Virus record (IMG/VR): IMGVR_UViG_3300031962_000001
Location: 1-64,000 of that record
Length of the DNA stretch: 64,000 nt
Reading direction: 5' to 3' (one strand)
From: a virus
Positions 1-64,000 of this stretch are shown here, in pieces (the first letter of the stretch is position 1; the number at the start of each line of letters is the position of its first letter). Made by a program: the position numbers and the translations under genes. The notes under the pieces are model-generated. The model made no database searches and was not told the DNA's origin. It saw only the letters and a list, made by a program, of their open reading frames with translations.

Positions 1-9
1 TACGGATTC

Positions 10-1221
10 ATGTCCGTAGAGGAAGCGAAAGCTGCGGTCAGGCAGCTGGAGTATTTCTGCCAGCTACGCCCGACCGTGTCGAATCTCACGAAACTGTCAG
101 CGTGCTATTTCGTTCTCGGTGACCTTGAAGCCGCAATTCCCCTCGCAGAGCAAGCCTTCCAAAAAGATCCTCACAACGTCATAGTCGCAACCAATCTAGG
201 CTTGATATGGAAGGACTACGGGGATTACGAAGGCGCGTTGAAGGCTCTTGCGATGGCCTACGAAATGGACCCAGAAGAGCCATATGCTCGCCTTGCGTAC
301 GCGGAGTCCTTACTGAAGAAGGGAGACTGGCAGAGAGGCCTGCTTCTCTACAATACGTGTCGGCAATCTAAGGAAGAAGCGGCGCTGATGGCAGGCACTC
401 CTTTAGAAGTGAAGGAATGGGACGGCAAGAAAATTCCAAACAGGCTGGTCGTGCTCGACGAAGGCGGAGCTGGAGACAGCATTACGTTCTGCAGATATCT
501 GCCTCTCTTGACGGAGAGAAATATCAATTGGCTGTATTCACCAATCCAAGAGCTGCGTGGTTTCTACGAAAGAGCTTCTTGGTGCGGCCCAGAAAGACTG
601 GCTCAACCTAGAACTAGACTGGACGCTTCGCACTGGACTACCACTATGAATCTTCTAGGTCTATTAGGCAGCACTCCTTCTACGGTGCCAAAACTACCAG
701 CGTTCACACCTTCACCACAATCTATCAACAAGTATAGGATAGACAAAAGGAGCAAACCGGTCCTAGGTCTCTGTTGGCGTGGTGGAGAACTGCGCAACAT
801 CGGCAGGAAGATCCACTCTATGAATATGGGCCAAGCGATGCGTCTAGTGTGCAGGACAGACCATCTTGTAGACTGGGTCAATTTGCAGCACGATGTCCAA
901 CTGCCTGAACCAGTGGAAAATGTAAGGATATCTACATGGGAAGATCTGGCTGGCCTTATGGTGAACTTGGATGCTGTCGTGTCTGTGGAAACTGGCCCGA
1001 TGTGCCTAGCCAGCGCTCTTGGCAGGAATCTACTGATAGTTCTGGCTACGAACTCTGACTGGCGATTCCTAGATCATGGCGGCTCGCCGTTCTATCCTGG
1101 CGCTACGATATTCAGAAACCAAGGCACTGGTGGCGGAATAGAAAACTCCATAACGCAAACGGTAGAGTACGTCTGCAAGAACTGGGAAGAGAAGAAAAGC
1201 AAGCTGATACTGGTGAGCTGA
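10..1221 (+). CDS. TPR-fused GT9-like glycosyltransferase, possibly 5'-truncated
   Basis: This protein has about three tetratricopeptide-type helical repeats in residues 1-125 (for example NLGLIWKDYGDYEGALKAL), followed from about residue 135 by a domain resembling ADP-heptose/GT9-type glycosyltransferases (LDEGGAGDSITFCRYLPLL, then a C-terminal VSVETGPMCLASALG segment typical of the nucleotide-sugar binding half). It would transfer a sugar to an unknown acceptor. The frame is open to the window edge, so the ATG at position 10 may be internal. Its stop overlaps the next start (TGATG). It is one of eight glycosyltransferase-like genes in the window. The family assignment is moderately sure; donor and acceptor are not known. 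Confidence 0.65.
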   Translation: MSVEEAKAAVRQLEYFCQLRPTVSNLTKLSACYFVLGDLEAAIPLAEQAFQKDPHNVIVATNLGLIWKDYGDYEGALKALAMAYEMDPEEPYARLAYAESLLKKGDWQRGLLLYNTCRQSKEEAALMAGTPLEVKEWDGKKIPNRLVVLDEGGAGDSITFCRYLPLLTERNINWLYSPIQELRGFYERASWCGPERLAQPRTRLDASHWTTTMNLLGLLGSTPSTVPKLPAFTPSPQSINKYRIDKRSKPVLGLCWRGGELRNIGRKIHSMNMGQAMRLVCRTDHLVDWVNLQHDVQLPEPVENVRISTWEDLAGLMVNLDAVVSVETGPMCLASALGRNLLIVLATNSDWRFLDHGGSPFYPGATIFRNQGTGGGIENSITQTVEYVCKNWEEKKSKLILVS

Positions 1222-1547
1222 TGAGATCCACAATCCAATTCCATCCATTGCCAGCACCGAGCATGCCTCCAGTATCTACGACTTCTACCTATGCCCTGAT
1301 CGTTACGACTTCTAGTATGCCTGCCGCGACTGTAGGAGTTCCGTATAGCGTGACTCTCACGGCCAGTGGAGGAGTTCCGCCATACTACTGGTCTCTGATA
1401 TCCGGCGCTCTCCCAGACGGTCTTACTATGGATCAATTTGGAAATATCACGGGAACGCCGACAACTCAAGGCGTATTCAATTTTTCAGTGATGGCTACAG
1501 ATCCGATTGGAAATATGGCTGTACTAAACGTGGGGGTAGCGATATGA
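1221..1547 (+). CDS. Ig-like (He_PIG-type) domain protein
   Basis: This is a 108-residue protein made of one Ig-like domain. The pattern ATVGVPYSVTLTASGGVPPY followed by WSLISGALPDGLTMDQFG and ITGTPTTQGVFNFSVMATD matches the putative Ig (He_PIG) family, which is common in bacterial surface proteins and also found in phage structural proteins. Such domains mediate weak carbohydrate or surface contacts. The start overlaps the upstream stop and its own stop overlaps the next start (ATGA), so it is probably translated together with the beta-helix protein that follows. A role as a virion-surface accessory or fibre module is inferred. Confidence 0.7.
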   Translation: MRSTIQFHPLPAPSMPPVSTTSTYALIVTTSSMPAATVGVPYSVTLTASGGVPPYYWSLISGALPDGLTMDQFGNITGTPTTQGVFNFSVMATDPIGNMAVLNVGVAI

Positions 1548-3526
1548 AAAAGTTTTTTGCTAGATTCCTAGTGTTCTTTCTGTGGGCATTCGTAGTCTAT
1601 GGACAGGGGCAGAGCGCGCCGACAAATTTGACTATCACCGTCAATCCCGCATTTCCTTGGTCCGGCATCCTTTCTGTAGCGCATGGAATGGACTGGAAGC
1701 GTGCCGGAGCCCAGAACAGTCATTCTTCTGGCTGGACTCAATGCGGATCTACTGTTCCAGCTGGCTCTAGCGCGGCTACGATAAACACGGCTATAACGAA
1801 TTGTGGAACGAATCAGTATGTCCTGCTGGCCGCTGGTTCATATTCTCTTAGCAGTGGAATCAACATCACAAAAAGCAACGTGGCTCTTCGTGGCAGTGGA
1901 GCAGATCAGACCATTATAACTTTCACGGCGGCAGGGAGCTGCAATGGATTAGGCTCATTGCTTTGTGTGCAGGGGCCAAATCAAGCTGCTAGCGGGAATC
2001 CATCTGGTACTAATTGGACCTCTGGGTACGCGCAAGGCACTAGCTTCTTGACGCTTGCATCAGTGGCTGGAATAACATTGAACCAGACCATGCTAGTGAT
2101 GGATCAGTGTGACACAGGAACTACTGGAGTTCCGTGCTCTGGCACTGAAACAGACAACGGAAATTTCTATGTGTGCTCGCAAGTGTACTCTTCAACTGGT
2201 CCTACAGGTTGCATCGGTGAATCACCATCGAACGCCTATCGTACTCTTCGCAGTCAGATCCAAATCACTTACGCAACGGCAATCAATGGAAATATCGTTA
2301 CGATTGCTGATCCCATAGTCTCTCCGAATTGGGCAAGCGGACAATCTCCGCAAGTGTGGCTCTACAACGCGGTGAATAATGTTGGATTCGAGAACATGTC
2401 TATAGACTCTAGCGGCATAAATTCAGGAGGAGGCACGCTCGTCTTATACGGATGCCAGAACTGCTGGGTGACTGGAAACCGTTTTATAAATCCCGGAAAA
2501 TACTCTGTTAGAATGTTCGAATCCGACCACGTAGACGTGCAGCGCAATTATTCCTATGGCGCTCAGAACAGTGATCCATATTGTATCTCGCCCGATTACA
2601 GTTCTTATCTGAAGATAGAGACGAACATCATCCAGAAGTGCCGCTCGACAATAGTCTACGAAGGCCCAGATGTTGGGACAGTCGTAGCCTACAACTATTC
2701 TATCTACGATACTGACGTCTCGGATGATAGCTTCATGTGGTTCTCGCTCTGGACCCACTCGGCTACATCCATGTATAATCTCTACGAAGGGAACGTCGGC
2801 AACGGTCTCGTCTTCGACAACATCCATGGTGGGCACCTGATGAACACGCTGTTTCGCAACTACTACATTGGGTGGGAACCAGGAAAGAGCACGCAGACAG
2901 ACGCAGCATATTCGGCTGCCTACTCTAGATATTCGCACTACGTAGGAAACGTGATGGGAAGAAGCGGAGTCGCGACAACGTATCAGAGTGCTGGAGCCGC
3001 GAACAATGCAATCTTCATCCTAGGAGCCGGTGGCGACACGAACGCGGTCCCGACGGATGCTTTCGTTCTTACGAGTTCTATGCGCTGGGGGAACTACGAT
3101 ACGAAGACCGCCGCTGTCCGTTGGTGCGGAAGCTTGAGCGATACTGGTTGGTCTACCACTTGCGCTAGCACATCTGAGATTCCTTCTGGCCTTAGCGTCT
3201 ATCCTAATATCGTACCGACCGTTGGAGACACTGGAATAGGCCAGTCAGCGATGCCAGCTTCTTTCTATCTGACGTCCAAGCCAGCTTGGTGGAACACTGA
3301 GCCATATCCTCCTATCGGTCCAGAAGTATCTGGAGGAACAATCTATGGAACGGATGGTCCTACCTATGGTGCGGCAGGCTCACAGACTTGGAACGCTCAG
3401 TCAGTTGGTGGTCATGCGAACAATACTCCAGCGATGGACTGTTTCAAAAACACTATGAGTGGATTTGCAGATGGCACGAATACTAGCGCTCTAACGTTCA
3501 ATTCTGTTTCTTGTTACGGAATGTAG
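1544..3526 (+). CDS. Right-handed beta-helix protein with N-terminal signal-like segment
   Basis: This is a 660-residue protein. It begins with a basic and then very hydrophobic stretch (MKKFFARFLVFFLWAFVVYG) that looks like a Sec signal peptide, which is unusual for a phage virion protein. The body resembles pectate-lyase-type parallel beta-helices: INITKSNVALRGSGADQTII near residues 107-126, then repeated short turns such as NQCWVTGNRF-like and VDVQRNYSYGA-like rungs. Such folds serve as tail spikes and polysaccharide depolymerases. Catalytic residues cannot be assigned. It is coupled by an ATGA overlap to the Ig-like gene. It could be a tailspike or a protein exported from the infected cell. 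Confidence 0.6.
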   Translation: MKKFFARFLVFFLWAFVVYGQGQSAPTNLTITVNPAFPWSGILSVAHGMDWKRAGAQNSHSSGWTQCGSTVPAGSSAATINTAITNCGTNQYVLLAAGSYSLSSGINITKSNVALRGSGADQTIITFTAAGSCNGLGSLLCVQGPNQAASGNPSGTNWTSGYAQGTSFLTLASVAGITLNQTMLVMDQCDTGTTGVPCSGTETDNGNFYVCSQVYSSTGPTGCIGESPSNAYRTLRSQIQITYATAINGNIVTIADPIVSPNWASGQSPQVWLYNAVNNVGFENMSIDSSGINSGGGTLVLYGCQNCWVTGNRFINPGKYSVRMFESDHVDVQRNYSYGAQNSDPYCISPDYSSYLKIETNIIQKCRSTIVYEGPDVGTVVAYNYSIYDTDVSDDSFMWFSLWTHSATSMYNLYEGNVGNGLVFDNIHGGHLMNTLFRNYYIGWEPGKSTQTDAAYSAAYSRYSHYVGNVMGRSGVATTYQSAGAANNAIFILGAGGDTNAVPTDAFVLTSSMRWGNYDTKTAAVRWCGSLSDTGWSTTCASTSEIPSGLSVYPNIVPTVGDTGIGQSAMPASFYLTSKPAWWNTEPYPPIGPEVSGGTIYGTDGPTYGAAGSQTWNAQSVGGHANNTPAMDCFKNTMSGFADGTNTSALTFNSVSCYGM

Positions 3527-4234
3527 ATGCCTGGACAATACATAAGAGGCGTGACGACAGCTAGCGGAACTGCTGGTGTAGCGACAGGAACGTTCTCTCC
3601 AGTACCGACTGCCGGAGATTTTATCATTGGCATCGTTTGGATAGGAAGTTCTACTGGTGCCATTTCTACCATAAGCGATGGTGGAAGCTCTTGGTTTTCG
3701 CTACCAGTTTTACACAACGCAGCTTTTTCAACACAGGTTTTCTACACTCCGTCATTTGCGGGTTCTTCTGGTCTGGTCACTGTCAATCTAACTACTTCTA
3801 GTGGCTGGTATCTTGGCATGGCCGAATATTCTGGCAATGATAAGATAACAGCTATAGACGTTTCTACAGACACTGGAAAATCTATAGGAGGGAGCACTGC
3901 TCTCTTGAGCACGAGCATATTGACACTGAATCCTACGGATACACTGATAGGACTCGGTAGTACGAACAGTGGTGGTGCTCTGTCTGCTGGAAATGACGGG
4001 CAAGGAGATACGTATACTCTGAGATTCTCCAACGTCATAGCCGTAGAGGATGTCAATGTTACCACGACTAAAGTTTACAGCGCCTCTATGACTGTAGGAG
4101 CTTCTACGCCATGGAACATGCACTTCTTCGCTTTGAAGGCCCCGGCGTCTGCAGTTCAAGCTCCATCTAAATTCTCTCATGTTTCTAGCTATGGGTCTAA
4201 GGGAGTCAAAGCGTTCGGGAATATAGTGAACTGA
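3527..4234 (+). CDS. Beta-rich virion-associated protein, repeat family member 1
   Basis: This 235-residue protein starts directly after the preceding stop. It is rich in Ser, Thr and Gly and follows a pattern shared by four other domains in this window: a GD(F/L)IIGIV-like strand, then ISDGGSSWFSL, then a VNLTTSSGWYLGMAEYSG segment near the middle, and a final FFALKAP strand. The last 20 residues (SHVSSYGSKGVKAFGNIVN) resemble the tail of the next protein. The shared architecture suggests an adhesin or lectin-like beta-sandwich. I do not recognise a named family, and function is inferred only from position among fibre-type genes. Confidence 0.55.
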   Translation: MPGQYIRGVTTASGTAGVATGTFSPVPTAGDFIIGIVWIGSSTGAISTISDGGSSWFSLPVLHNAAFSTQVFYTPSFAGSSGLVTVNLTTSSGWYLGMAEYSGNDKITAIDVSTDTGKSIGGSTALLSTSILTLNPTDTLIGLGSTNSGGALSAGNDGQGDTYTLRFSNVIAVEDVNVTTTKVYSASMTVGASTPWNMHFFALKAPASAVQAPSKFSHVSSYGSKGVKAFGNIVN

Positions 4235-4235
4235 T

Positions 4236-4964
4236 ATGATTGCTTTTGTCAATCAAGCCGCTGGTGGTTCTGGTGGAACTTCCGTCAACCAGAACCTCGC
4301 GGTCACTGCTGGAAATCTAGTGGTAGCCGTAGGAAGTGCGAATTCTCCTGGAAGAACTCTTTCCATAACAGATGCGAATATAAACTGGACTCAACTGTCA
4401 GGAAGTCCCTGGACGGATTCTGCAAATTCTTGTACCACTGCTATATGGATCGGAACTGTAATCAACAGCGGGACGGATAACATAGCGATCTCTTCCAATG
4501 GAAGCCCAACCCTCACTGCGATGTCGGTAGCGCAGTATTCTGGGACTGCTAATTACCTGTCTGCACTTGACAAGATGGCCAAGGGAGATTTGGGGGCTAT
4601 CACTTCCGGAAATCCCTTGCTGACTGGAACTACTACTACGACTTCACAACCGAACGAAATGCTGGTGGCCTGCTATGGTTTACTAACCGCTGGTAATACT
4701 TTCACGCAAGGAGCTGGATACAGTCTGAGAGGGAATACGATTGGTGGAGGTCCACCTGCTATAGGAGCTGGTATAGAAGATAGGTCTGTGTCTGTCACTG
4801 GAGCCTACCAAGCTACCATCACAATAAACGGGAATACGACTGGAGGAACAGGGGTCATTCTAGCTTTGCAACCTCCTCCTGAAATCTTTTCTGCGCAAGA
4901 GTCTGTTTCACACTACGGCTCCGAAGGAGCCACATCGTTTGGAAATGTGATAGGTGGAGGCTAG
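4236..4964 (+). CDS. Beta-rich virion-associated protein, repeat family member 2
   Basis: This 242-residue protein is a paralogue of its upstream neighbour. It shows the same order of elements: an early AGNLVVAVGSA strand, ITDANINWTQLSG, SVAQYSGTANYL, and a closing GTGVILALQPPP strand. The C-terminus (SVSHYGSEGATSFGNVIGGG) matches the neighbour's SYGSKGVKAFGNIVN. The similarity points to local gene duplication. No catalytic signature is visible. A receptor-binding or decoration role is plausible from the fibre-like context but is not shown by the sequence. Confidence 0.55.
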   Translation: MIAFVNQAAGGSGGTSVNQNLAVTAGNLVVAVGSANSPGRTLSITDANINWTQLSGSPWTDSANSCTTAIWIGTVINSGTDNIAISSNGSPTLTAMSVAQYSGTANYLSALDKMAKGDLGAITSGNPLLTGTTTTTSQPNEMLVACYGLLTAGNTFTQGAGYSLRGNTIGGGPPAIGAGIEDRSVSVTGAYQATITINGNTTGGTGVILALQPPPEIFSAQESVSHYGSEGATSFGNVIGGG

Positions 4965-7900
4965 ATGGCGATAGGATTTGGAACCTCGGCAGTAGGAGCA
5001 AAGTCTCTTACTTCGGGCACATCATTCACTATCGCTTTGTCTTCTTCATCTAATGCTCAGATCGTAGTTGTAGTTATCTCCACCAACAATGGAAATCTCG
5101 TAACGAGCATTACAGATGGAGGTGGAAACACCTATTTTCGGAATAACTCTATAGCACAATCTGGTCTTACTGTAGAAGTCTGGTCTTCTAATACCCCACA
5201 TGCGGCAGCGTCTGGAACTATAACTGTCAATGTCACTACTGGATTCCGTTGCGCAGGAGTAGCAGCATCCTACACTGGCGTGGATTTGGTAGATGTCACG
5301 ACCGCTGCTACCACTGGGTCAACTTCTCCTATCACCACTGGCTCTACAGTTCTTAGAGACGCTTCTGATTGGTTGCTAATGGGAGGTGGATTGGCGGCAG
5401 CCAATACTTTCACTGCTCAGAACGGACAGCTAAGGAATCAAAATACTACGACTGGGCTGTCTGTCTGTTTGATAGATAGCAATGGAGCTTCCAGTCCTGT
5501 TACGGATTCTGCGACAATGACAGCGGCTAACTGGGGTCAGGTAGGAGTATTTCTCAGGACTGGAACTGGAGCGCCTTACATAGGAGATTCACAGCTTCCC
5601 ATGCAATACGGAGGGATAAAAGCCTCTGATCGAAGCTATTCTCGCCCGGATCAATTCGTAGCACCTCCGAAATTCGGATTGATAGTCGCCATAGACTCGA
5701 AAACAGTCGGATCGTGGAGACCTCTTCCCAGCATAGTATTTGGGAAGAGGATCTACTCCAGAGCCGTGCCTCTTGTGAATCCAGTTCAACCTCCAGCTAT
5801 AATCACATTGGATAGTTGGACTAGCACGCTAGGACGGAACTCTCTGCCTAACGAATTTGCGCTTCCTGACTTTGTACATCCAGAAACTGTAGTTCTTGCT
5901 ATCGCTATTCCTTCATTAGCGGCTTGGTTTAGAGTAGACGGAGTCAAAGCTCAGCCGCTAGATTACGCTTTTACAGATTTCATACACCCAGAAACTGTCA
6001 GAGCTCCTGTACTGCCATCTTGGTTTGGAACAGACGGAGTCAAGTCTCAACCACTAGATTATGCTTTTACTGACTTCATACATCCAGAAACTGTAGGAGC
6101 TCCTCAGGTTCAAATTCAAATATCTTGGCTGGGTGATAGACCGTATAGCACGTTCGCTAAATACCAACAGATAGAAACAGTCAGATCGCCTTTGCTCCCT
6201 ACTCTGCCACTTCTATCTTGGTACGACGACAAGCCTTGGTCTACATTTTCCTCGTTATTCAAGTGGATAGAAACGGTTGGCCAGATATATCCTACTCTAG
6301 TCTTACAATCTCTTGGATGGACTCCACCCATAAGTTCGTACAATTCTCCAAGAGGATTTTCAGGCTCTGAAGAAGATGTTAATCCTGGACCATTTTTAGC
6401 ATTCTTGTCTATATCTGGTTGGACTAGTACGATAGGGCAGAATTCTTTGCCCAACGTATTTGCGGAACCAGATTGGGTATCGTCTACTCTTCCTCAACCA
6501 ACGATTGTGACTTCTATATTAGAAGGGTGGACACCAACGACCGGGCAACAGGCGATTCCTCAAAGGTATCAGCAGATAGAAATTGCTAGACAGACTGCTC
6601 CAACTCTAGCGACTCTTCCTCTTCTATCTTGGTACGATGACAAACCATATAGCGCATTTGCGAAATACCAGCAGATAGAAACTGCAAGACCTGTGCTTTT
6701 GCCAAATCTGCCATTCATATCTTGGCTAGACGATAGACCGTGGTCAACATTGGGAAAGTTCCAGCAAATTGAGGCAGCAAGACCAATTTCTGCGGTCGTA
6801 GCAGCATTGCCTTTTATATCCTGGCTAGATGATAGACCTTGGATGGCATTTGGCAAATTCCAACAGATAGAAACAGCGCGGCAAGTCTATCCAACTCTCG
6901 CAACGCTTCCTTTATTTCCGGCAAGCTACACCAATATCGCTTCAAACGCTGTCTTGTTAAACTACGCTCTTACAGATCTAGTAAGACCCACATTCCCTCA
7001 AGTCATAGCGGCAGCGATTACCGTAGCTGGCTGGTCATCGACGACTGGGCAGAATGCTGTCTTATTGAAATATGCTCAGCCAGATGTCGTGGCTCAAGTA
7101 CGTCCGACGTTGGCTACGCTTCCGCTCATATCCTGGTACGATGATAGACCATTCAGCACGTTCGCCAAATTCCAGCAAATAGAGACTGTCAGACCGATTC
7201 TGATTTCTGCTTTGCCTTTCGTGTCTTGGCAGATTGTAGAAAGGAACTTGCTGACCCTTTCTCCAGACTACGCTCCTTCCGACTACGTGTCTGGTGCCGT
7301 CGTAAGATTGCCATTGCTGTCTTGGCTAGACGATAGACCATGGAGTTCTTTTGCAAAATACCAGCAAGTAGAAATCGCTAGACAAGTTCAGCCTACGTTG
7401 GCTACTCTGTCAATACTGCTATCTGGTCTAGCTGAAATCCCACCGAATGCTCAGCCTCAGAAATTTGCGTTGAGCGATTATTTCGCTCCGCCGAAGTATG
7501 GTCTGACGATAGCGGCAGCAATCACTGTCGCTGGATGGTCACCTACGATAGGACAGCAATCCGTCGTGCTGAAATACGCTCCTACGGATTTCGTAAACCA
7601 AATTAGACCAACGTTGGCTACTCTGCCATTCATTGCTTGGCAGCAAGTGGTTGAGAGAAATCTTCCAACCTTGTCTCCAGACTACGCTTCCACAGACTAT
7701 GTATCTGGCGTCGCGCCAAAGATTGCACTCCCTCTGATAAGCTGGCAGAAGGACGATACTGAATGGGTCAAGCTCGAATGGTATATGATGGCCGATACCT
7801 CAACCGGGCCGAGTACGACTGCGGCTGCGCTGGAAGCGTTCGTGTCGGCTCCTACTGGACCTCAAGCTGTGATTCTGCAATACGCTTCTACAGCTTGGGA

Positions 7901-9074
7901 CGCTCCTGCGAAATTCGGATTGGTTGTGGTATCACCGATCACAGTAGCAGGTTGGAGCGCCACGATAGGGCAGAATGTTGTTCAATTGAAATACGCTCTA
8001 CCTGATTTTATAGCTCAGGTCCGCCCAACTCTAGCAACGCTTCCGCTTCTATCTGTAGAACTTACTAAACCTGCTCAGAATGCCGTCGTACTCAAATACG
8101 CTCTGTCGGCTTACGATGCTCCGGCAAAATTTGGGTTAGTGTTCGTAGTTCCACCGACTCTATCGGCGTGGACTCCTACGATTGGGCAGAATGCTGTCGT
8201 GCTAAAATATGCGCTATCTGATTTCGTAAATCAGGTGCGACCCACACTTGCAACGTTGCCACTGTTATCTGTAGAGCTGACGAAACCTGGACAGCAAGCT
8301 GTCGTGCTTAGATACGCGCCTAGCAGCGACTTCGTAAAGCCGACAGCTCCTTTCGTTCTGCCATTCTTGTCGTGGCTAGATGATAAACCTTATAGCGCAT
8401 TTGGAAAATTCACACAGATAGAGATAGCGACGCAGATCAGACCTACTCTGGCAACTCTGCCTCTACTGTCTGTAGAACTGACCAAGCCTGCCCCAAATGC
8501 TGTCGTGCTGAATTACGCTCCGGTCGCCTACGATTCTCCATCTAAGTTCGCTCTAGTGGCTCCACCTCTCATGACTGGCTGGACACCGACTACAGGCCAG
8601 CAGGCAGTCACTTTGAAATATGCACCCTCGGACTTCGTAGCTCAGGTTCGCCCAACGCTTGCTACGCTTCCACTGCTCAGCGTAGAACTGACTAAGCCTG
8701 CGCCGAACGCTGTAGTCTTGCGCTATGCTCTGAGTGATTACTTCGCGCCGCCGAAGTATGGATTGATATTTGTAGCGCCACCGAATATCGCTGGCTGGAG
8801 CCCCACGCTGGGCATCAAGGCTCAACCGCAGAAGTTCACAGAACCGACTTGGTTTGCACCGCCGAAATTCGGTCTTGTCCTGGTCCCACACACGGTAATT
8901 ACAAGGGGAATGATATTCTACAAGCTGGTGGCAGTCCCAGTGGATTTCTACCGAGAAGTGGTCAGAACCGCCGCCGTGAACAAGAGCTGCTTTGTGACGA
9001 TGATGTTCAATGGCAAACTGACGCGGTTCACGGTCGTAGGCGGAAAGATTTTGCAGATGTCTATCTTCGAATGA
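4965..9074 (+). CDS. Giant repeat protein (1369 aa) with N-terminal beta domain
   Basis: Residues 1-205 repeat the beta domain of the two preceding proteins (ITDGGGNTYFRN and AASYTGVDLV are the equivalent landmarks). The remainder is an array of short modules of two alternating types. One contains SWxDD(K/R)P(W/Y)S(T/A)F with K(F/Y)QQIE about six residues later. The other contains GQ(N/Q)(A/S)VxLKYAxxDF followed by VRPTLATLPLLS. The modules recur through the rest of the chain at roughly 40-60 residue spacing. The last 55 residues (from MIFYKLVAVPVDFYREVVRT) are non-repetitive. The size and place in the fibre region suggest an extended virion appendage. I recognise no database family. Confidence 0.6.
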   Translation: MAIGFGTSAVGAKSLTSGTSFTIALSSSSNAQIVVVVISTNNGNLVTSITDGGGNTYFRNNSIAQSGLTVEVWSSNTPHAAASGTITVNVTTGFRCAGVAASYTGVDLVDVTTAATTGSTSPITTGSTVLRDASDWLLMGGGLAAANTFTAQNGQLRNQNTTTGLSVCLIDSNGASSPVTDSATMTAANWGQVGVFLRTGTGAPYIGDSQLPMQYGGIKASDRSYSRPDQFVAPPKFGLIVAIDSKTVGSWRPLPSIVFGKRIYSRAVPLVNPVQPPAIITLDSWTSTLGRNSLPNEFALPDFVHPETVVLAIAIPSLAAWFRVDGVKAQPLDYAFTDFIHPETVRAPVLPSWFGTDGVKSQPLDYAFTDFIHPETVGAPQVQIQISWLGDRPYSTFAKYQQIETVRSPLLPTLPLLSWYDDKPWSTFSSLFKWIETVGQIYPTLVLQSLGWTPPISSYNSPRGFSGSEEDVNPGPFLAFLSISGWTSTIGQNSLPNVFAEPDWVSSTLPQPTIVTSILEGWTPTTGQQAIPQRYQQIEIARQTAPTLATLPLLSWYDDKPYSAFAKYQQIETARPVLLPNLPFISWLDDRPWSTLGKFQQIEAARPISAVVAALPFISWLDDRPWMAFGKFQQIETARQVYPTLATLPLFPASYTNIASNAVLLNYALTDLVRPTFPQVIAAAITVAGWSSTTGQNAVLLKYAQPDVVAQVRPTLATLPLISWYDDRPFSTFAKFQQIETVRPILISALPFVSWQIVERNLLTLSPDYAPSDYVSGAVVRLPLLSWLDDRPWSSFAKYQQVEIARQVQPTLATLSILLSGLAEIPPNAQPQKFALSDYFAPPKYGLTIAAAITVAGWSPTIGQQSVVLKYAPTDFVNQIRPTLATLPFIAWQQVVERNLPTLSPDYASTDYVSGVAPKIALPLISWQKDDTEWVKLEWYMMADTSTGPSTTAAALEAFVSAPTGPQAVILQYASTAWDAPAKFGLVVVSPITVAGWSATIGQNVVQLKYALPDFIAQVRPTLATLPLLSVELTKPAQNAVVLKYALSAYDAPAKFGLVFVVPPTLSAWTPTIGQNAVVLKYALSDFVNQVRPTLATLPLLSVELTKPGQQAVVLRYAPSSDFVKPTAPFVLPFLSWLDDKPYSAFGKFTQIEIATQIRPTLATLPLLSVELTKPAPNAVVLNYAPVAYDSPSKFALVAPPLMTGWTPTTGQQAVTLKYAPSDFVAQVRPTLATLPLLSVELTKPAPNAVVLRYALSDYFAPPKYGLIFVAPPNIAGWSPTLGIKAQPQKFTEPTWFAPPKFGLVLVPHTVITRGMIFYKLVAVPVDFYREVVRTAAVNKSCFVTMMFNGKLTRFTVVGGKILQMSIFE

Positions 9075-9080
9075 GGAAAT

Positions 9081-9455
9081 ATGGCAGACCTAACGACAGG
9101 CGAAGTGGGAAAGATTCTCCAGCTCAACCTTGTGAACGTGGACCAAACGCAGAACCCGCCAGTGCAGAGTGCTCTTGATCTTACGAACGCTTCGATAGTC
9201 AACCTTCTGTACGTAATCACAGACAGTCAAGGCAAGCCGAAATCCCCGGTCATCACAAAGCAGATGTCTGTCATTGGCGCTCCTACTCTGGGTGTAGTGC
9301 AATACGTCTTTCAAACTAACGATCTATCTGCTCCTCCCGAAATGGGCAAGCAGGGAGTGTTCAGATATTCTGTGCAGGTCCAGTTCTCAGGCGGAGCGAT
9401 TCTGTACGCCGTGATAGATGGGCAGTTGACAATCAAAAACGACGGTGTCCTGTGA
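9081..9455 (+). CDS. Small baseplate or fibre-attachment-like beta protein
   Basis: This 124-residue protein has a beta-strand rich sequence with the form seen in short N-terminal baseplate domains of the BppU type: an early VGKILQLNLVNVDQ strand, a middle SIVNLLYVITDSQGKPKSPV segment, and a final GGAILYAVIDGQLTI strand. It lies six bases after the giant repeat protein and overlaps the next gene by four bases. The BppU-like reading is a guess from strand pattern and context. An unrelated small virion protein is also possible. Confidence 0.45.
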   Translation: MADLTTGEVGKILQLNLVNVDQTQNPPVQSALDLTNASIVNLLYVITDSQGKPKSPVITKQMSVIGAPTLGVVQYVFQTNDLSAPPEMGKQGVFRYSVQVQFSGGAILYAVIDGQLTIKNDGVL

Positions 9456-10180
9456 GACGTTGGATAATCGGAGATGTGAGAGGCGAACTGACCTTGCTGG
9501 AGATGCTTATCGAAAGACTTGGTCCTACAGATTCTGATCTGCTTCTGTTTCTAGGCTCATACCTAGGTCCTGGCCCAGACAGCAAGGGAGTGGTAGAGTA
9601 CATCCTAGACTTGCAGAAAAGACTTTCTGGCAAGGTGCTCTGTCTGCGTGGCTGCTACGAATATGTGTTTCAATTTGCGATAGAGGAAAATGTGGATGAT
9701 GAGACAGCGAAGTTCTGGTCTAAGATGGACGGTGAGAAGGTCTTTGAAAGCTACGCTGTTGACAAGTCTGTGTACGTAACTGCGACTGGGAACAATGGCG
9801 CCGAACCTAAGCCAATGAAAGTGGCGATACCGATGCTCGTGCCGGAAACGCATATTCGGTTCATGGAAAATCTTCATCAGTGGTACGAAGATGATATATT
9901 TCCATATATCGGCTGTCATTCTGGCGGACATCCCGGGCTCTTTGGAGGGAGACTAGAAGATGAATCGCAGACCGTGTTCTCTGAGGATGGCTGGTGGGAA
10001 CAGAAGTGGCGGCGCATACCGAACAAGACAGTAGTGTTTTCTCACGTCCCGTTCCGGAAGCCGTTCAGAGGACCAGGAAAGATAGGCATAGATCTAGGCT
10101 GTGGATTGGGTGGGAAACTTTGCGCATTTGAGCTGTTTGCAGAAAACTTTACTACGGTGGGACATCGTCATGCCAAGTAA
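9452..10180 (+). CDS. PPP-family metallophosphatase homologue lacking catalytic residues
   Basis: This 242-residue protein (GTG start) aligns by eye with PPP-type Ser/Thr phosphatases, including the diagnostic PDSKGVVEY stretch. The active-site motifs are changed. The usual GDxHG reads GDVRG (residues 7-11, His to Arg). GDxVDRG reads GSYLGPG (35-41, both Asp and the Arg lost). GNHE reads GCYE (67-70, Asn to Cys and His to Tyr). The late region retains the family outline (FSHVPF, IDLGCGLGGKL, GHRHAK). It is therefore probably a pseudo-enzyme with a binding or structural role. Its stop overlaps the next gene. Confidence 0.7.
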   Translation: MRRWIIGDVRGELTLLEMLIERLGPTDSDLLLFLGSYLGPGPDSKGVVEYILDLQKRLSGKVLCLRGCYEYVFQFAIEENVDDETAKFWSKMDGEKVFESYAVDKSVYVTATGNNGAEPKPMKVAIPMLVPETHIRFMENLHQWYEDDIFPYIGCHSGGHPGLFGGRLEDESQTVFSEDGWWEQKWRRIPNKTVVFSHVPFRKPFRGPGKIGIDLGCGLGGKLCAFELFAENFTTVGHRHAK

Positions 10181-10709
10181 CATCTATGAAATTATCAAGC
10201 AAGACAATCCTAAGCTGGCAGAAACGTTGGACACTAATCACGACGTCTGCGATTTTCTCATGGCTCTGTACACTCAGCTTCACTATGCTGCCATGGAATC
10301 TTCCAAGAACCCGGTAGATATGCGCTGCAATATCACTGTGGAGAAAGAGCGTCTGCTAATCATCCGCACGAGCTACGTCGGAGACAGTGGTGGAAGAATA
10401 GACATCGGTACGAAACTGCCACGTCAGCGGAATCTTAATCTCGTGAAGTTTCTCCAAGTAAATCGTAACGTAAGGGATGTGGCTCTAAACGTAGTATACG
10501 CTTTGGAAGCGTGGCTCAATGAACTTCCGGTCAGAAAGAAGCAGGGATTCAAGAACATCAAGATAGAAAACGCCATGAAGTGGAGATCGGGAGAGATCAC
10601 GGCGGAGCTAGTGCTGAAGTTTGAATTCGACGAGATGGTAGCTGCGAAGATGAATTGGCAGATGGACGAACCGGAGCAGCCAACTGAAGAAGGGAGCATT
10701 ATCGTATGA
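10170..10709 (+). CDS. Unknown protein upstream of head genes
   Basis: This 179-residue protein begins at the ATG overlapping the end of the phosphatase-like gene. The sequence alternates predicted helices and strands, with a helical N-terminus (IYEIIKQDNPKLAETL), a beta segment (MRCNITVEKERLLIIRTSYVG) and a helical VRDVALNVVYALEAWLNEL region. It ends four bases into the next gene. No family is recognised. Its position just before the head morphogenesis genes suggests a virion assembly role, with low certainty. Confidence 0.5.
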   Translation: MPSNIYEIIKQDNPKLAETLDTNHDVCDFLMALYTQLHYAAMESSKNPVDMRCNITVEKERLLIIRTSYVGDSGGRIDIGTKLPRQRNLNLVKFLQVNRNVRDVALNVVYALEAWLNELPVRKKQGFKNIKIENAMKWRSGEITAELVLKFEFDEMVAAKMNWQMDEPEQPTEEGSIIV

Positions 10710-11686
10710 GCATCATCGCATGTGCAGGATCAGACGAAGGACCGGGAGCGAATTTCACGCCGCCGACTCTTGGCGAGTTCATGAAGAACCAGGAAACTCA
10801 GCTCAGGCGTCTGCGTGAAGCGCGTGTCGGCGCTTCGGTCGTAAGAGAAGCTCGCCTGTTCCACGAGAAGCAGGCGCAGAAGCATGGCCTCCACACGAAG
10901 CGTGGCATAGCGCATCTTCGCGCCGCTCGCATGTTCTCGAGAGAGGCTGGCGCTTCATTGCAGGAGCGTCTCGAAAGCTTCAACAATCAAGTGGGCGAAA
11001 TCGATCCAAACACGCTGGCGAAGGCTACGAAGGACACCATCAACTTCCACAAGAAGATGGCGCAGAAGCACGGACTTGACAGCGACTTGGGACATGCTCA
11101 CACTTCTGCGATGGAACATCACATGGACACTCTCCAACAGTTGAAGAAAGGAGCCGGTCAACCTCAGCAGCCTCCACAGCAAGTTTCTGGCGAGGAAGCG
11201 TACGAAGGCGGTCCAGGGAGTGGACCTAAGAAGTCTGGATTTGATGACAAGAAAAGAACTTGGACTAGCCCAGAAGGTAAGACAGTAGGTATGGATAAGA
11301 AACCTGGAAAATATCCGAAGTACCATGAACGCGAAGCTCTCCCCGGCAAGTCTGGCAAACAGCTTCCTGTCCCGGTCCCAAACAAGTCCCAGATGCCTAG
11401 CCAAGATATCAAGCAGGACAAGCCACCGATAGATCTTGACGCTCAGCAAGGCGGCGGTCAGCGATTGCAGCAGACGTATGGAGCCCATGCTGGGATGAGA
11501 GCCAGCAAGAAGCCGACGTTCGAGTCGCGCTTTCGTCGGTTTGAGCGCGAAGCTCGCGGCCCATACGACGGCGAATGCGCTTTGCCTACCTCCGTCAAGA
11601 AGCAGGTCGGCAAGGATCTGGTAGACGAAGGACCAAGAGTAAAGCGCGAAGCACGGAGGTCTCTTCGGCGAAGGCGGACCGGGTAG
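10706..11686 (+). CDS. Head-region protein, zero-frame part of a probable +1 frameshift gene
   Basis: This 326-residue reading is very basic, glutamine- and proline-rich, and contains helices with repeated HGL(H/D) elements (KQAQKHGLHTKRGIAHLRAA and MAQKHGLDSDLGHAH). It carries the phage motif EGGPGSGPKK near residue 171, and six (x)REA tetrapeptides (LREARVG, VREARLF, SREAGAS, EREALPG, EREARGP, KREARRS) that resemble maturation-protease sites. The frame ends in an arginine-rich tail created by reading past CGGAGGTCTCTT. In the +1 frame the sequence resumes with another GGPGSGPKK copy and runs to 12269. It is probably a head morphogenesis or core protein; no named family is assigned. Confidence 0.55.
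   Translation: MSIIACAGSDEGPGANFTPPTLGEFMKNQETQLRRLREARVGASVVREARLFHEKQAQKHGLHTKRGIAHLRAARMFSREAGASLQERLESFNNQVGEIDPNTLAKATKDTINFHKKMAQKHGLDSDLGHAHTSAMEHHMDTLQQLKKGAGQPQQPPQQVSGEEAYEGGPGSGPKKSGFDDKKRTWTSPEGKTVGMDKKPGKYPKYHEREALPGKSGKQLPVPVPNKSQMPSQDIKQDKPPIDLDAQQGGGQRLQQTYGAHAGMRASKKPTFESRFRRFEREARGPYDGECALPTSVKKQVGKDLVDEGPRVKREARRSLRRRRTG
11654..11668 (+). other. Candidate programmed +1 frameshift site (first copy)
   Basis: In the zero frame the codons read CGG AGG TCT CTT CGG. A Shine-Dalgarno-like GGAGG sits three bases before CTT, as in the prfB recoding site. The zero frame stops at 11684. The +1 frame has a stop at 11640, so the switch must fall between 11643 and 11684. A +1 slip on CTT continues with GGC GAA GGC and restores a third copy of the GGPGSGPKK motif. 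The same 12-mer CGGAGGTCNCTT recurs at 13093. Confidence 0.5.
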
Positions 11687-11807
11687 CGGACCTAAAAAGG
11701 GAGAAGGTACTAGGAAGTCTATAGATATTGGATATGGCCCAATAGACGTTTCTAAATGGAGCCAGAAAGATATTGATACTTTCAAGAAGACCGGTAAAAG
11801 ACCAAAG

Positions 11808-12269
11808 GTGAAAGAAGCTCGCGAGGACGGTAACGTCTACGTCTCGCCACGCTATAAGAACATCCATCCAGAAGGCGACATAGACCCGCGCGACTTCGTC
11901 AAGGCTGGACAGAAAGGTGGCGGACACTCTGGCGGCGGAGAAGAATCTGGAATGCCACAGACGATGGAAGGCAAGCGAGGTTGGACGGAGCGTCAGCGTG
12001 CAATGCACAGCACGATGGGCAAGAAGATGGCAGCGAAGGAATCTGCGGAAGGTGGACCTGGAAGTGGCCCTCCAAAGAAAGGCATTGGTTCTAAAGAAGA
12101 CTACGAGAAGTGGGAAAAGCATGGGAAGAGAGAACGCACGCCTATCAAGGCTCCTTATGGAGAGTATGGTAGGAAAGCAAACGAATCCAACTGGCGTGGA
12201 GGCGGAGCGATATTCCAACCGAAAGCGCCAAGACTGGCAGAGAGCAAAGTAGCGATTAAAGAGTTCTGA
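11808..12269 (+). CDS. Downstream (+1 frame) part of the split head-region gene
   Basis: From the GTG at 11808 this reads as 153 residues, but the same frame is open back to 11643 and encodes GEGGPGSGPKKGEGTRKS and then about 45 more residues that look like genuine protein. There is no good start codon or ribosome site in that upstream stretch, so translation by +1 shifting from the preceding frame is the better explanation. The sequence is basic and low in hydrophobic residues, contains another GGPGSGPPKK copy and a KEARED site, and ends before a 130-base gap. Alternatives are a separate small gene or an assembly indel. Confidence 0.5.
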   Translation: MKEAREDGNVYVSPRYKNIHPEGDIDPRDFVKAGQKGGGHSGGGEESGMPQTMEGKRGWTERQRAMHSTMGKKMAAKESAEGGPGSGPPKKGIGSKEDYEKWEKHGKRERTPIKAPYGEYGRKANESNWRGGGAIFQPKAPRLAESKVAIKEF

Positions 12270-12349
12270 AAGGTAACTACAGGTGCATAGAAAAATGAAC
12301 ATATCTTCCACATTCGATTGCTCCGTGCATAGTGCCAGCGAAGGGCGAA

Positions 12350-12379
12350 GGGAAGGCAGACTCTTCCTCCTGCCTTCCC
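12350..12379 (+). terminator. Strong intergenic hairpin, terminator-like but without a T tract
   Basis: GGGAAGGCAG at 12350-12359 pairs perfectly with CTGCCTTCCC at 12370-12379 around a 10-base loop. It lies between the split head gene and the next gene. It is not followed by thymines, so it may be an mRNA processing or stabilising stem just upstream of the ribosome site TATAGGAG rather than a true terminator. Confidence 0.4.
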
Positions 12380-12399
12380 CAAGCCTATAGGAGAAAAAC

Positions 12400-13107
12400 A
12401 TGCCGCTAACAGATCTAGACTTGAGACCCTCACTCTCAGACGAAGAGGGTGCCACGTTCGAAGTAGGCTATTTCAACAAGAAGCAAGTGAAGCCAAAGAA
12501 ACTCCGTGAAGCGCTGAGACTCACCGTCGATGAAGACTCATCGTTCGATGACACGTTCCGCCTGCGTGAAGCTGGAGCAGGTCTAGCACCGTCTCAGAAC
12601 AATCAACAGTTCGCTCGTGGCGTTCCGATGGATGACAAGTCCACGTCGAAGAACTACAACTCGCAGATCATCGACGGTGAGCACAAGTCACTGCTCAGCT
12701 TGGGCAAGATCAACGAAGCGATGGAGGATGATGAACATAGTGAGCATATTCTTGAACATCGCATTCTGCTGGCGAATCCTAAGCTATCAGAGACACAACG
12801 CGCTAACCTTATGGCGCATCTCGAGAGCCACGTCAAGGCTCGCGGCAAGAAGATGAAAGAACTCAAGGCGGCAGCTGAAGGCAAAGGCAAGCAGAACGAC
12901 ATGGATGTGATGACCGGAGCTGCGAAATATAAAAAGGGACTCGGTATGCAATCGAAGGCTATGCCTGCGACACGATATGACGTAATACCACAAGACTCGC
13001 AGGTAGATCAGGAGCGCAAGCGGACCGCTGGCAATATGAGCATGGAATCCAGATTCGGGAGGTTCGACCGAGCGTTGAGGACATCTCGACTCCGGAGGTC
13101 GCTTTGA
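12400..13107 (+). CDS. Head-region protein, zero-frame part of a prfB-like +1 frameshift gene
   Basis: This 235-residue reading begins at an ATG preceded by ATAGGAG. It contains LREALRL and LREAGAG sites like those in other head proteins, a helical NEAMEDDEHSEHILEHRILL segment, and a lysine-rich middle. Its last residues, ESRFGRFDRALRTSRLRRSL, parallel ESRFRRFEREAR in the previous gene. The frame ends at CGG AGG TCG CTT TGA. The +1 frame continues in a protein-like sequence to 13525, giving a fused product of about 375 residues. A head assembly role is inferred from position just before the protease-scaffold and capsid genes. Confidence 0.55.
   Translation: MPLTDLDLRPSLSDEEGATFEVGYFNKKQVKPKKLREALRLTVDEDSSFDDTFRLREAGAGLAPSQNNQQFARGVPMDDKSTSKNYNSQIIDGEHKSLLSLGKINEAMEDDEHSEHILEHRILLANPKLSETQRANLMAHLESHVKARGKKMKELKAAAEGKGKQNDMDVMTGAAKYKKGLGMQSKAMPATRYDVIPQDSQVDQERKRTAGNMSMESRFGRFDRALRTSRLRRSL
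13093..13107 (+). other. Candidate programmed +1 frameshift site resembling prfB
   Basis: The codons read CGG AGG TCG CTT TGA. The E. coli release-factor-2 site has a Shine-Dalgarno-like AGGGGG, a three-base spacer, CUU and UGA. Here GGAGG, a three-base spacer, CTT and TGA occur in the same order and spacing. A +1 slip replaces CTT-TGA by TTT-GAA and continues GTT GAC GAG. The +1 frame has a stop at 13076, so the shift must occur between 13079 and 13105. Confidence 0.6.
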
Positions 13108-13171
13108 AGTTGACGAGTTTTCGCCGAACTTTCCGCAGCTGGGAAGAAAGACACAGGGGCGTCGGTTCAAT

Positions 13172-13525
13172 GTGTACCATAAGGAAGCGAATCAGACCAG
13201 GGATTTCAGGAAGAAGAATCCCGGCGTAGATGGCGCAATCAGCGACCCTCCGCCGGACATGAAACTGAAACCACCGATGACAGGGGAACTGGACAAGAGC
13301 ATGACCGGCAGAAATCAGCAATACGGGAATTTCTTGGCGAACTGGAACGATCCAAGAAACAAGGACGCTGCCAGAGAAGGCAACAGAGGCAACGTGATCC
13401 AAGATTCCAGAGGAAACAGTCTATCGCGTGGCGATTACGGAAAAGGCATGAACCCAAATTATACTGGTGATCTGGCAAAGAAATCACACGGGGATATCAT
13501 GAAATCAAAGGCACCGAGGTACTAA
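13172..13525 (+). CDS. Downstream (+1 frame) part of the prfB-like frameshift gene
   Basis: From the GTG at 13172 this is a 117-residue, polar, Asn/Lys/Arg-rich sequence with no recognised domain. The same frame is open back to 13079 and encodes FEVDEFSPNFPQLGRKTQG just after the frameshift site. The GTG has no convincing ribosome site, so expression as the C-terminal half of the upstream gene is favoured. The last codon overlaps the next start (TAATG). Confidence 0.5.
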   Translation: MYHKEANQTRDFRKKNPGVDGAISDPPPDMKLKPPMTGELDKSMTGRNQQYGNFLANWNDPRNKDAAREGNRGNVIQDSRGNSLSRGDYGKGMNPNYTGDLAKKSHGDIMKSKAPRY

Positions 13526-14142
13526 TGAGAAGCGTGTATCTAATCCGGAATCGTGCTAACGGGAAGGTCTATGTAGGGAAGACCATCAGAGGGATAGAGA
13601 ATAGATTTCTAGAGCACATCTCTGGCCGTAACTCATCCTTGCTTCTTACCAGAGCCATGAATAAGTATGGTCTGGACAAATTTGAAATCTTCACGATTTA
13701 TAAAGATGCCGTAACAGATGGACATCTGAACATGCTGGAAGAGATGTACATCAAGATGTACCGAGCGAATGACAAACGCTATGGATACAATCTTACGGAG
13801 GGTGGAGATGGCCTTGTCAATCCTTCTGAAGCTGTTCGTAAGAAGATGAGAAAATCGCATGTCATGTCTGAAGAAGGCTCTAGAAGAATTGCTGAAGCTG
13901 CAATGGGAAATAAACGAGCTTCTAATATGTCTGAAGCAAAGCGTATGAAGTTGAGTAAGTTGATGAGGGAAAAGAGAAGGAAGTGGGGGGATAAGTATTG
14001 TTCACACGCCTTCTCTAATGAGGCTAGAAGAAAGATGCGGATTTCCAGAAGGCAGTATTTGAATAGCTTGACTGCTGAGGAACGCAGTCATATATTCAGC
14101 GGGGCTGCCAAAAGAGAAAGACTAGAGAAGAAGGCTGCGTAA
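13525..14142 (+). CDS. GIY-YIG homing endonuclease
   Basis: This 205-residue protein has the GIY-YIG nuclease core at the N-terminus: VYLIRNRANGKVYVGKT gives the two motif strands (YLI and YVG), with a conserved Arg in IENRFLEH and the catalytic-type Glu in NMLEEMYIKMYRAND. The C-terminal half has repeated KRASNMSEAKRMKLSKLMRE-type elements like the NUMOD DNA-binding modules of phage homing enzymes. It is free-standing, not within an intron, and sits between the frameshifted head gene and the protease-scaffold gene. Such enzymes spread by cutting alleles that lack them. Confidence 0.85.
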   Translation: MRSVYLIRNRANGKVYVGKTIRGIENRFLEHISGRNSSLLLTRAMNKYGLDKFEIFTIYKDAVTDGHLNMLEEMYIKMYRANDKRYGYNLTEGGDGLVNPSEAVRKKMRKSHVMSEEGSRRIAEAAMGNKRASNMSEAKRMKLSKLMREKRRKWGDKYCSHAFSNEARRKMRISRRQYLNSLTAEERSHIFSGAAKRERLEKKAA

Positions 14143-14143
14143 A

Positions 14144-16408
14144 ATGCCAAATTCTAGTTCACAACATGGGCAACTTCAGAGAGCTGGTATACAACGTTTG
14201 ATCTCTGATAAAAAAGGAAAGAAGAGGAAGAAGCTAGTCGCTTCTAAAATCAGAGAATCCTTCGGTGGCAAAATCTTTACAGAAAAGGGTCAAGACGAAA
14301 CTGGAAAGTCTGCTAACGGAAAACAACAAAAGAGCCGTGTCTACTTGGTTACGATTATTGAGGAAGGCTTAGGCAACTCGAAAGATCGCAATTATTATAG
14401 CAGCGACGCTCTCAAGTCTGGCACTAACGTATTCAATGGCGCGAAAGCCTACGCTGACCATCCAGACGCCATAACCGAAAAGACACTGCCAGAGCGCAGC
14501 ATGAAGGATTTGGTAGGTTGGTATAGCGATTGTTTTGTCGACAAGAATCCCCAAACCGGCAAGGCTCGTCTGCGTGGTAAGCTCCACTTCTTCCCATCCG
14601 CTAAGTGGCTCACCGACATGATCGACACAATTCTAACTGACAAGTCTGCCAAAAATCTTTTCGGGATATCTATCAATGCCGTAGGCCGAACAAGGCCAGC
14701 GCAAATGAACGGCGAAGAAGTGAACTATGTAGAAGAATTTCAGCGAGTAGACAGTGCTGACGTAGTGACAGAGCCAGCAGCACGAGGAAAGTTCGACCAA
14801 ATGCTGGAGTCTAGGCGATCTGTCGCGGGCGGTCACTCACGGAAAGTAAGTAACAGTATGGGAACTCGAAGCAAACGAACGAGAGAATCGGCGGTCTTAA
14901 GCCCCGAGAAGGCAAAAGAAGTTGCTGACGCTCTCGTATCGGCATATAACTCGGACAATCCAGACGAAATGAAAGAAGCATCGTTTTCAGCGGCGAAACA
15001 ACTCTACGCTGTTTCTTCCATATCTGGCAAAGGTCCGGGACAGCCAAACGAAGAGCAGTACAGCAACATCAATCCAAGTGGAGGTAAAGAGTCAATGGCA
15101 AAGAGTAAGAAGATGAAAGCCTCCATCGGACGGCGATCTTTCCGCAAAGGCAAGAGGCTTGTGGCCGCCGATGGCAAGGGAGCTGATAACGAAAACGTAG
15201 ACGAACCAGATCCTGACGACATCGAGCCTCGTTTGGAGGAATCCGATGTTGAGGACGAGGAAGGCGACAAGGACGTCGGCGCTCTAGACGACTTCGGCGG
15301 CAGCAAGCATTATGCCAAGGAAGCTCGCGGCCGAGGCGGTCGTAGGATGGCAGCACAAGAGGGCTTCGAGGACGAAGGCTTTGAGGACGAGGGAGCAGAA
15401 GACGAGGGCTTCGAAGATGAGGACGAGGGATTCGAAGACGAGGATGGCGGAATGCCAGGAGCGATGCCTCCGGGAGCGGGAATGGGTGCTGCTCCGGGTG
15501 GTGGTGCTCCGGGTTCTTCGCGAACCGTAGCATCTGCAGAAGCAGATGATGACGATGATGATGGTGATGATGATCTGGACGATATGGACGAGGCTTTCGA
15601 GGATGAAGACGAAGGCTTCGAGGATGAGGGGATGGAAGATGAAGGTGGCCAGATGCGTCCAGGAACAGTAGCAGAAGCAGGTCGTCGCCGGATGGCGGTC
15701 AGGGCAAGTGGTCGTAGTCCTCGCCGTCGTTTCAGCCGTGAAGCCGGACGTGCAAGCGGTCAAGGGCAGACTGTCAGCAAGGCCTCGTTCGCGGGTGGTC
15801 TCGGACACTCGGGGAACACTGCTTTGCCAAAGGGAGGCGACCCCACGAAGGGATACGATCCTGGAGGCACAGACGAGGATTGGGGCAAGAAGGACGATTC
15901 CACGTCTGCCGTGGGCAAGTCCTACAAGATCAAGACCAGCAAGTTCCGTCGCAACAAGGTAGCGCGTCGTGTCGCTCAAGAAGCCAATCGCCGCATTGAG
16001 ATTCTCGAGCATAACGTCATGCGTCTACGTGAATCCCTCAAGGCAACTGGGCGCACGCTCAATCGGTACAAGGGCATCGTCCGATTCACCGAATCTCAGA
16101 AGAGCGCACATCGGCTTCTGAACAGAGCTGTCGAAGAAGGTTTCCTTCCGGAGGAAATGGTCAACGAATCTCGAGTCCTGCGGGAATCTCTGTATGGCTT
16201 GAGTGAACGTGATCAGATCCGGGAGATCAAAAAGACTGCACTACTTCTTGAATCTGCTCAAGAGGGAGTGGTGTCTCGTTTGTCTGAAAGCGTTGATGGA
16301 AGTGGAGCCAGAGGCGGCGCTGTATCCTATATAAGGACCGCCGGAGCAGAAGACTCTGAGCTCGCTGCGGGATTTGCCGATGACGGCATTCCCCTCAAAG
16401 ACGAATAA
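14144..16408 (+). CDS. Prohead maturation protease fused to acidic scaffold
   Basis: This 754-residue protein has an N-terminal protease-like domain at residues 60-230, with candidate catalytic His106 (AYADHPD) and Ser186 (FGISINAVG), as in phage head maturation proteases. A long acidic, repeated segment follows at about 335-520 (GFEDEG and FEDEDEG units). A basic stretch and a helical, coiled-coil-like C-terminus (RIEILEHNVMRLRESLKA) complete it. The fusion of protease and scaffold, and the position before decoration and capsid genes, fit head assembly. Internal AKEARGRG and FSREAGRA sites may be self-cleaved. Catalytic residue assignment is provisional. Confidence 0.75.
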   Translation: MPNSSSQHGQLQRAGIQRLISDKKGKKRKKLVASKIRESFGGKIFTEKGQDETGKSANGKQQKSRVYLVTIIEEGLGNSKDRNYYSSDALKSGTNVFNGAKAYADHPDAITEKTLPERSMKDLVGWYSDCFVDKNPQTGKARLRGKLHFFPSAKWLTDMIDTILTDKSAKNLFGISINAVGRTRPAQMNGEEVNYVEEFQRVDSADVVTEPAARGKFDQMLESRRSVAGGHSRKVSNSMGTRSKRTRESAVLSPEKAKEVADALVSAYNSDNPDEMKEASFSAAKQLYAVSSISGKGPGQPNEEQYSNINPSGGKESMAKSKKMKASIGRRSFRKGKRLVAADGKGADNENVDEPDPDDIEPRLEESDVEDEEGDKDVGALDDFGGSKHYAKEARGRGGRRMAAQEGFEDEGFEDEGAEDEGFEDEDEGFEDEDGGMPGAMPPGAGMGAAPGGGAPGSSRTVASAEADDDDDDGDDDLDDMDEAFEDEDEGFEDEGMEDEGGQMRPGTVAEAGRRRMAVRASGRSPRRRFSREAGRASGQGQTVSKASFAGGLGHSGNTALPKGGDPTKGYDPGGTDEDWGKKDDSTSAVGKSYKIKTSKFRRNKVARRVAQEANRRIEILEHNVMRLRESLKATGRTLNRYKGIVRFTESQKSAHRLLNRAVEEGFLPEEMVNESRVLRESLYGLSERDQIREIKKTALLLESAQEGVVSRLSESVDGSGARGGAVSYIRTAGAEDSELAAGFADDGIPLKDE

Positions 16409-16430
16409 TCTGTAGTTCGGAGGAAATACA

Positions 16431-16934
16431 GTGTCACAACCGTTTAACGTAGTGAAGATCGAGAAGGAACGGGTAAGCCAAGTCCCCGTCAATCTCGCCA
16501 CTGCTTTCAACTCTGGCGATATGATGAAATGGGACCCAGCGAACCTCGTTGCTACTCCGATCGTAGCAGGTGACGCAGCCTCCGCAGCCGCAGCCGCTCT
16601 GTTCATCGGCGTCTCCAACGATACGAACCCGATCACTAGCTTGAGCCAGAACTTGCCCGTGTCTAGGATCGCTATTGTCACGCGTGGAATGTGTCTATTC
16701 ACGTGCGACGATTCGGCTACGTATTACGCTGGCGACGCCGTGACGTTCGGAGCCGACCCTCAGAAGATCCGTCATACGGGTGCTTCTGGAACTAACGTGA
16801 TTGGTTACGTTGCTCCAGAAAACACGTTCACGGTATCTGCTGGCGGACAGTCTGTAGGCATCGCAGCGACTCAGGGCGTAACACAGCTTCTGATCAATCT
16901 GCGGCCTCAGTACACGCAGTTGACGACGATCTAA
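16431..16934 (+). CDS. Capsid decoration-type protein
   Basis: This 167-residue protein uses a GTG start with GGAGGA upstream. It is rich in Ala, Thr and Val, lacks charged repeats, and has a beta-barrel-like pattern (RIAIVTRGMCLFTCDDSATY, AGDAVTFGADPQKI, VIGYVAPENTFTV). Small beta proteins of this kind between the protease-scaffold and the major capsid gene are usually head decoration or stabilising proteins. The assignment rests mainly on size, composition and order. Confidence 0.6.
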   Translation: MSQPFNVVKIEKERVSQVPVNLATAFNSGDMMKWDPANLVATPIVAGDAASAAAAALFIGVSNDTNPITSLSQNLPVSRIAIVTRGMCLFTCDDSATYYAGDAVTFGADPQKIRHTGASGTNVIGYVAPENTFTVSAGGQSVGIAATQGVTQLLINLRPQYTQLTTI

Positions 16935-16950
16935 TGGAGGAATGAGGAAA

Positions 16951-18021
16951 ATGAGAACCCCAATGAATCGATGGGACGAGGTTGCAGCCAAGATCGATTG
17001 GTTCAGCCCCGAACTCAGCTTCCGCCGCCTCCGTGAGAGTGCTTATCGTCAATCACGGGTCTTGCGCGAAGCGAATGCTGAGTCTGCTTTTGGACAGTTG
17101 TTGAGAGCGGGAGTACAGACTTACGCGATCAACAGCTATAACACAGTTCCAGTGATCTATCCCGATCTCGTGACAGAAGTAGCGTCACGTCGTTTCCAAG
17201 AGTACTACGCTCCGTTGTATCGCCCCAATCTACCGAAGCGCGTTGATCGTGGCCAAGAGTTCCAAGACAATCCAGTAGTTGGACTCGACCGTCACTTGAC
17301 CAACCAGAAATTCGGCATGATCGAGGCGTTTGAGCGCGAACTCTTTGATGACGATCAGACCGGGCAGATCAAGAACCGTGCGAGCCAGATGGGTGAGAAC
17401 TTCAAGATCATGGAAGAAATCTACGTGATCGGGAAGATCATCGGCGCTGGCTTCACAGTTCAGGGTGTCACGGTGGACCCGGATGTCAGCTTCACCGACA
17501 CGGTTCCAGCTGGCTTCACTGGCACTGGCTCCTACAATACTTCTAAGGGCAATCGCCCCGGCACGTTCGTCCGTCTGTCTCAATTGAACCTGGAAACTGC
17601 CGACATCAACCTGATGAACATAACCGATCCTCTTGGAAACAAGTTCCTCGTGTCTCCGAATACATTGTTGGTCTCGCCAATCGACAAGTTCGTAGGCGCG
17701 AAGCTCTTGAATTCCACGTTGCAGCCATCTGTCCCGTCTGCATCTCCTGACGCGACTGGCTACACGATGACGGTCAATCCTCTGCAAGGACTGTACAAGC
17801 TACTGGTCTCAAGGTTCCTCACGTCCAAAGCGTGGATCCTTGGCGACCCGAAGAAATGTATGGTCTTCCAGCGGCGCGACCCTCTGGAGATCATCCAAGA
17901 GAACCCGGCTTCTGGCCAGTCGTTCAGCATGGAAGTCTATCGGTTCAAGTCTCGCTCACGTTTTGAAGTCGGCATGATTGAAAGTCGCTTCAACTACATG
18001 GGTGACGATGGCACAGTCTGA
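16951..18021 (+). CDS. Major capsid protein
   Basis: This protein is about 356 residues long. The ATG at 16951 is chosen over 16942 because GGAGG at 16936-16940 lies ten bases before it. A basic N-terminal region ends in RVLREANAES, which fits a propeptide cleaved at RE-A. The body (VIYPDLVTEVASRRFQEYYA, FEREL with a GENFKIMEE helix, a SPNTLLVSP region and a final KAWILGDPKKCMVFQRRDPL) has the profile of HK97-fold capsid proteins. It follows protease-scaffold and decoration genes and is followed by a terminator, as expected for the most expressed virion gene. Confidence 0.8.
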   Translation: MRTPMNRWDEVAAKIDWFSPELSFRRLRESAYRQSRVLREANAESAFGQLLRAGVQTYAINSYNTVPVIYPDLVTEVASRRFQEYYAPLYRPNLPKRVDRGQEFQDNPVVGLDRHLTNQKFGMIEAFERELFDDDQTGQIKNRASQMGENFKIMEEIYVIGKIIGAGFTVQGVTVDPDVSFTDTVPAGFTGTGSYNTSKGNRPGTFVRLSQLNLETADINLMNITDPLGNKFLVSPNTLLVSPIDKFVGAKLLNSTLQPSVPSASPDATGYTMTVNPLQGLYKLLVSRFLTSKAWILGDPKKCMVFQRRDPLEIIQENPASGQSFSMEVYRFKSRSRFEVGMIESRFNYMGDDGTV

Positions 18022-18045
18022 GAAACAGCGCAAGCCGTTTTTCTA

Positions 18046-18076
18046 GGGGGAAGCTCTAACCGGCTTCCCCCTTTCT
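18046..18076 (+). terminator. Rho-independent terminator after the capsid gene
   Basis: GGGGGAAGC at 18046-18054 pairs with GCTTCCCCC at 18063-18071 (nine base pairs, eight-base loop), followed by TTTCT. It closes the head operon before the glycan cassette. Confidence 0.8.
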
Positions 18077-18098
18077 GTATGTAAAGAGGAGGAAGAAA

Positions 18099-18809
18099 AT
18101 GGAAGTAGAACGTGAACGTTTCGCAGCAGAAGTGGTTGGTAAGACAGCAAATAATAAAGCAATCGTTGGGCCGGAGCACAAGGTAGGACCGACGGAGAAG
18201 TTCGAGTTCGGGGTTCCAGGTGATGAGATAGCCAAGGTGATCGGCGGAGGCTATCAGAGTCTGTGGAATCCAGACTTCTTGCAGAAGGAGCTGGGCAAGG
18301 ATGGCACCTGCGCTCGGTTCTTCTTTGACAAGAAAGTGGTACTAGATGTGGGAGATCCAGACTCCAGTATCGTAAAGATGAAGCGGAGACTCTGCTTCAA
18401 GAATGGATTTGGATATCTCTGTGTGCCAGTGGGTTTCCAGAAGAACGAAGAAAAACTCAGGGAGCTGTACCAGTCGTCTCTGGAAGAGTATCGCCAATAC
18501 GAAAAGCTACATCCACGTCCAGCCATGATTCAGGAAACCGTTTTCACTGACGAGAAGGGCAACATTCGCAGAGCGTTCCTTACGGCCATTGACATCAAGG
18601 TCGGTGGCGGTATGACCGGAAATGTGGAGACACAGAGGCGCGAGCTTATGGAAGCCGAGAAGCTTTCCAAGAAAGAGCTGCGTTCTCTGAAAAACAATGC
18701 CAAGCTGCGCCGCAAGGTACGCGAGTGCCTGCAATCCGGCGCTCCGTTCAGGAATCCATTCATCGCTCCAGACAAGCGCCAGTTCAACGTGCAATATGGA
18801 GAGAAATGA
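18099..18809 (+). CDS. Unknown protein between capsid gene and glycan cassette
   Basis: This 236-residue protein starts after GAGGAGG. It has a mixed alpha/beta N-terminal half (FEFGVPGDEIAKVIGGGYQ, FFFDKKVVLDVGD) and a helical, lysine- and arginine-rich C-terminal half (LMEAEKLSKKELRSLKNN) ending in a short PFIAPDKRQFNVQYG tail. No family is recognised. It is the first gene after the capsid terminator. Confidence 0.5.
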   Translation: MEVERERFAAEVVGKTANNKAIVGPEHKVGPTEKFEFGVPGDEIAKVIGGGYQSLWNPDFLQKELGKDGTCARFFFDKKVVLDVGDPDSSIVKMKRRLCFKNGFGYLCVPVGFQKNEEKLRELYQSSLEEYRQYEKLHPRPAMIQETVFTDEKGNIRRAFLTAIDIKVGGGMTGNVETQRRELMEAEKLSKKELRSLKNNAKLRRKVRECLQSGAPFRNPFIAPDKRQFNVQYGEK

Positions 18810-18815
18810 GGAACT

Positions 18816-19547
18816 ATGGACCTGAGGGTCTCCGCCAAAACTTGCCCGATATGTGCGCACTTCACAACGTACACTCCAATAGATGAGGAGTACCATCGCT
18901 GTCCAAACTGCGGGATGATCCGTACGAAATATAATTATGACGCTTCACAGTACGGAGCAGGCTACGCCAAGAACTACTTAGACTACACCAACAGTCCGTG
19001 CAACCAATCTCTCAATCTGTTCAGGCTTGGACTGGTTTCCAGGTGGCTTCTTAAGGGCTCTAGCATTCTGGATATCGGGTGCTGCGTCGGTGAGTTCATA
19101 CGCTTCGCAGAGCCTTACTACGCCTGCTCTGGATTCGAGCCGAATGAAATAGCGGCAAGAACTGCTTCTATGAGGGTCAAGTCTCCAGTTGCATCGTACT
19201 TGAATGGACTTGGCCCCTCCTTCGATTGCATCACTATGTTCGATGTCATCGAGCACATCGAAGAACCATCAGACCTACTAAAACATTGCATAGCCATGCT
19301 GTTCAGCAATGGTATTATCGCAATCACTACTCCAGATGTTAGCGTAGTTCCAGAGCGTGACACGCTCCTTCGCAGCTGGAAGCATTGGAAGCCTAAAGAG
19401 CACCTCTACCTGTACACTTCTGACAGCTTGAAGGTCCTATTCGGGAATCTAGGCTTTGAGATTGTGCATCTAGGAAGAGAAGAGAGCCGTATCAGACCAG
19501 GAAATACGGATGGTGACTTGTTGACATGCGTGGCGAGGCGTCGATGA
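18816..19547 (+). CDS. Zinc-binding class I SAM methyltransferase
   Basis: This 243-residue protein begins with two CxxC pairs (CPIC at residues 8-11 and CPNC near 29-32) forming a zinc-binding leader of the kind found in sugar C-methyltransferases and related enzymes. The SAM-binding motif ILDIGCCVGEFI follows near residue 88. TMFDVIEHIEEPSDLLKHC is the usual post-motif block of Methyltransf_23-type enzymes. It is the first of five methyltransferases in the cassette. The likely substrate is a nucleotide sugar or glycan, inferred from neighbouring glycosyltransferases and an epimerase. Confidence 0.75.
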   Translation: MDLRVSAKTCPICAHFTTYTPIDEEYHRCPNCGMIRTKYNYDASQYGAGYAKNYLDYTNSPCNQSLNLFRLGLVSRWLLKGSSILDIGCCVGEFIRFAEPYYACSGFEPNEIAARTASMRVKSPVASYLNGLGPSFDCITMFDVIEHIEEPSDLLKHCIAMLFSNGIIAITTPDVSVVPERDTLLRSWKHWKPKEHLYLYTSDSLKVLFGNLGFEIVHLGREESRIRPGNTDGDLLTCVARRR

Positions 19548-20104
19548 TTCCCAAAATCACAGAAAGAATAATGGACCAGAGACCAGCCGAATATCGCGCA
19601 TGGACGGCTCTTTGCATGGGGATGGGAGTGCAGAGATATGTAGAGCTGGGCATGGGAGGTGGGGGAGCGGCAAACTACATGAAGAATGCTGGAGTTCCAC
19701 GAATAGCTGTCGTTGAACTCCTGCACACCAGAAGCGAACCGAACGTAGTTCTGCGAAAAGACATAGGCTACATCAGTGGGAACAGCTATAGCGAATCTGC
19801 CGTCATAGAAGCTATAGCTTATCTTGAAGATTCTCCTGATGTGGTCTTTGTAGACGCTGACCATTCGGAGTACGCTGTTCGTAGAGACTTCGAAGTGTGG
19901 TGGCCAGTATGCAAGATGATGATCGCCTTCCATGATATATTCATGCCGACGATAACACCTGTATGGAATGAACTCAGTCTGAAGATCAGTTCTGTACAGA
20001 TAGTGGGAAGAGACTACGAATCTGCGAGCATCTGGCAAGACAGAGCTCCACTGGATGGGACCTTGCCGTCTTGTGGCGGCATAGGTGTTCTGTTCAAGGA
20101 GTAG
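19544..20104 (+). CDS. Class I methyltransferase (CmcI-like)
   Basis: This protein is about 186 residues long. The start is set at the ATG overlapping the upstream stop (ATGA), although an in-frame ATG lies 18 bases earlier. It has a glycine-rich SAM loop (YVELGMGGGGAANYM), an acidic end of the next strand (IAVVELLHTR), and the DVVFVDADHSEYAVRRDFE block typical of CmcI/Methyltransf_24 type O-methyltransferases, then MMIAFHDIF. It probably methylates a sugar hydroxyl within the cassette pathway. Confidence 0.65.
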   Translation: MIPKITERIMDQRPAEYRAWTALCMGMGVQRYVELGMGGGGAANYMKNAGVPRIAVVELLHTRSEPNVVLRKDIGYISGNSYSESAVIEAIAYLEDSPDVVFVDADHSEYAVRRDFEVWWPVCKMMIAFHDIFMPTITPVWNELSLKISSVQIVGRDYESASIWQDRAPLDGTLPSCGGIGVLFKE

Positions 20105-20107
20105 CAG

Positions 20108-20707
20108 ATGAGGCTGCCAGACTTCTCAGAATATCTAGTGGGGGACAAGCTACTGAAGGAAGAAGAGGACTGGTCTGAAACCAAGCATTACGAGAAATAC
20201 GCAGAGATCATAATGACCGCTACAAAGCTGTTCGATCTTGGGAAGTCGTTTACGCTACTGGAGCTAGGCTGTGGAAGTGGTTGGGTTCCAACCATGCTTG
20301 ACAACTCTATAACCTATTTTGGCGTGGACAAAAATGAGGCTCTTCTGGAGATGGCTAGAAAGAAGAACAATGACGAGAGAATCTTCTTTCGTCAAGATAT
20401 CAGAAAATTCAAGATGTCTCCTAGAGCTGATGTAGTGTGCTCCTTCGCAGTATTGAAACACTTTGGTTTAGACGAGTGGGAGGACATATTCAGAAGAATG
20501 CTACGTATGGGCAGATACGGAGCGTTTAGCATTCAAGTCACGTATAAGAAGGAGCCGTTTGATGATGGTATAGACTATCATCATGTTTGGGTAACAGAGG
20601 ACATGATAGAAAACTGCGCTCTAGCTGAAGGGAAGTTTATAAGGCTGATTCAGAGCATCCCGAGATCTGGCTTCGATAGGTTCTTTTTCATAGGAGGAAA
20701 AGGATGA
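20108..20707 (+). CDS. Class I SAM methyltransferase
   Basis: This 199-residue protein contains the canonical motif I LLELGCGSGWVPTML, the motif II region TYFGVDKNEALLEMARKK, and motif IV ADVVCSFAVLKHFGLDEW. The fold is complete and compact. It overlaps the next gene by four bases. The substrate is unknown; the neighbouring genes suggest glycan modification. Confidence 0.75.
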   Translation: MRLPDFSEYLVGDKLLKEEEDWSETKHYEKYAEIIMTATKLFDLGKSFTLLELGCGSGWVPTMLDNSITYFGVDKNEALLEMARKKNNDERIFFRQDIRKFKMSPRADVVCSFAVLKHFGLDEWEDIFRRMLRMGRYGAFSIQVTYKKEPFDDGIDYHHVWVTEDMIENCALAEGKFIRLIQSIPRSGFDRFFFIGGKG

Positions 20708-21636
20708 ACGTCGGCGTAGTATTCGCTAGCACAGGCGGCAACAAACTTGTTCGTTCTATTCGGTCTCTGAGGAAGACAGAGCCCAATATTCTAATCCATG
20801 TGGTACTGGATGTAATGAGTGGGACGTGGCGGCAATCTAACGACAGCGTCAAAGTACTGGATTGGCTAGAGGTTCAACCAAATGTTCTGGTAGACTTCTA
20901 TGAAGACAACACAAATCACTGGATCAATGGGACTCTTAATGCTTGCATGAGATTCATTAAAGCGCAAGGATACAGTCATGCTTGCATGTTCCATGACGAT
21001 CTGGTGTTTTCTCCTCTGCCGGAGAACTGGAAGCATGTCTCTGGATGGTTCATGCTGATGGAAGAGGACGAAAGGCTCAGAGAAGCTTCTGGCATTAGCT
21101 TCAGCTTGATGGAGTCGTTCTATCCGGGACCCGGTTCTGTAGAAGGCCATGAAGGAATCTGGCATCGCGCTCCAGCAGAATGGGATACAATGGATCTGGA
21201 GTCTGTAGACATCTGGGACAAGCTGCTTCCCGATGGCAGGACTGTGGGATATTTCGGTGAGGATGGTATACCAGTTGGTAGAGTGCAACTAGACGGCTGG
21301 TTTGTGCATTGCTATTGCGCGTCAGACATACGCAAATTCACTAGGCTCGGTCCTACAGGCAGCATCGTTCCTATAAAGACATGGGAAGAAGTCGGTGGCT
21401 TCGATGAGAAGGAAGGACTGGTCTATGACATGGAATATCCTGTCAGATGCGTTCTGAAAGGACTGCCTCCTGTCTATGTCATCCCGAACACGCCGCATCT
21501 GCATCTGCACAATCAGAGTATCGCCTTCGCAGATCCAGCCGTGGGAACTTGGGGAAATTGCCTGCAATCGTTTATCAACCACTATGGCAAAGAGCCCGGA
21601 CAAATTTGGGCAGAACTGGGGTATCCGAAATACTGA
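20704..21636 (+). CDS. GT-A type glycosyltransferase
   Basis: This 310-residue protein opens with NVGVVFASTGGNKLVRSI, resembling the nucleotide-binding start of GT2-like enzymes. It has a DxD-type metal site in MFHDDLVFSPLPENW and a later acceptor-side segment with EEVGGFDEKEGLVYDMEY. These features fit an inverting GT-A glycosyltransferase. It overlaps its upstream methyltransferase by four bases and ends two bases before the next transferase. Confidence 0.65.
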   Translation: MNVGVVFASTGGNKLVRSIRSLRKTEPNILIHVVLDVMSGTWRQSNDSVKVLDWLEVQPNVLVDFYEDNTNHWINGTLNACMRFIKAQGYSHACMFHDDLVFSPLPENWKHVSGWFMLMEEDERLREASGISFSLMESFYPGPGSVEGHEGIWHRAPAEWDTMDLESVDIWDKLLPDGRTVGYFGEDGIPVGRVQLDGWFVHCYCASDIRKFTRLGPTGSIVPIKTWEEVGGFDEKEGLVYDMEYPVRCVLKGLPPVYVIPNTPHLHLHNQSIAFADPAVGTWGNCLQSFINHYGKEPGQIWAELGYPKY

Positions 21637-21637
21637 T

Positions 21638-22519
21638 ATGAAGATTCTTTGGATAGCGAAGCATGACAAGCCTGATAGTGATCACCAATGCGACCACCTG
21701 TTCCACGGATTGCGCACCATATTGGGGCCAGACATCGTAGACGTCGTACGCGCAGACAGAGCCTACACCAGTTCATTCGGAGAAGGAAAACTGTTTCCAC
21801 TGAGTGAGCTTTCATTCACGTTCGGTGGCTTGCTGCCAGACATCGAAGTAGACAGAGAGGATATTCCACACAAGATAAAGAGCTGCTACTTTGATTACGT
21901 CTTCTACGGCTCTATCCATCGAGACAAATCATATTTGCCTGAAGTGCTTAGCACATATATTCCTTCAAGAATAGTTTTCATAGATGGCGAAGATGATCAG
22001 TTTTTTGCGCCTCAGTTGGGCCAAGGCTTCTACTTCAAGCGTGAGCTTGCGGCTCCTGAGCCAAGAGCTTTTCCAATTCAATTCGCCATCCCAAAGGAAA
22101 AGATAGTAAGAGACATCCCGTCTAAAAAATATTTGATGTGCCCAGCCTCTCCCTCTGCGATGGACTCCTCGGGCGTTCGTATCTTCACTGACGAGTCGAA
22201 GTATTACAGACTATACGGGCAAAGTTACTTTGCAGAAACTAAAAAGAAAGGTGGATGGGACTGCCTGCGACACTATGAAATCATAGCGGCTGGATCTCTG
22301 CCATATTTCAAAGAACTGGAAAATTGCCCAGCTACGACCATGACGCTGCTTCCCAAGAAAGAACTTTTGGTAGCCAGAGATCTGTGTGATGACTGGGCCG
22401 TGCTCTCATCCAAAGAGCATATGTGGGATAATCTAGCGTCTAGAGTACGTGGAATTCTAGAGGAGCATTTGACCACGGAAGCTCTAGCGAAGCGCGTCTT
22501 AGACACGGTGACAAAATGA
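21638..22519 (+). CDS. Glycosyltransferase-like protein
   Basis: Starting at the ATG that follows the upstream stop by one base, this protein has 293 residues. It begins MKILWIAKHDKPDSDHQCDH, typical of GT-B enzymes. Later it has WDCLRHYEIIAAGSLPYFKE, the block seen in glycosyltransferases where the enzyme contacts the sugar nucleotide (glycosyltransferase group 1 / exostosin-like). It overlaps the next methyltransferase by four bases. Confidence 0.6.
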   Translation: MKILWIAKHDKPDSDHQCDHLFHGLRTILGPDIVDVVRADRAYTSSFGEGKLFPLSELSFTFGGLLPDIEVDREDIPHKIKSCYFDYVFYGSIHRDKSYLPEVLSTYIPSRIVFIDGEDDQFFAPQLGQGFYFKRELAAPEPRAFPIQFAIPKEKIVRDIPSKKYLMCPASPSAMDSSGVRIFTDESKYYRLYGQSYFAETKKKGGWDCLRHYEIIAAGSLPYFKELENCPATTMTLLPKKELLVARDLCDDWAVLSSKEHMWDNLASRVRGILEEHLTTEALAKRVLDTVTK

Positions 22520-23049
22520 ATATCGAAAACGCACTGAAGATTGAGGGAGCCATGGATCCTCCAGAGCTAGAATGGCTAGCTGAGCAGGCTGCCAAGCATA
22601 GGAGGATAGTAGAAATAGGTTCTTGGCAAGGCCGCTCTACGATGGTTCTTGCAGACAACGTAGATGGTATCGTGTTCGCAGTAGACCACTGGAGGGGTAG
22701 CGAAGAGCATCAGGAGATGCTGAAAGACAAGCCAAAGAATTACATATACGATATCTTCCGTAGGAATATGAGGCACCATCTAGAATCTGCGACTGTGTGT
22801 ATGTTGCGCATGTCGTCTATGGAAGCAGCCGAGAAAATGAAGGGCCATCCGGTAGACATGGTCTTCATAGACGCTTCTCACGACACAGACAGCGTTATAG
22901 CAGATATCACAGCTTGGAAATCTCTTATCATCACTGGCGGATTGTTGTGCGGTCACGATTATGGATATCCTCCGGTAGCTAAGGCAGTGCATGATTGTCT
23001 CAGGAACGTGTCGTCTAGCGGCTCTATCTGGTTCACGGAGATAGAATGA
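22516..23049 (+). CDS. Class I methyltransferase (Methyltransf_24-like)
   Basis: This 177-residue protein shows IVEIGSWQGRSTMVLAD as the SAM motif, VFAVDHWRGSEEH as motif II, and VDMVFIDASHDTDSVIADI as motif IV, a pattern shared with Methyltransf_24 and cephalosporin hydroxylase-type enzymes found in glycan clusters. It ends in GGLLCGHDYGYPPVAKAV. It overlaps the epimerase gene downstream. Confidence 0.75.
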   Translation: MNIENALKIEGAMDPPELEWLAEQAAKHRRIVEIGSWQGRSTMVLADNVDGIVFAVDHWRGSEEHQEMLKDKPKNYIYDIFRRNMRHHLESATVCMLRMSSMEAAEKMKGHPVDMVFIDASHDTDSVIADITAWKSLIITGGLLCGHDYGYPPVAKAVHDCLRNVSSSGSIWFTEIE

Positions 23050-24044
23050 AAACTTTGGTCACTGGCGGGGCTGGCTTCATTGGCAGTCACATTGTAGATT
23101 GTCTTGTAGAGCGAGGACACGACGTCACGGTCATAGACGATCTTTCTGGAGGGTTCGCAGAAAACGTGAATCCTAAAGTTAGATTCTTGGAAGGGTCTGT
23201 GGTTCATGCGCATGTCGTAGAGAGACTATTCGCCACGTGGAAGTTTGACTACGTCTTTCACACTGCCGCGTATGCCGCTGAGGGATTGAGCCATTTCATA
23301 CGTCGTTACAACTACATGACGAATTTGATCGGCTCTGTGAATTTGATAAATGAGGCTGTGAAGCATAGCATCAAATGCTTCGTGTTCACTTCCAGCATCG
23401 CAGTCTATGGAGCTGGACAACTTCCCATGACTGAGGAAATGATACCCCAACCAGAAGATCCATATGGCATTTCCAAATACGCTGTGGAACTTGATCTAGA
23501 AGCGGCGCACAAGATGTTCGGACTCAACTACATCATCTTCAGGCCTCACAATGTCTACGGCGAACGGCAGAATATCGGAGATCCATACCGCAATGTAGTG
23601 GGAATCTTCATGAACCAGCTTCTTCAAGACAAGCCCCTGACGATATTCGGAGATGGTGAACAGACTAGAGCGTTTACGCACATCTCCGATGTGGCGCCGA
23701 TAATCGCCAGTTCTATCTCCAACGAAGACGCATACAACCAGACTTTCAACATAGGCGCAGACACAGTTTCAACAGTGAACGAGCTAGCGAAACAGGTACA
23801 GATAGCGATGGGAATGTATGCCCATAACGTAGTTCATCTGGTTCCCAGAAATGAAGTGGTCCATGTGTTCAGTGATCACAGCAACATTGTGAAAATATTC
23901 AACCCTAAACCGCCAGTGAAGCTGGTTGGCGGACTGCTCATGATGGCAGAATGGGTCAAGAAGCATGGAGCAAGACAAGGGAAGAAATTTAGTAGTATAG
24001 AAATCGAAAAGAACATGCCGGGTTCTTGGAGGAAGATGCAATGA
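23046..24044 (+). CDS. NAD-dependent sugar epimerase/dehydratase (extended SDR)
   Basis: This 332-residue protein has a Rossmann GxxGxxG at residues 7-13 (TGGAGFIGSH), the SDR catalytic serine region FTSSIAVYG near 115-122, and the YxxxK pair Tyr140/Lys144 (YGISK). FRPHNVYGERQ and FTHISDV are landmarks of GalE/WbpP-type UDP-sugar epimerases. It would convert one nucleotide sugar into another for the adjacent glycosyltransferases. Its presence shows that the cassette makes, as well as transfers, a special sugar. Confidence 0.85.
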   Translation: MKTLVTGGAGFIGSHIVDCLVERGHDVTVIDDLSGGFAENVNPKVRFLEGSVVHAHVVERLFATWKFDYVFHTAAYAAEGLSHFIRRYNYMTNLIGSVNLINEAVKHSIKCFVFTSSIAVYGAGQLPMTEEMIPQPEDPYGISKYAVELDLEAAHKMFGLNYIIFRPHNVYGERQNIGDPYRNVVGIFMNQLLQDKPLTIFGDGEQTRAFTHISDVAPIIASSISNEDAYNQTFNIGADTVSTVNELAKQVQIAMGMYAHNVVHLVPRNEVVHVFSDHSNIVKIFNPKPPVKLVGGLLMMAEWVKKHGARQGKKFSSIEIEKNMPGSWRKMQ

Positions 24045-24718
24045 TAGACTATCTGGAAGGAGCAGCGGAGAATTGCATATTTCGTGGCGAGCTAGTAGAA
24101 TATGCGAGGAGGATCAGAGAGAGATATCCAAAATCAATCTATGATCACAGACCGTATTTGCCTAAGCTAGATCCCGCACGAGCAGAGTGGATGATGACAG
24201 AGCAGTTCCGTGTTGGCTACGCTTGTTTCAAAAGAGAAGTAGCAAAGGTTCTGGCTCCCAAAAACATAGTAGAAATCGGCGTCGGTCTAGGAGTCAGCGC
24301 TCTAGCTTTTATGGATGGCTGTCCAACCGCTCACTACTCTGGAATAGACAACAATCTGGAGAGCGGCAAAGATTTTCCGGTAATCCCTACCGAGTTCGTG
24401 TCCGAGCGCCTTCGCATAGCTGGATACACAGACTACAACATCATCGTGGAGGACAGCAAGAATATAAAATTCCTGCCGAAAGTGGATTTGGTCCACGTAG
24501 ATGGAGACCACGACTATGCCACTGCTATAAATGACGTCCTTCTGGCTTGGACCAGCAATTCTCCTTGGATACTCGTGGACGATTGCAGGGATTCTACTGT
24601 GGCATCTGCCGTCATGTGGGTCATGCAACAGTATCACGCTGGCAGCACAGATTGGGCATATTTCGAAGACACTTGGACAGGCAGCATTCTAATTTGCAGG
24701 GAGAAGAGTAGGCCATGA
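24041..24718 (+). CDS. Class I methyltransferase
   Basis: This 225-residue protein is taken from the ATG overlapping the upstream TGA. The SAM-binding region reads NIVEIGVGLGVSALAFMDG, then YSGIDNNLESGKDF, then VDLVHVDGDHDYATAINDVL and WILVDDCRDS. This belongs with CmcI/Methyltransf_24 type enzymes. It overlaps the next gene by four bases and completes the five methyltransferases of the cassette. Confidence 0.7.
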   Translation: MIDYLEGAAENCIFRGELVEYARRIRERYPKSIYDHRPYLPKLDPARAEWMMTEQFRVGYACFKREVAKVLAPKNIVEIGVGLGVSALAFMDGCPTAHYSGIDNNLESGKDFPVIPTEFVSERLRIAGYTDYNIIVEDSKNIKFLPKVDLVHVDGDHDYATAINDVLLAWTSNSPWILVDDCRDSTVASAVMWVMQQYHAGSTDWAYFEDTWTGSILICREKSRP

Positions 24719-25677
24719 AATTTCTGTTACCACAAGGAATCGGCGATTCTGTTTGGGCACTGCACAAGATCCAGTCTGTCAGCAATCATCTCGGCAATGG
24801 CGACGGCATCTTTGTCTATCTCAACTGTGTAGACCTGAATAGCCCTATCCAGCGCAGAGCCTTGGACTTTGTGAAAAGATTCAAATTCGTGAATGACGCT
24901 GACATGCTGGTCACACACATCCATGACTATTCTAACTACCATGATGAAGAGGGTCACTATATCTACATTCCGGATGGTTGGAGAACTATACACAATGGCG
25001 AAAATGTTTTCGCTTTAATGCCAAACGGTCCTCTAGAAAGAGGAGTCAGGCTCGAAGATTGGCTGCCAGAATATTCTGTGAACTGGGACGCTGCAAAGGA
25101 ATTTAGTTTTACGAACGAAGAGCTTGACTGGGCTGATGCCCTTTATCACAGAATAGGACCATATTGCACATTCTACCTTGGGCCTATGGATGGCAATCTA
25201 GTCAGCGGACACAATCGTGGAATGATCTGGACTCCACAGGACTGGCTGGCACTAGGACAATTCTGCCAAAACAAGCTGGGTCTGAGAGTCGTAGTATTGG
25301 GTGCAGACTACGACACTTCATATTACGACTCTATGGTGCTCCCGATCTTTGGCAGATATCTGCAACCAAGCTGGATCAATCTTATAGGCGAAACGGAAAT
25401 AGGAGCCACCTTCGCGATAGTTAAACGCTCCAGATTCACGATTTCCTACCAGTCTGGCATAGGAATTTTCTCTAGCTATCTAGGAGTGCCGACCGGCATC
25501 TTCTGGCGTGAGAAGGGCAACTCCATAAACTCTGCAGTCTATCTGTCCTTCGAAGAAGAGATGGCTTCAGCGTGGACGCGACCGGATATGCTGTCGTCTG
25601 GAAAGCATCTGCCGCTGATCTATGGCAGACATAATGTGGAATATATCTGTAACGAAATTGTGAAGAGAGGTTGGTAA
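24715..25677 (+). CDS. GT9-like glycosyltransferase, paralogue 1
   Basis: This 320-residue protein begins with FLLPQGIGDSVWALHKIQ, the GxGD loop of ADP-heptose/GT9-type transferases. The C-terminal half has LRVVVLGADYDTSYYDSM and RFTISYQSGIGIFSSYLGVPTG, resembling the donor-binding site where a short SGxG(I/L) loop holds the nucleotide. The next gene has the same plan, so the two arose by duplication. The sugar transferred is not known. Confidence 0.65.
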   Translation: MKFLLPQGIGDSVWALHKIQSVSNHLGNGDGIFVYLNCVDLNSPIQRRALDFVKRFKFVNDADMLVTHIHDYSNYHDEEGHYIYIPDGWRTIHNGENVFALMPNGPLERGVRLEDWLPEYSVNWDAAKEFSFTNEELDWADALYHRIGPYCTFYLGPMDGNLVSGHNRGMIWTPQDWLALGQFCQNKLGLRVVVLGADYDTSYYDSMVLPIFGRYLQPSWINLIGETEIGATFAIVKRSRFTISYQSGIGIFSSYLGVPTGIFWREKGNSINSAVYLSFEEEMASAWTRPDMLSSGKHLPLIYGRHNVEYICNEIVKRGW

Positions 25678-26558
25678 TGCTTAATTTCTACGTCCCTCCT
25701 GGTATAGGAGATTTTTCTGCTATGTATTGTAAACTCTGCAACCTTGACAGAGAAATGCGCATCATATCCTCAAGCGAATCTCCGCAGAGGCTTATACCAT
25801 TTTTAGAAATCTTGCCAAACGTGAAGCAGAGCAACTATGGACCGCATGGCGCTGATGCTTCTGTGAACGGGACTCTTTCGCCTGGAACAGATTTGGCTTC
25901 TCTGCCGGATGGTGACTATTTTCTGTCTATCAATCATTGGCTGGAAGGCGGCGGCAAAGTCAAAGACTGGATACCGGGAGAAACCAACTATCACTATGAA
26001 ATGAACAATTTCCAGTATGCCATGCAAGCCAGAAGGTTCTTAGATTCTCTCGAGACTGGAGCAGCTATCGTGGGAGTCTACTGTTCGGCATTTGGCAACT
26101 CACGACACTGGGGATTCTGGGATTACACTCTATGGCGCAAGTTCCTTGAGAAGGTGATAACTGTGCTTCCAGACAATACACACTTCCTTCTCATAGGCGC
26201 AGAGTACGATCTGTCCATATCTGACACCTTGCATGGCTGGATGCAGTCTATAGGCAAGAGCTCGCATCTGCTTCTTGGCGAATTCCATATTGGTGGTACG
26301 ATAGAGCTGATACGTCAGATGGACTACCTGTTTTCGTTTCCTTCTGGCCTGGGATTTCTGGCAGACGTGGTCAATACGCCGCACACGATGTGGTTTCCTG
26401 GAAATCTAGCGCCGATGATGGGGACATTTACAGACCCGGAAAATTACGAAAGTCAGCGTAGCTATCATGCTACGTTCAATAATCCAGATGGAGCATTCGA
26501 GCAGTTCAAGGCAGTAGGACTAAAATTCGTGGAGGAAGCATGTCGCAGCCACTCATGA
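25677..26558 (+). CDS. GT9-like glycosyltransferase, paralogue 2
   Basis: This 293-residue protein starts at the ATG sharing a base with the upstream stop (TAATG). It repeats the order of its neighbour: LNFYVPPGIGDFSAMYCK at the start, THFLLIGAEYDLSISDTL and LFSFPSGLGFLADVVNTP in the second half. The shared SGLGF/SGIGI loop supports common ancestry with the upstream gene. The end overlaps the next gene by 19 bases. Confidence 0.65.
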   Translation: MLNFYVPPGIGDFSAMYCKLCNLDREMRIISSSESPQRLIPFLEILPNVKQSNYGPHGADASVNGTLSPGTDLASLPDGDYFLSINHWLEGGGKVKDWIPGETNYHYEMNNFQYAMQARRFLDSLETGAAIVGVYCSAFGNSRHWGFWDYTLWRKFLEKVITVLPDNTHFLLIGAEYDLSISDTLHGWMQSIGKSSHLLLGEFHIGGTIELIRQMDYLFSFPSGLGFLADVVNTPHTMWFPGNLAPMMGTFTDPENYESQRSYHATFNNPDGAFEQFKAVGLKFVEEACRSHS

Positions 26559-27703
26559 AAGCACCAGAAATTGTAACCAATGAATTCAACCAGCGTGTCA
26601 GGGTCTATGACTGGGACGAGTATCAGTTCAGGATGTCCCTGAGGAAGCCTTGGGACGGCAAGGGAGATCTGAATGGGAAGCGCCTAGTCATCAAACACAC
26701 TTGGGGACTTGGAGACGTTCTATATTCCACGGCGGCTCTGCGTGGTTTGAAGGAAAAATTCCCGAAGTGTATCATTTCCTACATCAGTGGGTATCCTGAC
26801 ATGCTGGAAAACAATCCAGACGTGGACAACAACATCCACGCCGCTGATGCTCAAGGGACAGTGGAAATGACAGATAGCATTAAGGAAGATTGGTACTGGC
26901 TAGACTACGACGTGCCGATCAAAGGAGGCTACGACTACAAAATCCATCTTCGGACTAAGCCAGCTCTCAACGAATTTCTGGTTTCTTTGCTGCGAAAGGA
27001 CCCGAGCACGCTCGGCGGAGATGAAAGAGACTTCGTGAATCAAGCTTCCAGCTCTGTCATATCTCGCTATCGTATGATAGCTCTAGATATGTACTGTATG
27101 CACGCTCATGTAGACCCAGAAATGAAGAGCGTCTGGTACTATCCATACGATTACGAACTGGAGATGGCCAAGCGGTTCTTGGCTCCTATTAGAGAGAAAG
27201 GCTACAAGGTCATAACTCTGATGCCGCACTCCAGTACGAAATATAAGGACTATCCTCACTGGCGAGAAGTGATGAGGCTCTGTCCTCCAAACTGCTTCTG
27301 GCTGATACTGGACCATGTGCCCAGAAACGACGAAGTGTGGGCAGGTCCAAATATCTACAACGCATCTGGAGCATTCAAACTACGACAGTCCGCCGCTATC
27401 GTAATAGAAAGCGACCTCAACTGCTCTAGTGACACTGGTCTCCTGTATCCCAAGGCTGCTAGAGGAGGGAAATGTGTGGTGACCTACGGTCCACATGAGG
27501 GAGAGCCATTTCTTCACTACTTCCCGTCTGCTCATCCGTTGAGAGTCAAAAACGTGACCGGGCTTCTGTCAGAGCCATGCTGCTCTACTGGATGTTTCAT
27601 TGATACGGCAAGTTGTCATAAGGCTGGAGACTATCCTCCTTGTCTGTGGCAGCTAGAACCAAAGGTGGTAGCAGATAAAGTCATGGAGCTGCTTGAAAGG
27701 TAA
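26540..27703 (+). CDS. GT9-family glycosyltransferase (heptosyltransferase-like)
   Basis: This 387-residue protein has a ribosome site GGAGG eight bases upstream. It shows the clearest GT9 pattern of the group: LVIKHTWGLGDVLYSTAALRG, then PKCIISYISGYPDMLENNPD, and in the C-terminal half ITLMPHSSTKYKDYPHWREV and SDLNCSSDTGLLYPKAA. ADP-heptose:LPS heptosyltransferases have this architecture. It ends with a Cys-rich segment (EPCCSTGCFIDTASC). It is the last gene of the glycan cassette, and a new ribosome site starts the connector genes. Confidence 0.75.
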   Translation: MSQPLMKAPEIVTNEFNQRVRVYDWDEYQFRMSLRKPWDGKGDLNGKRLVIKHTWGLGDVLYSTAALRGLKEKFPKCIISYISGYPDMLENNPDVDNNIHAADAQGTVEMTDSIKEDWYWLDYDVPIKGGYDYKIHLRTKPALNEFLVSLLRKDPSTLGGDERDFVNQASSSVISRYRMIALDMYCMHAHVDPEMKSVWYYPYDYELEMAKRFLAPIREKGYKVITLMPHSSTKYKDYPHWREVMRLCPPNCFWLILDHVPRNDEVWAGPNIYNASGAFKLRQSAAIVIESDLNCSSDTGLLYPKAARGGKCVVTYGPHEGEPFLHYFPSAHPLRVKNVTGLLSEPCCSTGCFIDTASCHKAGDYPPCLWQLEPKVVADKVMELLER

Positions 27704-27723
27704 CTCTTACTGTAGGAGAGACG

Positions 27724-28521
27724 ATGTCACAGTACCCACAATCTTGGGGAATTCTGAAATGCAGAAATGAGCTGGACGACCAGTATAACAGCAAGACTGC
27801 GTTCAGGTTCAGCCCTCTTCAAGGTCCGGCTAACGGTACGAATCTGGTGTTCCAGATTCCTCAACAGAGGATAGTCACACCAGCTACGATCGATCCTGCG
27901 TCTGGACTTCCTACTGGTGGAAATTCCAGTCCGCCAGAAATAGGACCTCCCGTGATTCCTGGTCCACAGCTATACGTAGACGATACCCCACTCTTGTCTG
28001 GAACAGACTACAATCTCACCGACCCTCTGAATGGCATAATTACATTTACGAATACTGGAAAACAGCCAAATGCTGGAAACAAGTTTGACTGCACGTTCAA
28101 TTGGACATGGCTGACAGACCAAGAGCTGGACAGTCATCTTGGCCACTCTGCAAATGAAATAGGATTTCCTCTCTACCTTACTTCCTATGATCTGGCAATT
28201 CCTGGTGCGAGCCCAGTTCCTCATGGGTCTCAGCTTCCCTCTGATATTCCGGATGCACTATTTTCCGCTATCATCATGCTAGGTGCGGCATTCGCCGCTC
28301 GCGCATTATCGCTTAGATTTTCTACGAAATATGACACGAGCTCTGGAGATCAAAGTTTCAGTCCTTCACAGATGGCTAAGAGTTTCAGTGAACTTGCTGA
28401 TACTCTTGAAAAGCAGGGATACACGGCTCGTGACGATTACTGGAAAGGACAGAGTCGTCAATACTATCCGGCAGTTGCTCAGCAGGGATTCGTACTTCCC
28501 GTATGGACGCCCCCGAGGTGA
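27724..28521 (+). CDS. Head-tail connector (adaptor) candidate
   Basis: This 265-residue protein has an N-terminal beta-rich part with a LYVDDTPLLSGTDYNLTDPL segment and a C-terminal helical part (DIPDALFSAIIMLGAAFAARAL, FSPSQMAKSFSELADTLEKQG). The C-terminal helices resemble the core of gp6-type head-tail adaptors. The gene opens the connector block, with GTAGGAGAG before its ATG. The assignment relies on order: connector, closure, completion, terminator, tail tube. Confidence 0.5.
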   Translation: MSQYPQSWGILKCRNELDDQYNSKTAFRFSPLQGPANGTNLVFQIPQQRIVTPATIDPASGLPTGGNSSPPEIGPPVIPGPQLYVDDTPLLSGTDYNLTDPLNGIITFTNTGKQPNAGNKFDCTFNWTWLTDQELDSHLGHSANEIGFPLYLTSYDLAIPGASPVPHGSQLPSDIPDALFSAIIMLGAAFAARALSLRFSTKYDTSSGDQSFSPSQMAKSFSELADTLEKQGYTARDDYWKGQSRQYYPAVAQQGFVLPVWTPPR

Positions 28522-28524
28522 CAT

Positions 28525-29046
28525 GTGCCAGATCTTGGAAATCAATGGACGCTTAACGATTTCTTGAACGCCAAGGAAGCTTGGCTAGCTACGCAGAGCA
28601 TGAACCACAAACGCGTCCGCGTTTTCAAATTTGAAGTCTACGAAACCGCTGGGACGCAGGTTAATCCAGGGACCAACGTAGTCAACCCGAACGAGCAGTT
28701 CAGGACTCCGAAATACAGTGTCAGACTAGACCATGTCTGGCTTTCGCAGGTCAAGGTCTTTGACACCGTCAAGCGTGGATATTTCACAACCGGAGATCTA
28801 GACGTCTATAGCGAGTTCTCTCTGCAAGGCTACAGTCCGGCGTACCTGACTATAGACGGCGTCAACATTCCAGAGTACGCTGGCGACTTGATCGAGTGGA
28901 ATGGCAAGCTCTGGGAAGTGGCGGACCAGCTGGAGCCTGTCACTTGGGGAGTTTTAGCAGATCAGGTTTTCTATAGGACAGTATTGCGTCGTACTCAGCG
29001 GACGGGCATCGGCGTTGCGGTAGGCGTCGGAATAGGAACGAAGTGA
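28525..29046 (+). CDS. Head closure or completion protein candidate
   Basis: This 173-residue protein (GTG start) is beta-rich: YSVRLDHVWLSQVKVFDTV, YFTTGDLDVYSEFSLQG, DLIEWNGKLWEVADQLEPV. A closing VFYRTVLRRTQR strand matches small head-closure proteins that often contain a GDxIxxxGxxyeV pattern (here GDLIEWNGKLWEV). It overlaps the following gene by a TGATG junction. Confidence 0.55.
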   Translation: MPDLGNQWTLNDFLNAKEAWLATQSMNHKRVRVFKFEVYETAGTQVNPGTNVVNPNEQFRTPKYSVRLDHVWLSQVKVFDTVKRGYFTTGDLDVYSEFSLQGYSPAYLTIDGVNIPEYAGDLIEWNGKLWEVADQLEPVTWGVLADQVFYRTVLRRTQRTGIGVAVGVGIGTK

Positions 29047-29537
29047 TGGCACAGAACAGAAAAGTCCAAGGAGCAGGCTTCCAGCTAATCATCAGAACTG
29101 GAAGCGTCACTGAAGCAGTGCAGAAAGCGGTCATGAAAGGGCTTACTGATGTCGGAAAGCAGTACAAAGAAAGAGTGATGAAGAACATCAGCCTAGACGA
29201 TCACACTCTGCAAGAACTCAGGGAGATGGGCCATCCATATAGAGTCACTGGCCCAAAGGACGCCTTGCATGGCGACGACAGATTGGTTCACGAACAGTCT
29301 GGAAAGCTCAAAAGCAGCATCAGACTCCAGCCAGTCGAGCAGACGACTTCCAGAAAATTTACGGTCTATATTACGAGCAATGCTCCAGAGATGCCTTTCC
29401 TCATCTATGGTACTTCTCGTATGCGGCCTCGCAGGTTTCATGAGAAGTCGTACGAGGACATCAAGGACAGATTCTGGAAGCCTCTATTAAGCGAGCTGAA
29501 GAAAGTCAATGTCAGGATAGCGGGGTACGAAAGCTAA
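29046..29537 (+). CDS. Tail completion (HK97 gp10-like) candidate
   Basis: This protein is about 163 residues. It has an amphipathic N-terminal helix (SVTEAVQKAVMKGLTDVGKQ), a central SGKLKSSIRLQPVEQ segment and a FTVYITSNAPEMPFLIYGTS segment followed by RPRRF. The order helix, SG-L--S, strand, and a late (P/A)-RPF-type motif is the usual layout of HK97-gp10-like neck proteins. It lies between closure and terminator candidates, which fits. Confidence 0.6.
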   Translation: MAQNRKVQGAGFQLIIRTGSVTEAVQKAVMKGLTDVGKQYKERVMKNISLDDHTLQELREMGHPYRVTGPKDALHGDDRLVHEQSGKLKSSIRLQPVEQTTSRKFTVYITSNAPEMPFLIYGTSRMRPRRFHEKSYEDIKDRFWKPLLSELKKVNVRIAGYES

Positions 29538-30046
29538 TGCTAGATTCTATAAGTGAAGCTCGGCTGACTCCAATCAATCCAACTCTGGCGAATAGAGTTC
29601 GGCAAATGGCATCTGTCCTCGGATTCGATATTCGCGTCACAAGAGGAGCGGCGTCTGCAGACGAGCAGATGGCGTACTATGCGCAAGGTCGCTTGCCTGT
29701 TTCTACAGTGAACATTCTCAGAGGCAAGGTCAAACTGGCACCGCTAACTGAAGACCAGAATGTCAAAGTCACAGATGCTCCTCCAGGGCATAGCTGGCAT
29801 GAATATCTGTTTGCGGTGGATGTAGTGCCTATGACTCCTGTGCCAGACTATAACGAGAACCATCCAACTTGGAGAAAGATATTAGAAGTCGCTCCTCAAT
29901 TTCAATTGACTGATGGCGTTCACTGGAAGGACGAACCGCATCTGCAACCGATAGAGCTTCCAGATTCACCGACTCCGGTCTATGTCGGTATGCTTCATAC
30001 GGTTACGATGGAAGAGATCTGGAGATACGCGGGGTTGGCAGCATGA
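29537..30046 (+). CDS. M15-type peptidase (endolysin or virion peptidase)
   Basis: This 169-residue protein contains the zinc site of VanY/T5-endolysin-type M15 peptidases. HSWHEYLFAVD corresponds to SxHxxGxAxD (with Leu in place of Gly), and HWKDEPHLQ supplies the catalytic acid and third zinc ligand. The N-terminal region (MASVLGFDIRVTRGAASADEQ) has the RT(Y/E)..QA-like block. It would cut peptide stems in peptidoglycan. Its location between neck genes, not next to a holin, may mean a virion-associated entry peptidase. Confidence 0.75.
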   Translation: MLDSISEARLTPINPTLANRVRQMASVLGFDIRVTRGAASADEQMAYYAQGRLPVSTVNILRGKVKLAPLTEDQNVKVTDAPPGHSWHEYLFAVDVVPMTPVPDYNENHPTWRKILEVAPQFQLTDGVHWKDEPHLQPIELPDSPTPVYVGMLHTVTMEEIWRYAGLAA

Positions 30047-30549
30047 GTGAACAGGTCTCACGTCTATGTGTGAACTATTTGAGGAACTTCATGTTCCCAG
30101 CTCTTCCACCAGATGTGCAGAGCAAATTCCCGACTGTGCAGGATCCCCTTGTCAACGGACCAAATTCAGTGCCGAACATTGTAGTTGGACAATATCAGGA
30201 CTTCGGCGCGAACGCTGCCACACCGATGGTGACAGTCAATTGCAATGGAGCGGCAGAAGGCATTGTCAACGTCTATCGGCATCTGGACTTGCGCGTGGAT
30301 ATCTGGGTTGGAGGCAATATCGCGTCGAACGTAGACGGTCGTAGATTCATAAGCATAATCTACGAATATATATTTCGCACTCTGTGCAATACGAACTGGA
30401 CGGGTCAGTCGCAGCCGGGAGGCAGCACTGTTCGTATCGAACGCTGCTACGAAACAGAGCGCAGCCCGATTCTGTTTGAACCGACGAACAACATCTATCA
30501 TATAGCGACAATTTTTCGGGTAGAAGCTCTTGCAAATACGTGGTACTGA
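30043..30549 (+). CDS. Tail terminator candidate
   Basis: This 168-residue protein starts four bases before the peptidase stop. It has an N-terminal helix (SRLCVNYLRNFMFPALP), a strand-rich middle (HLDLRVDIWVGGNIASNVDG, helix FISIIYEYIFRTLCN) and a C-terminal strand (NIYHIATIFRVEAL). This alpha/beta plan and its place directly before the tail tube protein fit gpU-type tail terminators. Confidence 0.5.
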   Translation: MSEQVSRLCVNYLRNFMFPALPPDVQSKFPTVQDPLVNGPNSVPNIVVGQYQDFGANAATPMVTVNCNGAAEGIVNVYRHLDLRVDIWVGGNIASNVDGRRFISIIYEYIFRTLCNTNWTGQSQPGGSTVRIERCYETERSPILFEPTNNIYHIATIFRVEALANTWY

Positions 30550-30563
30550 AAAGGAGAAAATAG

Positions 30564-31145
30564 ATGTCACTTCCTCCGGGAGTACAATCTAGCGGACTGC
30601 TTCAACTACAGGATGCTAGAAATATTCTGCTCGGGAACGGGCAGATCTTGTACGGCAGTCCTTATGCAAACCTAGGTCAGATCAAAGGAGACGCCTCCTT
30701 TAACTACACGCTGCGTCCGTACGACGTGGTCGGCGGCAATCCTTTGATCCTTCTGAGACGGTTCACGCTGGAAGAACGAGTGAACGTAACTGTTCCTCTT
30801 CTTGAAGTATCGGCGTCGAATGTCTCGCTGTATCTCAGAAACTTCAACCTCGGCTCTACGACTATCTTTGGCACGGCATCGGCTGGCGGCACTTTGTACA
30901 GCCAACAGTTCGGTGGTAACGCGCACATGCCGTTTTCGCTGATGAAATTCTTCCATCCCACGCCAGAAGGCGGATACTATGCCATCACTGGCTGGATCGT
31001 GTATCCGCCCCTCGAATTACGCTTGCCATTCCCGGAGCAGCGCGAAACGATATTTGATGCCGTGTTTGAATTCAGGCACGACATCACCAAGAATCCGGGT
31101 CAGCAACTGGGCCAGTTCGACGTGTTCGTAGTTCCTTTGACATAA
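30564..31145 (+). CDS. Major tail tube protein
   Basis: This 193-residue protein has a strong ribosome site (AAAGGAG). It is largely beta strands, with VNVTVPLLEVSASNVSLYLR and a final FDAVFEFRHDITKNPGQQLG, VFVVPLT. The size, the beta composition, and the position immediately before the gpG/gpGT frameshift pair and the tape-measure gene make it the tail tube subunit. Confidence 0.7.
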   Translation: MSLPPGVQSSGLLQLQDARNILLGNGQILYGSPYANLGQIKGDASFNYTLRPYDVVGGNPLILLRRFTLEERVNVTVPLLEVSASNVSLYLRNFNLGSTTIFGTASAGGTLYSQQFGGNAHMPFSLMKFFHPTPEGGYYAITGWIVYPPLELRLPFPEQRETIFDAVFEFRHDITKNPGQQLGQFDVFVVPLT

Positions 31146-31157
31146 TTGGAGGCAGTC

Positions 31158-31757
31158 GTGAGTCTCGAAGTCTGGTTGAAGACAGGACGAAAAGTGACGG
31201 TCGGTGGGAGAGAGCTGACCATGATGCCTCTCCCTCTGCGTCGTTTGTACTCTGTTGGTTCTTGGTTGGAGAACAACGCTACTGACGTGGTCAAGGAAAC
31301 AATCGCCGCTACGAACGAGGGCGAGGTTCCAAATCCAATGGTCTTGGTAGCTAGAGTCCTTATGCGAGTGGACGTAGCGGAGCTCGCATACGCGATATTC
31401 TCCCTGCCAAAGGACCCGGAAACTGGTGAGCAAATCAATAAAGGACTTTCCAAGGAGTTCTTCGACGACTATCTCGACACTCCTACAGCGCAGAAGCTGT
31501 TCAAAGAGTTCATCGAGATAAACGACTTGGAAAGCCTAATAAAAAATTTGCAGAGCCTTCCGGTAGTGAAGAAGCTGATGGAAGCTTCCTCACTAACCTT
31601 TGGGATTCCGTTTTTGAGTTCTTTGCAGCAGAGTACGGCTTCGACCCAGAACAAACCGGAAGGCTCACCCTCCCCCAAATCAACAGACTCGTCGACGCCA
31701 ATCACAGAAGAAAGTTTGGAACAAAGAACGGGCACAAGCCAGTCAAGAGTGATGTAA
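31158..31757 (+). CDS. Tail assembly chaperone gpG-like (zero frame)
   Basis: This protein is about 199 residues from a GTG that follows GGAGG by five bases. The sequence is helical (LRRLYSVGSWLENNATDVVKE, VARVLMRVDVAELAYAIFSL), as usual for tail assembly chaperones. The frame ends in a low-complexity Ser/Thr/Pro tail that is probably read only when no frameshift occurs. The slippery heptamer A AAA AAT at 31541-31547 lets part of the ribosomes move to the -1 frame and make the gpGT form. Chaperones of this kind load the tape measure and are absent from the virion. Confidence 0.75.
   Translation: MSLEVWLKTGRKVTVGGRELTMMPLPLRRLYSVGSWLENNATDVVKETIAATNEGEVPNPMVLVARVLMRVDVAELAYAIFSLPKDPETGEQINKGLSKEFFDDYLDTPTAQKLFKEFIEINDLESLIKNLQSLPVVKKLMEASSLTFGIPFLSSLQQSTASTQNKPEGSPSPKSTDSSTPITEESLEQRTGTSQSRVM
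31541..31547 (+). other. Programmed -1 frameshift site, A AAA AAT
   Basis: In the zero frame the codons are ATA AAA AAT TTG, giving the canonical X XXY YYZ heptamer A AAA AAT. The -1 frame continues AAA TTT GCA GAG and is open to 32089, encoding a coherent gpT-like domain. This is the arrangement known for gpG/gpGT in lambda and many long-tailed phages. Confidence 0.8.
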
Positions 31758-31849
31758 AGAAGGAGCCTGAAAAGAAAGAGTCTAAGCCGAAGCCGACATA
31801 CCGTCCGGCAGTAGCTAGGGCAAAAGAATTCCTTGGCAATCAGAGCGGA

Positions 31850-32089
31850 GTGCCTAATCCGCAAACCGGAACTACCAAGGAGTACAGTGACCAGAGAAGT
31901 TTGGACTTGAGAGTTTTCTCGTCGAAGGAACATTTTGAAATGGTGGATGCTCAGTTCAGAGAGGCTAAGGATCTCAAGGGCAATTCTATGCTGGAAATTG
32001 CCAGACGATATTGGGACGATCCTGACTACGCTGAGCAGATGAGAAAAGAAATTGAGGAAATGAAACGCCATGCCCGTAAACTTCCTTGA
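31850..32089 (+). CDS. Tail assembly chaperone gpT-like domain (-1 frame)
   Basis: This 79-residue reading from an internal GTG is only the end of the -1 frame product. The frame is open back past the slippery site at 31541 and encodes LTNLWDSVFEFFAAEYGFDP, QINRLVDANHRRKF, and a lysine-rich linker before the MLEIARRYWDDPDYAEQMRK segment. Translated as a gpGT fusion the product would be about 310 residues. It overlaps the tape-measure start by 20 bases, another typical feature. Confidence 0.7.
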   Translation: MPNPQTGTTKEYSDQRSLDLRVFSSKEHFEMVDAQFREAKDLKGNSMLEIARRYWDDPDYAEQMRKEIEEMKRHARKLP

Positions 32090-34808
32090 TCTACTAGCGA
32101 ACGTTTCAGTGGACCTCAACAAGTTCGAGGGAGAGCTGAAGAAGGCCGAAGAATTGGCCGAGAAGTCTGCCAAGGCCATCTCTGGCAGCATGAACCTGAT
32201 TGGCATCGGTATAGTCACATCAATAGCTGGCGCAGCTATTGTCGCTCTTGAGAAGGCTGTTAAGAAGACCGCAGAGTGGGGATTGGAGATGGAGCATCTA
32301 TCCAATCGCATGGGCATGACGGTCAGAGATACAGCGACTGTAGTGGGTGTCATGGAACGCTTCGGTGTCAATGCTAATATGGGAGCACGCGCTATGCAGA
32401 TGCTCTCGACACAGGTCCATCAGACACAGAACTCTCTGGATCCTCTGTCTACCAGACTCGGCAAAACTCTTGGCGCATTGAGAGACACTAGTGGTCACGC
32501 GCTGGCAATGGGTCAGGTACTAGATTTGGTTCGTCAGAAAGTTTCAGGTGCTTCTTCAGACAGTGAACGGCTCCAAATTGCTACCTCTCTCTTAGGCGCT
32601 CGTATCGGCGGTCAGCTAATTCCAATGTTAAGGCTCAGCAATGAAGAGTGGGAAAAGCAGAAGGCCTCTGTTCAGTCTACGCTGGGACCAGTGGAACAGG
32701 CGGCAGAACAGGCGTTAGCATACAAGCAAGCGACAGCTGAACTTGAGCAGGTCTTCAGAGGACTGGAAATCACGATTGGCACAAAGGTCCTGCCAGCACT
32801 GACAGACTTGATCAGAGAAACCTCCGCATGGATCAAGGCAGTGGCTGAAGGCAGAGACACGATTCCAATTCTCAACAGTTTCGTAATGGTCTTCAAAGAC
32901 ATCAAGACAATGATACAGGAAGCTACTTACGCCTATCTGTACTGGCAGGAGAAGCTTGGTCTTGTAGAAAAGGGAACGGCTGCCATATTTGCCAACATGG
33001 AAGCAGAGCAAGCGCAAGCTGCCAAAGCCGGAGCAGCAATAGAAGGCCAGAGAGACGCTGCCGAAAACTTGAACACTGAAATCGAGATGAATATCCAGAA
33101 CGAACGCAAGCTGGCTGCCGAAGTTCAACAGCAAGTCAGACTGATGGAGAAGGCCAGACAGCTAGGAGTAGAGACTGGTGGCAGAGCAGCAGAACAGGCG
33201 GAACTAGAACGAGCTTTGAACAAGCTGACTGAGGAGCGTCTGTTTCTTGAAGATAAGATGAAGGACGTAAAGGGAGATCAGCGCATCAAGTACGAAAACG
33301 ATCTCCTCAAGAATCGAGTAGACGCCGCTCAGCTAGTCTCTGATTTCGTGATGAAGGGCTTCAAGGAAGAAGAGCTTCAGCTCAAAGCGAACGGGGCCTT
33401 GAATCTGTCTACTGAAATAAATCTTCTAGAGAGAAAGCTGTCTGATGAGCGTATCGTCGGTGATGAGAGACTGAAAATAGAAGCTGAGCTCTATAACAAG
33501 CGCAAGCAGTTTCTAGAGGAGGCTATGAAGGTTGGCCAGCAACTCGGCCTTGTGACCGTCGACCAAGAGATTGCTTATCGCAAGCAGCGATTTGCTGAAC
33601 TCCAAGGCAAAGGAGACGTCATTGGTGCAGCTCAAGAACTGGTCAAAGCACGAGATTTGGCTATCAAACAAGCGGATCAAGTTATGGAGTTCACTAAGAA
33701 GCTTAGGATCGTGGCTATCAATGATGAGATTCGATATCAGGAACAGAAGCTCGCGTTGGCTAAGGGCAATGCAGAAGAAGAAATGAAGATTCTTAGTCGC
33801 ATCGCAGATCTGGACAAGAACCTATATGATAGGAGACTGCAATTCGCTTTGGATTACAATCAGAAAGCGATTGACTCCTATCGCGCTATGTTGAAAGCTA
33901 CTGGTCAAAAGGACACAACCACGGTCAGTGGCCCACAAGAGTCTCTTACGTTCGCTCAGCGTGAACGCGAAGCAGAACGCGCTAGATTCCAGCAGGCTAG
34001 ACTCATCGAAGAAGTGGCGATGCATGGAGGCACAGAAGCCGAAATATCCGCCGCTCGCAAGGCCGCAGAGCAGAACCGTAAAGACATGGAAGAAGCTATG
34101 GCTCTGGGCAAGTCTGTCTCAGATGGCATGAAAGAGATTGCCAATGCTTCCAAAGATTTCTTCAAGGCCGCGAGTGGCGGGGAAGAAGTGCGAGCTCCCG
34201 GCGGTCCTTCGCCAGTGGTCGGCAGCTTGATGTCGCCGGCAGAAGGCCTCGCTACAGAAGCTCTGGCAAGAGGCAGCGATATCCCACGGCTAGACACTTC
34301 GTTCACAGACTTGGCTGTCCGCATCAGAGACGTCCTGCTAGGCACGATTCCAAATATCCAGAACTTCTCCAATCAGCTGGCTCTAGCCACGAAGCAGATG
34401 GCGCAATTCACTGGCACTCCAAACAATCCCGGCATCATAGGTCCTGGTGGAGGCATTACGAACGTTCCTGTCGGAACTCCTCCTGCGACTGGATTCGGGC
34501 AGGTCACTGGAGGACCTACGGCCGGACCGGGAGCTCAGCAGCCGGTGACGCCATCTTCTCAAGTGGGAGTTGGTACGACTACTCTGGACGCCAAGCTAGA
34601 TGCTCTCACTACGGCTCTAGTGGGGATTCCTGGCAAAATTGCAGACTCTTTGAACCAATCGCCGCAAGCTGGCAATCTGCAGAGTCTGGTGGACGCTTTG
34701 CATCAGGCCATCTCTTCTAGACAGGGAGTCAACGTCCAGGTCGGAGTGGACCCGAACACGGGAGATTTGATAATCAACAGAATCGTGCAGGAGATTTCAG
34801 CAACGTAA
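32070..34808 (+). CDS. Tape measure protein
   Basis: This 912-residue protein is mostly long helices. An early hydrophobic helix (LIGIGIVTSIAGAAIVALEK, residues about 41-60) precedes MGMTVRDTATVVGVMERFG, a pattern frequent in tape-measure N-termini. Long coiled-coil stretches follow, rich in Glu, Lys, Gln and Ala, then a Gly/Pro/Thr-rich region (about 790-860) and a C-terminal tail. With about 0.15 nm per residue known for this family, the tail would be near 130-140 nm. It follows the gpG/gpGT pair directly. No lysozyme or peptidase domain is seen. Confidence 0.85.
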   Translation: MPVNFLDLLANVSVDLNKFEGELKKAEELAEKSAKAISGSMNLIGIGIVTSIAGAAIVALEKAVKKTAEWGLEMEHLSNRMGMTVRDTATVVGVMERFGVNANMGARAMQMLSTQVHQTQNSLDPLSTRLGKTLGALRDTSGHALAMGQVLDLVRQKVSGASSDSERLQIATSLLGARIGGQLIPMLRLSNEEWEKQKASVQSTLGPVEQAAEQALAYKQATAELEQVFRGLEITIGTKVLPALTDLIRETSAWIKAVAEGRDTIPILNSFVMVFKDIKTMIQEATYAYLYWQEKLGLVEKGTAAIFANMEAEQAQAAKAGAAIEGQRDAAENLNTEIEMNIQNERKLAAEVQQQVRLMEKARQLGVETGGRAAEQAELERALNKLTEERLFLEDKMKDVKGDQRIKYENDLLKNRVDAAQLVSDFVMKGFKEEELQLKANGALNLSTEINLLERKLSDERIVGDERLKIEAELYNKRKQFLEEAMKVGQQLGLVTVDQEIAYRKQRFAELQGKGDVIGAAQELVKARDLAIKQADQVMEFTKKLRIVAINDEIRYQEQKLALAKGNAEEEMKILSRIADLDKNLYDRRLQFALDYNQKAIDSYRAMLKATGQKDTTTVSGPQESLTFAQREREAERARFQQARLIEEVAMHGGTEAEISAARKAAEQNRKDMEEAMALGKSVSDGMKEIANASKDFFKAASGGEEVRAPGGPSPVVGSLMSPAEGLATEALARGSDIPRLDTSFTDLAVRIRDVLLGTIPNIQNFSNQLALATKQMAQFTGTPNNPGIIGPGGGITNVPVGTPPATGFGQVTGGPTAGPGAQQPVTPSSQVGVGTTTLDAKLDALTTALVGIPGKIADSLNQSPQAGNLQSLVDALHQAISSRQGVNVQVGVDPNTGDLIINRIVQEISAT

Positions 34809-34828
34809 CTATATCTAGAGAGGCGAAG

Positions 34829-35458
34829 ATGAGCATACCGTCACAAGTAGCGAACGCGGGCAATAACAGCTCAGCGCAGAATGTTTTCAAGGTGACTTTC
34901 AGCCAAGCGTTGTCGTCACCTCCAACCATCGAGTCGTGGGACGATTCTACATTTTCTACCACGACCAAAGAGCAATTTGCTGGCACCACGATCAATGGAA
35001 ATATTCCGTACGTTTCTGTGGTAGCGACTACTGATGCCGCTCCTATCGCTGCTTGGAAGCCAGCATCTCCAGTCGCTGGTGGAGCGGTAGCAAACAGGCT
35101 GAAGGGTCTCACTAACTATGTCAATTCCTCCGTCAACACTCCTACGGCTGGAGGCGCGATCAGGTTCAACATTGACTTCGAGATACCGGCAGATGCCACT
35201 GTTCCCAGTACAAACACGTTCGGTGTCTTGGCGGTAAGATACGCCTATTCTGGCCCAACGCCGACAATCACGTGGCAGTACAATGACGTCGCTGCTGGAG
35301 GGACAGAAGGAGCGCCTCAGTGGACGAACATAACTCCTGGTGCGGCCGGAAACTTTATCAGGCCAGCGGATGCTGGCACGACTTCTGCGAACGTCGCAGC
35401 GACTAAGCCTACTAGCTCTGTTGCGTCGGCAAATCAAATCTGGGTAACCAACACATGA
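34829..35458 (+). CDS. Beta-rich tail-associated protein
   Basis: This 209-residue protein is rich in Ala, Thr, Ser and Asn and is predicted to be mostly strands (NVFKVTFSQALSSPPTIESW, GAIRFNIDFEIPADATVPS, FGVLAVRYAYSGPTPTITWQ). It sits between the tape measure and a homing-type nuclease, where distal tail proteins normally begin. No specific family is recognised. Its stop overlaps the next start. Confidence 0.45.
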   Translation: MSIPSQVANAGNNSSAQNVFKVTFSQALSSPPTIESWDDSTFSTTTKEQFAGTTINGNIPYVSVVATTDAAPIAAWKPASPVAGGAVANRLKGLTNYVNSSVNTPTAGGAIRFNIDFEIPADATVPSTNTFGVLAVRYAYSGPTPTITWQYNDVAAGGTEGAPQWTNITPGAAGNFIRPADAGTTSANVAATKPTSSVASANQIWVTNT

Positions 35459-36048
35459 TGACTAGGAAACAATTAGCAGCTTGCAGAAGAAACGCGAAAA
35501 TAGCGCACTCTCTTCCAAGAACCAAGAAACAATTAGAAGCGCTCAGGAGAAATTCTAAGATAGGCTGCGCTATGCCTAGAACTGAAAGGCAACTGAAGTC
35601 TCTAGCCAAAGCTAGAAAAGTGGGCCAGAAAGTGTTGAGCACTATGTCTAGGACTTGGTTGAAGGGAAAGAATAGGTATAAATATCCCAATAGGCTCAAA
35701 GCAGATCTCAAAAATATACAGATTGCCAACTCTCAACCTAAAACTGCAAAGCAACGTGCTACTTCTAGAGAGATGGTTAAGTATGCCCACGAAGGTTTGA
35801 AGAAGAGAAGAAAAGAGATCAATGGCATCTGTGAACTGTGCGGAGTTCCATGCTTCACTTATGGAGATCACTGTCATAAGACTGGAAAGAAGCGTGGAAA
35901 AGTCTGCCTCAGTTGCAACTTGGTTCTTGGAATGTTCAAAGACGATATAGGTCGATTCAAGAAGGCAATTAAATACCTTGAGAAATATAAAGTCTTGAGG
36001 TTTCCCAGACTGCCACAAAGATTTCCTAGATTGAAAGTGGCAGCATAG
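35455..36048 (+). CDS. Endonuclease VII-type HNH nuclease with N-terminal repeats
   Basis: Residues 1-70 hold three copies of a repeat of about 20 residues (TRKQLAACRRNAKIAHSLPR, KKQLEALRRNSKIGCAMPRT, ERQLKSLAKARKVGQ), resembling NUMOD-type DNA-binding modules. The C-terminal part has the recombination endonuclease VII core: CELCG and CLSCN zinc pairs, with GDHCHKTGKKRG carrying the catalytic His. It may be a homing nuclease inserted in the tail operon. The last 18 residues carry two RFPR motifs (LRFPRLPQRFPRLKVAA), part of a motif family described in the findings. Confidence 0.8.
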   Translation: MMTRKQLAACRRNAKIAHSLPRTKKQLEALRRNSKIGCAMPRTERQLKSLAKARKVGQKVLSTMSRTWLKGKNRYKYPNRLKADLKNIQIANSQPKTAKQRATSREMVKYAHEGLKKRRKEINGICELCGVPCFTYGDHCHKTGKKRGKVCLSCNLVLGMFKDDIGRFKKAIKYLEKYKVLRFPRLPQRFPRLKVAA

Positions 36049-36071
36049 ATTCTATAAAAGGGAGGAGCCCA

Positions 36072-36443
36072 ATGTGGCTTTCTAACTTTGAGAACGGCAC
36101 TTCCATCTCTTCCAAAAACGTATTCTGGACACAGTTGAAGGAAAGAAGCAATGGAGCCAAGATGACCGGGCTCCAGCTCACCAGTTCTCTGTTTCCAAAT
36201 CTGTTTCTGGAACTTTCTGATCTGGACCGATACTATTTCGTGACTGAAGCCAGTGCTTTCATAGCGGAAGGAGTATTTCGCAACGAAGTGCTGGCTGAAA
36301 TCATTGGTGGACACAATCTAGAACTGGGAATCGGTATTGAAATCCGGCTAGAGTACACGGGCAGCGCGAAGTCCAGAATCTACAAGCTTGAACGTTATAA
36401 GTATTCGAAGGATATCTTGGTAGAGGGTACTAGAAGGCACTAA
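36072..36443 (+). CDS. Unknown small tail-region protein
   Basis: This 123-residue protein has a ribosome site GGGAGGAG. It is a mixed alpha/beta sequence with hydrophobic segments LFPNLFLELSDLDRYYF and AEIIGGHNLELGIGIEIRLE. It lies between the endonuclease and the large fibre-type gene and shares its last base with the next start. It could be a small distal tail component; no family is recognised. Confidence 0.4.
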   Translation: MWLSNFENGTSISSKNVFWTQLKERSNGAKMTGLQLTSSLFPNLFLELSDLDRYYFVTEASAFIAEGVFRNEVLAEIIGGHNLELGIGIEIRLEYTGSAKSRIYKLERYKYSKDILVEGTRRH

Positions 36444-39400
36444 TGCCAGCGGTATATGTCAGCTCGAATGTCAGTGGAGTTTCTGCTACTACTAGCGGAA
36501 CGCTGAACTATGGAACGCTGGCTTCTGGGCAGACCATATTTCTGCAGATAGCTGCCTACGGTTCAGGAAACGTTCCAAGCTCTGTCACGGACGATAAGGG
36601 CAATACATACGTTCAGCTCTATACGCAGAATTTCTCCACTTCTTTCCTTGGCGGTCTTGGCGGAACGATAACTCTCTACTACGCCACCGTAAAGACAGCG
36701 GGAAATACGACCGTCACTGTAAACTTCGCAAGCTCCACGACTTGGGCAATGAACGCGATCTGGTACTTGGGGTTCAACACTACTCCATTCACGTTAGAAA
36801 CTTCAGCGTCTGCTGGCGGCACTGGCACTGCACCAAATTCTGGCGCGACTCCCTCGAACGCGACAGCTGGCGATCTGCTGCTCGGTCTTGGAATGACCGA
36901 TATCGCCATAGGAAATTTCTCAAACTTCTACTCAGCTCAGGGTGCTGGTTACAGTGGTTCCTTCAGCGATTCTTCAGGAAATAACGTAAGCAGTATACAA
37001 GAATTCCAGAACGCTGCTTCCACTACGACATATTCTGCGACGGCAACTCTTCAGAGCAGCGCAAATTGGGTGATGGCAGTCGTAGCGATCAAGCAGACGG
37101 CTTCAGTGCCTACGTTTGTGAGAGGCTACGGAACAGTCCACAGTGCTGGAGCTGGTTCTTTGGGATTGACCGGCGTCACGCTGTCCGTTGGCGATCTGGG
37201 CATCGTCTGCGTGAAATGGGTTGGCACACAGACCATCAGCACGGTCGCAGACAATCTTGGTGGCAACGTTTGGATAGCTGTTCCAAATTCCTATCAGACG
37301 GGAGCTGGAAATTTCAGCAGTCAGCTTTGGTATTGCGCCAAGATAGCCACTGGTGGAACAGCCACCATCACCGTCACTTGGTCTGCTACTACAGGGAGCA
37401 TGGATATAGGTGGAGCCGAATTCACGGCTTCCACTATAGACATATCCTCGTCTTCGCAGCTTGCCTCGTCTAACAATATCACCATATCTGCGACCCCTAC
37501 GAGTGCTAGCGAAATGCTCTACGCTTTCTTCGTAGGAGGAGCTAGTACTCCTAGCATTTTAGCTTCTGGATTCACCAGTGCCGGAGCGGCTGGCAGTTTC
37601 AGCACTCAGGGATACATGGCGGCAGGACCAACTGGGATATCTTATCCTGCGACCGCCACTCAAACCGCTCCTTCTCTTTTCTTTGCTGCGATAGTCGCTT
37701 TGGGACCGTCTTCTAACAGCAAGACCTGGAATACAGATTGCTACGTCTTTCCATTCTATAATTCCAAGAATTGGAACACAGATTGCTTCGTGACCGTTCC
37801 TCAGCGAAGCTGGAACGTAGACTGTTACGTCGCTAATCCGTCTGCTATCACTGTCGCTTTGACTTACGTCAGCCTAGCTGGTCAGATCCTCTTCAAGATT
37901 AACGTTCCTAATGGCTTTATTGGGTTGAAGGGAACACTCAATCAGCCGGTCCTGACGTACGTCGGACTCGCGGCTACGATAAAGACTCAGAAGCTCCCAG
38001 CCAGTTTTACAGGTCTGGCAGGTACGATCAAGATCAAGCCTACTCCAAGCTACACAAGCTTGAAGGGCACGATCAACAATCCTACGCTCAAATCGTGGAA
38101 CTCGGACTGCTTCGTTGTCGTTCCTGCCAGAATCTATGTTTCACTGGCTGGCACCATCGTACAGAAGCTGACGCCGACTGGTCCTCCTGTTCCTACTGGA
38201 GCGTTTCCAGATTCTTCTTACGTAGGATTGAGAGCTACGATTCTGAGTGGAGGGTCTGGTTCTATCCAGATGCCGGGTTCTGGATATACGACAGCAGACG
38301 ATTGGTATTCTTCTGTAGACGCTGGCGCTTCCTACAAGTCTGGCTCTGTATTCAATCTGTCCGGTGCTAATCTTCCCGCTGGTGGAATCAATCTAGTCGT
38401 GACGGCATTCACTGGCGGAGTAACGAGCTTCCAGACTCGCACGAGAAACTGGCTGCGCAGAGTAGACGCTGCGAATAGTGGCATCGTCACCAACACTCAG
38501 ACCAATGTGCATACTCTGCCGAATGGTGCCGTCATCACTACGACTACAGTCACTACGCAGAACAAGGACGTATTGACTACGACCGTGACGACTCAGAGCA
38601 GTGCGACGCCTACCAGAACCAGCACCGTCATCACTGAGAAGAGCGTCGGTGGCCAGACTACCGTCCGTGAAATAGACACTACGACTATAAACGGCATCGT
38701 GACGAATGTAGAAAAGAAAAACGTCTTTTCGGTGCCGCCGACGTATGACAATCCACAGCCACTGAAAGTCACGACGCTGGACGGCGTAATTCATTACCAG
38801 TTTTTCTCGGCCATCAACGCTGAATGGGCTGGCGGCGAGCAGGAAGGCGTAACGAATATCCAGACTCAGGTGCAGATAGTTCCCGGCACTTTGAACAATT
38901 CTACTACGGACGCCTTCGGCAATCCTATTCTGTCCAGAGTCACGACCAGCACTGCTACGACTCCAGATGGCAAGATCATTACTACCACTACGACAGAGAC
39001 TGGCAGTTCTACGGCGAAGGACTTTGGCACTACGACCGTAGACACGATCAATCAGTTCAATGGCGTCCAGAAGACCGTCGTTACCAAGACGACATATCCT
39101 GATGGGTCTGTGGTGACTAGCAACAAGACAACCAATTTGCTTACAGGTGATAGCACAGAAACAGACACCGAAACGGTCACCGACGAATATGGGCAGGTAA
39201 CGACGACTGTCACGTCTATCGACACCAAGACATTTGCAGACCCGACCACTGGCATCGAAAGACAGACAGTTACTAAGACGGTCGCCGTCACGAAAGGCGG
39301 AGTCACTACCATAGACACTACTGTCGTTACGAACAACGATTTCGAGGACAGTATCGTCAGCCAAAAGGTCAAGGTCTACTTCATCCAAGAGTTCACTATC

Positions 39401-39739
39401 ACTTGCGTTATAGACGAGCTTAACTTGACAGCTCTGTCGGAGCTGAATGTTACGTTGCAGAAAAACTATACGCTGCTGGAACTGTTCGGCCAGCAATTAG
39501 GCAATGCACAATTGAGCTGGCCTCTGAGGAACACTCTCATCAACCAGTTCAATCTGGCGAATTCCAGCATCACGCCGTTCAAGCTTCAGGCTCTCGGCAA
39601 AGTCTACAATGTCATATTCGCGCAGTCGGCTTCGGCGTTCAGGGCGAAATATATTCCTGGCACTGAGCCTCACGTCTATGAATTGCAGATGATTCTCCAA
39701 TCCAGAAGCGACATATCTACAGGAGCGTTTGGGTTCTAG
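36443..39739 (+). CDS. Large fibre-type protein with repeated modules (1098 aa)
   Basis: Residues 1-215 and about 220-430 are two copies of the beta domain also present in the 3.5-5.6 kb proteins (DDKGNTYVQLY and DNLGGNVWIAVP are equivalent landmarks). Next come four WN(T/V/S)DC(Y/F)V elements and several Y(V/T)(G/S)L(A/K)GTI elements. A Thr/Val-rich stretch of roughly 270 residues follows (TTTTVTTQ, QVTTTVTSIDTKT). A distinct C-terminal domain (FIQEFTITCVIDELNLTALS to the end) closes it. The mosaic suggests a tail fibre or tip protein. Confidence 0.6.
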   Translation: MPAVYVSSNVSGVSATTSGTLNYGTLASGQTIFLQIAAYGSGNVPSSVTDDKGNTYVQLYTQNFSTSFLGGLGGTITLYYATVKTAGNTTVTVNFASSTTWAMNAIWYLGFNTTPFTLETSASAGGTGTAPNSGATPSNATAGDLLLGLGMTDIAIGNFSNFYSAQGAGYSGSFSDSSGNNVSSIQEFQNAASTTTYSATATLQSSANWVMAVVAIKQTASVPTFVRGYGTVHSAGAGSLGLTGVTLSVGDLGIVCVKWVGTQTISTVADNLGGNVWIAVPNSYQTGAGNFSSQLWYCAKIATGGTATITVTWSATTGSMDIGGAEFTASTIDISSSSQLASSNNITISATPTSASEMLYAFFVGGASTPSILASGFTSAGAAGSFSTQGYMAAGPTGISYPATATQTAPSLFFAAIVALGPSSNSKTWNTDCYVFPFYNSKNWNTDCFVTVPQRSWNVDCYVANPSAITVALTYVSLAGQILFKINVPNGFIGLKGTLNQPVLTYVGLAATIKTQKLPASFTGLAGTIKIKPTPSYTSLKGTINNPTLKSWNSDCFVVVPARIYVSLAGTIVQKLTPTGPPVPTGAFPDSSYVGLRATILSGGSGSIQMPGSGYTTADDWYSSVDAGASYKSGSVFNLSGANLPAGGINLVVTAFTGGVTSFQTRTRNWLRRVDAANSGIVTNTQTNVHTLPNGAVITTTTVTTQNKDVLTTTVTTQSSATPTRTSTVITEKSVGGQTTVREIDTTTINGIVTNVEKKNVFSVPPTYDNPQPLKVTTLDGVIHYQFFSAINAEWAGGEQEGVTNIQTQVQIVPGTLNNSTTDAFGNPILSRVTTSTATTPDGKIITTTTTETGSSTAKDFGTTTVDTINQFNGVQKTVVTKTTYPDGSVVTSNKTTNLLTGDSTETDTETVTDEYGQVTTTVTSIDTKTFADPTTGIERQTVTKTVAVTKGGVTTIDTTVVTNNDFEDSIVSQKVKVYFIQEFTITCVIDELNLTALSELNVTLQKNYTLLELFGQQLGNAQLSWPLRNTLINQFNLANSSITPFKLQALGKVYNVIFAQSASAFRAKYIPGTEPHVYELQMILQSRSDISTGAFGF

Positions 39740-39740
39740 C

Positions 39741-41420
39741 ATGGGAACTGGATTCCAACCTGCCATCTTTTCAGCGGCATCAGAAAATATATTGCTATCC
39801 AGTCTGTCTTCTCTGATGCCGGGAAGCACTATCTTTACAGAAGCCAACGTAGTAGCCATGACGCTGTCCTATACCGCTACGGGAGGCAGCTTCTCTATTT
39901 CATTGCTGAAGGATACCATAGCGCCGTCAAAGATACTTGAAGACATGCTGATAGGACTGCCGTTCGGCAGAACAGGAATCGTCAAGTCTGTATCTAGTGG
40001 CTGGAGCACTGGTGGGATGGTGGATATCCTTTCTGGCCCAGCTCTCACCCTCAATGGCACTGCGCAGACGGCCGCTCAGACTCCTCCAGACGTGCCGAAC
40101 GTTGGCCCAGTTTACGTCTCTCTAGCTGTTCTTGCCAATCAGGTTCTGTATGGATATGGTGGTGGGGGTATAATCGGTGGCACTGGACTTGGATATGGCA
40201 ATGTCGTAGAATGGGCGATGCTGGTTCCGTTCATCAAGCACTTCGCGTTCAGAGGACAAGCTCTGGCTGGCTTGCAGCAAATCGCTTCGATCATGCTGGC
40301 AGACCTGATCGTCAGGAAAGACGGCTATCATTTCGTCAACGCTGGAGCCTATCCGAACGTCTCCAAGAAAATAACCATTTCACAGACAGACGTCATCAAT
40401 GCCAATCAAGCCATGGACTATTCTTCAGACGTGGCTTCCATACTTAATCCAACGCTGCTTCTCATCAACACTGGCCTCCCGCAACAATTCGTCTACGACT
40501 ACGTTCACGCGCAGAAGCAGCCAAAGTTCACGGTTTCTGCAGGAGCGCCCAGCACTCTAGGAGCTACGGATTTCATACCGATACCGGATGGTTGGCTTGT
40601 AGATGGCAATTACGAAGAATGGACTCCGGCTAATCCTAGCGATCTTACCAATCCTAATGCTAGCGTCACAAATGGTAGATACTGGAAACAGTTCCCTTCT
40701 CCCACCAATCCAAATATGATGAGAGGCATCACAAACTTCACGCGTCTGGTGAAGCAGATAGTGATACCAGGAAATGTGTCTTCTTTCATTGGCTCGCCAA
40801 TTACTGGATTGACCAAACAGGGAGGGCCATTTGAATTCGCTTTCAACGATTACACTTCGAACCAGGGGATCTATGGACTAGACTCTAGTAGCAGTGCGAC
40901 TGGCGTCACATTGTTTGACATCATAAGTCACCAGTTTCTTACGTTTCCAAATGCTATAGTGCTAATACCTCAGGGCGGTGGCACAAGCGGTGATGCGGCT
41001 TCTAGTTTCTACAGCATCACGATGGAACAGTGGACATTCCCGTTAGTGAACCCTCAAACTTTTACGCTTGGCACTCCACTGCCTCCTTCCAATGTCGCCA
41101 TCGTGACACCGAACTCCAATATCCAGAACGGGCAGAATGGATACTGGTTGTTGTATCTCTACAACTACCAAAAGCTCAATTCGCCGAGACTTAGAACATC
41201 GGTCGCCGCCGTCTACAGAAATACGCTGCCTGAAGTCGGAGATCATCTGTTCGTGAACGGTTTGACGTACGCAGATTGTGGCAGAATCCAGACAGTGAAC
41301 GTCAGCTTCTCCAGGACCGGCGGAGTGGTGCTCAACCTGACCGCTGAGCTCTATCAAGCCAAGAAAGGAAAATGGTCTCTCAGTCCTGGCGGAGCCGTAA
41401 TTGGCGGCGGATTGCCGTAG
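39741..41420 (+). CDS. Tail tip or hub protein candidate
   Basis: This 559-residue protein is read from the ATG just after the upstream TAG. It starts with FQPAIFSAASENILLSSLSS and has an early YTATGGSFSISLLKDTIAPS segment, then ILEDMLIGLPFGRTGIVKSV. The middle contains a helical FRGQALAGLQQIASIMLADL segment. The C-terminal region has RTSVAAVYRNTLPEVGDHLF and a final VVLNLTAELYQAKKGKW strand pattern. This resembles the gp27/gpD-like hub architecture of tail tips, but only loosely. Its order after the fibre gene and before two OB-like proteins supports a tip role. Confidence 0.45.
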   Translation: MGTGFQPAIFSAASENILLSSLSSLMPGSTIFTEANVVAMTLSYTATGGSFSISLLKDTIAPSKILEDMLIGLPFGRTGIVKSVSSGWSTGGMVDILSGPALTLNGTAQTAAQTPPDVPNVGPVYVSLAVLANQVLYGYGGGGIIGGTGLGYGNVVEWAMLVPFIKHFAFRGQALAGLQQIASIMLADLIVRKDGYHFVNAGAYPNVSKKITISQTDVINANQAMDYSSDVASILNPTLLLINTGLPQQFVYDYVHAQKQPKFTVSAGAPSTLGATDFIPIPDGWLVDGNYEEWTPANPSDLTNPNASVTNGRYWKQFPSPTNPNMMRGITNFTRLVKQIVIPGNVSSFIGSPITGLTKQGGPFEFAFNDYTSNQGIYGLDSSSSATGVTLFDIISHQFLTFPNAIVLIPQGGGTSGDAASSFYSITMEQWTFPLVNPQTFTLGTPLPPSNVAIVTPNSNIQNGQNGYWLLYLYNYQKLNSPRLRTSVAAVYRNTLPEVGDHLFVNGLTYADCGRIQTVNVSFSRTGGVVLNLTAELYQAKKGKWSLSPGGAVIGGGLP

Positions 41421-41429
41421 GAGGAAGAC

Positions 41430-41687
41430 ATGCCAGAAGGAAGCCCATTGCGTCTAGCGCTCAAACAGCTTATCCAAGAAGTACTAGACGAGAACTCAAC
41501 TCAAACTACCGGAGACTTGCAGCCAACGCAAGGAACTGTAATCAACATCAACGACGATGGTACGGTGGATGTCCAAGCATCAGATCAGACATTTTATGGA
41601 GTTGGCTATCCAGACCCGAATGTGGTGATCGGCACGATAGTCATAGTCGTGACTGGTGACGGAGTGACGGCGGCGATACCACAATGA
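41430..41687 (+). CDS. Small OB-like tail tip protein
   Basis: This 85-residue protein has the pattern GTVININDDGTVDVQASDQT, YPDPNVVIGTIVIVVTGDG, as in short beta-barrel (OB-like) tip proteins. The N-terminus of the next gene repeats the plan (LRxxxKxLI, then VISLNDDGTV, PVVIGQNVILVNDGQG), so the two are paralogous over about 80 residues. They may assemble together at the tail tip. The next gene begins four bases before this one ends. Confidence 0.5.
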   Translation: MPEGSPLRLALKQLIQEVLDENSTQTTGDLQPTQGTVININDDGTVDVQASDQTFYGVGYPDPNVVIGTIVIVVTGDGVTAAIPQ

Positions 41688-43438
41688 GTGGACCTCTAAG
41701 AGAGAAATTCAAAGAACTGATACGAAGCAGTCTGTCATCTCAGGCTACTTTTGATACACCGACATACTCCCTTGCGAGCGTGATCAGTCTCAATGACGAC
41801 GGAACGGTCTTAGCGGCAGATAGCAGGGGAAACCAATTCACAGCATTCCCAAAGTATCCGGTCGTGATTGGACAGAATGTCATACTGGTAAACGATGGCC
41901 AAGGAAATATCTCAGCTGTCCCCGTAGGCGCTTCAGTGCAGCCAACAGAAGTCATACATCCTCCATTTTTCAGCGGTAAGATTCAGACTCTATTCACTGG
42001 GCAAATTGGGCCTGGAGCTTTTGGAAACAATTCACTTTTTGACAATCAATTGGATATTCTAGTGCAACAGGCTGGTAGCAATAAAGTCATAGCCATTAGA
42101 GCTAGGGACATTCTGAAATCTGCCGATTACGCCGAAGCGCTCCTGGCAAGCCAAGCTGGGACTTGTTTTGTACCAATGGCAGTGTCTACCGATCACAGAA
42201 CTATGGCGATAATTTATCCCGCTTATGTCTCTCATGATGGATACGGCACTCCTTTCTACGTGATATTTCTAGACATTTCTGGATTGACTGCTGGAAATGT
42301 ATTAAGCGCCCCACTCGGGATCTACGCTCCATCTGCTATCAAAATTATAAGTTACAATTCTGGTCCCTACTCTCCTGGACCATACTTGTTTCCTCTCAAT
42401 CCGGCTACTGGACAATCTCTAGCAACAGTCTTCGTCAGCAATTTTTCATTGGCGAGTCCTTCATTGGCGTATTTATTCTATTTTCATTCTATAGGATCAG
42501 AACTATTGGTCACTATAGCTAATCTGGCTTCTGGACAGGGTTCGGACGTATTAGGACAAGCTGGCATAGATAGTTTTACTATACCAGCTTATCCGAATGG
42601 AAATTTTGTGGGCGATTTGGTTTTCGGGCCTTTCCAGAATCCATTGGATCTCAGGTTCCTACTTAACTATGCTTGGTATCTTCCGAACTACCCGTTCCTC
42701 AGTGGCACAGACAATGCAAATCAGATATTCTTGTCTATTGTGAATGCTGCGTTCGATGGAAATTCCTTGGGTATTCTACTTCAGTTAGATACTTCTCAAC
42801 CATACCACCACACTGTTGGTCAGTTTCCAGGCTACATTGGAAGTTTTACTCCTGTCTACTCACCTAGTCCACTCGTCAGTCATACCAGTGATAGTACCAA
42901 TGGCGCCATACTTCAGAACAATCTCGTACAAACTCAAAATTCCAATTCTGAGAACTTTTGGATAGGTCTATACAAACTAGACAATCACACTGGAACTCCT
43001 GCAATACTAAACACGGCTCTTCTCTATAGGGGAATGGTCTCAAAACCACCGGGCTTAGACTACATCACATTGCCATTGGACAGCTCTATACAATCAGGCC
43101 CTCCCAGTGGTGGAATTGCTCCTAACACTCAAAGAACCATACTTCCCACCCAGATGGCGGTGATAAATACAAAATTCTATGCGATAGACTATTCTGACTG
43201 CGATGTCTCTGGTGGAACCTACTGGCTGCCGAAACTGTATCAGTTATCAGAGTTTCAAGGTCCTCTAGGAACTACTCTCACTCTGCCAAGCATCCCATCG
43301 AAACCAGCGCCCATCCTAAGAAATATCAGCCCCGGATTTGTAGACCAAGACGCTATCAGACTATTTTCTAAATCTATAGACGGAACAGGATTGTATCAGT
43401 ATTTGAACATATTCAAGATGGAAATGGCAAAACCATAA
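41684..43438 (+). CDS. OB-like domain fused to a large beta protein (tail tip or receptor binding)
   Basis: Residues 1-80 repeat the small preceding protein. The remaining 500 residues are beta-rich with regular hydrophobic strands (TIIYPAYVSHDGYGTPFYVI, FLLNYAWYLPNYPFLSGTD, MAVINTKFYAIDYSDCD), which could form a propeller or sandwich array. No enzymatic motif is visible. It is the last structural gene before the holin-like gene, a common place for receptor-binding proteins, so a receptor-binding role is possible. Confidence 0.5.
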   Translation: MSGPLREKFKELIRSSLSSQATFDTPTYSLASVISLNDDGTVLAADSRGNQFTAFPKYPVVIGQNVILVNDGQGNISAVPVGASVQPTEVIHPPFFSGKIQTLFTGQIGPGAFGNNSLFDNQLDILVQQAGSNKVIAIRARDILKSADYAEALLASQAGTCFVPMAVSTDHRTMAIIYPAYVSHDGYGTPFYVIFLDISGLTAGNVLSAPLGIYAPSAIKIISYNSGPYSPGPYLFPLNPATGQSLATVFVSNFSLASPSLAYLFYFHSIGSELLVTIANLASGQGSDVLGQAGIDSFTIPAYPNGNFVGDLVFGPFQNPLDLRFLLNYAWYLPNYPFLSGTDNANQIFLSIVNAAFDGNSLGILLQLDTSQPYHHTVGQFPGYIGSFTPVYSPSPLVSHTSDSTNGAILQNNLVQTQNSNSENFWIGLYKLDNHTGTPAILNTALLYRGMVSKPPGLDYITLPLDSSIQSGPPSGGIAPNTQRTILPTQMAVINTKFYAIDYSDCDVSGGTYWLPKLYQLSEFQGPLGTTLTLPSIPSKPAPILRNISPGFVDQDAIRLFSKSIDGTGLYQYLNIFKMEMAKP

Positions 43439-43447
43439 GGAGGCAGT

Positions 43448-43867
43448 ATGAACAATCAGACAGCACAACAATTAGTAGCACTCATTTCACAGTATTTTTC
43501 AAGTGGAACGCTGGCGGTCGTTATTGTCGCTGTAGTTCAATGGATTAAAGACAGTCCGCTTTTCCCGAAGATTACTCAAGACACGACAAGAATCAATCAG
43601 GTTCTTGGAGCGGTGCTCGCATTCTTTGCTTCTGTAGGCGTTTCGTGGGGTGTGACCGGACATGTCGTATCGATAACATTCGACTATATTATCGTGCTCC
43701 ACGGATTATGGCATTGGGTTCAACAGCTGGCTCTTCAGCATTTCGTCTATCATGGGTTCCTGAAACCGACAATCCTGCAGAAACAGCTCTTAGATAAAGT
43801 GACACCAGCGTCTAATCCTCCTGTTTCTCCTGCTCCAGCTCCGACCAACTTGAAAACTAATCGCTAG
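43448..43867 (+). CDS. Holin-like membrane protein
   Basis: This 139-residue protein has two clear membrane segments (LAVVIVAVVQWI near residues 23-34 and GAVLAFFASVGVSWGVTGHV near 54-73) and a possible third (FDYIIVLHGLWHWV), followed by a Pro-rich soluble tail. Size, topology and its place at the end of the structural genes fit a holin. The peptidase at 29.5 kb would be its partner if it acts in lysis. Other membrane roles cannot be excluded. Confidence 0.55.
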   Translation: MNNQTAQQLVALISQYFSSGTLAVVIVAVVQWIKDSPLFPKITQDTTRINQVLGAVLAFFASVGVSWGVTGHVVSITFDYIIVLHGLWHWVQQLALQHFVYHGFLKPTILQKQLLDKVTPASNPPVSPAPAPTNLKTNR

Positions 43868-44072
43868 GGAGCTCCTAGGAACGTTTTAGAAATTCCCAGC
43901 CTTACCCTACGTAGGAAAATTTATTCTGCGCCAGTGGCCGCTGGTATCGTGGCAAAGTCCATTCTGGATTGCGATTTCCGCCGCCTAGGACGGCTTAAAC
44001 CGGGCCTAGGGAACTCCTCGTCTGGTGAAGAAAACCTCTCCAGTCGTGTTTCATAGTAGTAGGGAGAGGTAG
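43868..44072 (+). promoter_or_regulatory. Late-to-early boundary region with inverted repeats and a conserved leader
   Basis: This 205-base gap separates structural from replication genes. It holds CTAGG-GAGCT-CCTAG (43863-43877), the palindrome CCTACGTAGG near 43906-43915, and GCCG-CCTAGGA-CGGC near 43983-43997. It ends with TCGTGTTTCATA at 44044-44055, 29 bases before the next start codon. No tRNA or ORF with a ribosome site is seen. A promoter is likely here, but a -35/-10 pair cannot be assigned with confidence. Confidence 0.45.
44044..44072 (+). promoter_or_regulatory. Conserved leader TCGTGTTTCATA, copy 1
   Basis: TCGTGTTTCATA is followed by GTAGTAGGGAGAGG and the start codon 29 bases after the first T. 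The same 12-mer occurs at 47468 and 58174 at 29 and 30 bases from their start codons. Confidence 0.55.
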
Positions 44073-44399
44073 ATGCTAGAAAACAGGGAAGTTCCAATCA
44101 GCAAGCTGACCACTGGGCAGGACTTCACGCTCGTGCTGAACGCCACTAGCAAAAGACGCATCAAAGGCCGATTAGTAGACCTCAGCTCTTGCAGCGCCAC
44201 AGTGATTCTGGACAATACTCTCAGTGAAAAGCTTCACTGGTCTACCAACAAGAGGCTTCACTGGTCCGTGAATACTCCCGTGATTCCTGGCAATAACATC
44301 AGAAAGAGATTCCCCAGAACTCCTGAGCGGTTCCCACGATCTCCGGTTTACAGATATCCGAGACTGCGAAAAGGCGAAGTGATGAGGTATCCACGATGA
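44073..44399 (+). CDS. Small protein with four R[F/Y]PR motifs
   Basis: This 108-residue protein has an N-terminal part resembling a small beta barrel (DFTLVLNATSKRRIKGRLVD, SATVILDNTL), then a basic tail containing RFPR twice and RYPR twice at 44307-44318, 44328-44339, 44352-44363 and 44385-44396. It is the densest carrier of this motif in the window. It is the first gene of the replication block, preceded by the conserved leader, and overlaps the helicase by four bases. Function unknown; nucleic acid binding is possible. Confidence 0.6.
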   Translation: MLENREVPISKLTTGQDFTLVLNATSKRRIKGRLVDLSSCSATVILDNTLSEKLHWSTNKRLHWSVNTPVIPGNNIRKRFPRTPERFPRSPVYRYPRLRKGEVMRYPR

Positions 44400-45880
44400 T
44401 TCGCCTGTACGCTTACGATTCGCAGACGTTCTTTGAAGGAAAGAAATACGAGCTAGAAGAGCTATACCAGTTTCTGCGTATCGAAGACAAGAACCAGTTC
44501 TGGAAGGCGCGGTATCTTCTCAAGAAATTCGCGTATTTCAGAAGCGTCGAAGACGAAGCTAAGCGAAGCAAAGAAATCGAAAAAATCCATGAACAAGCCA
44601 AATGGATGAAATTCTACGATGGGCGCTCCAAGTCGTTCTTGTCAGGATTGCTGCCAAGAGTCTTAAAGCAGCTTAAGAAAAACGATATCCGATTCAAACT
44701 TGAAGACAACAGAACCAAATTCGACAAGGAATTCAAGCCTATAAAGAAATTCAGCTTCGATGTAGAATTCCGTCCAGAGCAAGTCGTGGCTGTGAACGCC
44801 GCTCTGAAACGCAAGCGAGGAATTCTACACTGTGCGACAAATGCTGGCAAGACGGCGATGGCGGCAGCTATAATCACGGAATACGAAAAGCTCTTTGGTA
44901 TGCCAAAAGTCCTGTATCTTGTCCACAGAGTTCAGCTTGTCAATCAGACCGCTAAGAGGTTCAAGGAATATTTCGATATTCCGGTAGAAACCATCGGCGC
45001 TGGAAAGAAGAAGATTCCTAAGACTGGCGTTTTGTCTGCTACAGTCCAGACTGCGAGCAAGCTGCTTGACGAGGATGACAGGTTTGACAAATTTCTGGAA
45101 AATTGCAACATCATGTTCATCGACGAGTTTCATACGAACAAGGCGAGGCTCTGCACAGAGATTGCGAAAGCCTGTTTCGCTCCGATGCGCTTCGGTCTAT
45201 CAGGCACGATAGATGAAGACAACATGGTCAAGATGATGCACTACAAGGGAATCACTGGGCCAATCGTAGCGAGAGTCAGCAATGAGGAGCTCGTAAATCT
45301 AGGAAGATCTGCTAGACCGATAGCGAGGTTCGTAGAAGTGGACGCTCCGACAGTACCGAAGAGCCTGAAATACACTGGAGCTTATAGATTCGGTATCGTG
45401 CGCAACGAAGTGCGAAATTCATTAGTGCTAAGCGAGGTGCTTGGCCATCTTGACAAGGAACGCTCGGTTCTAGTCACTGTCGCCAGAATCAAGCATGGCA
45501 TTATCCTGAAGAAATTGCTGGAATCTAAGATAGACGTGCCAGTAAAATTCTTATCTGGAAGCACGCCGATACCAGTCAGGAATAAAGTGATAGGTAAATT
45601 CAGGAAAGGGAAAGTTTCAGTGCTGATTGCAAGCCCAATCTTTGACACAGGCGTCGATATTCCAGAAATAGACAGCTGGGTCAATGCGGCCGGAGGCAAA
45701 GGCTGGGAGCTAGTCTTGCAGAGGCTTGGCAGAGTCTTGCGCAAGAAGAAAGGAGAGAATCGAGTCTACATTTCGGACTTCGTCGATAAGCACAATCGGT
45801 ATTTGATGAAACACTCGCTGGCGAGAATCGAGCACTATCAGAAGGAAAAGATTGTAGAAATAGAAATCGTCGGAGACTAA
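44396..45880 (+). CDS. SF2 DNA helicase (UvsW-like)
   Basis: This 494-residue protein has the SF2 motifs in order: FRPEQVVAVNAAL (Q-like region), Walker A CATNAGKT at residues 146-153, LVHRVQLVNQT (Ia), FIDEFHT near 242-247 (DExH box), FGLSGTI (III), then LASPIFDTGVDIPEI-like motif V and QRLGRVLRK (VI). This matches the T4 UvsW/RAD25-like branch, which unwinds branched DNA and RNA-DNA hybrids during replication restart and recombination. The N-terminal 120 residues form the usual accessory domain. Confidence 0.85.
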   Translation: MIRLYAYDSQTFFEGKKYELEELYQFLRIEDKNQFWKARYLLKKFAYFRSVEDEAKRSKEIEKIHEQAKWMKFYDGRSKSFLSGLLPRVLKQLKKNDIRFKLEDNRTKFDKEFKPIKKFSFDVEFRPEQVVAVNAALKRKRGILHCATNAGKTAMAAAIITEYEKLFGMPKVLYLVHRVQLVNQTAKRFKEYFDIPVETIGAGKKKIPKTGVLSATVQTASKLLDEDDRFDKFLENCNIMFIDEFHTNKARLCTEIAKACFAPMRFGLSGTIDEDNMVKMMHYKGITGPIVARVSNEELVNLGRSARPIARFVEVDAPTVPKSLKYTGAYRFGIVRNEVRNSLVLSEVLGHLDKERSVLVTVARIKHGIILKKLLESKIDVPVKFLSGSTPIPVRNKVIGKFRKGKVSVLIASPIFDTGVDIPEIDSWVNAAGGKGWELVLQRLGRVLRKKKGENRVYISDFVDKHNRYLMKHSLARIEHYQKEKIVEIEIVGD

Positions 45881-45881
45881 G

Positions 45882-46067
45882 ATGCTTAAAGTCTGTCAGT
45901 TTTGCAAGTATCCGTTCGTGAGTCCTGTCATCATCAAGGACAAGATATACGAAGACGGAACGCACTATCAGCAAATCTCGTGCCGAATGTGCGGAGCGAC
46001 TGTCGAAGTGACGATGAAAATTTTGCATGGGCCAGTCAGGAAGATAGAACCAAACAGCAGCACCTAG
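45882..46067 (+). CDS. Small zinc-ribbon protein
   Basis: This 61-residue protein carries two CxxC pairs, CQFC at residues 5-8 and CRMC near 34-37, spaced as in zinc ribbons, with a short KIEPNSST tail. It starts one base after the helicase stop. Such small zinc proteins in phage replication blocks often bind nucleic acids or host polymerase, but the target here is unknown. Confidence 0.6.
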   Translation: MLKVCQFCKYPFVSPVIIKDKIYEDGTHYQQISCRMCGATVEVTMKILHGPVRKIEPNSST

Positions 46068-46076
46068 GAGGAAGAA

Positions 46077-46466
46077 ATGACAATTCAGCAGCCGGACAGG
46101 AAGACGGTATTTGACTTGGAGCAAATCATCAAAAGATGTTTTGAAGAATCTACGAAAGCTGGTGACATTCAAGTTTTGGACGAACACAATACTGAAATAG
46201 CTACGTTCGAAGTTCCAGCTTTGGAAGATAGAACCAACATAACTCTTTTGGTCAACATCGACAATGTCGCTATTCACATTTCTAGGACTATCATCGGCGA
46301 GCTTTACGAGCTGGAAGTCGTGAGGAAACTGGCCCCGTTCTTTCGGCAGTTCCGGAGCATGGAGCGAGACTTGATGTATCTTGAGGAACGCCAAGCTGCC
46401 GATACCGCAATGCTTGGACTCAGGATCACTCCTCCAGAACCTGCAAAGAAGGAGGAGAAGCCATGA
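46077..46466 (+). CDS. Unknown protein of replication block
   Basis: This 129-residue protein has GGAGG before its ATG. It contains a beta segment (NITLLVNIDNVAIHISRT) and a helix (FFRQFRSMERDLMYLEERQA). The C-terminus is Pro/Lys/Glu-rich and overlaps the next small gene by four bases. No family is recognised. Confidence 0.5.
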   Translation: MTIQQPDRKTVFDLEQIIKRCFEESTKAGDIQVLDEHNTEIATFEVPALEDRTNITLLVNIDNVAIHISRTIIGELYELEVVRKLAPFFRQFRSMERDLMYLEERQAADTAMLGLRITPPEPAKKEEKP

Positions 46467-46594
46467 AACCGAAAGTATGGTGGCAAGATGAGGAAATATT
46501 CGAGCAGTACAAGCGCAGGAAGAAGCGAGTGCTCAAAAAGCTGAAGGCGAAAATGAAGATCGTGTTCAAGAAGAAACACAAGAAAGAGGAATAA
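46463..46594 (+). CDS. 43-residue highly basic peptide
   Basis: This small gene begins four bases before the upstream stop, with GGAGGAG as its ribosome site. The peptide starts MKPKVWWQDEEIFEQYKRRK and is then almost entirely Lys and Arg with scattered hydrophobics, forming a basic helix. It is supported by the overlap and ribosome site. A role in binding nucleic acid is plausible. Confidence 0.55.
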   Translation: MKPKVWWQDEEIFEQYKRRKKRVLKKLKAKMKIVFKKKHKKEE

Positions 46595-46631
46595 ATTTCC
46601 TCACGCGTATATATGTAGCGATCACGATCGC

Positions 46632-46647
46632 GTACGTGATCACGTAC
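46632..46647 (+). repeat. 16-base perfect palindrome
   Basis: GTACGTGATCACGTAC is its own reverse complement. Such symmetry suggests a binding site for a dimeric protein. CGATCACGATCG-like half elements flank it at 46618-46631. Confidence 0.7.
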
Positions 46648-46689
46648 ATAGTTCGTCCAAATTTAGCTCAGCTCGACTAAAGTCTCGCT

Positions 46690-46745
46690 GATACTCTAAG
46701 ATATTGCTCGCTTACTCCGTAAGCTCGCTAATATCTTAGAGTATC
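46690..46745 (+). repeat. 16-base perfect inverted repeat with internal hairpin
   Basis: GATACTCTAAGATATT at 46690-46705 is perfectly complementary to AATATCTTAGAGTATC at 46730-46745. GCTTAC and GTAAGC pair inside the loop. There is no T tract after it, so it is not an ordinary terminator. Confidence 0.75.
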
Positions 46746-46816
46746 TTCAAATAAAGAATACGTGAACTGTCGGTAATGTAACGTGAACTCTCACAGATGT
46801 AACGCCGGGGGCGAAA

Positions 46817-47467
46817 ATGCGTCGTCGCAGAAGAAAAAAGCCGCGTCGGTTTCCTAGACTCGATGTTCCGCTAGAGCTTAGGCACTACGAAAGAATCTTG
46901 AGAAGTGTATACAACGAGTTAGCAATCAGACGCGACAAGCGGAAAATGTTTTTCCAGTTCGATGTTTACAGGACTAAGAGAGCTGGCAGAGCGGCAATCG
47001 CGTTTCTGGATTTGGCAAAGCTCCTCAAGAATCACAATATCGATCCTGGCTTGTATTTGAAAATCATGTGCAGATATGGCAAGTACAAAGAATCCACGTG
47101 GATGCCAAGTCCAGTGTGGCTTGCTAAAAAATCTACGCTGGAAAATTTCAAATGGGTCTATCGTAGGGAAGAGAGAAGTTATCCTTTGCATCTGCAATTC
47201 AAAAAGGAAATTTCTGGCTGGAGTATTTTCGACATCTACGCTTCGGTTAGAGATTCTGCAAGCATGTATCGGGACGCAGTCGAAAAAGTCGGGCTGCATC
47301 CGGACATGGCGACGGTTATGCTCAAGAAAGATCTGAGTCCATGGTTCATGGCAACGTCGCTTCTGATTTCTAAGGACAGCAAAGATTTCCTAGAATGCCT
47401 AGACCTGCTACGTAAAAACAAGAAGCTAAAAAAACTTGTGTTCAAGGCGTACAAGAAATCTTTCTAG
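46817..47467 (+). CDS. Unknown basic protein with one RFPR motif
   Basis: This 216-residue protein begins MRRRRRKKPRRFPRLDVPLE, so the RFPR motif (46847-46858) lies in an extremely basic leader. The rest is helical, with aromatic segments such as IDPGLYLKIMCRYGKYKEST and WFMATSLLISKDSKDFLECL, and ends in a lysine-rich tail. It precedes the replicative helicase gene. Nucleic acid binding is a reasonable inference; no family is recognised. Confidence 0.5.
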   Translation: MRRRRRKKPRRFPRLDVPLELRHYERILRSVYNELAIRRDKRKMFFQFDVYRTKRAGRAAIAFLDLAKLLKNHNIDPGLYLKIMCRYGKYKESTWMPSPVWLAKKSTLENFKWVYRREERSYPLHLQFKKEISGWSIFDIYASVRDSASMYRDAVEKVGLHPDMATVMLKKDLSPWFMATSLLISKDSKDFLECLDLLRKNKKLKKLVFKAYKKSF

Positions 47468-47496
47468 TCGTGTTTCATATAGCTAGGGAGGAAGGC
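47468..47496 (+). promoter_or_regulatory. Conserved leader TCGTGTTTCATA, copy 2
   Basis: TCGTGTTTCATATAGCTAGG lies exactly 29 bases before the GTG start of the DnaB-like gene and overlaps the end of the upstream gene by only the last codon region. It matches the copies at 44044 and 58174. Confidence 0.55.
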
Positions 47497-48837
47497 GTGT
47501 CTGAGGAATATTCATGGAGTGAAAGTTTTCAACGCAAGTTGCTGGCTCTATACGTCCGCATACCGAACAAAACTTTTTCGATCATAGAGCCAAGCTATTT
47601 CACGAGTCCTGTCCACAGTGAGATAGCGAAGGTGGCTTCCAGCGTTTACAACGGACACAACAAAGCCGAAGTCAGAATCTCCAAGCCGACGCTGATTTCT
47701 CTAGTGCGAGGATATCTCGGCAAGAAGCGAGCGGAAGTCTGGCCTGGATACCGCAAGGAAATTCGGGACATCTACGAAGACGAACTCAAAGACAAAGACG
47801 TAATCCTTGGTCAAGCTCTGGCTTTCGCAAAAGAGCAGAAGTTCAGAGAGACACTAGTCCAAGCGGAAAAGGACATCAATGCAAAGCAATTCGACAGAGC
47901 GATAGCACGCTTCGACAAGATGAAAGGATTTGGGGAAGATAGAGACGTAGGGCTGGAATTTTGGAGGAATGTGAAAACTTCTAAGCGTTGGTTGGAAGAC
48001 AGAATGGGTCTGGTGGGCACATTCTATTTCAAAAAACTCGATAAGATGATGGGCGGTGGATTGGGTGGAGGAGAGCTTGGCATTGTCTTGGCTGGCGGCA
48101 AAGTTGGCAAATCTACGATACTCGCTAGGTTCGCGGCTGGTGCAATGTGGCAGGGGAAGAACGCCGCAATAGCGACTGGAGAACTCTCAGACAAGAAGTA
48201 TCGCAAACGCATAGACTCGATGTTCACTGTGATTCCTGGTTGGAAGCTCACGAAATACAGCAAGGGATTCATGGAAGACAACAAGAAGCTCACTAGATCT
48301 CTGGAGAAAGCGCAACGCAGATTGGAGCTGACGAAGAAGCAGGCGAAAGGAAGCCTCTGGATAAAACAGTGGCCTACGAACAAAGGCAAAGTCTCAGACA
48401 TCGAAAACTGGCTCGATGCCCTGAAAGAAAACGGAGTAGAAATTGATATTCTGTTTGTGGACTATGTCCGAGTGTTTCGGCCTAGCGAGAAATTCGATGA
48501 GCAGAGGCTCTCGATCGGAGCGGTCTGCATGGACTTGCGTGGCATCGCAGTGGCTAGAAATATTCCTGTGTGGACAGCGGCGCAGACAAACAGAGCGGCG
48601 CTATCCAAAGCAAGCATCGGTGCGGAGGATATGGCAGAGGACATTAGCCAATTCTGGACTCTGGATTTCTTGGTAGCCTTGTGCCAAACGGAGAACGAAT
48701 CGTTGAAGGACCCTGAGCGAGCAAGACTATTTCTAACGGCGGCAAGAGACGCTGGCAGAGGTGGCATTGTAAACATCAAACTGAAGCGCGACATCTTCAG
48801 AGTCTGGGAACAAGAGGACGGTAGACATAGGTCATGA
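47497..48837 (+). CDS. DnaB-like replicative helicase
   Basis: This 446-residue protein is read from GTG preceded by GGGAGGAAG. It has a helical N-terminal domain (FQRKLLALYVRIPNKTFSII), a linker, then the RecA-type motor with Walker A GGKVGKST at residues 200-207. IAIATGELS-like H1a and VEIDILFVDYVRVF (Walker B) follow, with IPVWTAAQTNRAAL carrying the sensor Gln and a late LKRDIFRVWEQ arginine region. It would unwind DNA at the fork with the primase encoded four bases downstream. Confidence 0.85.
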   Translation: MSEEYSWSESFQRKLLALYVRIPNKTFSIIEPSYFTSPVHSEIAKVASSVYNGHNKAEVRISKPTLISLVRGYLGKKRAEVWPGYRKEIRDIYEDELKDKDVILGQALAFAKEQKFRETLVQAEKDINAKQFDRAIARFDKMKGFGEDRDVGLEFWRNVKTSKRWLEDRMGLVGTFYFKKLDKMMGGGLGGGELGIVLAGGKVGKSTILARFAAGAMWQGKNAAIATGELSDKKYRKRIDSMFTVIPGWKLTKYSKGFMEDNKKLTRSLEKAQRRLELTKKQAKGSLWIKQWPTNKGKVSDIENWLDALKENGVEIDILFVDYVRVFRPSEKFDEQRLSIGAVCMDLRGIAVARNIPVWTAAQTNRAALSKASIGAEDMAEDISQFWTLDFLVALCQTENESLKDPERARLFLTAARDAGRGGIVNIKLKRDIFRVWEQEDGRHRS

Positions 48838-49751
48838 AAGATATTTCACAATACTTCGCCAGAGTTTGGCAGACTAGGGAAGGCTGGCATGCCAACTGTC
48901 CTCGCTGCGCAGACGGTGAAAGAAAATTCTACTGGAACGTAGACAAGGAAGTTGGATGCTGCTTCCATCACGATTGCCAGTGGTACTACAGCAAAGGCGG
49001 AGTAACTATTGCTAGGGCCTCCGCGTTCTTCTCGTCGGCTGGGCTGGCACTGCAAATCCCAGATGTGGTGGAATCAGAAGGCGAAGCAGAAGTCCAGCTA
49101 CCAGAGGAATTCAAAGTCGTAGGCTCTCTGGAGCCGGAGCTCAAGGAAACGCTTTACGCCTATCTCGAGTCCAGAGACTTAGGCAAGAAAATCGTGAAGG
49201 CCGCTCGCGTCGGCTATTGCAAGTCGGGACGCTGGTGGGGATACCTGGTCTTCCCGGTCTTCAACGACGAAGGGAAAGTGGTCTACTGGCAAGGCAGACG
49301 CTTCAAGGAACGTGAACCGAAGTTCTACAATCCAAAATCTAGCCAGAAATCCGAGCTCGTGTACCGCATCAATCCAAACGTCAGGCCTCGCAAAATCGTA
49401 TTGGTAGAATCCATCATCAACACACTCACGATAGACAGCGTGCAATCTGACCCGACTGTCGTGATGGCAATCCTTGGCAGTAGTCTGTCGGAAATCCAGA
49501 AGCAATATATCCTCAGGTTTGAAAAGCGTCTCAAGGAAGTCTGCATCGCCATGGATGGAGACAAGCGCAGGGAAGGAGTCGAAATGGCAGAACAGTTTTG
49601 GGCGGCAGGCATTCGCAGTACGATAGCGCCTATACCGGATGGCGAGGACATCAACAGCCTAGGCCGGAAAGAAGCTTTGCGAAGAATTTCTCGTGCTGAG
49701 GTGTTTCATAAGGGTAGCAGGTCGGAGATCATAACTAGGAAGATCGCATGA
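48834..49751 (+). CDS. DNA primase (zinc finger plus TOPRIM)
   Basis: This 305-residue protein begins with a zinc finger (C22-x2-C25 and a CCFHHDC cluster at 42-48), like the T7 gp4 primase module. The TOPRIM domain has KIVLVESIINTLTI (conserved Glu) and VCIAMDGDKRREG (DxD). It also shows a YLVFPVFNDEGKVVYWQGR substrate strand. It follows the DnaB-like helicase with a four-base overlap, so helicase and primase are separate polypeptides here. Its stop overlaps the LAGLIDADG-type gene. Confidence 0.85.
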   Translation: MKDISQYFARVWQTREGWHANCPRCADGERKFYWNVDKEVGCCFHHDCQWYYSKGGVTIARASAFFSSAGLALQIPDVVESEGEAEVQLPEEFKVVGSLEPELKETLYAYLESRDLGKKIVKAARVGYCKSGRWWGYLVFPVFNDEGKVVYWQGRRFKEREPKFYNPKSSQKSELVYRINPNVRPRKIVLVESIINTLTIDSVQSDPTVVMAILGSSLSEIQKQYILRFEKRLKEVCIAMDGDKRREGVEMAEQFWAAGIRSTIAPIPDGEDINSLGRKEALRRISRAEVFHKGSRSEIITRKIA

Positions 49752-50020
49752 TCGACAGAAAATATCTAGCTGGGCTCTTTGACGGGAGAGGGCACATAGA
49801 ACTCCTAGAAAATGGCGGGATGCGAGTGCATATTCGCATGGGCGGTGATGTACCCATGCTTCTGAAAGAGGAATTTGGCGGGACCTGTTTCAAGAACGGC
49901 AAAAAATGGTGGTTTCGGGTGCAGGGGGAAAATGCCCGTTTTCTGCTCAGCGAAATTTTGCCCTATTTGCGGGTGACCAAAAAACGGGTCAAAAAGCTGA
50001 TGGCGAAAAATGGGCTGTGA
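49748..50020 (+). CDS. LAGLIDADG-type protein, short or truncated
   Basis: This 90-residue protein starts MIDRKYLAGLFDGRGHIELL, which fits the LAGLIDADG signature of homing endonucleases (LAGLFDGRGHI). Only one motif and about half of a typical monomer (around 160 residues) remain. The usual acidic residue that follows the first Asp-Gly is replaced by Arg. The C-terminal LPYLRVTKKRVKKLM segment is also typical. It overlaps the primase stop and lies directly before the structured RNA region. It may be a degraded homing gene or an adopted DNA-binding protein. Confidence 0.65.
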   Translation: MIDRKYLAGLFDGRGHIELLENGGMRVHIRMGGDVPMLLKEEFGGTCFKNGKKWWFRVQGENARFLLSEILPYLRVTKKRVKKLMAKNGL

Positions 50021-50050
50021 TTCGCAGAGCAGGAGCGGCGAAGAAAAGGC

Positions 50051-50079
50051 TTTACAAGGGGCTTGCCAAGTAGTATGAT
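50051..50079 (+). promoter_or_regulatory. Sigma70-like promoter of the noncoding RNA
   Basis: TTTACA at 50051-50056 and TATGAT at 50074-50079 are each five of six matches to consensus and are separated by the ideal 17 bases. This is the best vegetative-type promoter I see in the window. Transcription would start near 50086, inside a region with no gene for 1 kb. Confidence 0.7.
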
Positions 50080-50085
50080 TTTACT

Positions 50086-51045
50086 AGTGGTAGAGGTTAG
50101 GTTAGTTACTTAAAACTAACTTATGTTCTTTGAAAAATAAAGGTTCCAGCAAGCAAGGCCGAGCGGGGAAACGCAAACCTGCAGACTAAATGTGCCGACG
50201 CTTAACAAGGCGCAAGCATGTTACAGATACTAGGGGTAGCAAACTACCGGCAAAGTATACGCAAGGCAATAATGCTGAAAGCGCCGATTCCTGACAAGGA
50301 CTTTTGTGCGCCCACCGTAACCGTGCTGTAAGCATACCGCGCTCTGCGAAGAGCAAAATAATAAGGTGTGCGAAAGCGTGACGTGCGACTTAGGTTGCGC
50401 CGATCGCGAGGCAATTAAGGTGTGGGCAATAGCAAACATCGGACCGTAAGTAAGCATGTTTTTTGGAACCCAAATCGCGAATGACGGTAGAAACCTCCCG
50501 TTTCTACCAGCAGGAAAACATAAAACTCTTAACCTTTATATACGCTTGCCCAGCGGGATGCCGCACCAACGGCAAGTGTAGAAGCAAATGCCTCACGGCG
50601 GGGATGCGTCCTATAGCGTAGAGTGAGAGGGTGAAAAATATTCCAGCGTTGCGAGTCATTCGCAGGAGAGTGCAGTCGTGCAGTGTCGTTGCTTGGGGCA
50701 GTTAGTTCGCTATCCATCTCCGTGATAGCGGTGGAGGCCCGGCGATACTTGCATGTGCGATACGCTCTGGTTAGCACGCGCCACATAGAATGGAATGCGG
50801 GATCAGAAAACGGCAAAAGGATTAGTCGCTAGTCCAAGATATGAGCGAACCGTGGTATGTCCCACGTAAAATAAATGTAGTGAAATGGCACCGTTGTTTT
50901 TGGTAGTACCTAACTTCAGCTCGCTGTCGAGAATCAGGCCCGTCAGCCACTCTGGCGGATACCGCATGAGTACTCTAGGAAAGTTCTCGACTAGCGACGT
51001 GGGAGTTCTGCTCGTCAGAATTCCCTCGCCGCTTGAAAAGGCGGA
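50086..51045 (+). ncRNA. Large structured noncoding RNA candidate (about 0.95 kb)
   Basis: The stretch 50021-51102 has no credible + strand gene. It holds many perfect helices: 50101-50107/50114-50120 (7 bp), GGTAG-CAAA-CTACC at 50235-50248, GCTCT-GCGA-AGAGC at 50341-50354 (GNRA loop), a 9 bp hairpin 50486-50494/50500-50508, a 10 bp stem 50541-50550/50571-50580 (one G-U) enclosing GCGG-GATG-CCGC, 50708-50714/50724-50730 with a possible CTCC/GGAG pseudoknot, and 51001-51010/51016-51025. Long-range helices are GGTTCCA/TGGAACC (50142-50148/50464-50470) and a 10 bp perfect GTCGCTAGTC/GACTAGCGAC (50825-50834/50989-50998). Phage-borne giant RNAs such as GOLLD and ROOL have this size and setting, but I cannot assign it to either class. 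Confidence 0.7.
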
Positions 51046-51058
51046 AACGTAGTATAAT
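51033..51058 (+). promoter_or_regulatory. Probable promoter of the FtsK-like gene
   Basis: A perfect TATAAT lies at 51053-51058. TTGAAA at 51033-51038 is a possible -35 but is only 14 bases away, so the -35 assignment is uncertain. Transcription would start near 51065, just at the hairpin that follows. Confidence 0.5.
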
Positions 51059-51066
51059 GCTGACTA

Positions 51067-51083
51067 GCTAGACGCTGTCTAGC
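51067..51083 (+). promoter_or_regulatory. 5'-terminal hairpin of the FtsK-like mRNA
   Basis: GCTAGAC-GCT-GTCTAGC forms a seven base pair stem with a three-base loop, directly downstream of TATAAT and upstream of AAAAAGGAG. It could protect the mRNA 5' end or serve as an operator. Confidence 0.55.
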
Positions 51084-51102
51084 ATAAAAAGGAGAAAGTG
51101 AA

Positions 51103-52533
51103 ATGAGAACCAAAGAAGAATGGCTTGAGAACCTGATGTGCTGCGAAGGCTGCAAAGTGTTGGGCGAAGGCAAAGTCGGTTGCTTCTGGAAGAAACAGCA
51201 TTGTCCGTTGTGTGGCAAGGCTACTTCGAAATTCAAGAAGCTGAACGGCAAGAAGGGCGAGAAAATCCTTCGCTTCCCCCGCGAGGCTAGCACGGCAACG
51301 AAACAGCAAGTGGCGATCATGAAACAGATCAACGACCGCTGCCGCGACTTCGATTGCCCGGGAAAAGTGGTGGACGTTATCACTGGTCCCGTGGTTACCG
51401 AATACGTTTTCGAGCCTGACCGGTTCACCCGCGTCAAGAAGCTGAAGGGCCTGAACGAGGAACTTTCGCTGACACTGAGCAAGCCGGAACTCGGCATCGG
51501 CTCTGTGGAAACCGTCACCATCCGCCGCATCGCAGGCAGAGCAGCCATCGGCATCTCAGTGCCGAATCCAGACCGTAAGATGGTCAGCTTCAAGGATTGC
51601 CTGAAAAATGTCATCGCACATCGAGACGACATGGAATTGCCGCTCAACATGGGCGTCACTTCCACGGGCGAACCTTATGTGGAGGACCTCGCCACGATGC
51701 CGCATCTGCTTATCGGTGGTAGCACTGGCACTGGCAAGTCGGTATACCTTAATGCTTTGCTGACCAGCTTGCTCTATATCCGCTCGCCGAAGCAACTCTG
51801 GCTCTACATGATCGACCCGAAATCTGTGGAGCTCTTTCCATACAAAGGTCTGCCGCACCTCAAGCGCGACCCGGTCAACGATGTGTACGAGGCGCTCAGC
51901 GTCATGGACACGATCGAACAGGAAATGCGCCGTCGCACTAACAACCTCCACATCAACAAAGCTAAGGATATCAAGGAACTCAACACGCGCATCAAGGGCG
52001 AGGTTGCCGAGCTCAGAAAGCAAGGCAAGGAAGAGGAAGCCAAGAAGCGCGAAGCCGATCTCTGGCCCTACATTATATTGGTCATCGATGAGATGGCTGA
52101 TCTGGTGCTGGCAGAGAAGAAAATGTTCACCCAGAAGCTGGCGTGCATTTCCCAGATGGCTCGCGCCGCTGGCATCTGCATCATCAGCGCAACCCAGCGT
52201 CCGTCTGTGGACGTGCTGCCGGGAAAAATCAAGGTGAACTTCCCCGCTCGCGTCTGCTTCCGCGTGCCTAGCGCCGTGGATGGCAAGACGGTGCTGAACT
52301 ACAAGGGAGCGGAAACGCTGCTGGGCAAGGGCGACTGCTTTTTGGTGTCGCCTAACAAGGCTGGTCTCCAGCGCATCCACGTCCCCTACTGCACTCCGGC
52401 CGATCGCGACGAAATGCTGAAAATCTCGCTGGAATTCGGGCACGTCCTGAAAGTCCCGGCGGATTCTATGGAAGTCGCCGCTCCGGTCGTGGAGAAGAAA
52501 AACGGCAAGCCTGCCTCCAAGCTGGTCAACTAG
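51103..52533 (+). CDS. FtsK/SpoIIIE-like DNA translocase with zinc-finger leader
   Basis: This 476-residue protein has a Cys-rich leader (C13, C14, C17, C27, C34, C37) and an LRFPRE motif at residues 57-60. The FtsK alpha domain follows at about 88-170 (ITGPVVTEYVFEPD, AIGISVPNPDRKMVSFKD). The motor has Walker A GGSTGTGKS at 205-213 and Walker B YIILVIDEMADL near 323-334, then ICIISATQRPSVDVLPGKIK. It has no membrane segments and lacks the C-terminal winged-helix gamma domain that reads KOPS. Its codons end in G or C much more often than those of surrounding genes, suggesting separate origin. It probably pumps DNA in the infected cell. Confidence 0.85.
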   Translation: MRTKEEWLENLMCCEGCKVLGEGKVGCFWKKQHCPLCGKATSKFKKLNGKKGEKILRFPREASTATKQQVAIMKQINDRCRDFDCPGKVVDVITGPVVTEYVFEPDRFTRVKKLKGLNEELSLTLSKPELGIGSVETVTIRRIAGRAAIGISVPNPDRKMVSFKDCLKNVIAHRDDMELPLNMGVTSTGEPYVEDLATMPHLLIGGSTGTGKSVYLNALLTSLLYIRSPKQLWLYMIDPKSVELFPYKGLPHLKRDPVNDVYEALSVMDTIEQEMRRRTNNLHINKAKDIKELNTRIKGEVAELRKQGKEEEAKKREADLWPYIILVIDEMADLVLAEKKMFTQKLACISQMARAAGICIISATQRPSVDVLPGKIKVNFPARVCFRVPSAVDGKTVLNYKGAETLLGKGDCFLVSPNKAGLQRIHVPYCTPADRDEMLKISLEFGHVLKVPADSMEVAAPVVEKKNGKPASKLVN

Positions 52534-52543
52534 GAGGTGACTT

Positions 52544-52792
52544 ATGGCTATCACGAAACAAGTCACATACGATTTGGATTGTGAAGGACCTTGCAAGCGC
52601 AAAATCAGCAAGTCCATTCCCAAGGATTGGGCTCGGCTGAAAATCCTGCCAGCAATACAGCAGCCGGGAAGACCGGCTCACTACTATGTTAGCTGTCTGT
52701 GCTTCGACTGCCAGATGAAGGCTATCAAGCTTCTCCAAACAGCCGGATACAAAATCTCATTCGTGGAGGGAAAAGATGAACAGCGATCTTGA
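52544..52792 (+). CDS. Small Cys-containing protein
   Basis: This 82-residue protein starts after GGAGGTG. Cysteines in DCEGPCKRK and SCLCFDCQMK could bind zinc. The C-terminal helix is AIKLLQTAGYKISFVEG. The gene overlaps the next one by 17 bases. Function unknown. Confidence 0.55.
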   Translation: MAITKQVTYDLDCEGPCKRKISKSIPKDWARLKILPAIQQPGRPAHYYVSCLCFDCQMKAIKLLQTAGYKISFVEGKDEQRS

Positions 52793-52979
52793 TCTGATCG
52801 CCGCTCGTAGCTTGTGGAACCACACAAAGGATGGCTATGCTGCCTTGCGCCTGAAACGGTTCAGCGCTAGCAAGGCAGTAGCCAAGGTGCTAGCGGGGAG
52901 GTCGTATGAGGCCTTACCCCGCTGGGTTAAGGCAAGGCTAAAGGCCGACGCCCGTGCTGCCCGTAGCCTAACAAGGTAA
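52776..52979 (+). CDS. Small basic helical protein
   Basis: This 67-residue protein begins inside the end of the previous gene after a GGAGGG ribosome site. It is rich in Ala, Arg, Lys and Leu and predicted helical (FSASKAVAKVLAGRSYEALP). It ends two bases before the next gene. Function unknown. Confidence 0.5.
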   Translation: MNSDLDLIAARSLWNHTKDGYAALRLKRFSASKAVAKVLAGRSYEALPRWVKARLKADARAARSLTR

Positions 52980-52981
52980 GC

Positions 52982-53392
52982 ATGGACCGCCCTATAGTAG
53001 CGGTGCTGGAAACAATGTGGGGATACCGGTCCGGCCGCGCCCCGCGCTGGTTCCGTATCAACCCGCAGAACGCTTCTGGCCGTAGGCTATACAAACTCAT
53101 AGGCGAAGAAAATTCTCATCGCCTCCTTGTCACCAATGCTTGCCGTGAACTAGTCACAAGCGCAAAGCGCCACGGCAAGCCGGACCCGGATTGGCTTCTG
53201 GAAAACCTTATCCGGCTTGACCCGCACCTTATATTAGTGTGTGGCAACGTAGCCCAAAAAGCCTACAAAGCCTGTGGCTATGTTCCGCTTCGCAAGTCAC
53301 GCGTGCTCCACATAGCGCATCCGGCCGCACGCAACTGGACCAAGAAACGTCTGAGAGAAGTGCAAAGGAGAATAGCAAATGGATCACGATGA
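52982..53392 (+). CDS. Uracil-DNA glycosylase-superfamily-like protein
   Basis: This 136-residue protein resembles small members of the UDG fold. It has LLVTNACRELVTSAKRHGKP, a helix with WLLENLIRLDPHLILVCGNV, and HIAHPAARNWTKKR in the place of the HPS-type catalytic or binding loop. Family members remove uracil or bind DNA. The usual N-terminal GxxPGxxE motif is not visible, so activity is uncertain and it may be an inactive or very short variant. The next gene overlaps its end. Confidence 0.55.
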   Translation: MDRPIVAVLETMWGYRSGRAPRWFRINPQNASGRRLYKLIGEENSHRLLVTNACRELVTSAKRHGKPDPDWLLENLIRLDPHLILVCGNVAQKAYKACGYVPLRKSRVLHIAHPAARNWTKKRLREVQRRIANGSR

Positions 53393-53594
53393 TCGATGCG
53401 AGTGCGAGAAGCCCGGATATTTCTGCAGTGGAGTGAAAGGCATCATAGCGCACATCCACAACGGCCACATCGTAGGCACGGTAGAACGCTGCGACACTTG
53501 TGGCATCTACGCCTCTGACGCTGACGCGGAGCGTATGCTTGAGAAGTATCTTTTCGGTCAGAAGAATGGGCCAGCAAAGGAGATAGAAAAATGA
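53379..53594 (+). CDS. Small zinc-binding protein
   Basis: This 71-residue protein has CECEKPGYFC near the start and a CDTCG pair later, plus His residues in AHIHNGH, giving a plausible zinc site. It starts 14 bases before the upstream stop with GGAG nearby, and overlaps the next gene by four bases. Function unknown. Confidence 0.55.
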   Translation: MDHDDRCECEKPGYFCSGVKGIIAHIHNGHIVGTVERCDTCGIYASDADAERMLEKYLFGQKNGPAKEIEK

Positions 53595-53827
53595 ACGACA
53601 AGACTGTGATTGAAGTTACGAACCGATGCTTTCGAGCGTTTAGAAAACAATTGGAAGCAGAGGATTTGGACAGCGACGCAGAAGTTTTGGTGCAGAGGCT
53701 GGTAATTGCTCGCATCAATTCTGATGCGGAAATGGGGCAAGGAGAATTGGAGACTGACGCACCGAGGCTTGCAATCAAAGTAGAAAAGAAGCTGGAGGTG
53801 CTTCTTCCAAAAGCGCTGACTCTCTAG
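53591..53827 (+). CDS. Small acidic helical protein
   Basis: This 78-residue protein starts in a four-base overlap with the upstream gene. It is helical and acidic (FRKQLEAEDLDSDAEVLVQRL). No family recognised. A 62-base gap with a conserved leader hairpin follows. Confidence 0.5.
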   Translation: MNDKTVIEVTNRCFRAFRKQLEAEDLDSDAEVLVQRLVIARINSDAEMGQGELETDAPRLAIKVEKKLEVLLPKALTL

Positions 53828-53832
53828 GTGGC

Positions 53833-53877
53833 AGTAGAAGTAAAATTCACTACGCTCCAACGTGAGCGAGAAAGAAA
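53833..53877 (+). promoter_or_regulatory. Repeated 45-base leader with hairpin, copy 1
   Basis: This element is 39 of 45 bases identical to the one at 54251-54295. It contains TAAAATTCAC and the stem CGCTC-CAACGT-GAGCG. In the second copy the outer C-G pair has changed to T-A, which keeps the pairing. It lies just before a ribosome site AAGGAGG. Confidence 0.65.
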
Positions 53878-53889
53878 CAAGGAGGAAGT

Positions 53890-54252
53890 ATGAAAAGGGA
53901 ATCATGCATCATTATTTCTAACCTGTCGGAAGAGGATGCCATCAAGGTGTTGCCGAAACTGAAGGGAGAAATTCTCCTCAAGAAAGCAACCCTCGAATTG
54001 GAAAATCCAGGACCACCGGAGCCGGAGGAAGTCTGCGAGAAAGAATACGAACGTGTCAATAACATGGCGTATGATCTCGACGAGTTCCTTGGACAGATTG
54101 ATGATTACGGCGATTCAACCACTGCAAAGGAAGTCCGTCGGGATGTAGCTCACCTGCGAAAGCAAATCGTCAAGATGGAAAACCTTTTCGTGAAATGGCG
54201 TAGTGCAGTAGACGCTCTCGAAGAGGCGGCGAATCGTCTAGAGAAGAAGTAG
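53890..54252 (+). CDS. Coiled-coil protein
   Basis: This 120-residue protein has an N-terminal alpha/beta part (SCIIISNLSEEDAIKVLPKL) and a long C-terminal coiled coil (EVRRDVAHLRKQIVKMENLF and SAVDALEEAANRLEKK). It is expressed behind the first repeated leader. Function unknown; oligomerisation is likely. Confidence 0.55.
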   Translation: MKRESCIIISNLSEEDAIKVLPKLKGEILLKKATLELENPGPPEPEEVCEKEYERVNNMAYDLDEFLGQIDDYGDSTTAKEVRRDVAHLRKQIVKMENLFVKWRSAVDALEEAANRLEKK

Positions 54253-54295
54253 TAGTTGTAAAATTCACCATGCTCCAACGTGAGCAAGAAGGAAA
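54251..54295 (+). promoter_or_regulatory. Repeated 45-base leader with hairpin, copy 2
   Basis: This is the second copy, with the stem TGCTC-CAACGT-GAGCA. It overlaps the upstream stop codon and ends five bases before the next ATG, so it includes the ribosome-binding segment AGAAGGAAA. Confidence 0.65.
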
Positions 54296-54299
54296 TATC

Positions 54300-54548
54300 A
54301 TGGCAACAAAATGGGCAATCAAGGTAATGGAAATACGCACGACAGAGATGGGCACGACGTACTACTTTCAGCTCTTCACGAAGACACAAATCGGCATTCT
54401 GTTGCCGACCGTGTCTGACGACGAGCCGATGGTCCTAGCCGAAAACGACTTCCACGAATTGACATTCCGGCTCAGCGCGGATGTCTACAACGAAGGTCTG
54501 CAAGTCCTCAAAGACGGCTTCCCGCTCAGGCAGCACGCACATGGCTAG
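54300..54548 (+). CDS. Unknown small beta-rich protein
   Basis: The ATG at 54300 follows the second repeated leader. This 82-residue protein is beta-rich (AIKVMEIRTTEMGTTYYFQL and ELTFRLSADVYNEGLQVLKD). It overlaps the next gene by eight bases. No family recognised. Confidence 0.5.
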   Translation: MATKWAIKVMEIRTTEMGTTYYFQLFTKTQIGILLPTVSDDEPMVLAENDFHELTFRLSADVYNEGLQVLKDGFPLRQHAHG

Positions 54549-54762
54549 ACTGTATTCTCTATACCGTCTCTACGGCAATCGCTGGGTGCGTGTCGCTAGA
54601 GAGCAACTCCCACTTAGGGAAGCGCATGAGAAGTGGAGCCATCTTGTATCGCAGAATCCACTTTTCTATTCCATACTTCCGAAGTACAGCATCCGCCTGA
54701 TTCCCAAGTCTGAAATCAGGCGGCAGATTTTGCAGTCAATCCAAAACAAGGAGCAATCATGA
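54541..54762 (+). CDS. Unknown small basic protein
   Basis: This 73-residue protein is read from the ATG near the end of the upstream gene. It has a basic, aromatic N-terminus (ARLYSLYRLYGNRWVRVARE) and a helix ending SEIRRQILQSIQNKEQS. It overlaps the next gene by four bases. Confidence 0.5.
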   Translation: MARLYSLYRLYGNRWVRVAREQLPLREAHEKWSHLVSQNPLFYSILPKYSIRLIPKSEIRRQILQSIQNKEQS

Positions 54763-54932
54763 AAGACAAAGTCAAGGCCAAGAACATGACTAAGCGGGAC
54801 GCGATCCCGGTACTGGAGAAAATCCTGAAGAAAGGAGACTTCGGCAAGCGCAAACGCAAGGCTCTTGAAATCGCCATCAACGATCTCAAGTCGAAGGTGA
54901 ATTCGTACGAGCCCCACGCTGTCAACCAGTAG
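54759..54932 (+). CDS. 57-residue basic helical protein
   Basis: This small gene starts with AAGGAGCAATC before its ATG and overlaps the upstream stop. The peptide is helical and lysine-rich (KRDAIPVLEKILKKGDFGKR, KALEIAINDLKSKV). It is followed by a terminator hairpin, which supports it as the last gene of this small operon. Confidence 0.6.
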   Translation: MKDKVKAKNMTKRDAIPVLEKILKKGDFGKRKRKALEIAINDLKSKVNSYEPHAVNQ

Positions 54933-54952
54933 TCGAATCCAAAAGCAGCGAG

Positions 54953-54983
54953 CGGGGACTCGAAAGGGTCCCCGTTTATATTT
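54953..54983 (+). terminator. Rho-independent terminator
   Basis: CGGGGAC at 54953-54959 pairs with GTCCCCG at 54968-54974, followed by TTTATATTT. Confidence 0.75.
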
Positions 54984-54999
54984 CAAAAGGAGCAATCGA

Positions 55000-55293
55000 A
55001 TGGCAAAGAAAAAAGTAGTGAAGAAGCGAGTCGTGTATCGCGTCAAGAAGGAACTGCCGAGGATGTATCGGGTGATAGACCAAATCCTCCCGGATCTCAA
55101 CCTGCCAAATCCCGTTGCAATATCCATAACGGTCACGGCGAGGGACGTTCAGCTCATAGTGGGCCCACGTGATTGGCAGTGGGACCGCAAGACAGGCGAC
55201 ATGGTCGGCGCTGGCACCAGTCTTGACGATTACGAGGAAGCGGCTGCGAAGCAAGAGCCTCCAGCATCGGAAGGACATAACTCAGATGTCTAA
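55000..55293 (+). CDS. Unknown small protein with basic leader
   Basis: This 97-residue protein begins with a Lys/Arg/Val leader (MAKKKVVKKRVVYRVKKELP) and a beta-rich core (NPVAISITVTARDVQLIVGP), ending in an acidic tail. It follows the terminator with AAGGAG as ribosome site and overlaps the next gene by eight bases. Confidence 0.5.
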   Translation: MAKKKVVKKRVVYRVKKELPRMYRVIDQILPDLNLPNPVAISITVTARDVQLIVGPRDWQWDRKTGDMVGAGTSLDDYEEAAAKQEPPASEGHNSDV

Positions 55294-55600
55294 CAGTGGT
55301 GCAAACTCCAAACCACGCTTTAAGTCGCTGAAGGAACTGATGGAGATGGTACACACCATCGTAAAAACCGTTGAGAAGCTAGACAAGGAGCTCGCGAAAT
55401 TCACAGAACTCGACATGCAAAAGATGGTAGCAGGCACCAGAACTACCACCGAGAATCTGGCCAAGATGTCGAACGAGCTGACCGCTCTCGCAGAACTCCT
55501 ACCTCTCAATGAGCAGTACGAACTGCCTTCCAATCTGGACAGACTTTCAACCGTCTTGAGCGCGGAGTACGACTCAAAATTCATCGGGGAGGAAAAATGA
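55286..55600 (+). CDS. Helical coiled-coil protein
   Basis: This 104-residue protein, read from the ATG inside the end of the previous gene, is almost wholly helical (LKELMEMVHTIVKTVEKLDK and ENLAKMSNELTALAELLPL). The heptad pattern suggests dimerisation. It overlaps the next gene by four bases. Function unknown. Confidence 0.5.
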   Translation: MSNSGANSKPRFKSLKELMEMVHTIVKTVEKLDKELAKFTELDMQKMVAGTRTTTENLAKMSNELTALAELLPLNEQYELPSNLDRLSTVLSAEYDSKFIGEEK

Positions 55601-55806
55601 CAGTGATCATTAGATGTGGCACATGCAAGAAGCACGAAACGATTGACGATATCAAAGCGTCCAAATCGTTCGTGCTTGGATTTCATATCTGTCAGGAATG
55701 CCTGACTAATTTCAAGAGCGATTTCGGTCTAGATCTCTTGGGAGAGGAGGTGGCAGAAAATGTTTCTAGCCCTAATCTTAGCAAGTCTAATACTGCTGGC
55801 AGCTAA
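55597..55806 (+). CDS. Small zinc-ribbon protein
   Basis: This 69-residue protein has CGTC at residues 7-10 and CQEC near 33-36, a typical zinc ribbon (IIRCGTCKKHETID, GFHICQECLTNF). The end of the gene overlaps, in another frame, a 24-residue membrane peptide gene. Confidence 0.6.
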   Translation: MTVIIRCGTCKKHETIDDIKASKSFVLGFHICQECLTNFKSDFGLDLLGEEVAENVSSPNLSKSNTAGS

Positions 55807-55834
55807 ACTCGACCATGAATTGGGGAAGTTCTGA
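55760..55834 (+). CDS. 24-residue single-span membrane peptide
   Basis: This ORF encodes one hydrophobic span (MFLALILASLILLAAKL) followed by DHELGKF. GGAGAGGAGG lies nine bases before the ATG, and the stop overlaps the next start (TGATG). The ribosome site and coupling argue that it is real despite its length. Small phage membrane peptides may disturb the envelope or a host membrane protein; its role is unknown. Confidence 0.65.
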   Translation: MFLALILASLILLAAKLDHELGKF

Positions 55835-56124
55835 TGGTCTGGCGCTACCAAGAAGTGGACGTGCGCGACGATGTGAAGTGGAAGCTGCCAGACCATTCCA
55901 GCCTGCAAGTGTACAAGGTTCTCAGCGGAGACAGTGGCAAGACGTACTACGTCCAAGTTCTGGTCGTAAAATCTGAACTGTCTAGACCGCAATCCAAACC
56001 TATATATCTCTGTGGCTGCCCAGAAGGGACGTTCCTTGCTCCACTTTCAATAGTGGGACTCGGACCACAATGCAAGCACGCCAAGAACTTGGCAGCGTTC
56101 TTGGAAGAAAAGAGGAAGAAGTGA
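55834..56124 (+). CDS. SWIM-type zinc finger protein
   Basis: This 96-residue protein has the CxCxnCxH pattern of SWIM zinc fingers: LCGCPEG followed by QCKHAKNLAAFLEE. The upstream part is a small beta sheet (KTYYVQVLVVKSELSRP). SWIM domains bind DNA or proteins and occur in transposon and recombination proteins. It overlaps the next gene by four bases. Confidence 0.65.
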   Translation: MVWRYQEVDVRDDVKWKLPDHSSLQVYKVLSGDSGKTYYVQVLVVKSELSRPQSKPIYLCGCPEGTFLAPLSIVGLGPQCKHAKNLAAFLEEKRKK

Positions 56125-56498
56125 AAAATAGACACAAGCTGAGCATAGACTGGAGCGTGGTTCAGAAGGATCGGAACAGTGGAACGCCGATTTCTGAATT
56201 GGCATCCAAGTACGGATGTCACAAGTCGTCTATCTATCTCCACACCAAATCAAGGCGCTCCAAAGCGAGCGAGAAAGCAGGCACACTCAATGGCAGCATT
56301 GGCAAGAAGATCACCAAGAATACAAGCGGCGATAGCAGCTACGCCGAGACAATCATCGCGTTCCTCTTCGGGCGGATCACGGAGCAGATTAACTCCTACT
56401 CTCAGAGCGCTGGCATCCCTGAGGCCGTACTTACCTCAAGGATTTCAGAACTACTTCACCGTAAGGCGAGCGGGTCGCGGCTGGGGCCTTTCGATTAA
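56121..56498 (+). CDS. Helix-turn-helix protein
   Basis: This 125-residue protein (GTG start, AGAGGAAG upstream) has a helix-turn-helix of the resolvase or repressor type (WSVVQKDRNSGTPISELASK, YGCHKSSIYLHTKSRRS). The middle is Ser/Lys-rich and the C-terminal half is helical (ETIIAFLFGRITEQINSYSQ). It could be a regulator of the small-gene operon. Reading in the +1 frame continues into a CxxC domain to 56592. Confidence 0.55.
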   Translation: MKNRHKLSIDWSVVQKDRNSGTPISELASKYGCHKSSIYLHTKSRRSKASEKAGTLNGSIGKKITKNTSGDSSYAETIIAFLFGRITEQINSYSQSAGIPEAVLTSRISELLHRKASGSRLGPFD

Positions 56499-56592
56499 GT
56501 GTCCGAAATGCAACGAACCCGCACCGCTGGAACTCAACACCTACCAGAAGTGGCGCTGGCTCTCCGTCCACGAAGTGATGTGCAGAGGATGA
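56440..56592 (+). CDS. Small zinc-type reading overlapping the HTH gene (start unclear)
   Basis: In the +1 frame relative to the HTH gene, codons from about 56440 encode FQNYFTVRRAGRGWGLSIKC followed by PKCNEPAPLEL and WLSVHEVMC, which looks like a genuine zinc-binding domain. No ATG or GTG with a ribosome site lies nearby. The nearest ATG (56290) would add low-complexity sequence. Frameshifting from the HTH frame or a non-standard start is possible. Boundaries are approximate. Confidence 0.35.
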   Translation, partial: GFQNYFTVRRAGRGWGLSIKCPKCNEPAPLELNTYQKWRWLSVHEVMCRG

Positions 56593-56593
56593 A

Positions 56594-57319
56594 ATGGCCA
56601 TCCACACTCCAGTAGATAGTCCCATCTTTGGAGGACGCGTCTGGGGCCAGTCCAAGGACCGCAAGGCCCAACGACTGGCCGCAGCCAGGAAGAACAAGGA
56701 GTTCCGGCAGGAGAAGGCGTATCGCACAAGATACAAGGGAGCCAAAAATGATGTAGAGGCTGCCAACCTTTTCCTGCTTCTTGGCATCAACTATTTCAGC
56801 ACGCCGAAAGAACAGCTTGCCGCTATCGTGCGCGAGAAGTTCGAAGGAAAGAGAGCCGACGCCATCAATGTCAAAGCGATGGATTTCCTGACAGACAACT
56901 TTGATGCTCTGGTGGAGCTCAAAGATGGATTTCCACCACTGATAAGGTTCCGTCCGGCAGAGCCGGAGAAGGAAGAGGAGACACGACCCATGAAACTGTA
57001 TTCCCAGCTAGCAGAACGTTCCGGTCAGACACGTAGGGTAGTCAGAGAAGTGTACGAGGCACTGGTCTTGGAGGCACGCAAGGCTCTGAGAACAGAACGC
57101 CTTTTCAAGCTGCCCGATCTAGGCAGACTGAAGATATCGTACAGACCACCGAAGGAAAAGCGGAGGGGCATCAACCCTTTCACTGGCAAGAAGCAGTGGT
57201 TCAAGTACAAACCCGCATCAAACAAACTGCGCTTCGCACCGGCGAAGGTTCTGAAAGTCTTCGTCGCCGAGAAGGTGGAGGTTGTAGCACCGAAGAAAAA
57301 GAAAAAGCACAAGAAGTAG
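56594..57319 (+). CDS. HU-like DNA-binding protein with N-terminal extension
   Basis: This is a 241-residue protein. Residues 133-228 follow the HU/IHF pattern: MKLYSQLAERSGQTRRVVRE, then FKLPDLGRLKISYRPPKEKR, then GINPFTGKKQWFKYKPASNK. These give the two helices, the saddle, and the beta arm with the conserved NP-TG. The tail is lysine-rich. The first 130 residues are a basic, helical extension with no known family. ATG codon 133 (56990) has GAGGAG nine bases upstream and could start a free HU form. The protein probably bends or compacts phage DNA. Confidence 0.75.
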   Translation: MAIHTPVDSPIFGGRVWGQSKDRKAQRLAAARKNKEFRQEKAYRTRYKGAKNDVEAANLFLLLGINYFSTPKEQLAAIVREKFEGKRADAINVKAMDFLTDNFDALVELKDGFPPLIRFRPAEPEKEEETRPMKLYSQLAERSGQTRRVVREVYEALVLEARKALRTERLFKLPDLGRLKISYRPPKEKRRGINPFTGKKQWFKYKPASNKLRFAPAKVLKVFVAEKVEVVAPKKKKKHKK

Positions 57320-57332
57320 AAGGGAGGTTTGG

Positions 57333-58061
57333 ATGTCCTATTGTAGGCAGTGTGCAAATCCAGATCTGAAGGGTATGCACACTTGTGAAAAAAGAAGAAA
57401 GAGAGGCACGATGGAACCGCAAGTACAGGTGATCACGAGAGAAGCACGCAAAGCACTGATCCAAGAATTGCCGCGAGCGGTGCCGGAGTTCGAAGAGCCG
57501 ACGCCGGAGTCTGAGAAGATAGCGAAGAAGGCCAGCAGAGTCCTTGGCTACCGAGGCTTGCTGACTTTCAACGCTGGAGGCAAACTCCAAGCCATTCTGG
57601 AGAGCCTTGAAATCGAAGTCATCGACCCGAAGGCTGTGTTCGAATATCAGTCCAAATTCGGGAGAGCGACCTACAATAAACCAGTCATCTTCGTAGAAGA
57701 GGCTATTCAAGACGATGATGAAGATGACGAAGAAGAGGAAGATGATGACGACGAGGAGCCGGTCCGTAGCAGTCATGGACGGTACTTTTGGAATCGAGTT
57801 CCGATCAAAGAGTACCATAAGGCTATCCCAGAGTTCGTAGTTAGCAAGGCTATCCAAGTCAAGGAAGCCCTGCCAGAAGTGCAGGTCTTCGTTGAGGAAC
57901 TGCAATACGACCCTGACCCGTTCTTGGTTGTGACCTGCAAGAACGACAATTTCATTGAGCAGTATTACATCGAAGTCTGGGAGGAGCCTCAGTTCGAAGG
58001 GCGATTCCTGGGCCAGCCGACCAAGCAAGAGCGCAATCTGTCGAAGAAGCACAAAGGCTGA
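57333..58061 (+). CDS. Unknown protein with CxxC leader and acidic block
   Basis: This 242-residue protein begins MSYCRQCANPDLKGMHTC, a CxxC...C site that may bind zinc. A helical region follows (ARKALIQELPRAVPEFEEPT), then an Asp/Glu-only block of about 20 residues (128-146), then an alpha/beta C-terminus (ALPEVQVFVEELQYDPDPFL). No family is recognised. Tandem hairpins after it probably end the operon. Confidence 0.5.
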   Translation: MSYCRQCANPDLKGMHTCEKRRKRGTMEPQVQVITREARKALIQELPRAVPEFEEPTPESEKIAKKASRVLGYRGLLTFNAGGKLQAILESLEIEVIDPKAVFEYQSKFGRATYNKPVIFVEEAIQDDDEDDEEEEDDDDEEPVRSSHGRYFWNRVPIKEYHKAIPEFVVSKAIQVKEALPEVQVFVEELQYDPDPFLVVTCKNDNFIEQYYIEVWEEPQFEGRFLGQPTKQERNLSKKHKG

Positions 58062-58068
58062 AATTGTT

Positions 58069-58163
58069 CCAGACTGGAGCTCACTTGGCGCGGTAGAGGA
58101 AGGCTCCAGTCTGGGCAATAGGGCGGGAGTAGAAGGTATGCGGCCCCCTGCTCCCGCTCATTT
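58069..58163 (+). terminator. Tandem intergenic hairpins, probable terminator
   Basis: CCAGACTGGAGC (58069-58080) pairs perfectly with GCTCCAGTCTGG (58103-58114). GCGGGAG (58123-58129) pairs with CTCCCGC (58151-58157), followed by TCATTTTA. The second looks like a weak intrinsic terminator. The conserved leader follows at 58174. Confidence 0.6.
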
Positions 58164-58173
58164 TATCTCACAA

Positions 58174-58203
58174 TCGTGTTTCATATAGGTAAGGAGGAAG
58201 AAA
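58174..58203 (+). promoter_or_regulatory. Conserved leader TCGTGTTTCATA, copy 3
   Basis: TCGTGTTTCATATAGGTAAGG lies 30 bases before the ATG at 58204 and right after the tandem terminator hairpins. This arrangement suggests that the element includes a promoter. Confidence 0.6.
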
Positions 58204-58443
58204 ATGGAGCTATCCGTAGGAGATGTGAAAACCATGTTCGTAGATCGTTGGAGGTCCACTCTGAAAGGAGCAAACGAGCAGACCGAAAATGTTTTGCTCC
58301 ACGAAGTTTCTGATGAACATAAGCAGAATCTTCGGGAGATCGTGATTCTTCAGAAAGAGGCTCTACTAAGACTCCAGATGCTGGAAACCGCTCTTGGGAA
58401 TTTTGGAGAAGCGATTTCAGGGCTGATGGAACTTACCGAATAG
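58204..58443 (+). CDS. Small helical protein
   Basis: This 79-residue protein is almost entirely helical (VKTMFVDRWRSTLKGANEQT, QNLREIVILQKEALLRLQML). It has AAGGAGGAAG as ribosome site and is the first gene after the third conserved leader. Function unknown. Confidence 0.55.
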   Translation: MELSVGDVKTMFVDRWRSTLKGANEQTENVLLHEVSDEHKQNLREIVILQKEALLRLQMLETALGNFGEAISGLMELTE

Positions 58444-58451
58444 GAGCTAGC

Positions 58452-59306
58452 GTGGACCCACAATACGGCAAGATGAACATAATCCCCGGCATCACCGTCG
58501 TGGTGGATACTGTAACTGGCAGGTCTGCAAGAGTCGAGAAGATTCTGCCGAGCGGCGTCCAAGTAACTGTTAGGCAGCGAGGATACGAGCTAGAAAATTG
58601 GCAATGGAGTTGGCTTACAGTCCGTCAGCCGCGTCTAGTCAAACGCTATCCACGCCCGTTCCGATTCCCAAGGGAGGAAAAGACCGAATGCTGCCATTGT
58701 AAAATTGGTAAGATGGAGGCGCAACTTGAAAAAACGAAAGTCGAAGAAGGCTGGATCGAAACATGGATCGTCTGGTGTCTCAGATGCAAGCAACCAATCG
58801 GTACGGAAAGTTTTCCTAGACGTATCGAGAGAGCCTACGAGCTTGTACGCAAAGCTCGTAATGCAAAACCCAAACGCGAAGTTCATAAAGCAGTATCGCG
58901 ACGAGCAAGGAAAGTTTCACGTCATCACAAAAGTTCCGTCAAAGCACGGAGAAAGAGTACGAGTAAACTGGGTATTCGACCCACAAGGAGCAGCAATGCG
59001 CAAGCGAGCAATCGAAAGACAGTCAGGAAGGCCAAGCTCAAAACATCTAAGGTTCCCGCGAGAAGCCGTCAAAAGATTTCCACGGCTCGCCATCAGGAGG
59101 TTTCCAAGACTCGCCAAAAAGGGGTGAAACGTGTACGACATAGCGCGAGCCCTGAAAAAGTTCCGACAACTGATAAGGTGGACATCGTGGCGAGCGTCCC
59201 GCAACCCGATACTCCGGCAGACGTTCGAGGATCTGGAAGCGGAGGGGCTTCTAACGCTAGTGAAGTGTTGTCGGGAGTTCCCGGAGGGACAGACAAGGTT
59301 CACTAG
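58452..59306 (+). CDS. Zinc-ribbon protein with RFPR motifs and long overlapping C-terminal reading
   Basis: This is a 284-residue reading. Residues 1-65 look like a small beta barrel (GITVVVDTVTGRSARVEKIL, WQWSWLTVRQPR). RYPR and RFPR follow at 58644-58655 and 58662-58673. A zinc ribbon (CCHC and CLRC) comes next. From about residue 135 the sequence becomes Lys/Arg/Ser-rich and overlaps, in another frame, a small RFPR protein and the start of the sigma-like gene. No stop interrupts this frame, so the C-terminal part may be translated, but its composition may simply mirror the basic codons of the other frame. Confidence 0.5.
   Translation: MDPQYGKMNIIPGITVVVDTVTGRSARVEKILPSGVQVTVRQRGYELENWQWSWLTVRQPRLVKRYPRPFRFPREEKTECCHCKIGKMEAQLEKTKVEEGWIETWIVWCLRCKQPIGTESFPRRIERAYELVRKARNAKPKREVHKAVSRRARKVSRHHKSSVKARRKSTSKLGIRPTRSSNAQASNRKTVRKAKLKTSKVPARSRQKISTARHQEVSKTRQKGVKRVRHSASPEKVPTTDKVDIVASVPQPDTPADVRGSGSGGASNASEVLSGVPGGTDKVH
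58861..59127 (+). CDS. Nested small basic protein with three RFPR motifs
   Basis: This reading lies entirely within the preceding gene in the +1 frame. From the ATG at 58861 it has 88 residues (MQNPNAKFIKQYRDEQGKFH, RVRVNWVFDPQGAAMRKRA), then RFPR at 59050-59061, 59074-59085 and 59098-59109. A TTG at 58846, preceded by GAGAG, is an alternative start. Protein-like hydrophobic spacing and the RFPR motifs support it. It ends four bases before the sigma-like gene. Confidence 0.55.
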   Translation: MQNPNAKFIKQYRDEQGKFHVITKVPSKHGERVRVNWVFDPQGAAMRKRAIERQSGRPSSKHLRFPREAVKRFPRLAIRRFPRLAKKG

Positions 59307-59727
59307 ATATTTCAAACGCTCTTGGTACAATCACCTGAAAAGATTGTACCGAGATGGCTATGCTCTGAAACGACGCGGCATTGAAGTCGAGCTAGAAAAA
59401 GCCGAAAGCATAGCGCCTGCCGAGGACGATTTCCTAGAACGGATGCAATCTCGCTATGACGAGATACAACCATTCCTTTCACAAGACGCCAGACGGCTTC
59501 TGGAGAGCTTGCTGTCTACAGAGCCGGAACCTATGGCAATAGAATATGCGTGGCGAGAGTTCTGTCGCAAGAGCAAACTACGCTCGCTAGAAATTCCAGT
59601 AACAGGTGGAAAAAAGTTCCGTGTTCGTATTCGCCACGTCCGACGTGCGCTGGGCTTGACGACCAAACGGATGCGCGAAGTAGTCAAGGAAATAAAGTCT
59701 GTAAGCAGATCACACAGGAGGAAGTAG
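59131..59727 (+). CDS. Sigma70-region-2-like protein
   Basis: This 198-residue protein (GTG start) contains FEDLEAEGLLTLVKCCREFP followed by TRFTRYFKRSWYNHLKRLYR. This matches the DLxQEGxxGLxxAxxxFxxxxxxxFxxYxxxxIRxxIxRxxR block of sigma70 region 2. A C-terminal ALGLTTKRMREVVKEIKSVS segment could be a helix-turn-helix. Region 2 binds core polymerase and the -10 element, so this may be a phage sigma factor directing late genes. The usual extended region 4 is not obvious. Confidence 0.65.
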   Translation: MYDIARALKKFRQLIRWTSWRASRNPILRQTFEDLEAEGLLTLVKCCREFPEGQTRFTRYFKRSWYNHLKRLYRDGYALKRRGIEVELEKAESIAPAEDDFLERMQSRYDEIQPFLSQDARRLLESLLSTEPEPMAIEYAWREFCRKSKLRSLEIPVTGGKKFRVRIRHVRRALGLTTKRMREVVKEIKSVSRSHRRK

Positions 59728-61077
59728 ATGGCTAAGAAGAAAACAGGCAAGAAAAAGAGCAGAAAGGGCAAGAAGGGCAAGTCGCGTGACGAGGAAGAAG
59801 ATGAGGACGAAGAGGAGGTAGACGAGTCAGACGAGGAAGAGTCTGACGATGAGGAAGAGGACGACGAAGACGACAAGCCATCCAAAAAGAAGAAGCACAA
59901 AAAGTCCTCTGACGAAGATGAAGAGGACGAAGAAGAGTCTGAGGATGAGGAAGAGTCCAGCGACGATGAGGAAGAGGACTCTGACGACGATGAGGAAGAA
60001 GACGAGGACGAGGAACCTAAGAAAAAGAAGAAACACAAAAAGTCCTCTGACGAAGATGAAGATGAAGATGAAGAGGACGAAGAAGAGTCCGATGACGAGG
60101 AAGATGAAGACGAGGATGACGAGCCCAAGAAGAAAAAGAAAAAGGGCAAGAAATCCTCAGACGACGATGACGACGAGGAAGACGAAGACGAGTCCGAGGA
60201 CGAGGAAGATGAGGAAGAGTCCGAGGACGACGATGACGATGATGATGACGAACCTCCCAAGAAAAAGAAAAAGTCCAAGAAGTCAGAAGATGACGACGAG
60301 GACGAGGAAGAGGAGGAAGACGAGGACGAGGAAGAGTCTGACGATGATGATGATGAGGAAGAGGATGACGATGAGGAGGACTCCGCAAAGGGGTCCTCTT
60401 CCAAGCTCGTCCAGATCGATCCAAATAAGTATCAGCCCAAACAACCAAAAACCCCGATCCCTCCGGGCATAGAAGATTGCTTCGGCAAGTATTATGGGCC
60501 TCTGTCGGGAGAACCTGACGCCCCAGAGTGCAAGCGTTGCGTCGAAGCGAAGAACTGTGCGGCTGTAATGAAAGCCAACAGAGAAGACGAAGAAAAGGAA
60601 GGTAAAAAGAAGATGAAAAAGCACGGGAAGAAGCGGCACGCAAGAGAGGAAGAGGAAGAAGAGGTGAAGGTGTCCAAGAAAAAGAAGGGCAAGAAGCACC
60701 GTCGCGAGGAAGAAGAGGAAGAGGAAGAAAAGAAGTCCTCGAAGAAGGTGAAGGGCCTTGCTCCGGCTGTCAAGTCGATCTTGGACAAGTCCAAATACAA
60801 GAAGTACGATGGCGATCTGGTCAAGAGCGCGGAGAACAAGTACGTCGTCAAAATTCACGATGTGAAAGCTGTCCGTATCACACGGGCGAATCGCGAAGAT
60901 GGTGCTCAGTTCCGTCTGCTTTGCAAAAAGGAGCCGAAGAAATATGGACTGCGCTCTAGCGACTGGAAGAAGGCTGGCGCCGGTAAGTACGACTTCCAGG
61001 GAGAGCAGAAGGCTCTTCCGAAGAAGCTGCGTATTTTCTTCAAGAAGTTTGCGGCCGAGCACAAGGAAGCAGCGTAG
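59728..61077 (+). CDS. Charge-block polyampholyte with folded C-terminus (Nopp140-like layout)
   Basis: This is a 449-residue protein. Residues 1-230 alternate long Asp/Glu/Ser blocks (SDEDEEDEEESEDEE type) with short lysine blocks (KPSKKKKHKKSS, EPKKKKKHKKSS, EPPKKKKKSKKS) four to five times. A Cys-containing central segment follows (CFGKYYGPL, CKRCVEAKNC). More KKKK and EEEE blocks come next. A C-terminal folded domain (about 350-449, VKIHDVKAVRITRANREDGA) closes it. Such alternating blocks are typical of eukaryotic nucleolar proteins and of condensate-forming chains. It could buffer basic DNA-binding proteins or form a phage compartment. Function unknown. Confidence 0.6.
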   Translation: MAKKKTGKKKSRKGKKGKSRDEEEDEDEEEVDESDEEESDDEEEDDEDDKPSKKKKHKKSSDEDEEDEEESEDEEESSDDEEEDSDDDEEEDEDEEPKKKKKHKKSSDEDEDEDEEDEEESDDEEDEDEDDEPKKKKKKGKKSSDDDDDEEDEDESEDEEDEEESEDDDDDDDDEPPKKKKKSKKSEDDDEDEEEEEDEDEEESDDDDDEEEDDDEEDSAKGSSSKLVQIDPNKYQPKQPKTPIPPGIEDCFGKYYGPLSGEPDAPECKRCVEAKNCAAVMKANREDEEKEGKKKMKKHGKKRHAREEEEEEVKVSKKKKGKKHRREEEEEEEEKKSSKKVKGLAPAVKSILDKSKYKKYDGDLVKSAENKYVVKIHDVKAVRITRANREDGAQFRLLCKKEPKKYGLRSSDWKKAGAGKYDFQGEQKALPKKLRIFFKKFAAEHKEAA

Positions 61078-61100
61078 CAGTTCCACAACAACTCTAACTG

Positions 61101-61135
61101 GAGGGGCCTTTCACCGTGAGGCCCCTCTTTCTTTT
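61101..61135 (+). terminator. Rho-independent terminator
   Basis: GAGGGGCCT at 61101-61109 pairs with AGGCCCCTC at 61119-61127, followed by TTTCTTTT. It ends the replication and small-gene block after the polyampholyte gene. Confidence 0.85.
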
Positions 61136-61143
61136 GAGGCGAA

Positions 61144-62451
61144 ATGAAAAAGATAGCAGTGGTGATGTTCGACGCTGGGCACATAGGAGGAGTTCTGCCA
61201 TACAATCTGGATCTGACCTATGGTCTGAGAGAAGCTGGCTACGAAGCAGACCTGATATTCGCTGTTCCCAAGGAGCAGCCTGACAAGGCGCATGGAGCAA
61301 AGGCTGGTTTGGGGCTGCGCATACATATATCGAAGTCTGGAGGAAGGCTGTTCTCAGAAAATGCTATCCCGTATATCGGGAAGAAAAATTCTGGTGAGCT
61401 CAAGGAAAAGCTCCAAGAATACGACGGCGTAGTCCTGTCCAAGGTTCCCAGTTGGAAAAGAGGTCACAACGATGACCAGGATTGGTTGAAGGCTTTACAG
61501 CATGGCAAGCCTATGGTGTGTATCGTGCATGACACGCTATGGCTGCGTTCCTACCCGTGGATACTTTCGCTGCGGGACAAAATCACATACTATGTCGCTG
61601 TACATCCGGCGGCATTTTCAATGGCGAAGCTGATTCCTGGTAGAATTTGCTGTATCGTGAATCCATTTGACATTTCTAAGTCTCAGAAGACCTACGAAAA
61701 GGACTGGAACGCGCTGGCTTCTACAGCGTTCTTCAGACAGTGGAAACATAACGAGGATGGCATTAGGGCAGTCCCATACATGAAACCTGTCCATCTCTTT
61801 CAGACTGGAGCAGGTATAGAACTGAGCTATATGAGGGCCGAACTGAAAAGCAAAGATAAATACAGTGGTAGTTCCTACGCTAACTATCGCAAGAAGATAA
61901 TGCAGTATCGTTGGAAGAAAAGCGACTACTCTTACAGAGAGAAGTGGGATGGTAAGAGAATATTCGATGTCGCAAAGAAGACTGGGCGATTCCATTATAT
62001 GGGTGTCGTGCCTCCAGAGGAACTGTACAATCTCAAAGCTGGATGCGGTGGCTCTGTAGATTGGTCCTATCATTCGTGGGGAGAATATTTCAACAGAGTT
62101 ACAGTAGAGGCTATGATCTACCACTGTTTGCCATTTGCCAGACCGACAGGTATAGCAGGCAACGAAACGGGGGAAGGGCTGGTCTTTGGACCTGAAAATG
62201 TAGTCCTTATCAGAGAAGGCTTGTCTCCAAAGAAAACTGGCGAGTTGATCGTAAGCTCTATGCATGACAAGGCGCTTAGGAAGGAAATGATTACTAGGAA
62301 TCTGAAGAAGATCGAGATGTTTGACAGGAAAGTGGTGGCGGAACAGATTGTGAGAGCTTTGAAAGGGAAGGAAAAAGTTGGACTGCTGGAGACGATGACG
62401 GGAAAATCTAATAAAAAAGTCAGAAGCTATATGGAGGACTTCGGAGAATGA
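61144..62451 (+). CDS. Glycosyltransferase-like protein, paralogue A
   Basis: This 435-residue protein has a GT-B-like start (KIAVVMFDAGHIGGVLPYNL), a middle GKPMVCIVHDTLWLRSYPW segment and a C-terminal block with SWGEYFNRVTVEAMIYHCLP, which resembles the donor-site Glu motif (E-x7-E) of GT4-type transferases. The gene downstream has the same layout. It follows a terminator. It is likely part of another glycan pathway or adds to the 18-28 kb cassette. Confidence 0.65.
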   Translation: MKKIAVVMFDAGHIGGVLPYNLDLTYGLREAGYEADLIFAVPKEQPDKAHGAKAGLGLRIHISKSGGRLFSENAIPYIGKKNSGELKEKLQEYDGVVLSKVPSWKRGHNDDQDWLKALQHGKPMVCIVHDTLWLRSYPWILSLRDKITYYVAVHPAAFSMAKLIPGRICCIVNPFDISKSQKTYEKDWNALASTAFFRQWKHNEDGIRAVPYMKPVHLFQTGAGIELSYMRAELKSKDKYSGSSYANYRKKIMQYRWKKSDYSYREKWDGKRIFDVAKKTGRFHYMGVVPPEELYNLKAGCGGSVDWSYHSWGEYFNRVTVEAMIYHCLPFARPTGIAGNETGEGLVFGPENVVLIREGLSPKKTGELIVSSMHDKALRKEMITRNLKKIEMFDRKVVAEQIVRALKGKEKVGLLETMTGKSNKKVRSYMEDFGE

Positions 62452-63839
62452 AAAGAATCGCCGTCCTCCTGTTCGAAGTGTTCAACAACCTCGGCGGCAT
62501 CCTACCGTCTACATACCATACCTGCAAAGGTCTGGAAGAGGCAGGTTACGAACCGTTCATATTCCATGCGGAATGGAAAGACCGGAAATACGACCGGCCA
62601 GAAGGCAGCTATAAAAACGTGGGGTTTGGACTACGCACTAGCACGAGCAAGGGACTAGAGCGTATACGCATGTTTGCCAGCCCTAAGCATACTTTCCTGT
62701 ACCGTGGGCGATCGTGCGCCAGGGACCTCCGGGACGCCCTTAGCGAGTATGATGGCGTTATACTTAGCAGTTCCATACCGTCTATTGCGGCAAAGAAGAT
62801 GGGTGGCAACAACGACTGGAAAATAGTGCTTCAGCACGGCAAGCCGATGATAGGCATGGTGAGAGACTGTCACTGGAGCCGTCTGTCGCCACACATATTT
62901 CCATACAGACATCTGTTTCAGGCTTTCGTGGGAGTACACCCAGCCGCGTTCAACTCGCTGAAAAACATGCCATGGAAAATTGCCTGTCAGCCGAATCCGC
63001 ATGACACTTCCCTGTATGGTAGGGAATACGAAAAGAACTGGGAGGAAGTCTGCATCACGTCGTGGTTCAAACAGTGGAAGCATATCGACGATGCTCTCAG
63101 AGCAGTACCGTATATGAAGCCAATCCGTTTGCGGATAGCTGGTGGTGGCATCGAGCATTCCTATATGGAAGCTGCTAAGAAGAATCCAGATAGGCCGCGT
63201 GAGGATTTCAACTTGGAATCGACGTACCGTTCTTGGCAAAACAAAATGAGATTCTATTCGTGGAAGGAAAACGACAAGAGCGTCAGGGACAAGTGGATTG
63301 GTAAAAGTATCTGGGAAGTAGCGGAGCGCTCCGGAAATTTTACGTACGAAGGATTCCTGTTGCAAGGCAGACAGCTTGACGATCTTCAATCGGAATGTGG
63401 AGGCCTGTTTGATCCTTCCTACCATTACGACTGGGGAGAGCATTTCAATCGCACGATGATAGAGGCCATCCTGCATCATAGCATTCCGTTCATGAGGCCA
63501 TATGGCATCTCAGACAACGCGGAAGGCCAAGGCAAGATATTTGGACCTGACAATGCTGTCATGATTCCTGAGACGGCTTCTCCAAAAAGGATAGGCGAGA
63601 TAATCCGCTCGTCGATGAACGATAGAAAACTTAAGAGAGACCTGAAGGCGGCGAACGCTGAGAAGGTTCAAATGTTCAACAGGACGTATGTGGCTAGACA
63701 GTATATAAAATTATTGGAGGGAAAGGAGGCAGGTCTGTTCGGCATACAGGAGGGAAAGCTCGATGAGAAGACACTGTTCAGGCTGAATAAGCTAGGTCTC
63801 ATCAGGAGGTTCCCCAGAACATTCAGATTCCCGAGGTGA
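62448..63839 (+). CDS. Glycosyltransferase-like protein, paralogue B, with RFPR tail
   Basis: This 463-residue protein is a paralogue of the preceding gene (LLFEVFNNLGGILPSTYHTC; GKPMIGMVRDCHWSRLSPH; DWGEHFNRTMIEAILHHSIP). It differs by a C-terminal extension of about 25 residues ending LGLIRRFPRTFRFPR, with RFPR at 63807-63818 and 63825-63836. The upstream paralogue lacks this tail and ends in SYMEDFGE. The overlap with the upstream stop is four bases. The added motif suggests that the tail is a separable tag. Confidence 0.65.
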   Translation: MKRIAVLLFEVFNNLGGILPSTYHTCKGLEEAGYEPFIFHAEWKDRKYDRPEGSYKNVGFGLRTSTSKGLERIRMFASPKHTFLYRGRSCARDLRDALSEYDGVILSSSIPSIAAKKMGGNNDWKIVLQHGKPMIGMVRDCHWSRLSPHIFPYRHLFQAFVGVHPAAFNSLKNMPWKIACQPNPHDTSLYGREYEKNWEEVCITSWFKQWKHIDDALRAVPYMKPIRLRIAGGGIEHSYMEAAKKNPDRPREDFNLESTYRSWQNKMRFYSWKENDKSVRDKWIGKSIWEVAERSGNFTYEGFLLQGRQLDDLQSECGGLFDPSYHYDWGEHFNRTMIEAILHHSIPFMRPYGISDNAEGQGKIFGPDNAVMIPETASPKRIGEIIRSSMNDRKLKRDLKAANAEKVQMFNRTYVARQYIKLLEGKEAGLFGIQEGKLDEKTLFRLNKLGLIRRFPRTFRFPR

Positions 63840-63845
63840 AAACAG

Positions 63846-64000
63846 ATGTCTGAAAGAGATCGCGGCGCGTTCGTTGAAATGGAAGAACCCTGCGTCGATT
63901 GCAAGCAGATGTGGGGAATGTACGAAAGCGAAATCAGGTTCTTCGAGAATCTGATCAAGACAGAAGGCTACACAATGCCGAAACGCTGCCCGGCGTGCAG
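63846..64000 (+). CDS. Zinc-ribbon protein, cut by the window end
   Basis: The first 51 residues are visible. CVDC near residues 16-19 and CPAC near 48-51 frame a FFENLIKTEGYTMPKRC segment, as in the small zinc-ribbon family (PF13451-like) whose members have CxxC, a phenylalanine-rich spacer and PKRCxxC. A ribosome site is not strong (AAAACAG). The 3' end lies outside the window. Confidence 0.6.
   Translation, partial: MSERDRGAFVEMEEPCVDCKQMWGMYESEIRFFENLIKTEGYTMPKRCPAC

Follow-up and report, generated by a model that had tools for sequence, protein, structure and literature searches.

Why would the same four residues, Arg-Phe-Pro-Arg or Arg-Tyr-Pro-Arg (R[FY]PR), recur in unrelated proteins of one phage? 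The initial annotation had placed 15 copies in seven proteins of a 64,000-nt stretch (positions 1 to 64,000 of the virus record IMGVR_UViG_3300031962_000001, hereafter the window), and every position was confirmed at those genes. The remainder of the 92.9-kb record holds 8 further copies, giving 23 copies in 13 proteins. Six-frame translation of the whole record yielded 25 matches on the + strand, 23 of them inside genes, and 3 on the - strand; the only four extra matches in the window (+ strand, 47383 and 59427; - strand, 30293 and 47706) lie in no plausible gene. A shuffle count, as had been proposed, gave 20 copies in the called genes of the record against a shuffle mean of 0.39 (500 shuffles, maximum 3), the gene caller having overlooked 3 of the 23 copies (46847, 58644 and 58662).

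All seven tagged genes of the window lie on the + strand. An endonuclease VII-type gene (35455..36048; PF02945, E=2.3e-13) encodes two C-terminal tags (35998-36009 and 36019-36030), and the protein is tagged both in genome G000 and in its homologue from the related genome G006. A small protein (44073..44399) carries four C-terminal tags (44307, 44328, 44352 and 44385), with two at the C terminus of its G004 homologue. The protein of unknown function encoded directly upstream of a DnaB-like helicase gene (46817..47467) has an N-terminal tag (46847-46858), which requires an ATG start at 46817 in place of the 46946 picked by the gene caller, and which is present in three homologues. In the FtsK-like motor (51103..52533; PF01580, PF17854), the tag (51271-51282) sits in the linker preceding the FtsK alpha domain. 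The 58452..59306 product has Cys pairs, a K/R-rich tail and tags at 58644 and 58662; its homologues in G001, G006 and G011 contain a KRYPRPxRF[PA]R block, and that in G005 a variant form. Overlapping this gene in another frame, a conserved ORF (58726..59127; start at TTG 58726 behind GGAGG, or at ATG 58861) bears three C-terminal tags (59050, 59074 and 59098), and tblastn detected tandemly tagged relatives in G001, G005, G006 and G011. Glycosyltransferase-like gene B (62448..63839; weak Pfam match, E=0.08) ends in two C-terminal tags (63807 and 63825) and has a tagged homologue in G011, while its paralogue (61144-62451) has no tag, as initially described for the pair. PADLOC analysis of five tagged proteins gave no match.

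Of the 777 proteins predicted in ten records of related uncultured phages, 75 contain RFPR or RYPR, for a total of 95 copies, compared with 3.3 copies expected from shuffles within 20-residue blocks; rearranged orders of the same four residues reach 18 copies at most. These clade counts are lower bounds, the gene calls lacking the tags of 46817 and 58452 as well as some of the small tagged ORFs. The tag is carried by 30 of the 437 protein families of the clade, that is, it recurs in non-homologous proteins. One further record, G012, was excluded: it had been recruited through a RecA at 29% identity, has no tag, and had been clustered into the portal family, which we judged to be spurious and probably caused by inteins. 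The counts without it are 10/10 for RecA (11 members in the clustering) and 6/7 for the portal (8 in the clustering).

Both Arg positions of the 95 copies use all six Arg codons, in line with the varied codons reported initially. In six genomes, 72 tag copies lie in the coding frame, and every other single frame of any genome holds 0 to 4. Together, the frame bias and free codon use back the earlier proposal that the peptide, rather than the DNA, is under selection. Among 71 outgroup loci (365,957 residues, omitting locus L159, where gene calling failed), one tag copy was found against 3.5 expected. Three loci from a polymerase search (L070, L075 and L076) contained no tag; the RecA gene is probably missing from them because the polymerase matches sit near the locus end. 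A translated DNA or RNA element, or a product of base composition, would account for some copies having similar DNA and for the few out-of-frame matches, but the free codons, frame bias, shuffles and outgroup count all oppose it, and its probability is vanishingly small. Codon freedom and frame rule out a DNA or RNA element as the origin of the tag, and the shuffles and frame controls rule out chance or composition.

As a refutation, the initial annotation had named patternless disappearance of the motif from close homologues, and the outcome of this check favours the tag. Across the clade, the tag position is kept in RecA, small terminase and FtsK-like proteins: the tag is present in all RecA proteins and in 7/7 small terminases, within leaders that otherwise vary, and in 9/9 close homologues of the FtsK-like motors compared with 0/70 distant ones. 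Its occurrence is less regular in the metallopeptidase (6/9) and in the HMUDK_hel protein (4/8), whose untagged members have degenerate ends. Upstream of the metallopeptidase, a short ORF bears the tag in 8/8 readable genomes, in two unrelated bodies; in the ninth metallopeptidase genome, G011, which is outside that count, a neighbouring 112-residue ORF is tagged. In the modification cassette, the enzymes bearing the tag vary by phage and are non-homologous, comprising HMUDK_hel (PF18723), HMUDK-like P-loop kinases (PF18748; three reach the Pfam cut-off and one falls short of it), and a radical SAM protein and a PIG-L-like protein whose Pfam matches are weak. Non-homologous DNA-hypermodification enzymes, and unrelated proteins at one site, bear the tag independently. 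The frame bias, free codons, conservation against variable flanks, unrelated gain and outgroup absence support a functional peptide tag, as first surmised. The tag is real, enriched and conserved, is selected as a peptide, has been acquired by unrelated proteins and is restricted to a single phage clade.

Agreeing with the terminal or linker position first described, 76 of the 95 clade copies lie within 30 residues of a protein end, in zones that make up 28% of residues. Some proteins have tandem tags, and some bear tags at both ends. In the model of the small terminase, the single tagged protein modelled, stretches 1-12 and 14-17, covering most of both tags, have pLDDT below 50. A protease cleavage or degradation signal might likewise be found at ends and in linkers; tandem and both-end copies are, however, hard to explain in this way, and the head proteins of the clade have a candidate protease code of their own, RLRE[ASG], with the tag in 0/121 head and tail block (virion) proteins of the clade families. 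We regard such a signal as very improbable.

Tagged proteins of known role mostly act on DNA; for some carriers no DNA role is known. The tag is absent from thymidylate synthase (0/8), polymerase (0/10), the HU-like family (0/5), the acidic four-Cys family (0/8), SSB, helicase and primase, and from UvsY-like proteins (0/10, compared with 10/10 RecA/UvsX-like proteins). The functional spread of the tag fits recruitment to DNA. As the chief alternative to docking, the tag could itself be a nucleic-acid-binding element, for example a reader of the minor groove or of modified bases, that raises the DNA affinity of its carriers: the motif is basic, often tandem and in basic surroundings, its carriers are mostly DNA-acting as noted above, and the phage has 5-hydroxymethyl-dU hypermodification genes (PF18723 and thymidylate synthase). 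We consider this unlikely, given that Lys is not substituted for Arg (K[FYW]PR 0 and R[FYW]PK 6, against 95 R[FY]PR in the clade), that Phe and Pro are nearly fixed, stricter than in usual DNA-binding tails (RYPR is rare relative to RFPR, and W, A or H variants are occasional), and that the DNA-binding SSB, HU-like protein, polymerase and helicases are untagged. The AT-hook has a Gly-Arg-Pro core, which does not occur in the motif and flank profile.

Of localisation, nucleic-acid binding and docking, the roles first put forward, we favour docking to a common partner. The tag would be a portable docking element that brings enzymes acting on DNA together on a single partner at the phage DNA, a reading to which we assign a probability of roughly 0.6. 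In this proposal, RFPR on the flexible end or linker of unrelated enzymes would dock to one common partner sitting on the phage DNA, and recombination, DNA-hypermodification, translocation and packaging proteins would thereby be gathered there. We infer that the tag is recognised by a protein, that this partner is common to all tagged proteins, and that the phage encodes it.

The most likely partners would be a gp32-like SSB (70261-71241 of the record, outside the window), whose acidic C-terminal tail is similar to the domain through which T4 gp32 recruits clients, or an acidic/Lys repeat protein that has a four-Cys domain and no tag (59728..61077, + strand). An untagged protein with an HU-like DNA-binding domain (56594..57319, + strand; PF00216, E=1.8e-11) is a weaker candidate. 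The SSB was assigned by fold, its model matching the T4/RB69 gp32 core with a Foldseek E of 1.4e-7. The SSB tail is net-negative in 10/10 (charge -10 to -63) and of low complexity, with compositions ranging from D/E/K-rich to D/S-rich. The contrast between these variable tails and the strict tag weighs against docking to the tail and suggests a folded pocket as the reader. Docking also has to accommodate the untagged relatives of UvsY, a gp32 client in T4, and the untagged polymerase, helicase and primase, together with the partial tagging of metallopeptidase and HMUDK_hel and the tagged proteins without a known DNA role. Concerted evolution of the SSB and acidic-protein tails was rejected, the Spearman correlation across 6 genomes not being significant. 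A search for SSB in 32 outgroup records, run without a positive control, was empty.

The bacterial clamp-binding motif and the SSB C-terminal peptide are short linear docking motifs on replication proteins, found in flexible regions of unrelated DNA proteins and easily gained and lost. RFPR is like them in its shortness, flexible placement, unrelated carriers and easy gain and loss, but its sequence differs, with no match to the QL[SD]LF-like clamp-binding consensus, and within one virus clade it spans recombination, base modification and packaging. Literature searches found no report of such a phage tag. The C-terminal domain of T4 gp32 recruits UvsX and other proteins, according to the accessible parts of PMC3016280 and PMC11551737. 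Like T4, our phage has a gp32-fold SSB with an acidic tail; those parts of the two papers describe no client-side tetrapeptide common to unrelated proteins, and in the clade UvsY, polymerase and helicase are untagged.

Alternatively, the tag may direct proteins to a host factor or to a phage replication compartment, with a host protein or import channel as reader. Many functions share the tag, and simple address tags act in this way in cells. This is improbable: polymerase and helicase would need import yet are untagged, and no record here exceeds 104 kb. PicA import in Chimalliviridae is alike in being a phage system that selects proteins for a DNA compartment, but the accessible part of PMC11087766 reports no conserved linear signal sequence in its cargo and a folded recognition surface, in contrast to the simple linear tag here. 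A large-terminase search of bacterial genomes for the host returned no relative, and a polymerase search only distant relatives (24-32% identity); the partner may also be a host protein.

If the tag acts as an address label, it would be a handle for finding phage proteins that work together on DNA, including those of unknown function, and a minimal peptide that could be moved between enzymes to bring them to phage DNA; it would also contrast with nucleus-forming phages, for which the accessible part of PMC11087766 reports no linear signal. A bolder version, which we hold to be doubtful, is a viral zip code: RFPR alone would suffice to send any enzyme to an assembly built by the phage, which might be a condensate, with the acidic-tailed SSB and the four-Cys acidic protein as its scaffold on the hypermodified DNA, and new modification or repair genes would join by growing the tag. 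Screening single viruses for 4-mers shared by many of their unrelated proteins could expose other viral docking codes; in the first six genomes, RFPR tops all 4-mers by protein number (55 proteins, 67 copies, 0.96 expected).

The 15 copies of R[FY]PR (RFPR or RYPR, hereafter the tag) listed in the initial annotation were all recovered in their named reading frames by a six-frame scan of the window. The full record is 92,914 bases long, of which the window forms the first 64,000, and the remainder holds eight further in-gene tags. Three are C-terminal, in an HMUDK_hel protein (record 65128), a PhageMetallopep protein (74095) and a portal-like protein (88419); three are N-terminal, one in a RecA-like protein (71430) and two in the small terminase (80699 and 80723); and a 75-residue protein has one at either end (73426 and 73624). 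The RecA and portal names derive from sequence and homologues. The record thus totals 23 copies in 13 proteins, and the only other matches are two on the + strand and three on the - strand.

Comparison of the proteome with shuffled sequences, as the initial annotation had proposed, revealed a clear excess, with 20 copies in the called genes of the record against 0.39 expected. Related records were gathered by IMG/VR searches with the large terminase, RecA and the FtsK-like protein. The resulting clade of ten records contains 95 copies, and 75 of its 777 proteins and 30 of its 437 families are tagged; shuffles within 20-residue blocks averaged 3.3 copies and never exceeded 7. The eleven other arrangements of this residue set are each seen between 0 and 18 times in the clade. 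Stretches of three annotated control phages yielded 0, 0 and 1 copies in 46,610 residues, and 71 loci outside the clade (365,957 residues) yielded one, against 3.5 expected. Among 79 FtsK-like homologues from viral contigs, the linker leading into the FtsK domain carries the tag in 9/9 with at least 45% identity and in 0/70 of the more distant ones (Fisher p 5e-12); the nine include near-duplicate loci (e.g. L082/L089 and L084/L085), leaving fewer independent cases, and alignments of the distant homologues mostly begin past the tag position.

Selection had been suggested to act on the peptide and not on DNA. In agreement, the first six genomes hold 72 in-frame copies, compared with at most four in any other single frame of any genome. 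Codon use across the clade is indeed free, with all six Arg codons at both Arg positions, both Phe codons and all four Pro codons, and Lys-substituted forms are few (K[FYW]PR 0 and R[FYW]PK 6, versus 95 for R[FY]PR). The tag of RecA is invariant in ten genomes, beside variable leader columns; that of the small terminase is invariant in seven, with one extra inserted copy in the window phage. In a model of the small terminase, most of both tags lies in stretches with pLDDT under 50, before helices.

Named tagged proteins include the EndoVII-type nuclease, FtsK-like motor, RecA, small terminase, portal and metallopeptidase, and, in one genome, a RusA-like resolvase. From the thymidine-hypermodification cassette, HMUDK_hel (PF18723) is tagged, as are P-loop kinases with PF18748 matches, three of them reaching Pfam's cut-off and one falling below it; two further tagged proteins, identified by weaker Pfam matches, are a radical SAM and a PIG-L-like protein. 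Glycosyltransferase-like proteins, so named from a Pfam match (E=0.08) for the window phage protein and a reading of the sequences, are tagged in the window phage and two relatives (G011 and G009). Because the tagged modification and glycosyltransferase-like enzymes vary by phage, non-homologous proteins most likely acquired the tag on more than one occasion. A short ORF upstream of the metallopeptidase is tagged in 8/8 genomes read by script, on two unrelated bodies, by inspection a helical one and another containing Cys pairs. Another ORF (window 58726-59127) lies in a different frame over the K/R-rich basic tail of the 58452 gene (58452-59306), and its relatives in four other genomes (G001, G005, G006 and G011) also contain RFPR copies. 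The near variants RRWPR, RFAR and HYPR occur at the ends of other cassette proteins. A thymidylate synthase homologue (record 65170-66249) and the HMUDK_hel protein (record 64189-65142) together suggest 5-hydroxymethyl-dU based hypermodified DNA.

Within the clade, the tag is absent from head and tail block families (0/121 proteins), the polymerase, SSB and UvsY-like protein (0/10 each), the exonuclease (0/9), the SbcCD-like proteins (0/8 each), the large terminase (0/7) and thymidylate synthase (0/8). Thymidylate synthase acts on nucleotides, whereas DNA is the substrate of the tagged modification enzymes. Judged from sequence, the overall pattern is that of a putative docking motif, which would bring DNA-acting enzymes to one shared partner; a possible alternative is that the tag acts by binding DNA directly. 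Docking motifs as such are of a known kind; in searches of open-licence papers we found no description of a single motif that unrelated DNA proteins of one phage clade share and have gained independently, and a study of nucleus-forming phages reports no linear signal (PMC11087766).

For a docking motif, the leading candidate partner is the SSB (record 70261-71241). No Pfam or PHROG model matches it; its AlphaFold model (mean pLDDT 63.7) matches the T4 and RB69 gp32 core (E 1.4e-7), and its tail is net-negative in 10/10 genomes. Published reports describe the acidic domain of T4 gp32 binding UvsX and UvsY (PMC3016280), gp32 recruiting several proteins in T4 (PMC11551737) and, in HK620, the phage SSB tail mediating Sak4 recombinase binding (PMC5928155). 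Against this candidate, the UvsY-like protein and polymerase are untagged here and the SSB tail is of low complexity. The second candidate is an acidic four-Cys protein (window 59728-61077), in which EDCFG and the Cys positions are invariant in 6/6 genomes. In most phages the SSB tail and this acidic protein are both rich in D, E and K, but in G001 and G006 they are D/S-rich; the correlation of their compositions was not significant (6 genomes). A short DLEKxYKxMKK-like pattern, predicted to be helical in the window phage, recurs close to where the acidic tail of the SSB ends in the ten genomes.

A protein at record 82866-84350 contains R, STS and ExE-like stretches, which we take to be the pattern of Arg ADP-ribosyltransferases; no Arg ADP-ribosyltransferase match was found in Pfam. 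A second shared motif, RLRE[ASG], is often found in head and portal proteins (window 10706-11686, 12400-13107, 14198-16408, 16951-18021 and 20704-21636; record 85294-88457), with homologues in G004, G006 and others, and RLRE occurs 38 times in six genomes against 2.9 expected. Its sequence is similar to (L/I)xE|(A/S/G), the site cut by the T4 prohead protease, and it may be a cleavage code of capsid maturation. The portal genes of four relatives (G001, G002, G004 and G006) contain large insertions at differing positions, which from their sequences look like inteins.

Follow-up and report, generated by a model that had tools for sequence, protein, structure and literature searches.

A candidate structured RNA of about 0.95 kb with a boxA-type leader in a narrow family of uncultivated phages

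What occupies a stretch of more than 1 kb in a phage genome where no gene can be recognised? The stretch lies in IMG/VR virus record IMGVR_UViG_3300031962_000001 (92,914 bases), of which the 64,000 bases from positions 1 to 64,000 were analysed (the window), and the block under study is 50021–51102 (1.08 kb), with surrounding genes all on the + strand (Table 1). If only ORFs of 100 aa or more are counted, so that a 90-aa LAGLIDADG-like ORF falls inside the gap, 49752–51102 (1351 nt) is far longer than any other coding gap in the window, the next being 469 nt. The block contains several frames of 40–100 aa on both strands, and when its 15 stop-to-stop frames of at least 35 aa were compared with the blocks of related phages, there was no match better than about E=0.06. 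An initial annotation of this DNA had found no credible gene here and had named conservation evidence for a gene as grounds for rejecting an RNA; the gap is indeed the largest in the window, and 0 of the 15 frames are conserved in relatives. We favour, at somewhat better than even confidence, the explanation that the + strand from 50086 to about 51045 is the gene for a structured non-coding RNA of about 0.95 kb which is made with rRNA-type antitermination, acts in trans and belongs to a new family.

Table 1. Positions of genes and RNA features at the locus, numbered from the first base of the window.
Feature	Position	Strand	Remark
DnaB-like helicase gene	47470-48837	+	upstream neighbour
DnaG-like primase gene	48834-49751	+	upstream neighbour
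90-aa ORF, LAGLIDADG-like by eye	49748-50020	+	PHROG 5046 (annotated HNH endonuclease), E=5.6e-8
sigma70-type promoter, TTTACA-17-TATGAT	50051-50079	+	10/12 consensus matches
P0 leader hairpin (GTTAGTT/AACTAAC)	50101-50120	+	just 5' of boxA; pairs with differing letters in five members
boxA, GTTCTTTGAAAA	50125-50136	+	rRNA-type antitermination signal by sequence; single copy in genome
P1, 5' strand GGTTCCA	50142-50148	+	closes domain 1, pairs with 50464-50470; swap test 16/720
P1, 3' strand TGGAACC	50464-50470	+	swap test 16/720
Peripheral arm (GGTAGAAAC ctccc GTTTCTACC)	50486-50508	+	between domains 1 and 2; closed hairpin, empty in window
Domain 2, including HP1 (50826-50848) and HP2 (50851-50866)	50510-50925	+	HP1 and HP2 pair in six members
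Helix A element (50926-50933/50984-50991)	50926-50991	+	round conserved TCAGGCCC..GGATACCGCA..CTAGGAA loop; covariation
3' element: AGCGAC, helices C and B, hairpin D	50993-51044	+	B and C pair in six members
Helix C	50993-50996/51030-51033	+	two-position compensatory change in L029
Helix B	51001-51010/51016-51025	+	few mismatched cells in L002 and L004
Hairpin D	51029-51032/51041-51044	+	part of 3' element
FtsK/SpoIIIE-type gene	51103-52533	+	downstream context, outside the RNA

The family consists of seven distinct related uncultivated phages: the window and six other phage genomes (L002, L003, L004, L014, L024 and L029) in which a related non-coding block follows the primase gene and lies 5' of ftsK. 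FtsK and primase queries found L002, L003 and L004, an FtsK profile found L024/L025 and L029/L022, and a DNA pattern taken from the block's 3' end, GGATACCGCAN{4,14}CTAGGAA, led independently to L014, where a helicase gene, a primase gene and a LAGLIDADG-like ORF again lie upstream. Membership of the three most distant phages is based on position, leader and anchored helices. L004, L024 and L029 do not have the helix A loop motif, and domain 2 is apparently absent from L024. Other matches to GGATACCGCA..CTAGGAA (L006–L012, L015–L018) were rejected as members because they have neither boxA nor the 3' motif.

Sequence similarity among the blocks is low (blastn aligns pieces of about 55 bases), and the family is narrow in the collections searched. 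For example, an 18-base HP2 pattern matches, among 2.9 million contigs, only family contigs, L029's included, while viral scans with the patterns ATACCGCA..TAGGAA..AGCGAC and TTCTTTGAAAAATAAAGG added only chance matches, mostly in coding DNA. Genome contigs scanned with a primase alignment and the 3' motif yielded no member, and their two pattern matches were without the family motifs. The window and L002 RNAs had no blastn match among INPHARED phages, and there is no close cultured relative, since the best INPHARED proteins reach only about 35% (FtsK) and 27% (primase) identity. As for neighbouring genes, the 90-aa LAGLIDADG-like ORF directly 5' of the RNA promoter has same-place homologues in L014 and L029, and L004 has an ORF that resembles it by eye. 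A UDG-family ORF (52982–53392, +; PF03167, E=7.7e-9) lies downstream of ftsK, and L004 has a similar ORF at 4699–5100.

Aligning whole domains with MAFFT gave almost no consensus structure except at the 3' helices, so the helices were curated from conserved anchors (the MAFFT alignment of HP1–HP2 was misaligned and left unused). Helix A, anchored between TCAGGC and [CT]AGCGAC, is the clearest case, with strands GTCGAGAA/TTCTCGAC in the window, GACGGAGA/TCTCCGTC in L002, GGCAGTCAC/GTGACTGCC in L003 and GAGAAGGAA/TTTCTTCTC in L014. Across these four, 34/34 cells are paired, seven of the nine pairs have changed on both sides and none is broken, giving a covariation score of 1.00; shuffles scored 0.32 and slid controls no more than 0.33. 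Stems ending at the same GCGAC are also present in L029 (11 bp) and L004 (9 bp). The strands of P1 likewise differ between members, e.g., TAGGCCAGC/GCTGGCCTA in L014 and GGGCTTCGGG/CCCGAAGTCC in L003. A covariance model of the helix A element (R1) has a single match in each of four genomes and none in L004, L024 or L029, which are without its inner loop sequence.

Because some helices were picked by eye, pairing percentages are biased upwards, and swap and slide tests are fairer measures. In the swap test, strands from anchored windows are exchanged among members, and the energy of the true partners is compared with that of the permutations. The number of permutations as good as the true one, itself counted, was 1/720 for helix A, 1/120 for the relatives' arms, 3/5040 for P0 and 16/720 for P1; with seven sequences, these swaps and the slides are the only control for phylogenetic background. 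The curated helices also contain eight G-U cells against two A-C cells, which favours the + strand as the RNA strand. The initial annotation had read the block as a giant structured phage RNA and proposed a covariation check; run here as swap, slide and shuffle tests on up to seven members, that check found compensatory changes in the related phages and supports the reading.

One further observation concerns the 3' end, where AGCGAC (50921–51044 region, +) has two conserved potential partners, a UCGCU-like sequence 5' of helix A and CCGCUG after helix B, and minimum-energy folds of single members pick one or the other. The CCGC can alternatively pair with GCGG of the hairpin near the next RBS. 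A switch or assembly step by strand exchange at this end of the RNA is possible.

Scanning with all 4227 Rfam families (cmscan) gave no match in the window at gathering thresholds, in the block at E-values up to 5 or in the relatives' loci at E-values up to 1. GOLLD and ROOL, to which a hit would have assigned the block, are among the families without a match, as are OLE (RF01071), HEARO (RF02033) and the group I and group II introns. Together with the covariation, this favours a new class, the second of the two outcomes that the initial annotation had foreseen.

The RNA opens with hairpin P0 followed by GYTCTTTGAAAA, an element overlooked in the initial annotation which we read as boxA. This 12-mer has one copy each in four genomes (G000, G041, G043, G045), only at the head of the RNA, and the reversed control pattern occurs in 0/7 genomes. 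Imperfect versions are present in L002 (GCTCATTGAAAA), L004 (GTCCTTTGACAA) and L024 (TCCAATTGACAA), so a boxA near the 5' end of the transcript (GYTCTTTRANA) is exact in four members and degenerate in three. The published gamma-proteobacterial consensus is GYTCTTTAANA (PMC5725501), with A where the family boxA and the sampled 16S leaders have G. Those leaders, from five distinct genomes of one bacterial phylum that may not be the host's, carry GCTCTTTGAAAA or GTTCTTTGAAAA; in the L067 leader, boxA directly follows a hairpin, and the order in rrn operons is boxB-boxA (PMC10250234). Reporter assays show boxA acting against Rho in RNA that is not translated, and maturation of rRNA is promoted by the Nus complex (PMC4807359).

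A close parallel to this arrangement is the rRNA operon leader (boxB-boxA-boxC), which shares the order of promoter, hairpin, GYTCTTTGAAAA and long untranslated structured RNA. However, the RNA downstream is not rRNA (no Rfam match), and no leader-trailer helix was identified. Outside rRNA operons, boxA is reported before CRISPR arrays (PMC7862264), where it likewise serves a long untranslated non-rRNA RNA, but the family has a single ornate phage RNA rather than a repeat array.

Hairpin plus boxA is also the make-up of lambdoid nut sites (PMC10250234), so the leader might instead modify the polymerase for ftsK and other downstream genes, with the 1-kb RNA as a cis-acting structured leader. 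An intrinsic terminator was looked for on the + strand after the RNA and none was seen before ftsK, so read-through from the RNA into downstream genes is possible, and helix C and the hairpin close to the next RBS could form in alternation. However, a nut site needs tens of bases and not a conserved 1-kb fold, and the covariation reaches the 3' end. Moreover, the gene directly 3' of the RNA varies among relatives, which disfavours a cis-regulator of one gene, and we judge this explanation unlikely.

Somewhat less likely again is that the RNA is a sponge for Nus factors, i.e., an abundant boxA transcript which titrates NusB/S10 and so lowers host rRNA synthesis. There is precedent in lambda nutL RNA, which at high levels titrates Nus factors and reduces rRNA expression (work cited in PMC4807359), and restriction of the exact boxA to the RNA head in four genomes would suit such a role. 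A sponge would nevertheless not need the 0.9 kb of conserved structure that comes after its single boxA.

The peripheral arm, an empty hairpin in the window, holds a different small RBS-led ORF in each of five relatives, framed by complementary strands. The products are basic in L002 and L003 (52 and 51 aa), Cys-rich in L029 (32 aa), 64 aa long in L024 and 97 aa long in L014, where an HNH-like pattern is visible by eye and a Pfam search gave no match. Since the ORFs are RBS-led and framed in this way, the arm seems to be peripheral and tolerant of translated insertions. Look-alike HNH-type ORFs (MSMRKSTRQELRK...) occur in the arm of L014 (992–1285, −) and downstream of the RNA in L029 (4995–5312, +), the latter with a weak PF01844 match (E=0.043) below the curated cut-off; an HNH-type gene seems to have moved into or out of the RNA.

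Introns typically carry ORFs in peripheral loops, and the HNH-like ORF inside the L014 arm, along with the LAGLIDADG-like ORF that immediately precedes the RNA in the window, L014 and L029, could point to a mobile ribozyme resembling a group I intron, a group II intron or HEARO, one of whose peripheral loops houses a homing-endonuclease gene. This is improbable: there is no Rfam intron or HEARO match even at relaxed E-values, the flanking primase and FtsK genes are complete, the RNA has its own promoter and boxA, and most members have no nuclease inside. Look-alikes of group I intron motifs seen by eye (AGACUAAAUG, AAGAUAU) have no Rfam support and are not conserved.

The near-consensus promoter described in the initial annotation was confirmed, and by eye similar -35/-10 pairs occupy the corresponding position in L014 (TTGCGT-17-TACAAT), L004 (TTTACA-17-TAACAT), L024 (TTGCTT-17-GATAAT) and L029 (TTTACT-17-TAACCT). 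The 5' end of the RNA is probably near 50086, and the conserved 3' helices extend to about 51044. Folding energy is a poor guide here. The + strand of the full block folds at −337.7 kcal/mol (z=−3.1, 20 shuffles; z=−2.0 for the − strand), but in 300-nt windows its z-scores (−1.3, −1.5 and −0.1) do not improve on those of randomly drawn windows from this phage, which are mostly coding and in some cases reach −3.5. Fold z-scores are misleading in this genome, and thermodynamic stability, including that of the local helices which the initial annotation had counted in favour of an RNA, is therefore not evidence for one. Coding windows at 16350–18300 (+) fold more stably than the RNA block (z about −2.5 to −3.5).

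A 10-bp long-range helix proposed from the sequence, 50825–50834/50989–50998 (GTCGCTAGTC/GACTAGCGAC), also fell away: the complement is perfect, yet chance alone would give about 0.6 such matches over 1.08 kb (N^2/2 x 4^-10), no counterpart was found in the relatives, and the pair overlaps the conserved helices HP1, A and C. That the block is no RNA gene, and holds protein genes, small or decayed, or an element that works at the DNA level, is very hard to credit despite the 40–100 aa frames on both strands and the ordinary short-window fold, given that no frame is conserved, that compensatory changes fall in helices anchored by conserved unpaired motifs, and that the + strand helices have the G-U excess noted above.

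To our knowledge, very few bacterial or phage RNAs reach this size, and those of phages have no settled function. GOLLD resembles the family in being phage-borne, about 0.8–1 kb long and built of a conserved 3' part and a variable 5' part, and its linker can carry a tRNA, where the family's linker can carry an ORF (PMC12286853). The family differs in having no match to the model, a boxA leader and, in the window, no tRNA genes; the GOLLD model (RF02032) also had no match in the relatives' whole records, in a run without a positive control. ROOL, found in phages and plasmids, is likewise a large ORF-less RNA, but its model (RF03087) matched neither the window nor the relatives while detecting a positive control on pMP118, and that copy has no boxA just upstream. 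The ICP1 transcript from the gp139–gp140 gap is also ORF-less and about 0.8–1 kb long, and was found experimentally to be the most abundant phage transcript (PMC7567579). Unlike the family, it has no boxA just upstream, has an apparent intrinsic terminator and shares no motif that we could see. A literature search found no paper linking a boxA leader with GOLLD, ROOL or OLE.

We return to a new family of structured RNAs, which probably acts in trans like GOLLD and ROOL while being unrelated to both by sequence. Such a role is suggested by its size, its location in phages, its GOLLD-like layout of conserved 3' and variable 5' parts and the abundance of the ICP1 and ROOL transcripts (PMC12286853, PMC7567579). 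Host RNA polymerase would start at the promoter, and the nascent P0 hairpin and boxA would bring in the NusB/S10 (NusE) antitermination complex of the host. Thus modified, the polymerase could then cross about 1 kb of untranslated RNA with no Rho termination and assist its folding, as for pre-rRNA. The product would fold into a 5' domain of lower conservation, an arm that tolerates insertions and may carry a passenger ORF, a second domain and the conserved 3' element. Of all this, the conserved structure, the boxA sequence in the leader and the passenger ORFs can be seen in the sequences themselves. As well as Nus recruitment, we infer processing, abundance and a function in trans: during infection, the finished RNA may serve as a large RNA or RNP scaffold, as suspected for GOLLD and ROOL.

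A broader idea, which we put forward tentatively and do not expect to hold in full, is that the giant phage RNA is a biosynthetic mimic of rRNA: the host's machinery for transcribing and assembling rRNA (boxA, the Nus complex and perhaps associated ribosomal proteins) would be taken over to fold a large RNA machine, whose insertion-tolerant arm would be a landing site for passenger genes, homing nucleases included. The family adds a giant RNA unrelated to the known ones, and the rRNA-type boxA leader gives a concrete hint as to how this RNA may be made. It offers an example of a structured RNA that seems to accept passenger ORFs in a peripheral arm, and it opens to experiment the question of whether phages produce or fold giant RNAs with the help of the Nus complex.

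Follow-up and report, generated by a model that had tools for sequence, protein, structure and literature searches.

The charge-block gene and its surroundings

The window, the whole stretch of 64,000 nucleotides that was analysed, belongs to a 92.9-kb tailed-phage contig from IMG/VR that encodes a terminase, portal, tape measure, DNA polymerase and UvsX-like recombinase. It contains an ORF whose product, P0001, joins a long N-terminal region of alternating charge blocks to a cysteine motif and a C-terminal folded domain (Table 1). The first-pass annotation had ended this gene at 60780; the ORF extends 297 bases further, to 61077, and the shorter version truncates the folded domain.

Table 1. 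Features of the charge-block locus and related sites. Positions are those of the window unless a locus or the contig is named.
Feature	Position	Strand	Basis or remark
gp27-like charge-block protein (P0001)	59728..61077	+	ATG-start ORF, 449 aa; homologues P0009, P0010, P0011 and P0012 with conserved gene order
P0001 residues 1-226, basic N-terminus then alternating D/E/S and KKKKK blocks	59728..60405	+	charge-block and shuffle statistics, charge-hydropathy
P0001 conserved linker LVQIDxxKYxPxxPxxxIPxGIED, preceding the Cys motif	60406..60477	+	alignment of five homologues
P0001 residues 251-277, CFG-x(n)-C-x2-C-x5-C motif	60478..60558	+	common to SPO1 gp27
P0001 second charged linker (K/E blocks), low pLDDT	60574..60747	+	
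P0001 residues 346-446, C-terminal folded domain	60763..61065	+	AlphaFold2 pLDDT 91; VIA-align Z 6.1-7.8
gp28-like sigma factor	59131..59727	+	stop codon abuts start of 59728; hhalign to SPO1-group gp28 profile
AGGAGG Shine-Dalgarno-like site within the end of the sigma gene	59716..59721	+	sequence
HU-like DNA-binding protein, KKKKKHKK tail	56594..57319	+	PF00216 E 1.8e-11; kept upstream in L016-L018 loci
CxxC-type protein, strongly basic tail	58452..59306	+	upstream of sigma gene in 5/5 loci
Putative SSB with charge-block C-terminal tail	L005:6261-7241 (contig 70261-71241)		precedes UvsX-like recombinase
RFPR-bearing ORFs in the window	35455-36048, 44073-44399, 46817-47467, 51103-52533, 58452-59306, 62448-63839		
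RFPR in further loci	L005, L006, L016-L018, L022, L026-L029		

The sigma-like and HU-like neighbours named in the first-pass annotation were both confirmed, the latter by its PF00216 match. The sigma protein aligns nearly end to end with an SPO1-group gp28 profile (hhalign probability 97.0, E 1.1e-10, 181 columns), and with the distant relative L002 added to the comparison these values become 98.5 and 3e-15; it also matches phrog_351 (E 7.6e-4) and, weakly, sigma factors in the PDB. The AGGAGG site lies in the final part of the sigma gene, a placement consistent with translational coupling to the charge-block ORF. The order of sigma gene followed by charge-block or gp27-like gene is found in the genome studied here (G000) and at loci L016, L017, L018, L022 and L002.

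Internal proteins of phages may carry a high charge, and this is what a virion-internal or DNA-packaging role for P0001, rather than a regulatory one, has in its favour. However, the gene lies in a replication and transcription cluster, directly behind the sigma gene and away from the head genes (around window positions 14144-16408 and contig 81-88 kb), and we find such a role hardly credible.

Three further features of the region and the contig were observed. First, a second ORF in another frame (58705-59127) overlaps the basic tail of the CxxC-type gene; the two frames are each kept across five genomes, with 32-45% and 40-43% identity, and may constitute a true overlapping gene pair. Second, at contig positions 77725-78757 (L005:13725-14757) another sigma-like gene is followed by an ORF matching the late transcriptional activator family phrog_836 (E 3.7e-4), a pair that resembles SPO1 gp34/gp33. 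Third, 12 ORFs of the contig together contain 17 copies of the tetrapeptide RFPR, where shuffles would give 0.56; the relatives have 20 copies in 18 ORFs, and 97 control-phage ORFs have none. Its codons are scrambled, its occurrences are almost only on the coding strand and mostly near protein N- or C-termini, and in all five genomes the UvsX-like protein carries it close to the N-terminus. RFPR has the look of a docking or targeting peptide used throughout the phage.

Charge pattern, conservation and maintenance of the blocks

The N-terminal 226 residues of P0001 are 81% D, E, K and R, with 141 acidic residues and a net charge per residue of -0.43. Scanned with a 9-residue window, their charge profile reads +-+-+-+-+-, with five basic blocks strictly alternating with five acidic ones; the basic blocks start at about residues 1, 49, 96, 131 and 175 and recur every 35-48 aa. 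The charge-segregation statistic is 0.349, compared with 0.117 +/- 0.014 in 1000 residue shuffles (z = 16). Under a stricter threshold the alternation restarts past the Cys motif, over residues 290-345. When all non-overlapping ORFs in the 92.9-kb contig are compared, P0001 alone reaches ten alternations in 220 aa, and the putative SSB is the sole other ORF with at least four. Charge-hydropathy places the N-terminal part far into the disordered side, and the region is predicted to be disordered. Block alternation over more than 200 residues, as the first-pass annotation had described it, is borne out by the charge-pattern calculation.

An excess of negative charge of this size, together with the HU-like and basic-tail genes of the same cluster, speaks for an acidic chaperone or sink: the D/E blocks would bind basic DNA-binding proteins of the phage or host (HU-like, basic-tail or host nucleoid proteins) and strip them from phage DNA or store them, while the K blocks would serve solubility, with no condensate and no direct role in transcription. 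We consider this unlikely, since it leaves unexplained why K blocks recur in the middle of the region, why the gene follows a gp28-like sigma gene in every relative, why a Cys motif is present, and why the putative SSB bears a tail of matching style, described below.

Searches with P0001 alone returned one distant match or none, and a near search of phage records with it gave no homologue. Four close homologues were reached through the neighbouring FtsK-like gene, a profile of the Cys and C-terminal part, and the sigma profile. They lie in genomes G002, G003, G004 and G005 (loci L016, L017, L018 and L022, respectively), each directly behind a sigma gene and in the same gene order as in G000. 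Identity to P0001 over the Cys and C-terminal part is 41-50%, and the accompanying sigma proteins are 43-56% identical to that of the window. In all four homologues the N-terminus is basic and a long, acidic polyampholyte region is kept. Block alternation is strong in G004 (z 19.6) and G005 (z 16.1), whereas segregation is weaker in G002 (z 3.0) and G003 (z 2.9), sister genomes with 68% identical sigma proteins in which the acidic repeats are rich in DSSE/DAS. With two of the five homologues weakly segregated, the clade does not depend on strict alternation. The number of blocks among the homologues is 4-5, and the folded part is unchanged.

In the more distant L002 the sigma gene is followed by that of a 249-aa protein that has the Cys motif and lacks the charge-block N-terminus. 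A Candidatus Omnitrophota MAG (QNCD01000002.1) also includes the L002 contig, and this deposit of the L002/L021 phage contig is a possible host clue.

The first-pass annotation had asked for homologues with the same block order and had reasoned that homologues keeping only the folded domain, with no block alternation, would mark the repeats as replication slippage. The outcome is divided: G004 and G005 keep strong blocks and G002 and G003 keep the basic N-terminus with a polyampholyte of weak segregation, while L002 and SPO1 gp27 are without the long N-terminal region. The DNA itself argues against slippage. Each of the five genes uses a mixture of codons for D, E, K and S, and the longest internal repeat lies within the synonymous-shuffle null in four of the five genomes. 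The exception is G000, where a 29-base internal repeat is longer than most synonymous shuffles, though marginally so (P 0.025); the G000 gene also has a tandem period of 108 bp in 2.4 copies. Because the codons are scrambled and the repeats of four genomes fall within the null, the charge-block pattern is kept mainly at the protein level, with occasional duplication of units, as in the 108-bp period, being likely. Low-complexity drift, in which repeats born of slippage persist as tolerated filler, could account for this period, for the single 29-base repeat and for the varying block composition among homologues. It is hard to square with the scrambled synonymous codons, with internal repeats no longer than those of synonymous shuffles in four genomes, with DNA common to the charge-block and SSB genes that is no longer than chance, and with a basic N-terminus and block order kept in homologues only 40-55% identical; we judge it very improbable.

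The putative SSB is conserved in four related contigs, and its best PDB match, a weak one, is T4 gp32 (E 0.22). Its tails in G000, G004 and G005 have K blocks between D/E blocks, that of G005 using the same EPKSKKKKKKKSKDEDEDED wording as the charge-block regulator of that genome, and those in G002 and G003 are of the DSSDAS type. The style of the SSB tail matches that of the charge-block regulator in each of the five genomes; since G002 and G003 are sisters, this covariation may rest on a single change. A common origin of the two tails at the DNA level, by gene conversion or slippage, was also considered and is not supported, as the DNA stretches shared by the two genes (15, 17, 11 and 29 bases in four genomes) have lengths that synonymous shuffles also produce.

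Cysteine motif, relation to SPO1 gp27 and C-terminal fold

No family was assigned to P0001 from Pfam or PHROGs. Its gene position and Cys motif point to SPO1 gp27. In SPO1, gene 28, encoding the middle sigma factor, is followed by gene 27, and P0001 is likewise encoded immediately downstream of a gp28-type sigma gene. The CFG...C-x2-C...C motif is present in P0001 and conserved in all five homologues, where it forms a putative metal-binding knuckle. The consensus of this motif led to Exiguobacterium and Lysinibacillus phage proteins that are encoded downstream of gp28-like sigma factors and are SPO1 gp27 homologues. Moreover, the HMM of the SPO1 gp27 family (phrog_13400, which SPO1 gp27 matches at E 1.6e-80), when run against whole contigs, identified one place in each of five relatives (the four close homologues and L002; E 2e-5 to 2e-4), and in each this was the gene behind the sigma gene. 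P0001 itself gave no match to this HMM, perhaps due to five extra residues within its Cys motif, and the link runs via the homologues.

The CFG-C-CxxC-C motif is also seen outside the gp27 setting, at the end of a Thermus phage phiLo protein and in gut-phage proteins encoded just behind a helicase gene (L007:3035-4084; L009:3905-4306; L010:3908-4309; L012:3920-4309). Judged from these sequences it is a small motif common to several phage proteins. By itself the motif does not single out gp27, and the link to this protein relies on motif and position together. The C-terminal parts differ: residues 116-146 of SPO1 gp27 weakly match PF07498 (Rho_N/SAP-like, E 0.011), and P0001, in which no C-terminal segment of this type was found, has a double-wing-like domain instead. 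We therefore call P0001 gp27-like, by position and Cys module, and not a full member of the gp27 family.

The folded C-terminus anticipated by the first-pass annotation was recovered by AlphaFold2, which, using the five homologues, modelled the last 105 residues of P0001 with pLDDT 91 and pTM 0.84 as three main helices and six strands. The top rows of VIA-align were YjbR/DUF419 (Z 7.8 and 7.3), DUF1801 (7.0 and 6.8) and the T4 MotA C-terminal domain (CTD; 6.5, 6.2 and 6.1), with unrelated folds lower, at about Z 4; a larger P0001 model gave the same top matches. The MotA CTD structures 1kaf, 5jlt and 6k4y aligned with Z 6.1-6.6 over 91-93 residues and an rmsd of 3.2-3.8 Å. Foldseek against the PDB gave E values above 0.05, and above 0.1 for MotA. 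With VIA Z below 8 and Foldseek E above 0.05, the likeness to a MotA double wing is suggestive only and not proof. A sequence search of the domain against the PDB returned nothing useful, and the MotA C-terminal HMM (PF09158) found no match in the contig, an uninformative result given that it found none in the control genomes either. The double wing of the MotA CTD comprises three helices and six strands and binds MotA-box promoter DNA (PMC2988021). The C-terminal domain of P0001 probably binds DNA as well, and the first-pass suggestion of a targeting part at this end of the protein is plausible in this DNA-binding sense.

Since P0001 combines an acidic region and a predicted DNA-binding-like domain in a single chain, it could also be an intramolecular regulator, in which the acidic blocks act as DNA mimics and mask the C-terminal domain until sigma, RNA polymerase or single-stranded DNA frees it. 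Acidic tails regulate other DNA-binding proteins. Within this phage, the SSB-like protein is of the same design, and T4 gp32 has C-terminal tails that serve to recruit proteins (PMC11551737). Such a switch, however, has no need for repeated K blocks or for more than 200 residues, and the number of blocks varies among homologues with an unchanged folded part. We regard it as quite improbable.

Proposed role and comparison with known systems

We propose, giving it about an even chance, that P0001 is the gp27-like partner of the gp28-like sigma factor and that its charge blocks concentrate it together with the SSB at replicating phage DNA. P0001 would then act as a gp27-like regulator of middle or late phage transcription: the C-terminal domain would bind phage DNA or promoters, the Cys motif would bind metal and contact sigma or RNA polymerase, and the charge blocks would form multivalent electrostatic contacts among themselves as well as with the SSB tail and the HU-like and basic-tail proteins. 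Sigma, regulator and polymerase would be concentrated on replicating, SSB-coated phage DNA, either as a condensate or as a dense hub, and such concentration would couple late transcription to replication. In our analysis the charge blocks are most economically read as a source of multivalent contacts by which the regulator, and via similar tails the SSB, is concentrated at phage DNA. In the phase separation of Ki-67 and NPM1 it is alternating charge blocks, averaging ~30-40 aa, and not net charge that decide (PMC9106583); the spacing of the basic blocks in P0001 is 35-48 aa. Likewise, in Treacle condensates alternating blocks stabilise and, together with a K-rich region, govern the condensate (PMC11996177).

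A bolder version, which we consider possible but doubtful, is that the charge-block code serves as an address by which the tails of the sigma regulator and the SSB co-condense into a membrane-less compartment for replication and transcription. If true, the phage would have a viral and prokaryotic equivalent of the partitioning by charge blocks that is described for eukaryotic transcription regulators and nucleolar proteins. The proposed role bears on how late transcription is coupled to replication in phages outside the T4 clamp system. It would also offer a natural phage version of charge blockiness, with weak-block sister genomes for comparison, that is testable in bacteria.

The eukaryotic proteins Nopp140/SRP40 and Treacle resemble P0001 in that acidic/Ser blocks alternate with basic ones and that one end is folded or conserved. 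The 'Nopp140-like' label of the first-pass annotation holds for this charge layout. It does not extend to the domains, as no SRP40_C or LisH match was found in P0001 (Pfam, E 0.1); a plain Nopp140-like identity was dropped, and P0001 is not a Nopp140 relative. The two also differ from P0001 in that its basic blocks are near-pure KKKK runs and that it comes from a phage, where there is no nucleolus. P0001 may resemble T4 MotA in its C-terminal domain, predicted with three helices and six strands, and is likewise a phage protein sitting with the sigma apparatus. Unlike MotA, P0001 is without the N-terminal activation domain (no Pfam match, E 0.1) and has the charge-block region in its place; no sequence similarity was found between the two, and identity in the structural alignments is 5-11%. 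The putative SSB is similar to the T4 gp32 type in adjoining a UvsX-like recombinase, in its conserved H...C...CxxC residues and in its acidic tail end, and differs by the weakness of the sequence match and by a tail with K blocks in the style of the charge-block protein.

SPO1 gp27, annotated as 'regulation and/or late gene expression', is to our knowledge a genetically defined factor for which no mechanism is known. Similar to P0001, it is encoded by the gene following that of the gp28 sigma, and in both the CFG-C-CxxC-C motif precedes a charged K/E-rich linker and a C-terminal domain. Unlike P0001, gp27 has only 155 aa, with 18 residues ahead of the Cys motif and no N-terminal charge-block region, and its own C-terminus is Rho_N/SAP-like and not double-wing-like. 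In the clade described here the gp27 position is taken by a protein that combines a DNA-binding-like domain with a charge-block tail, and this tail matches in style that of the SSB-like protein of the same phage.
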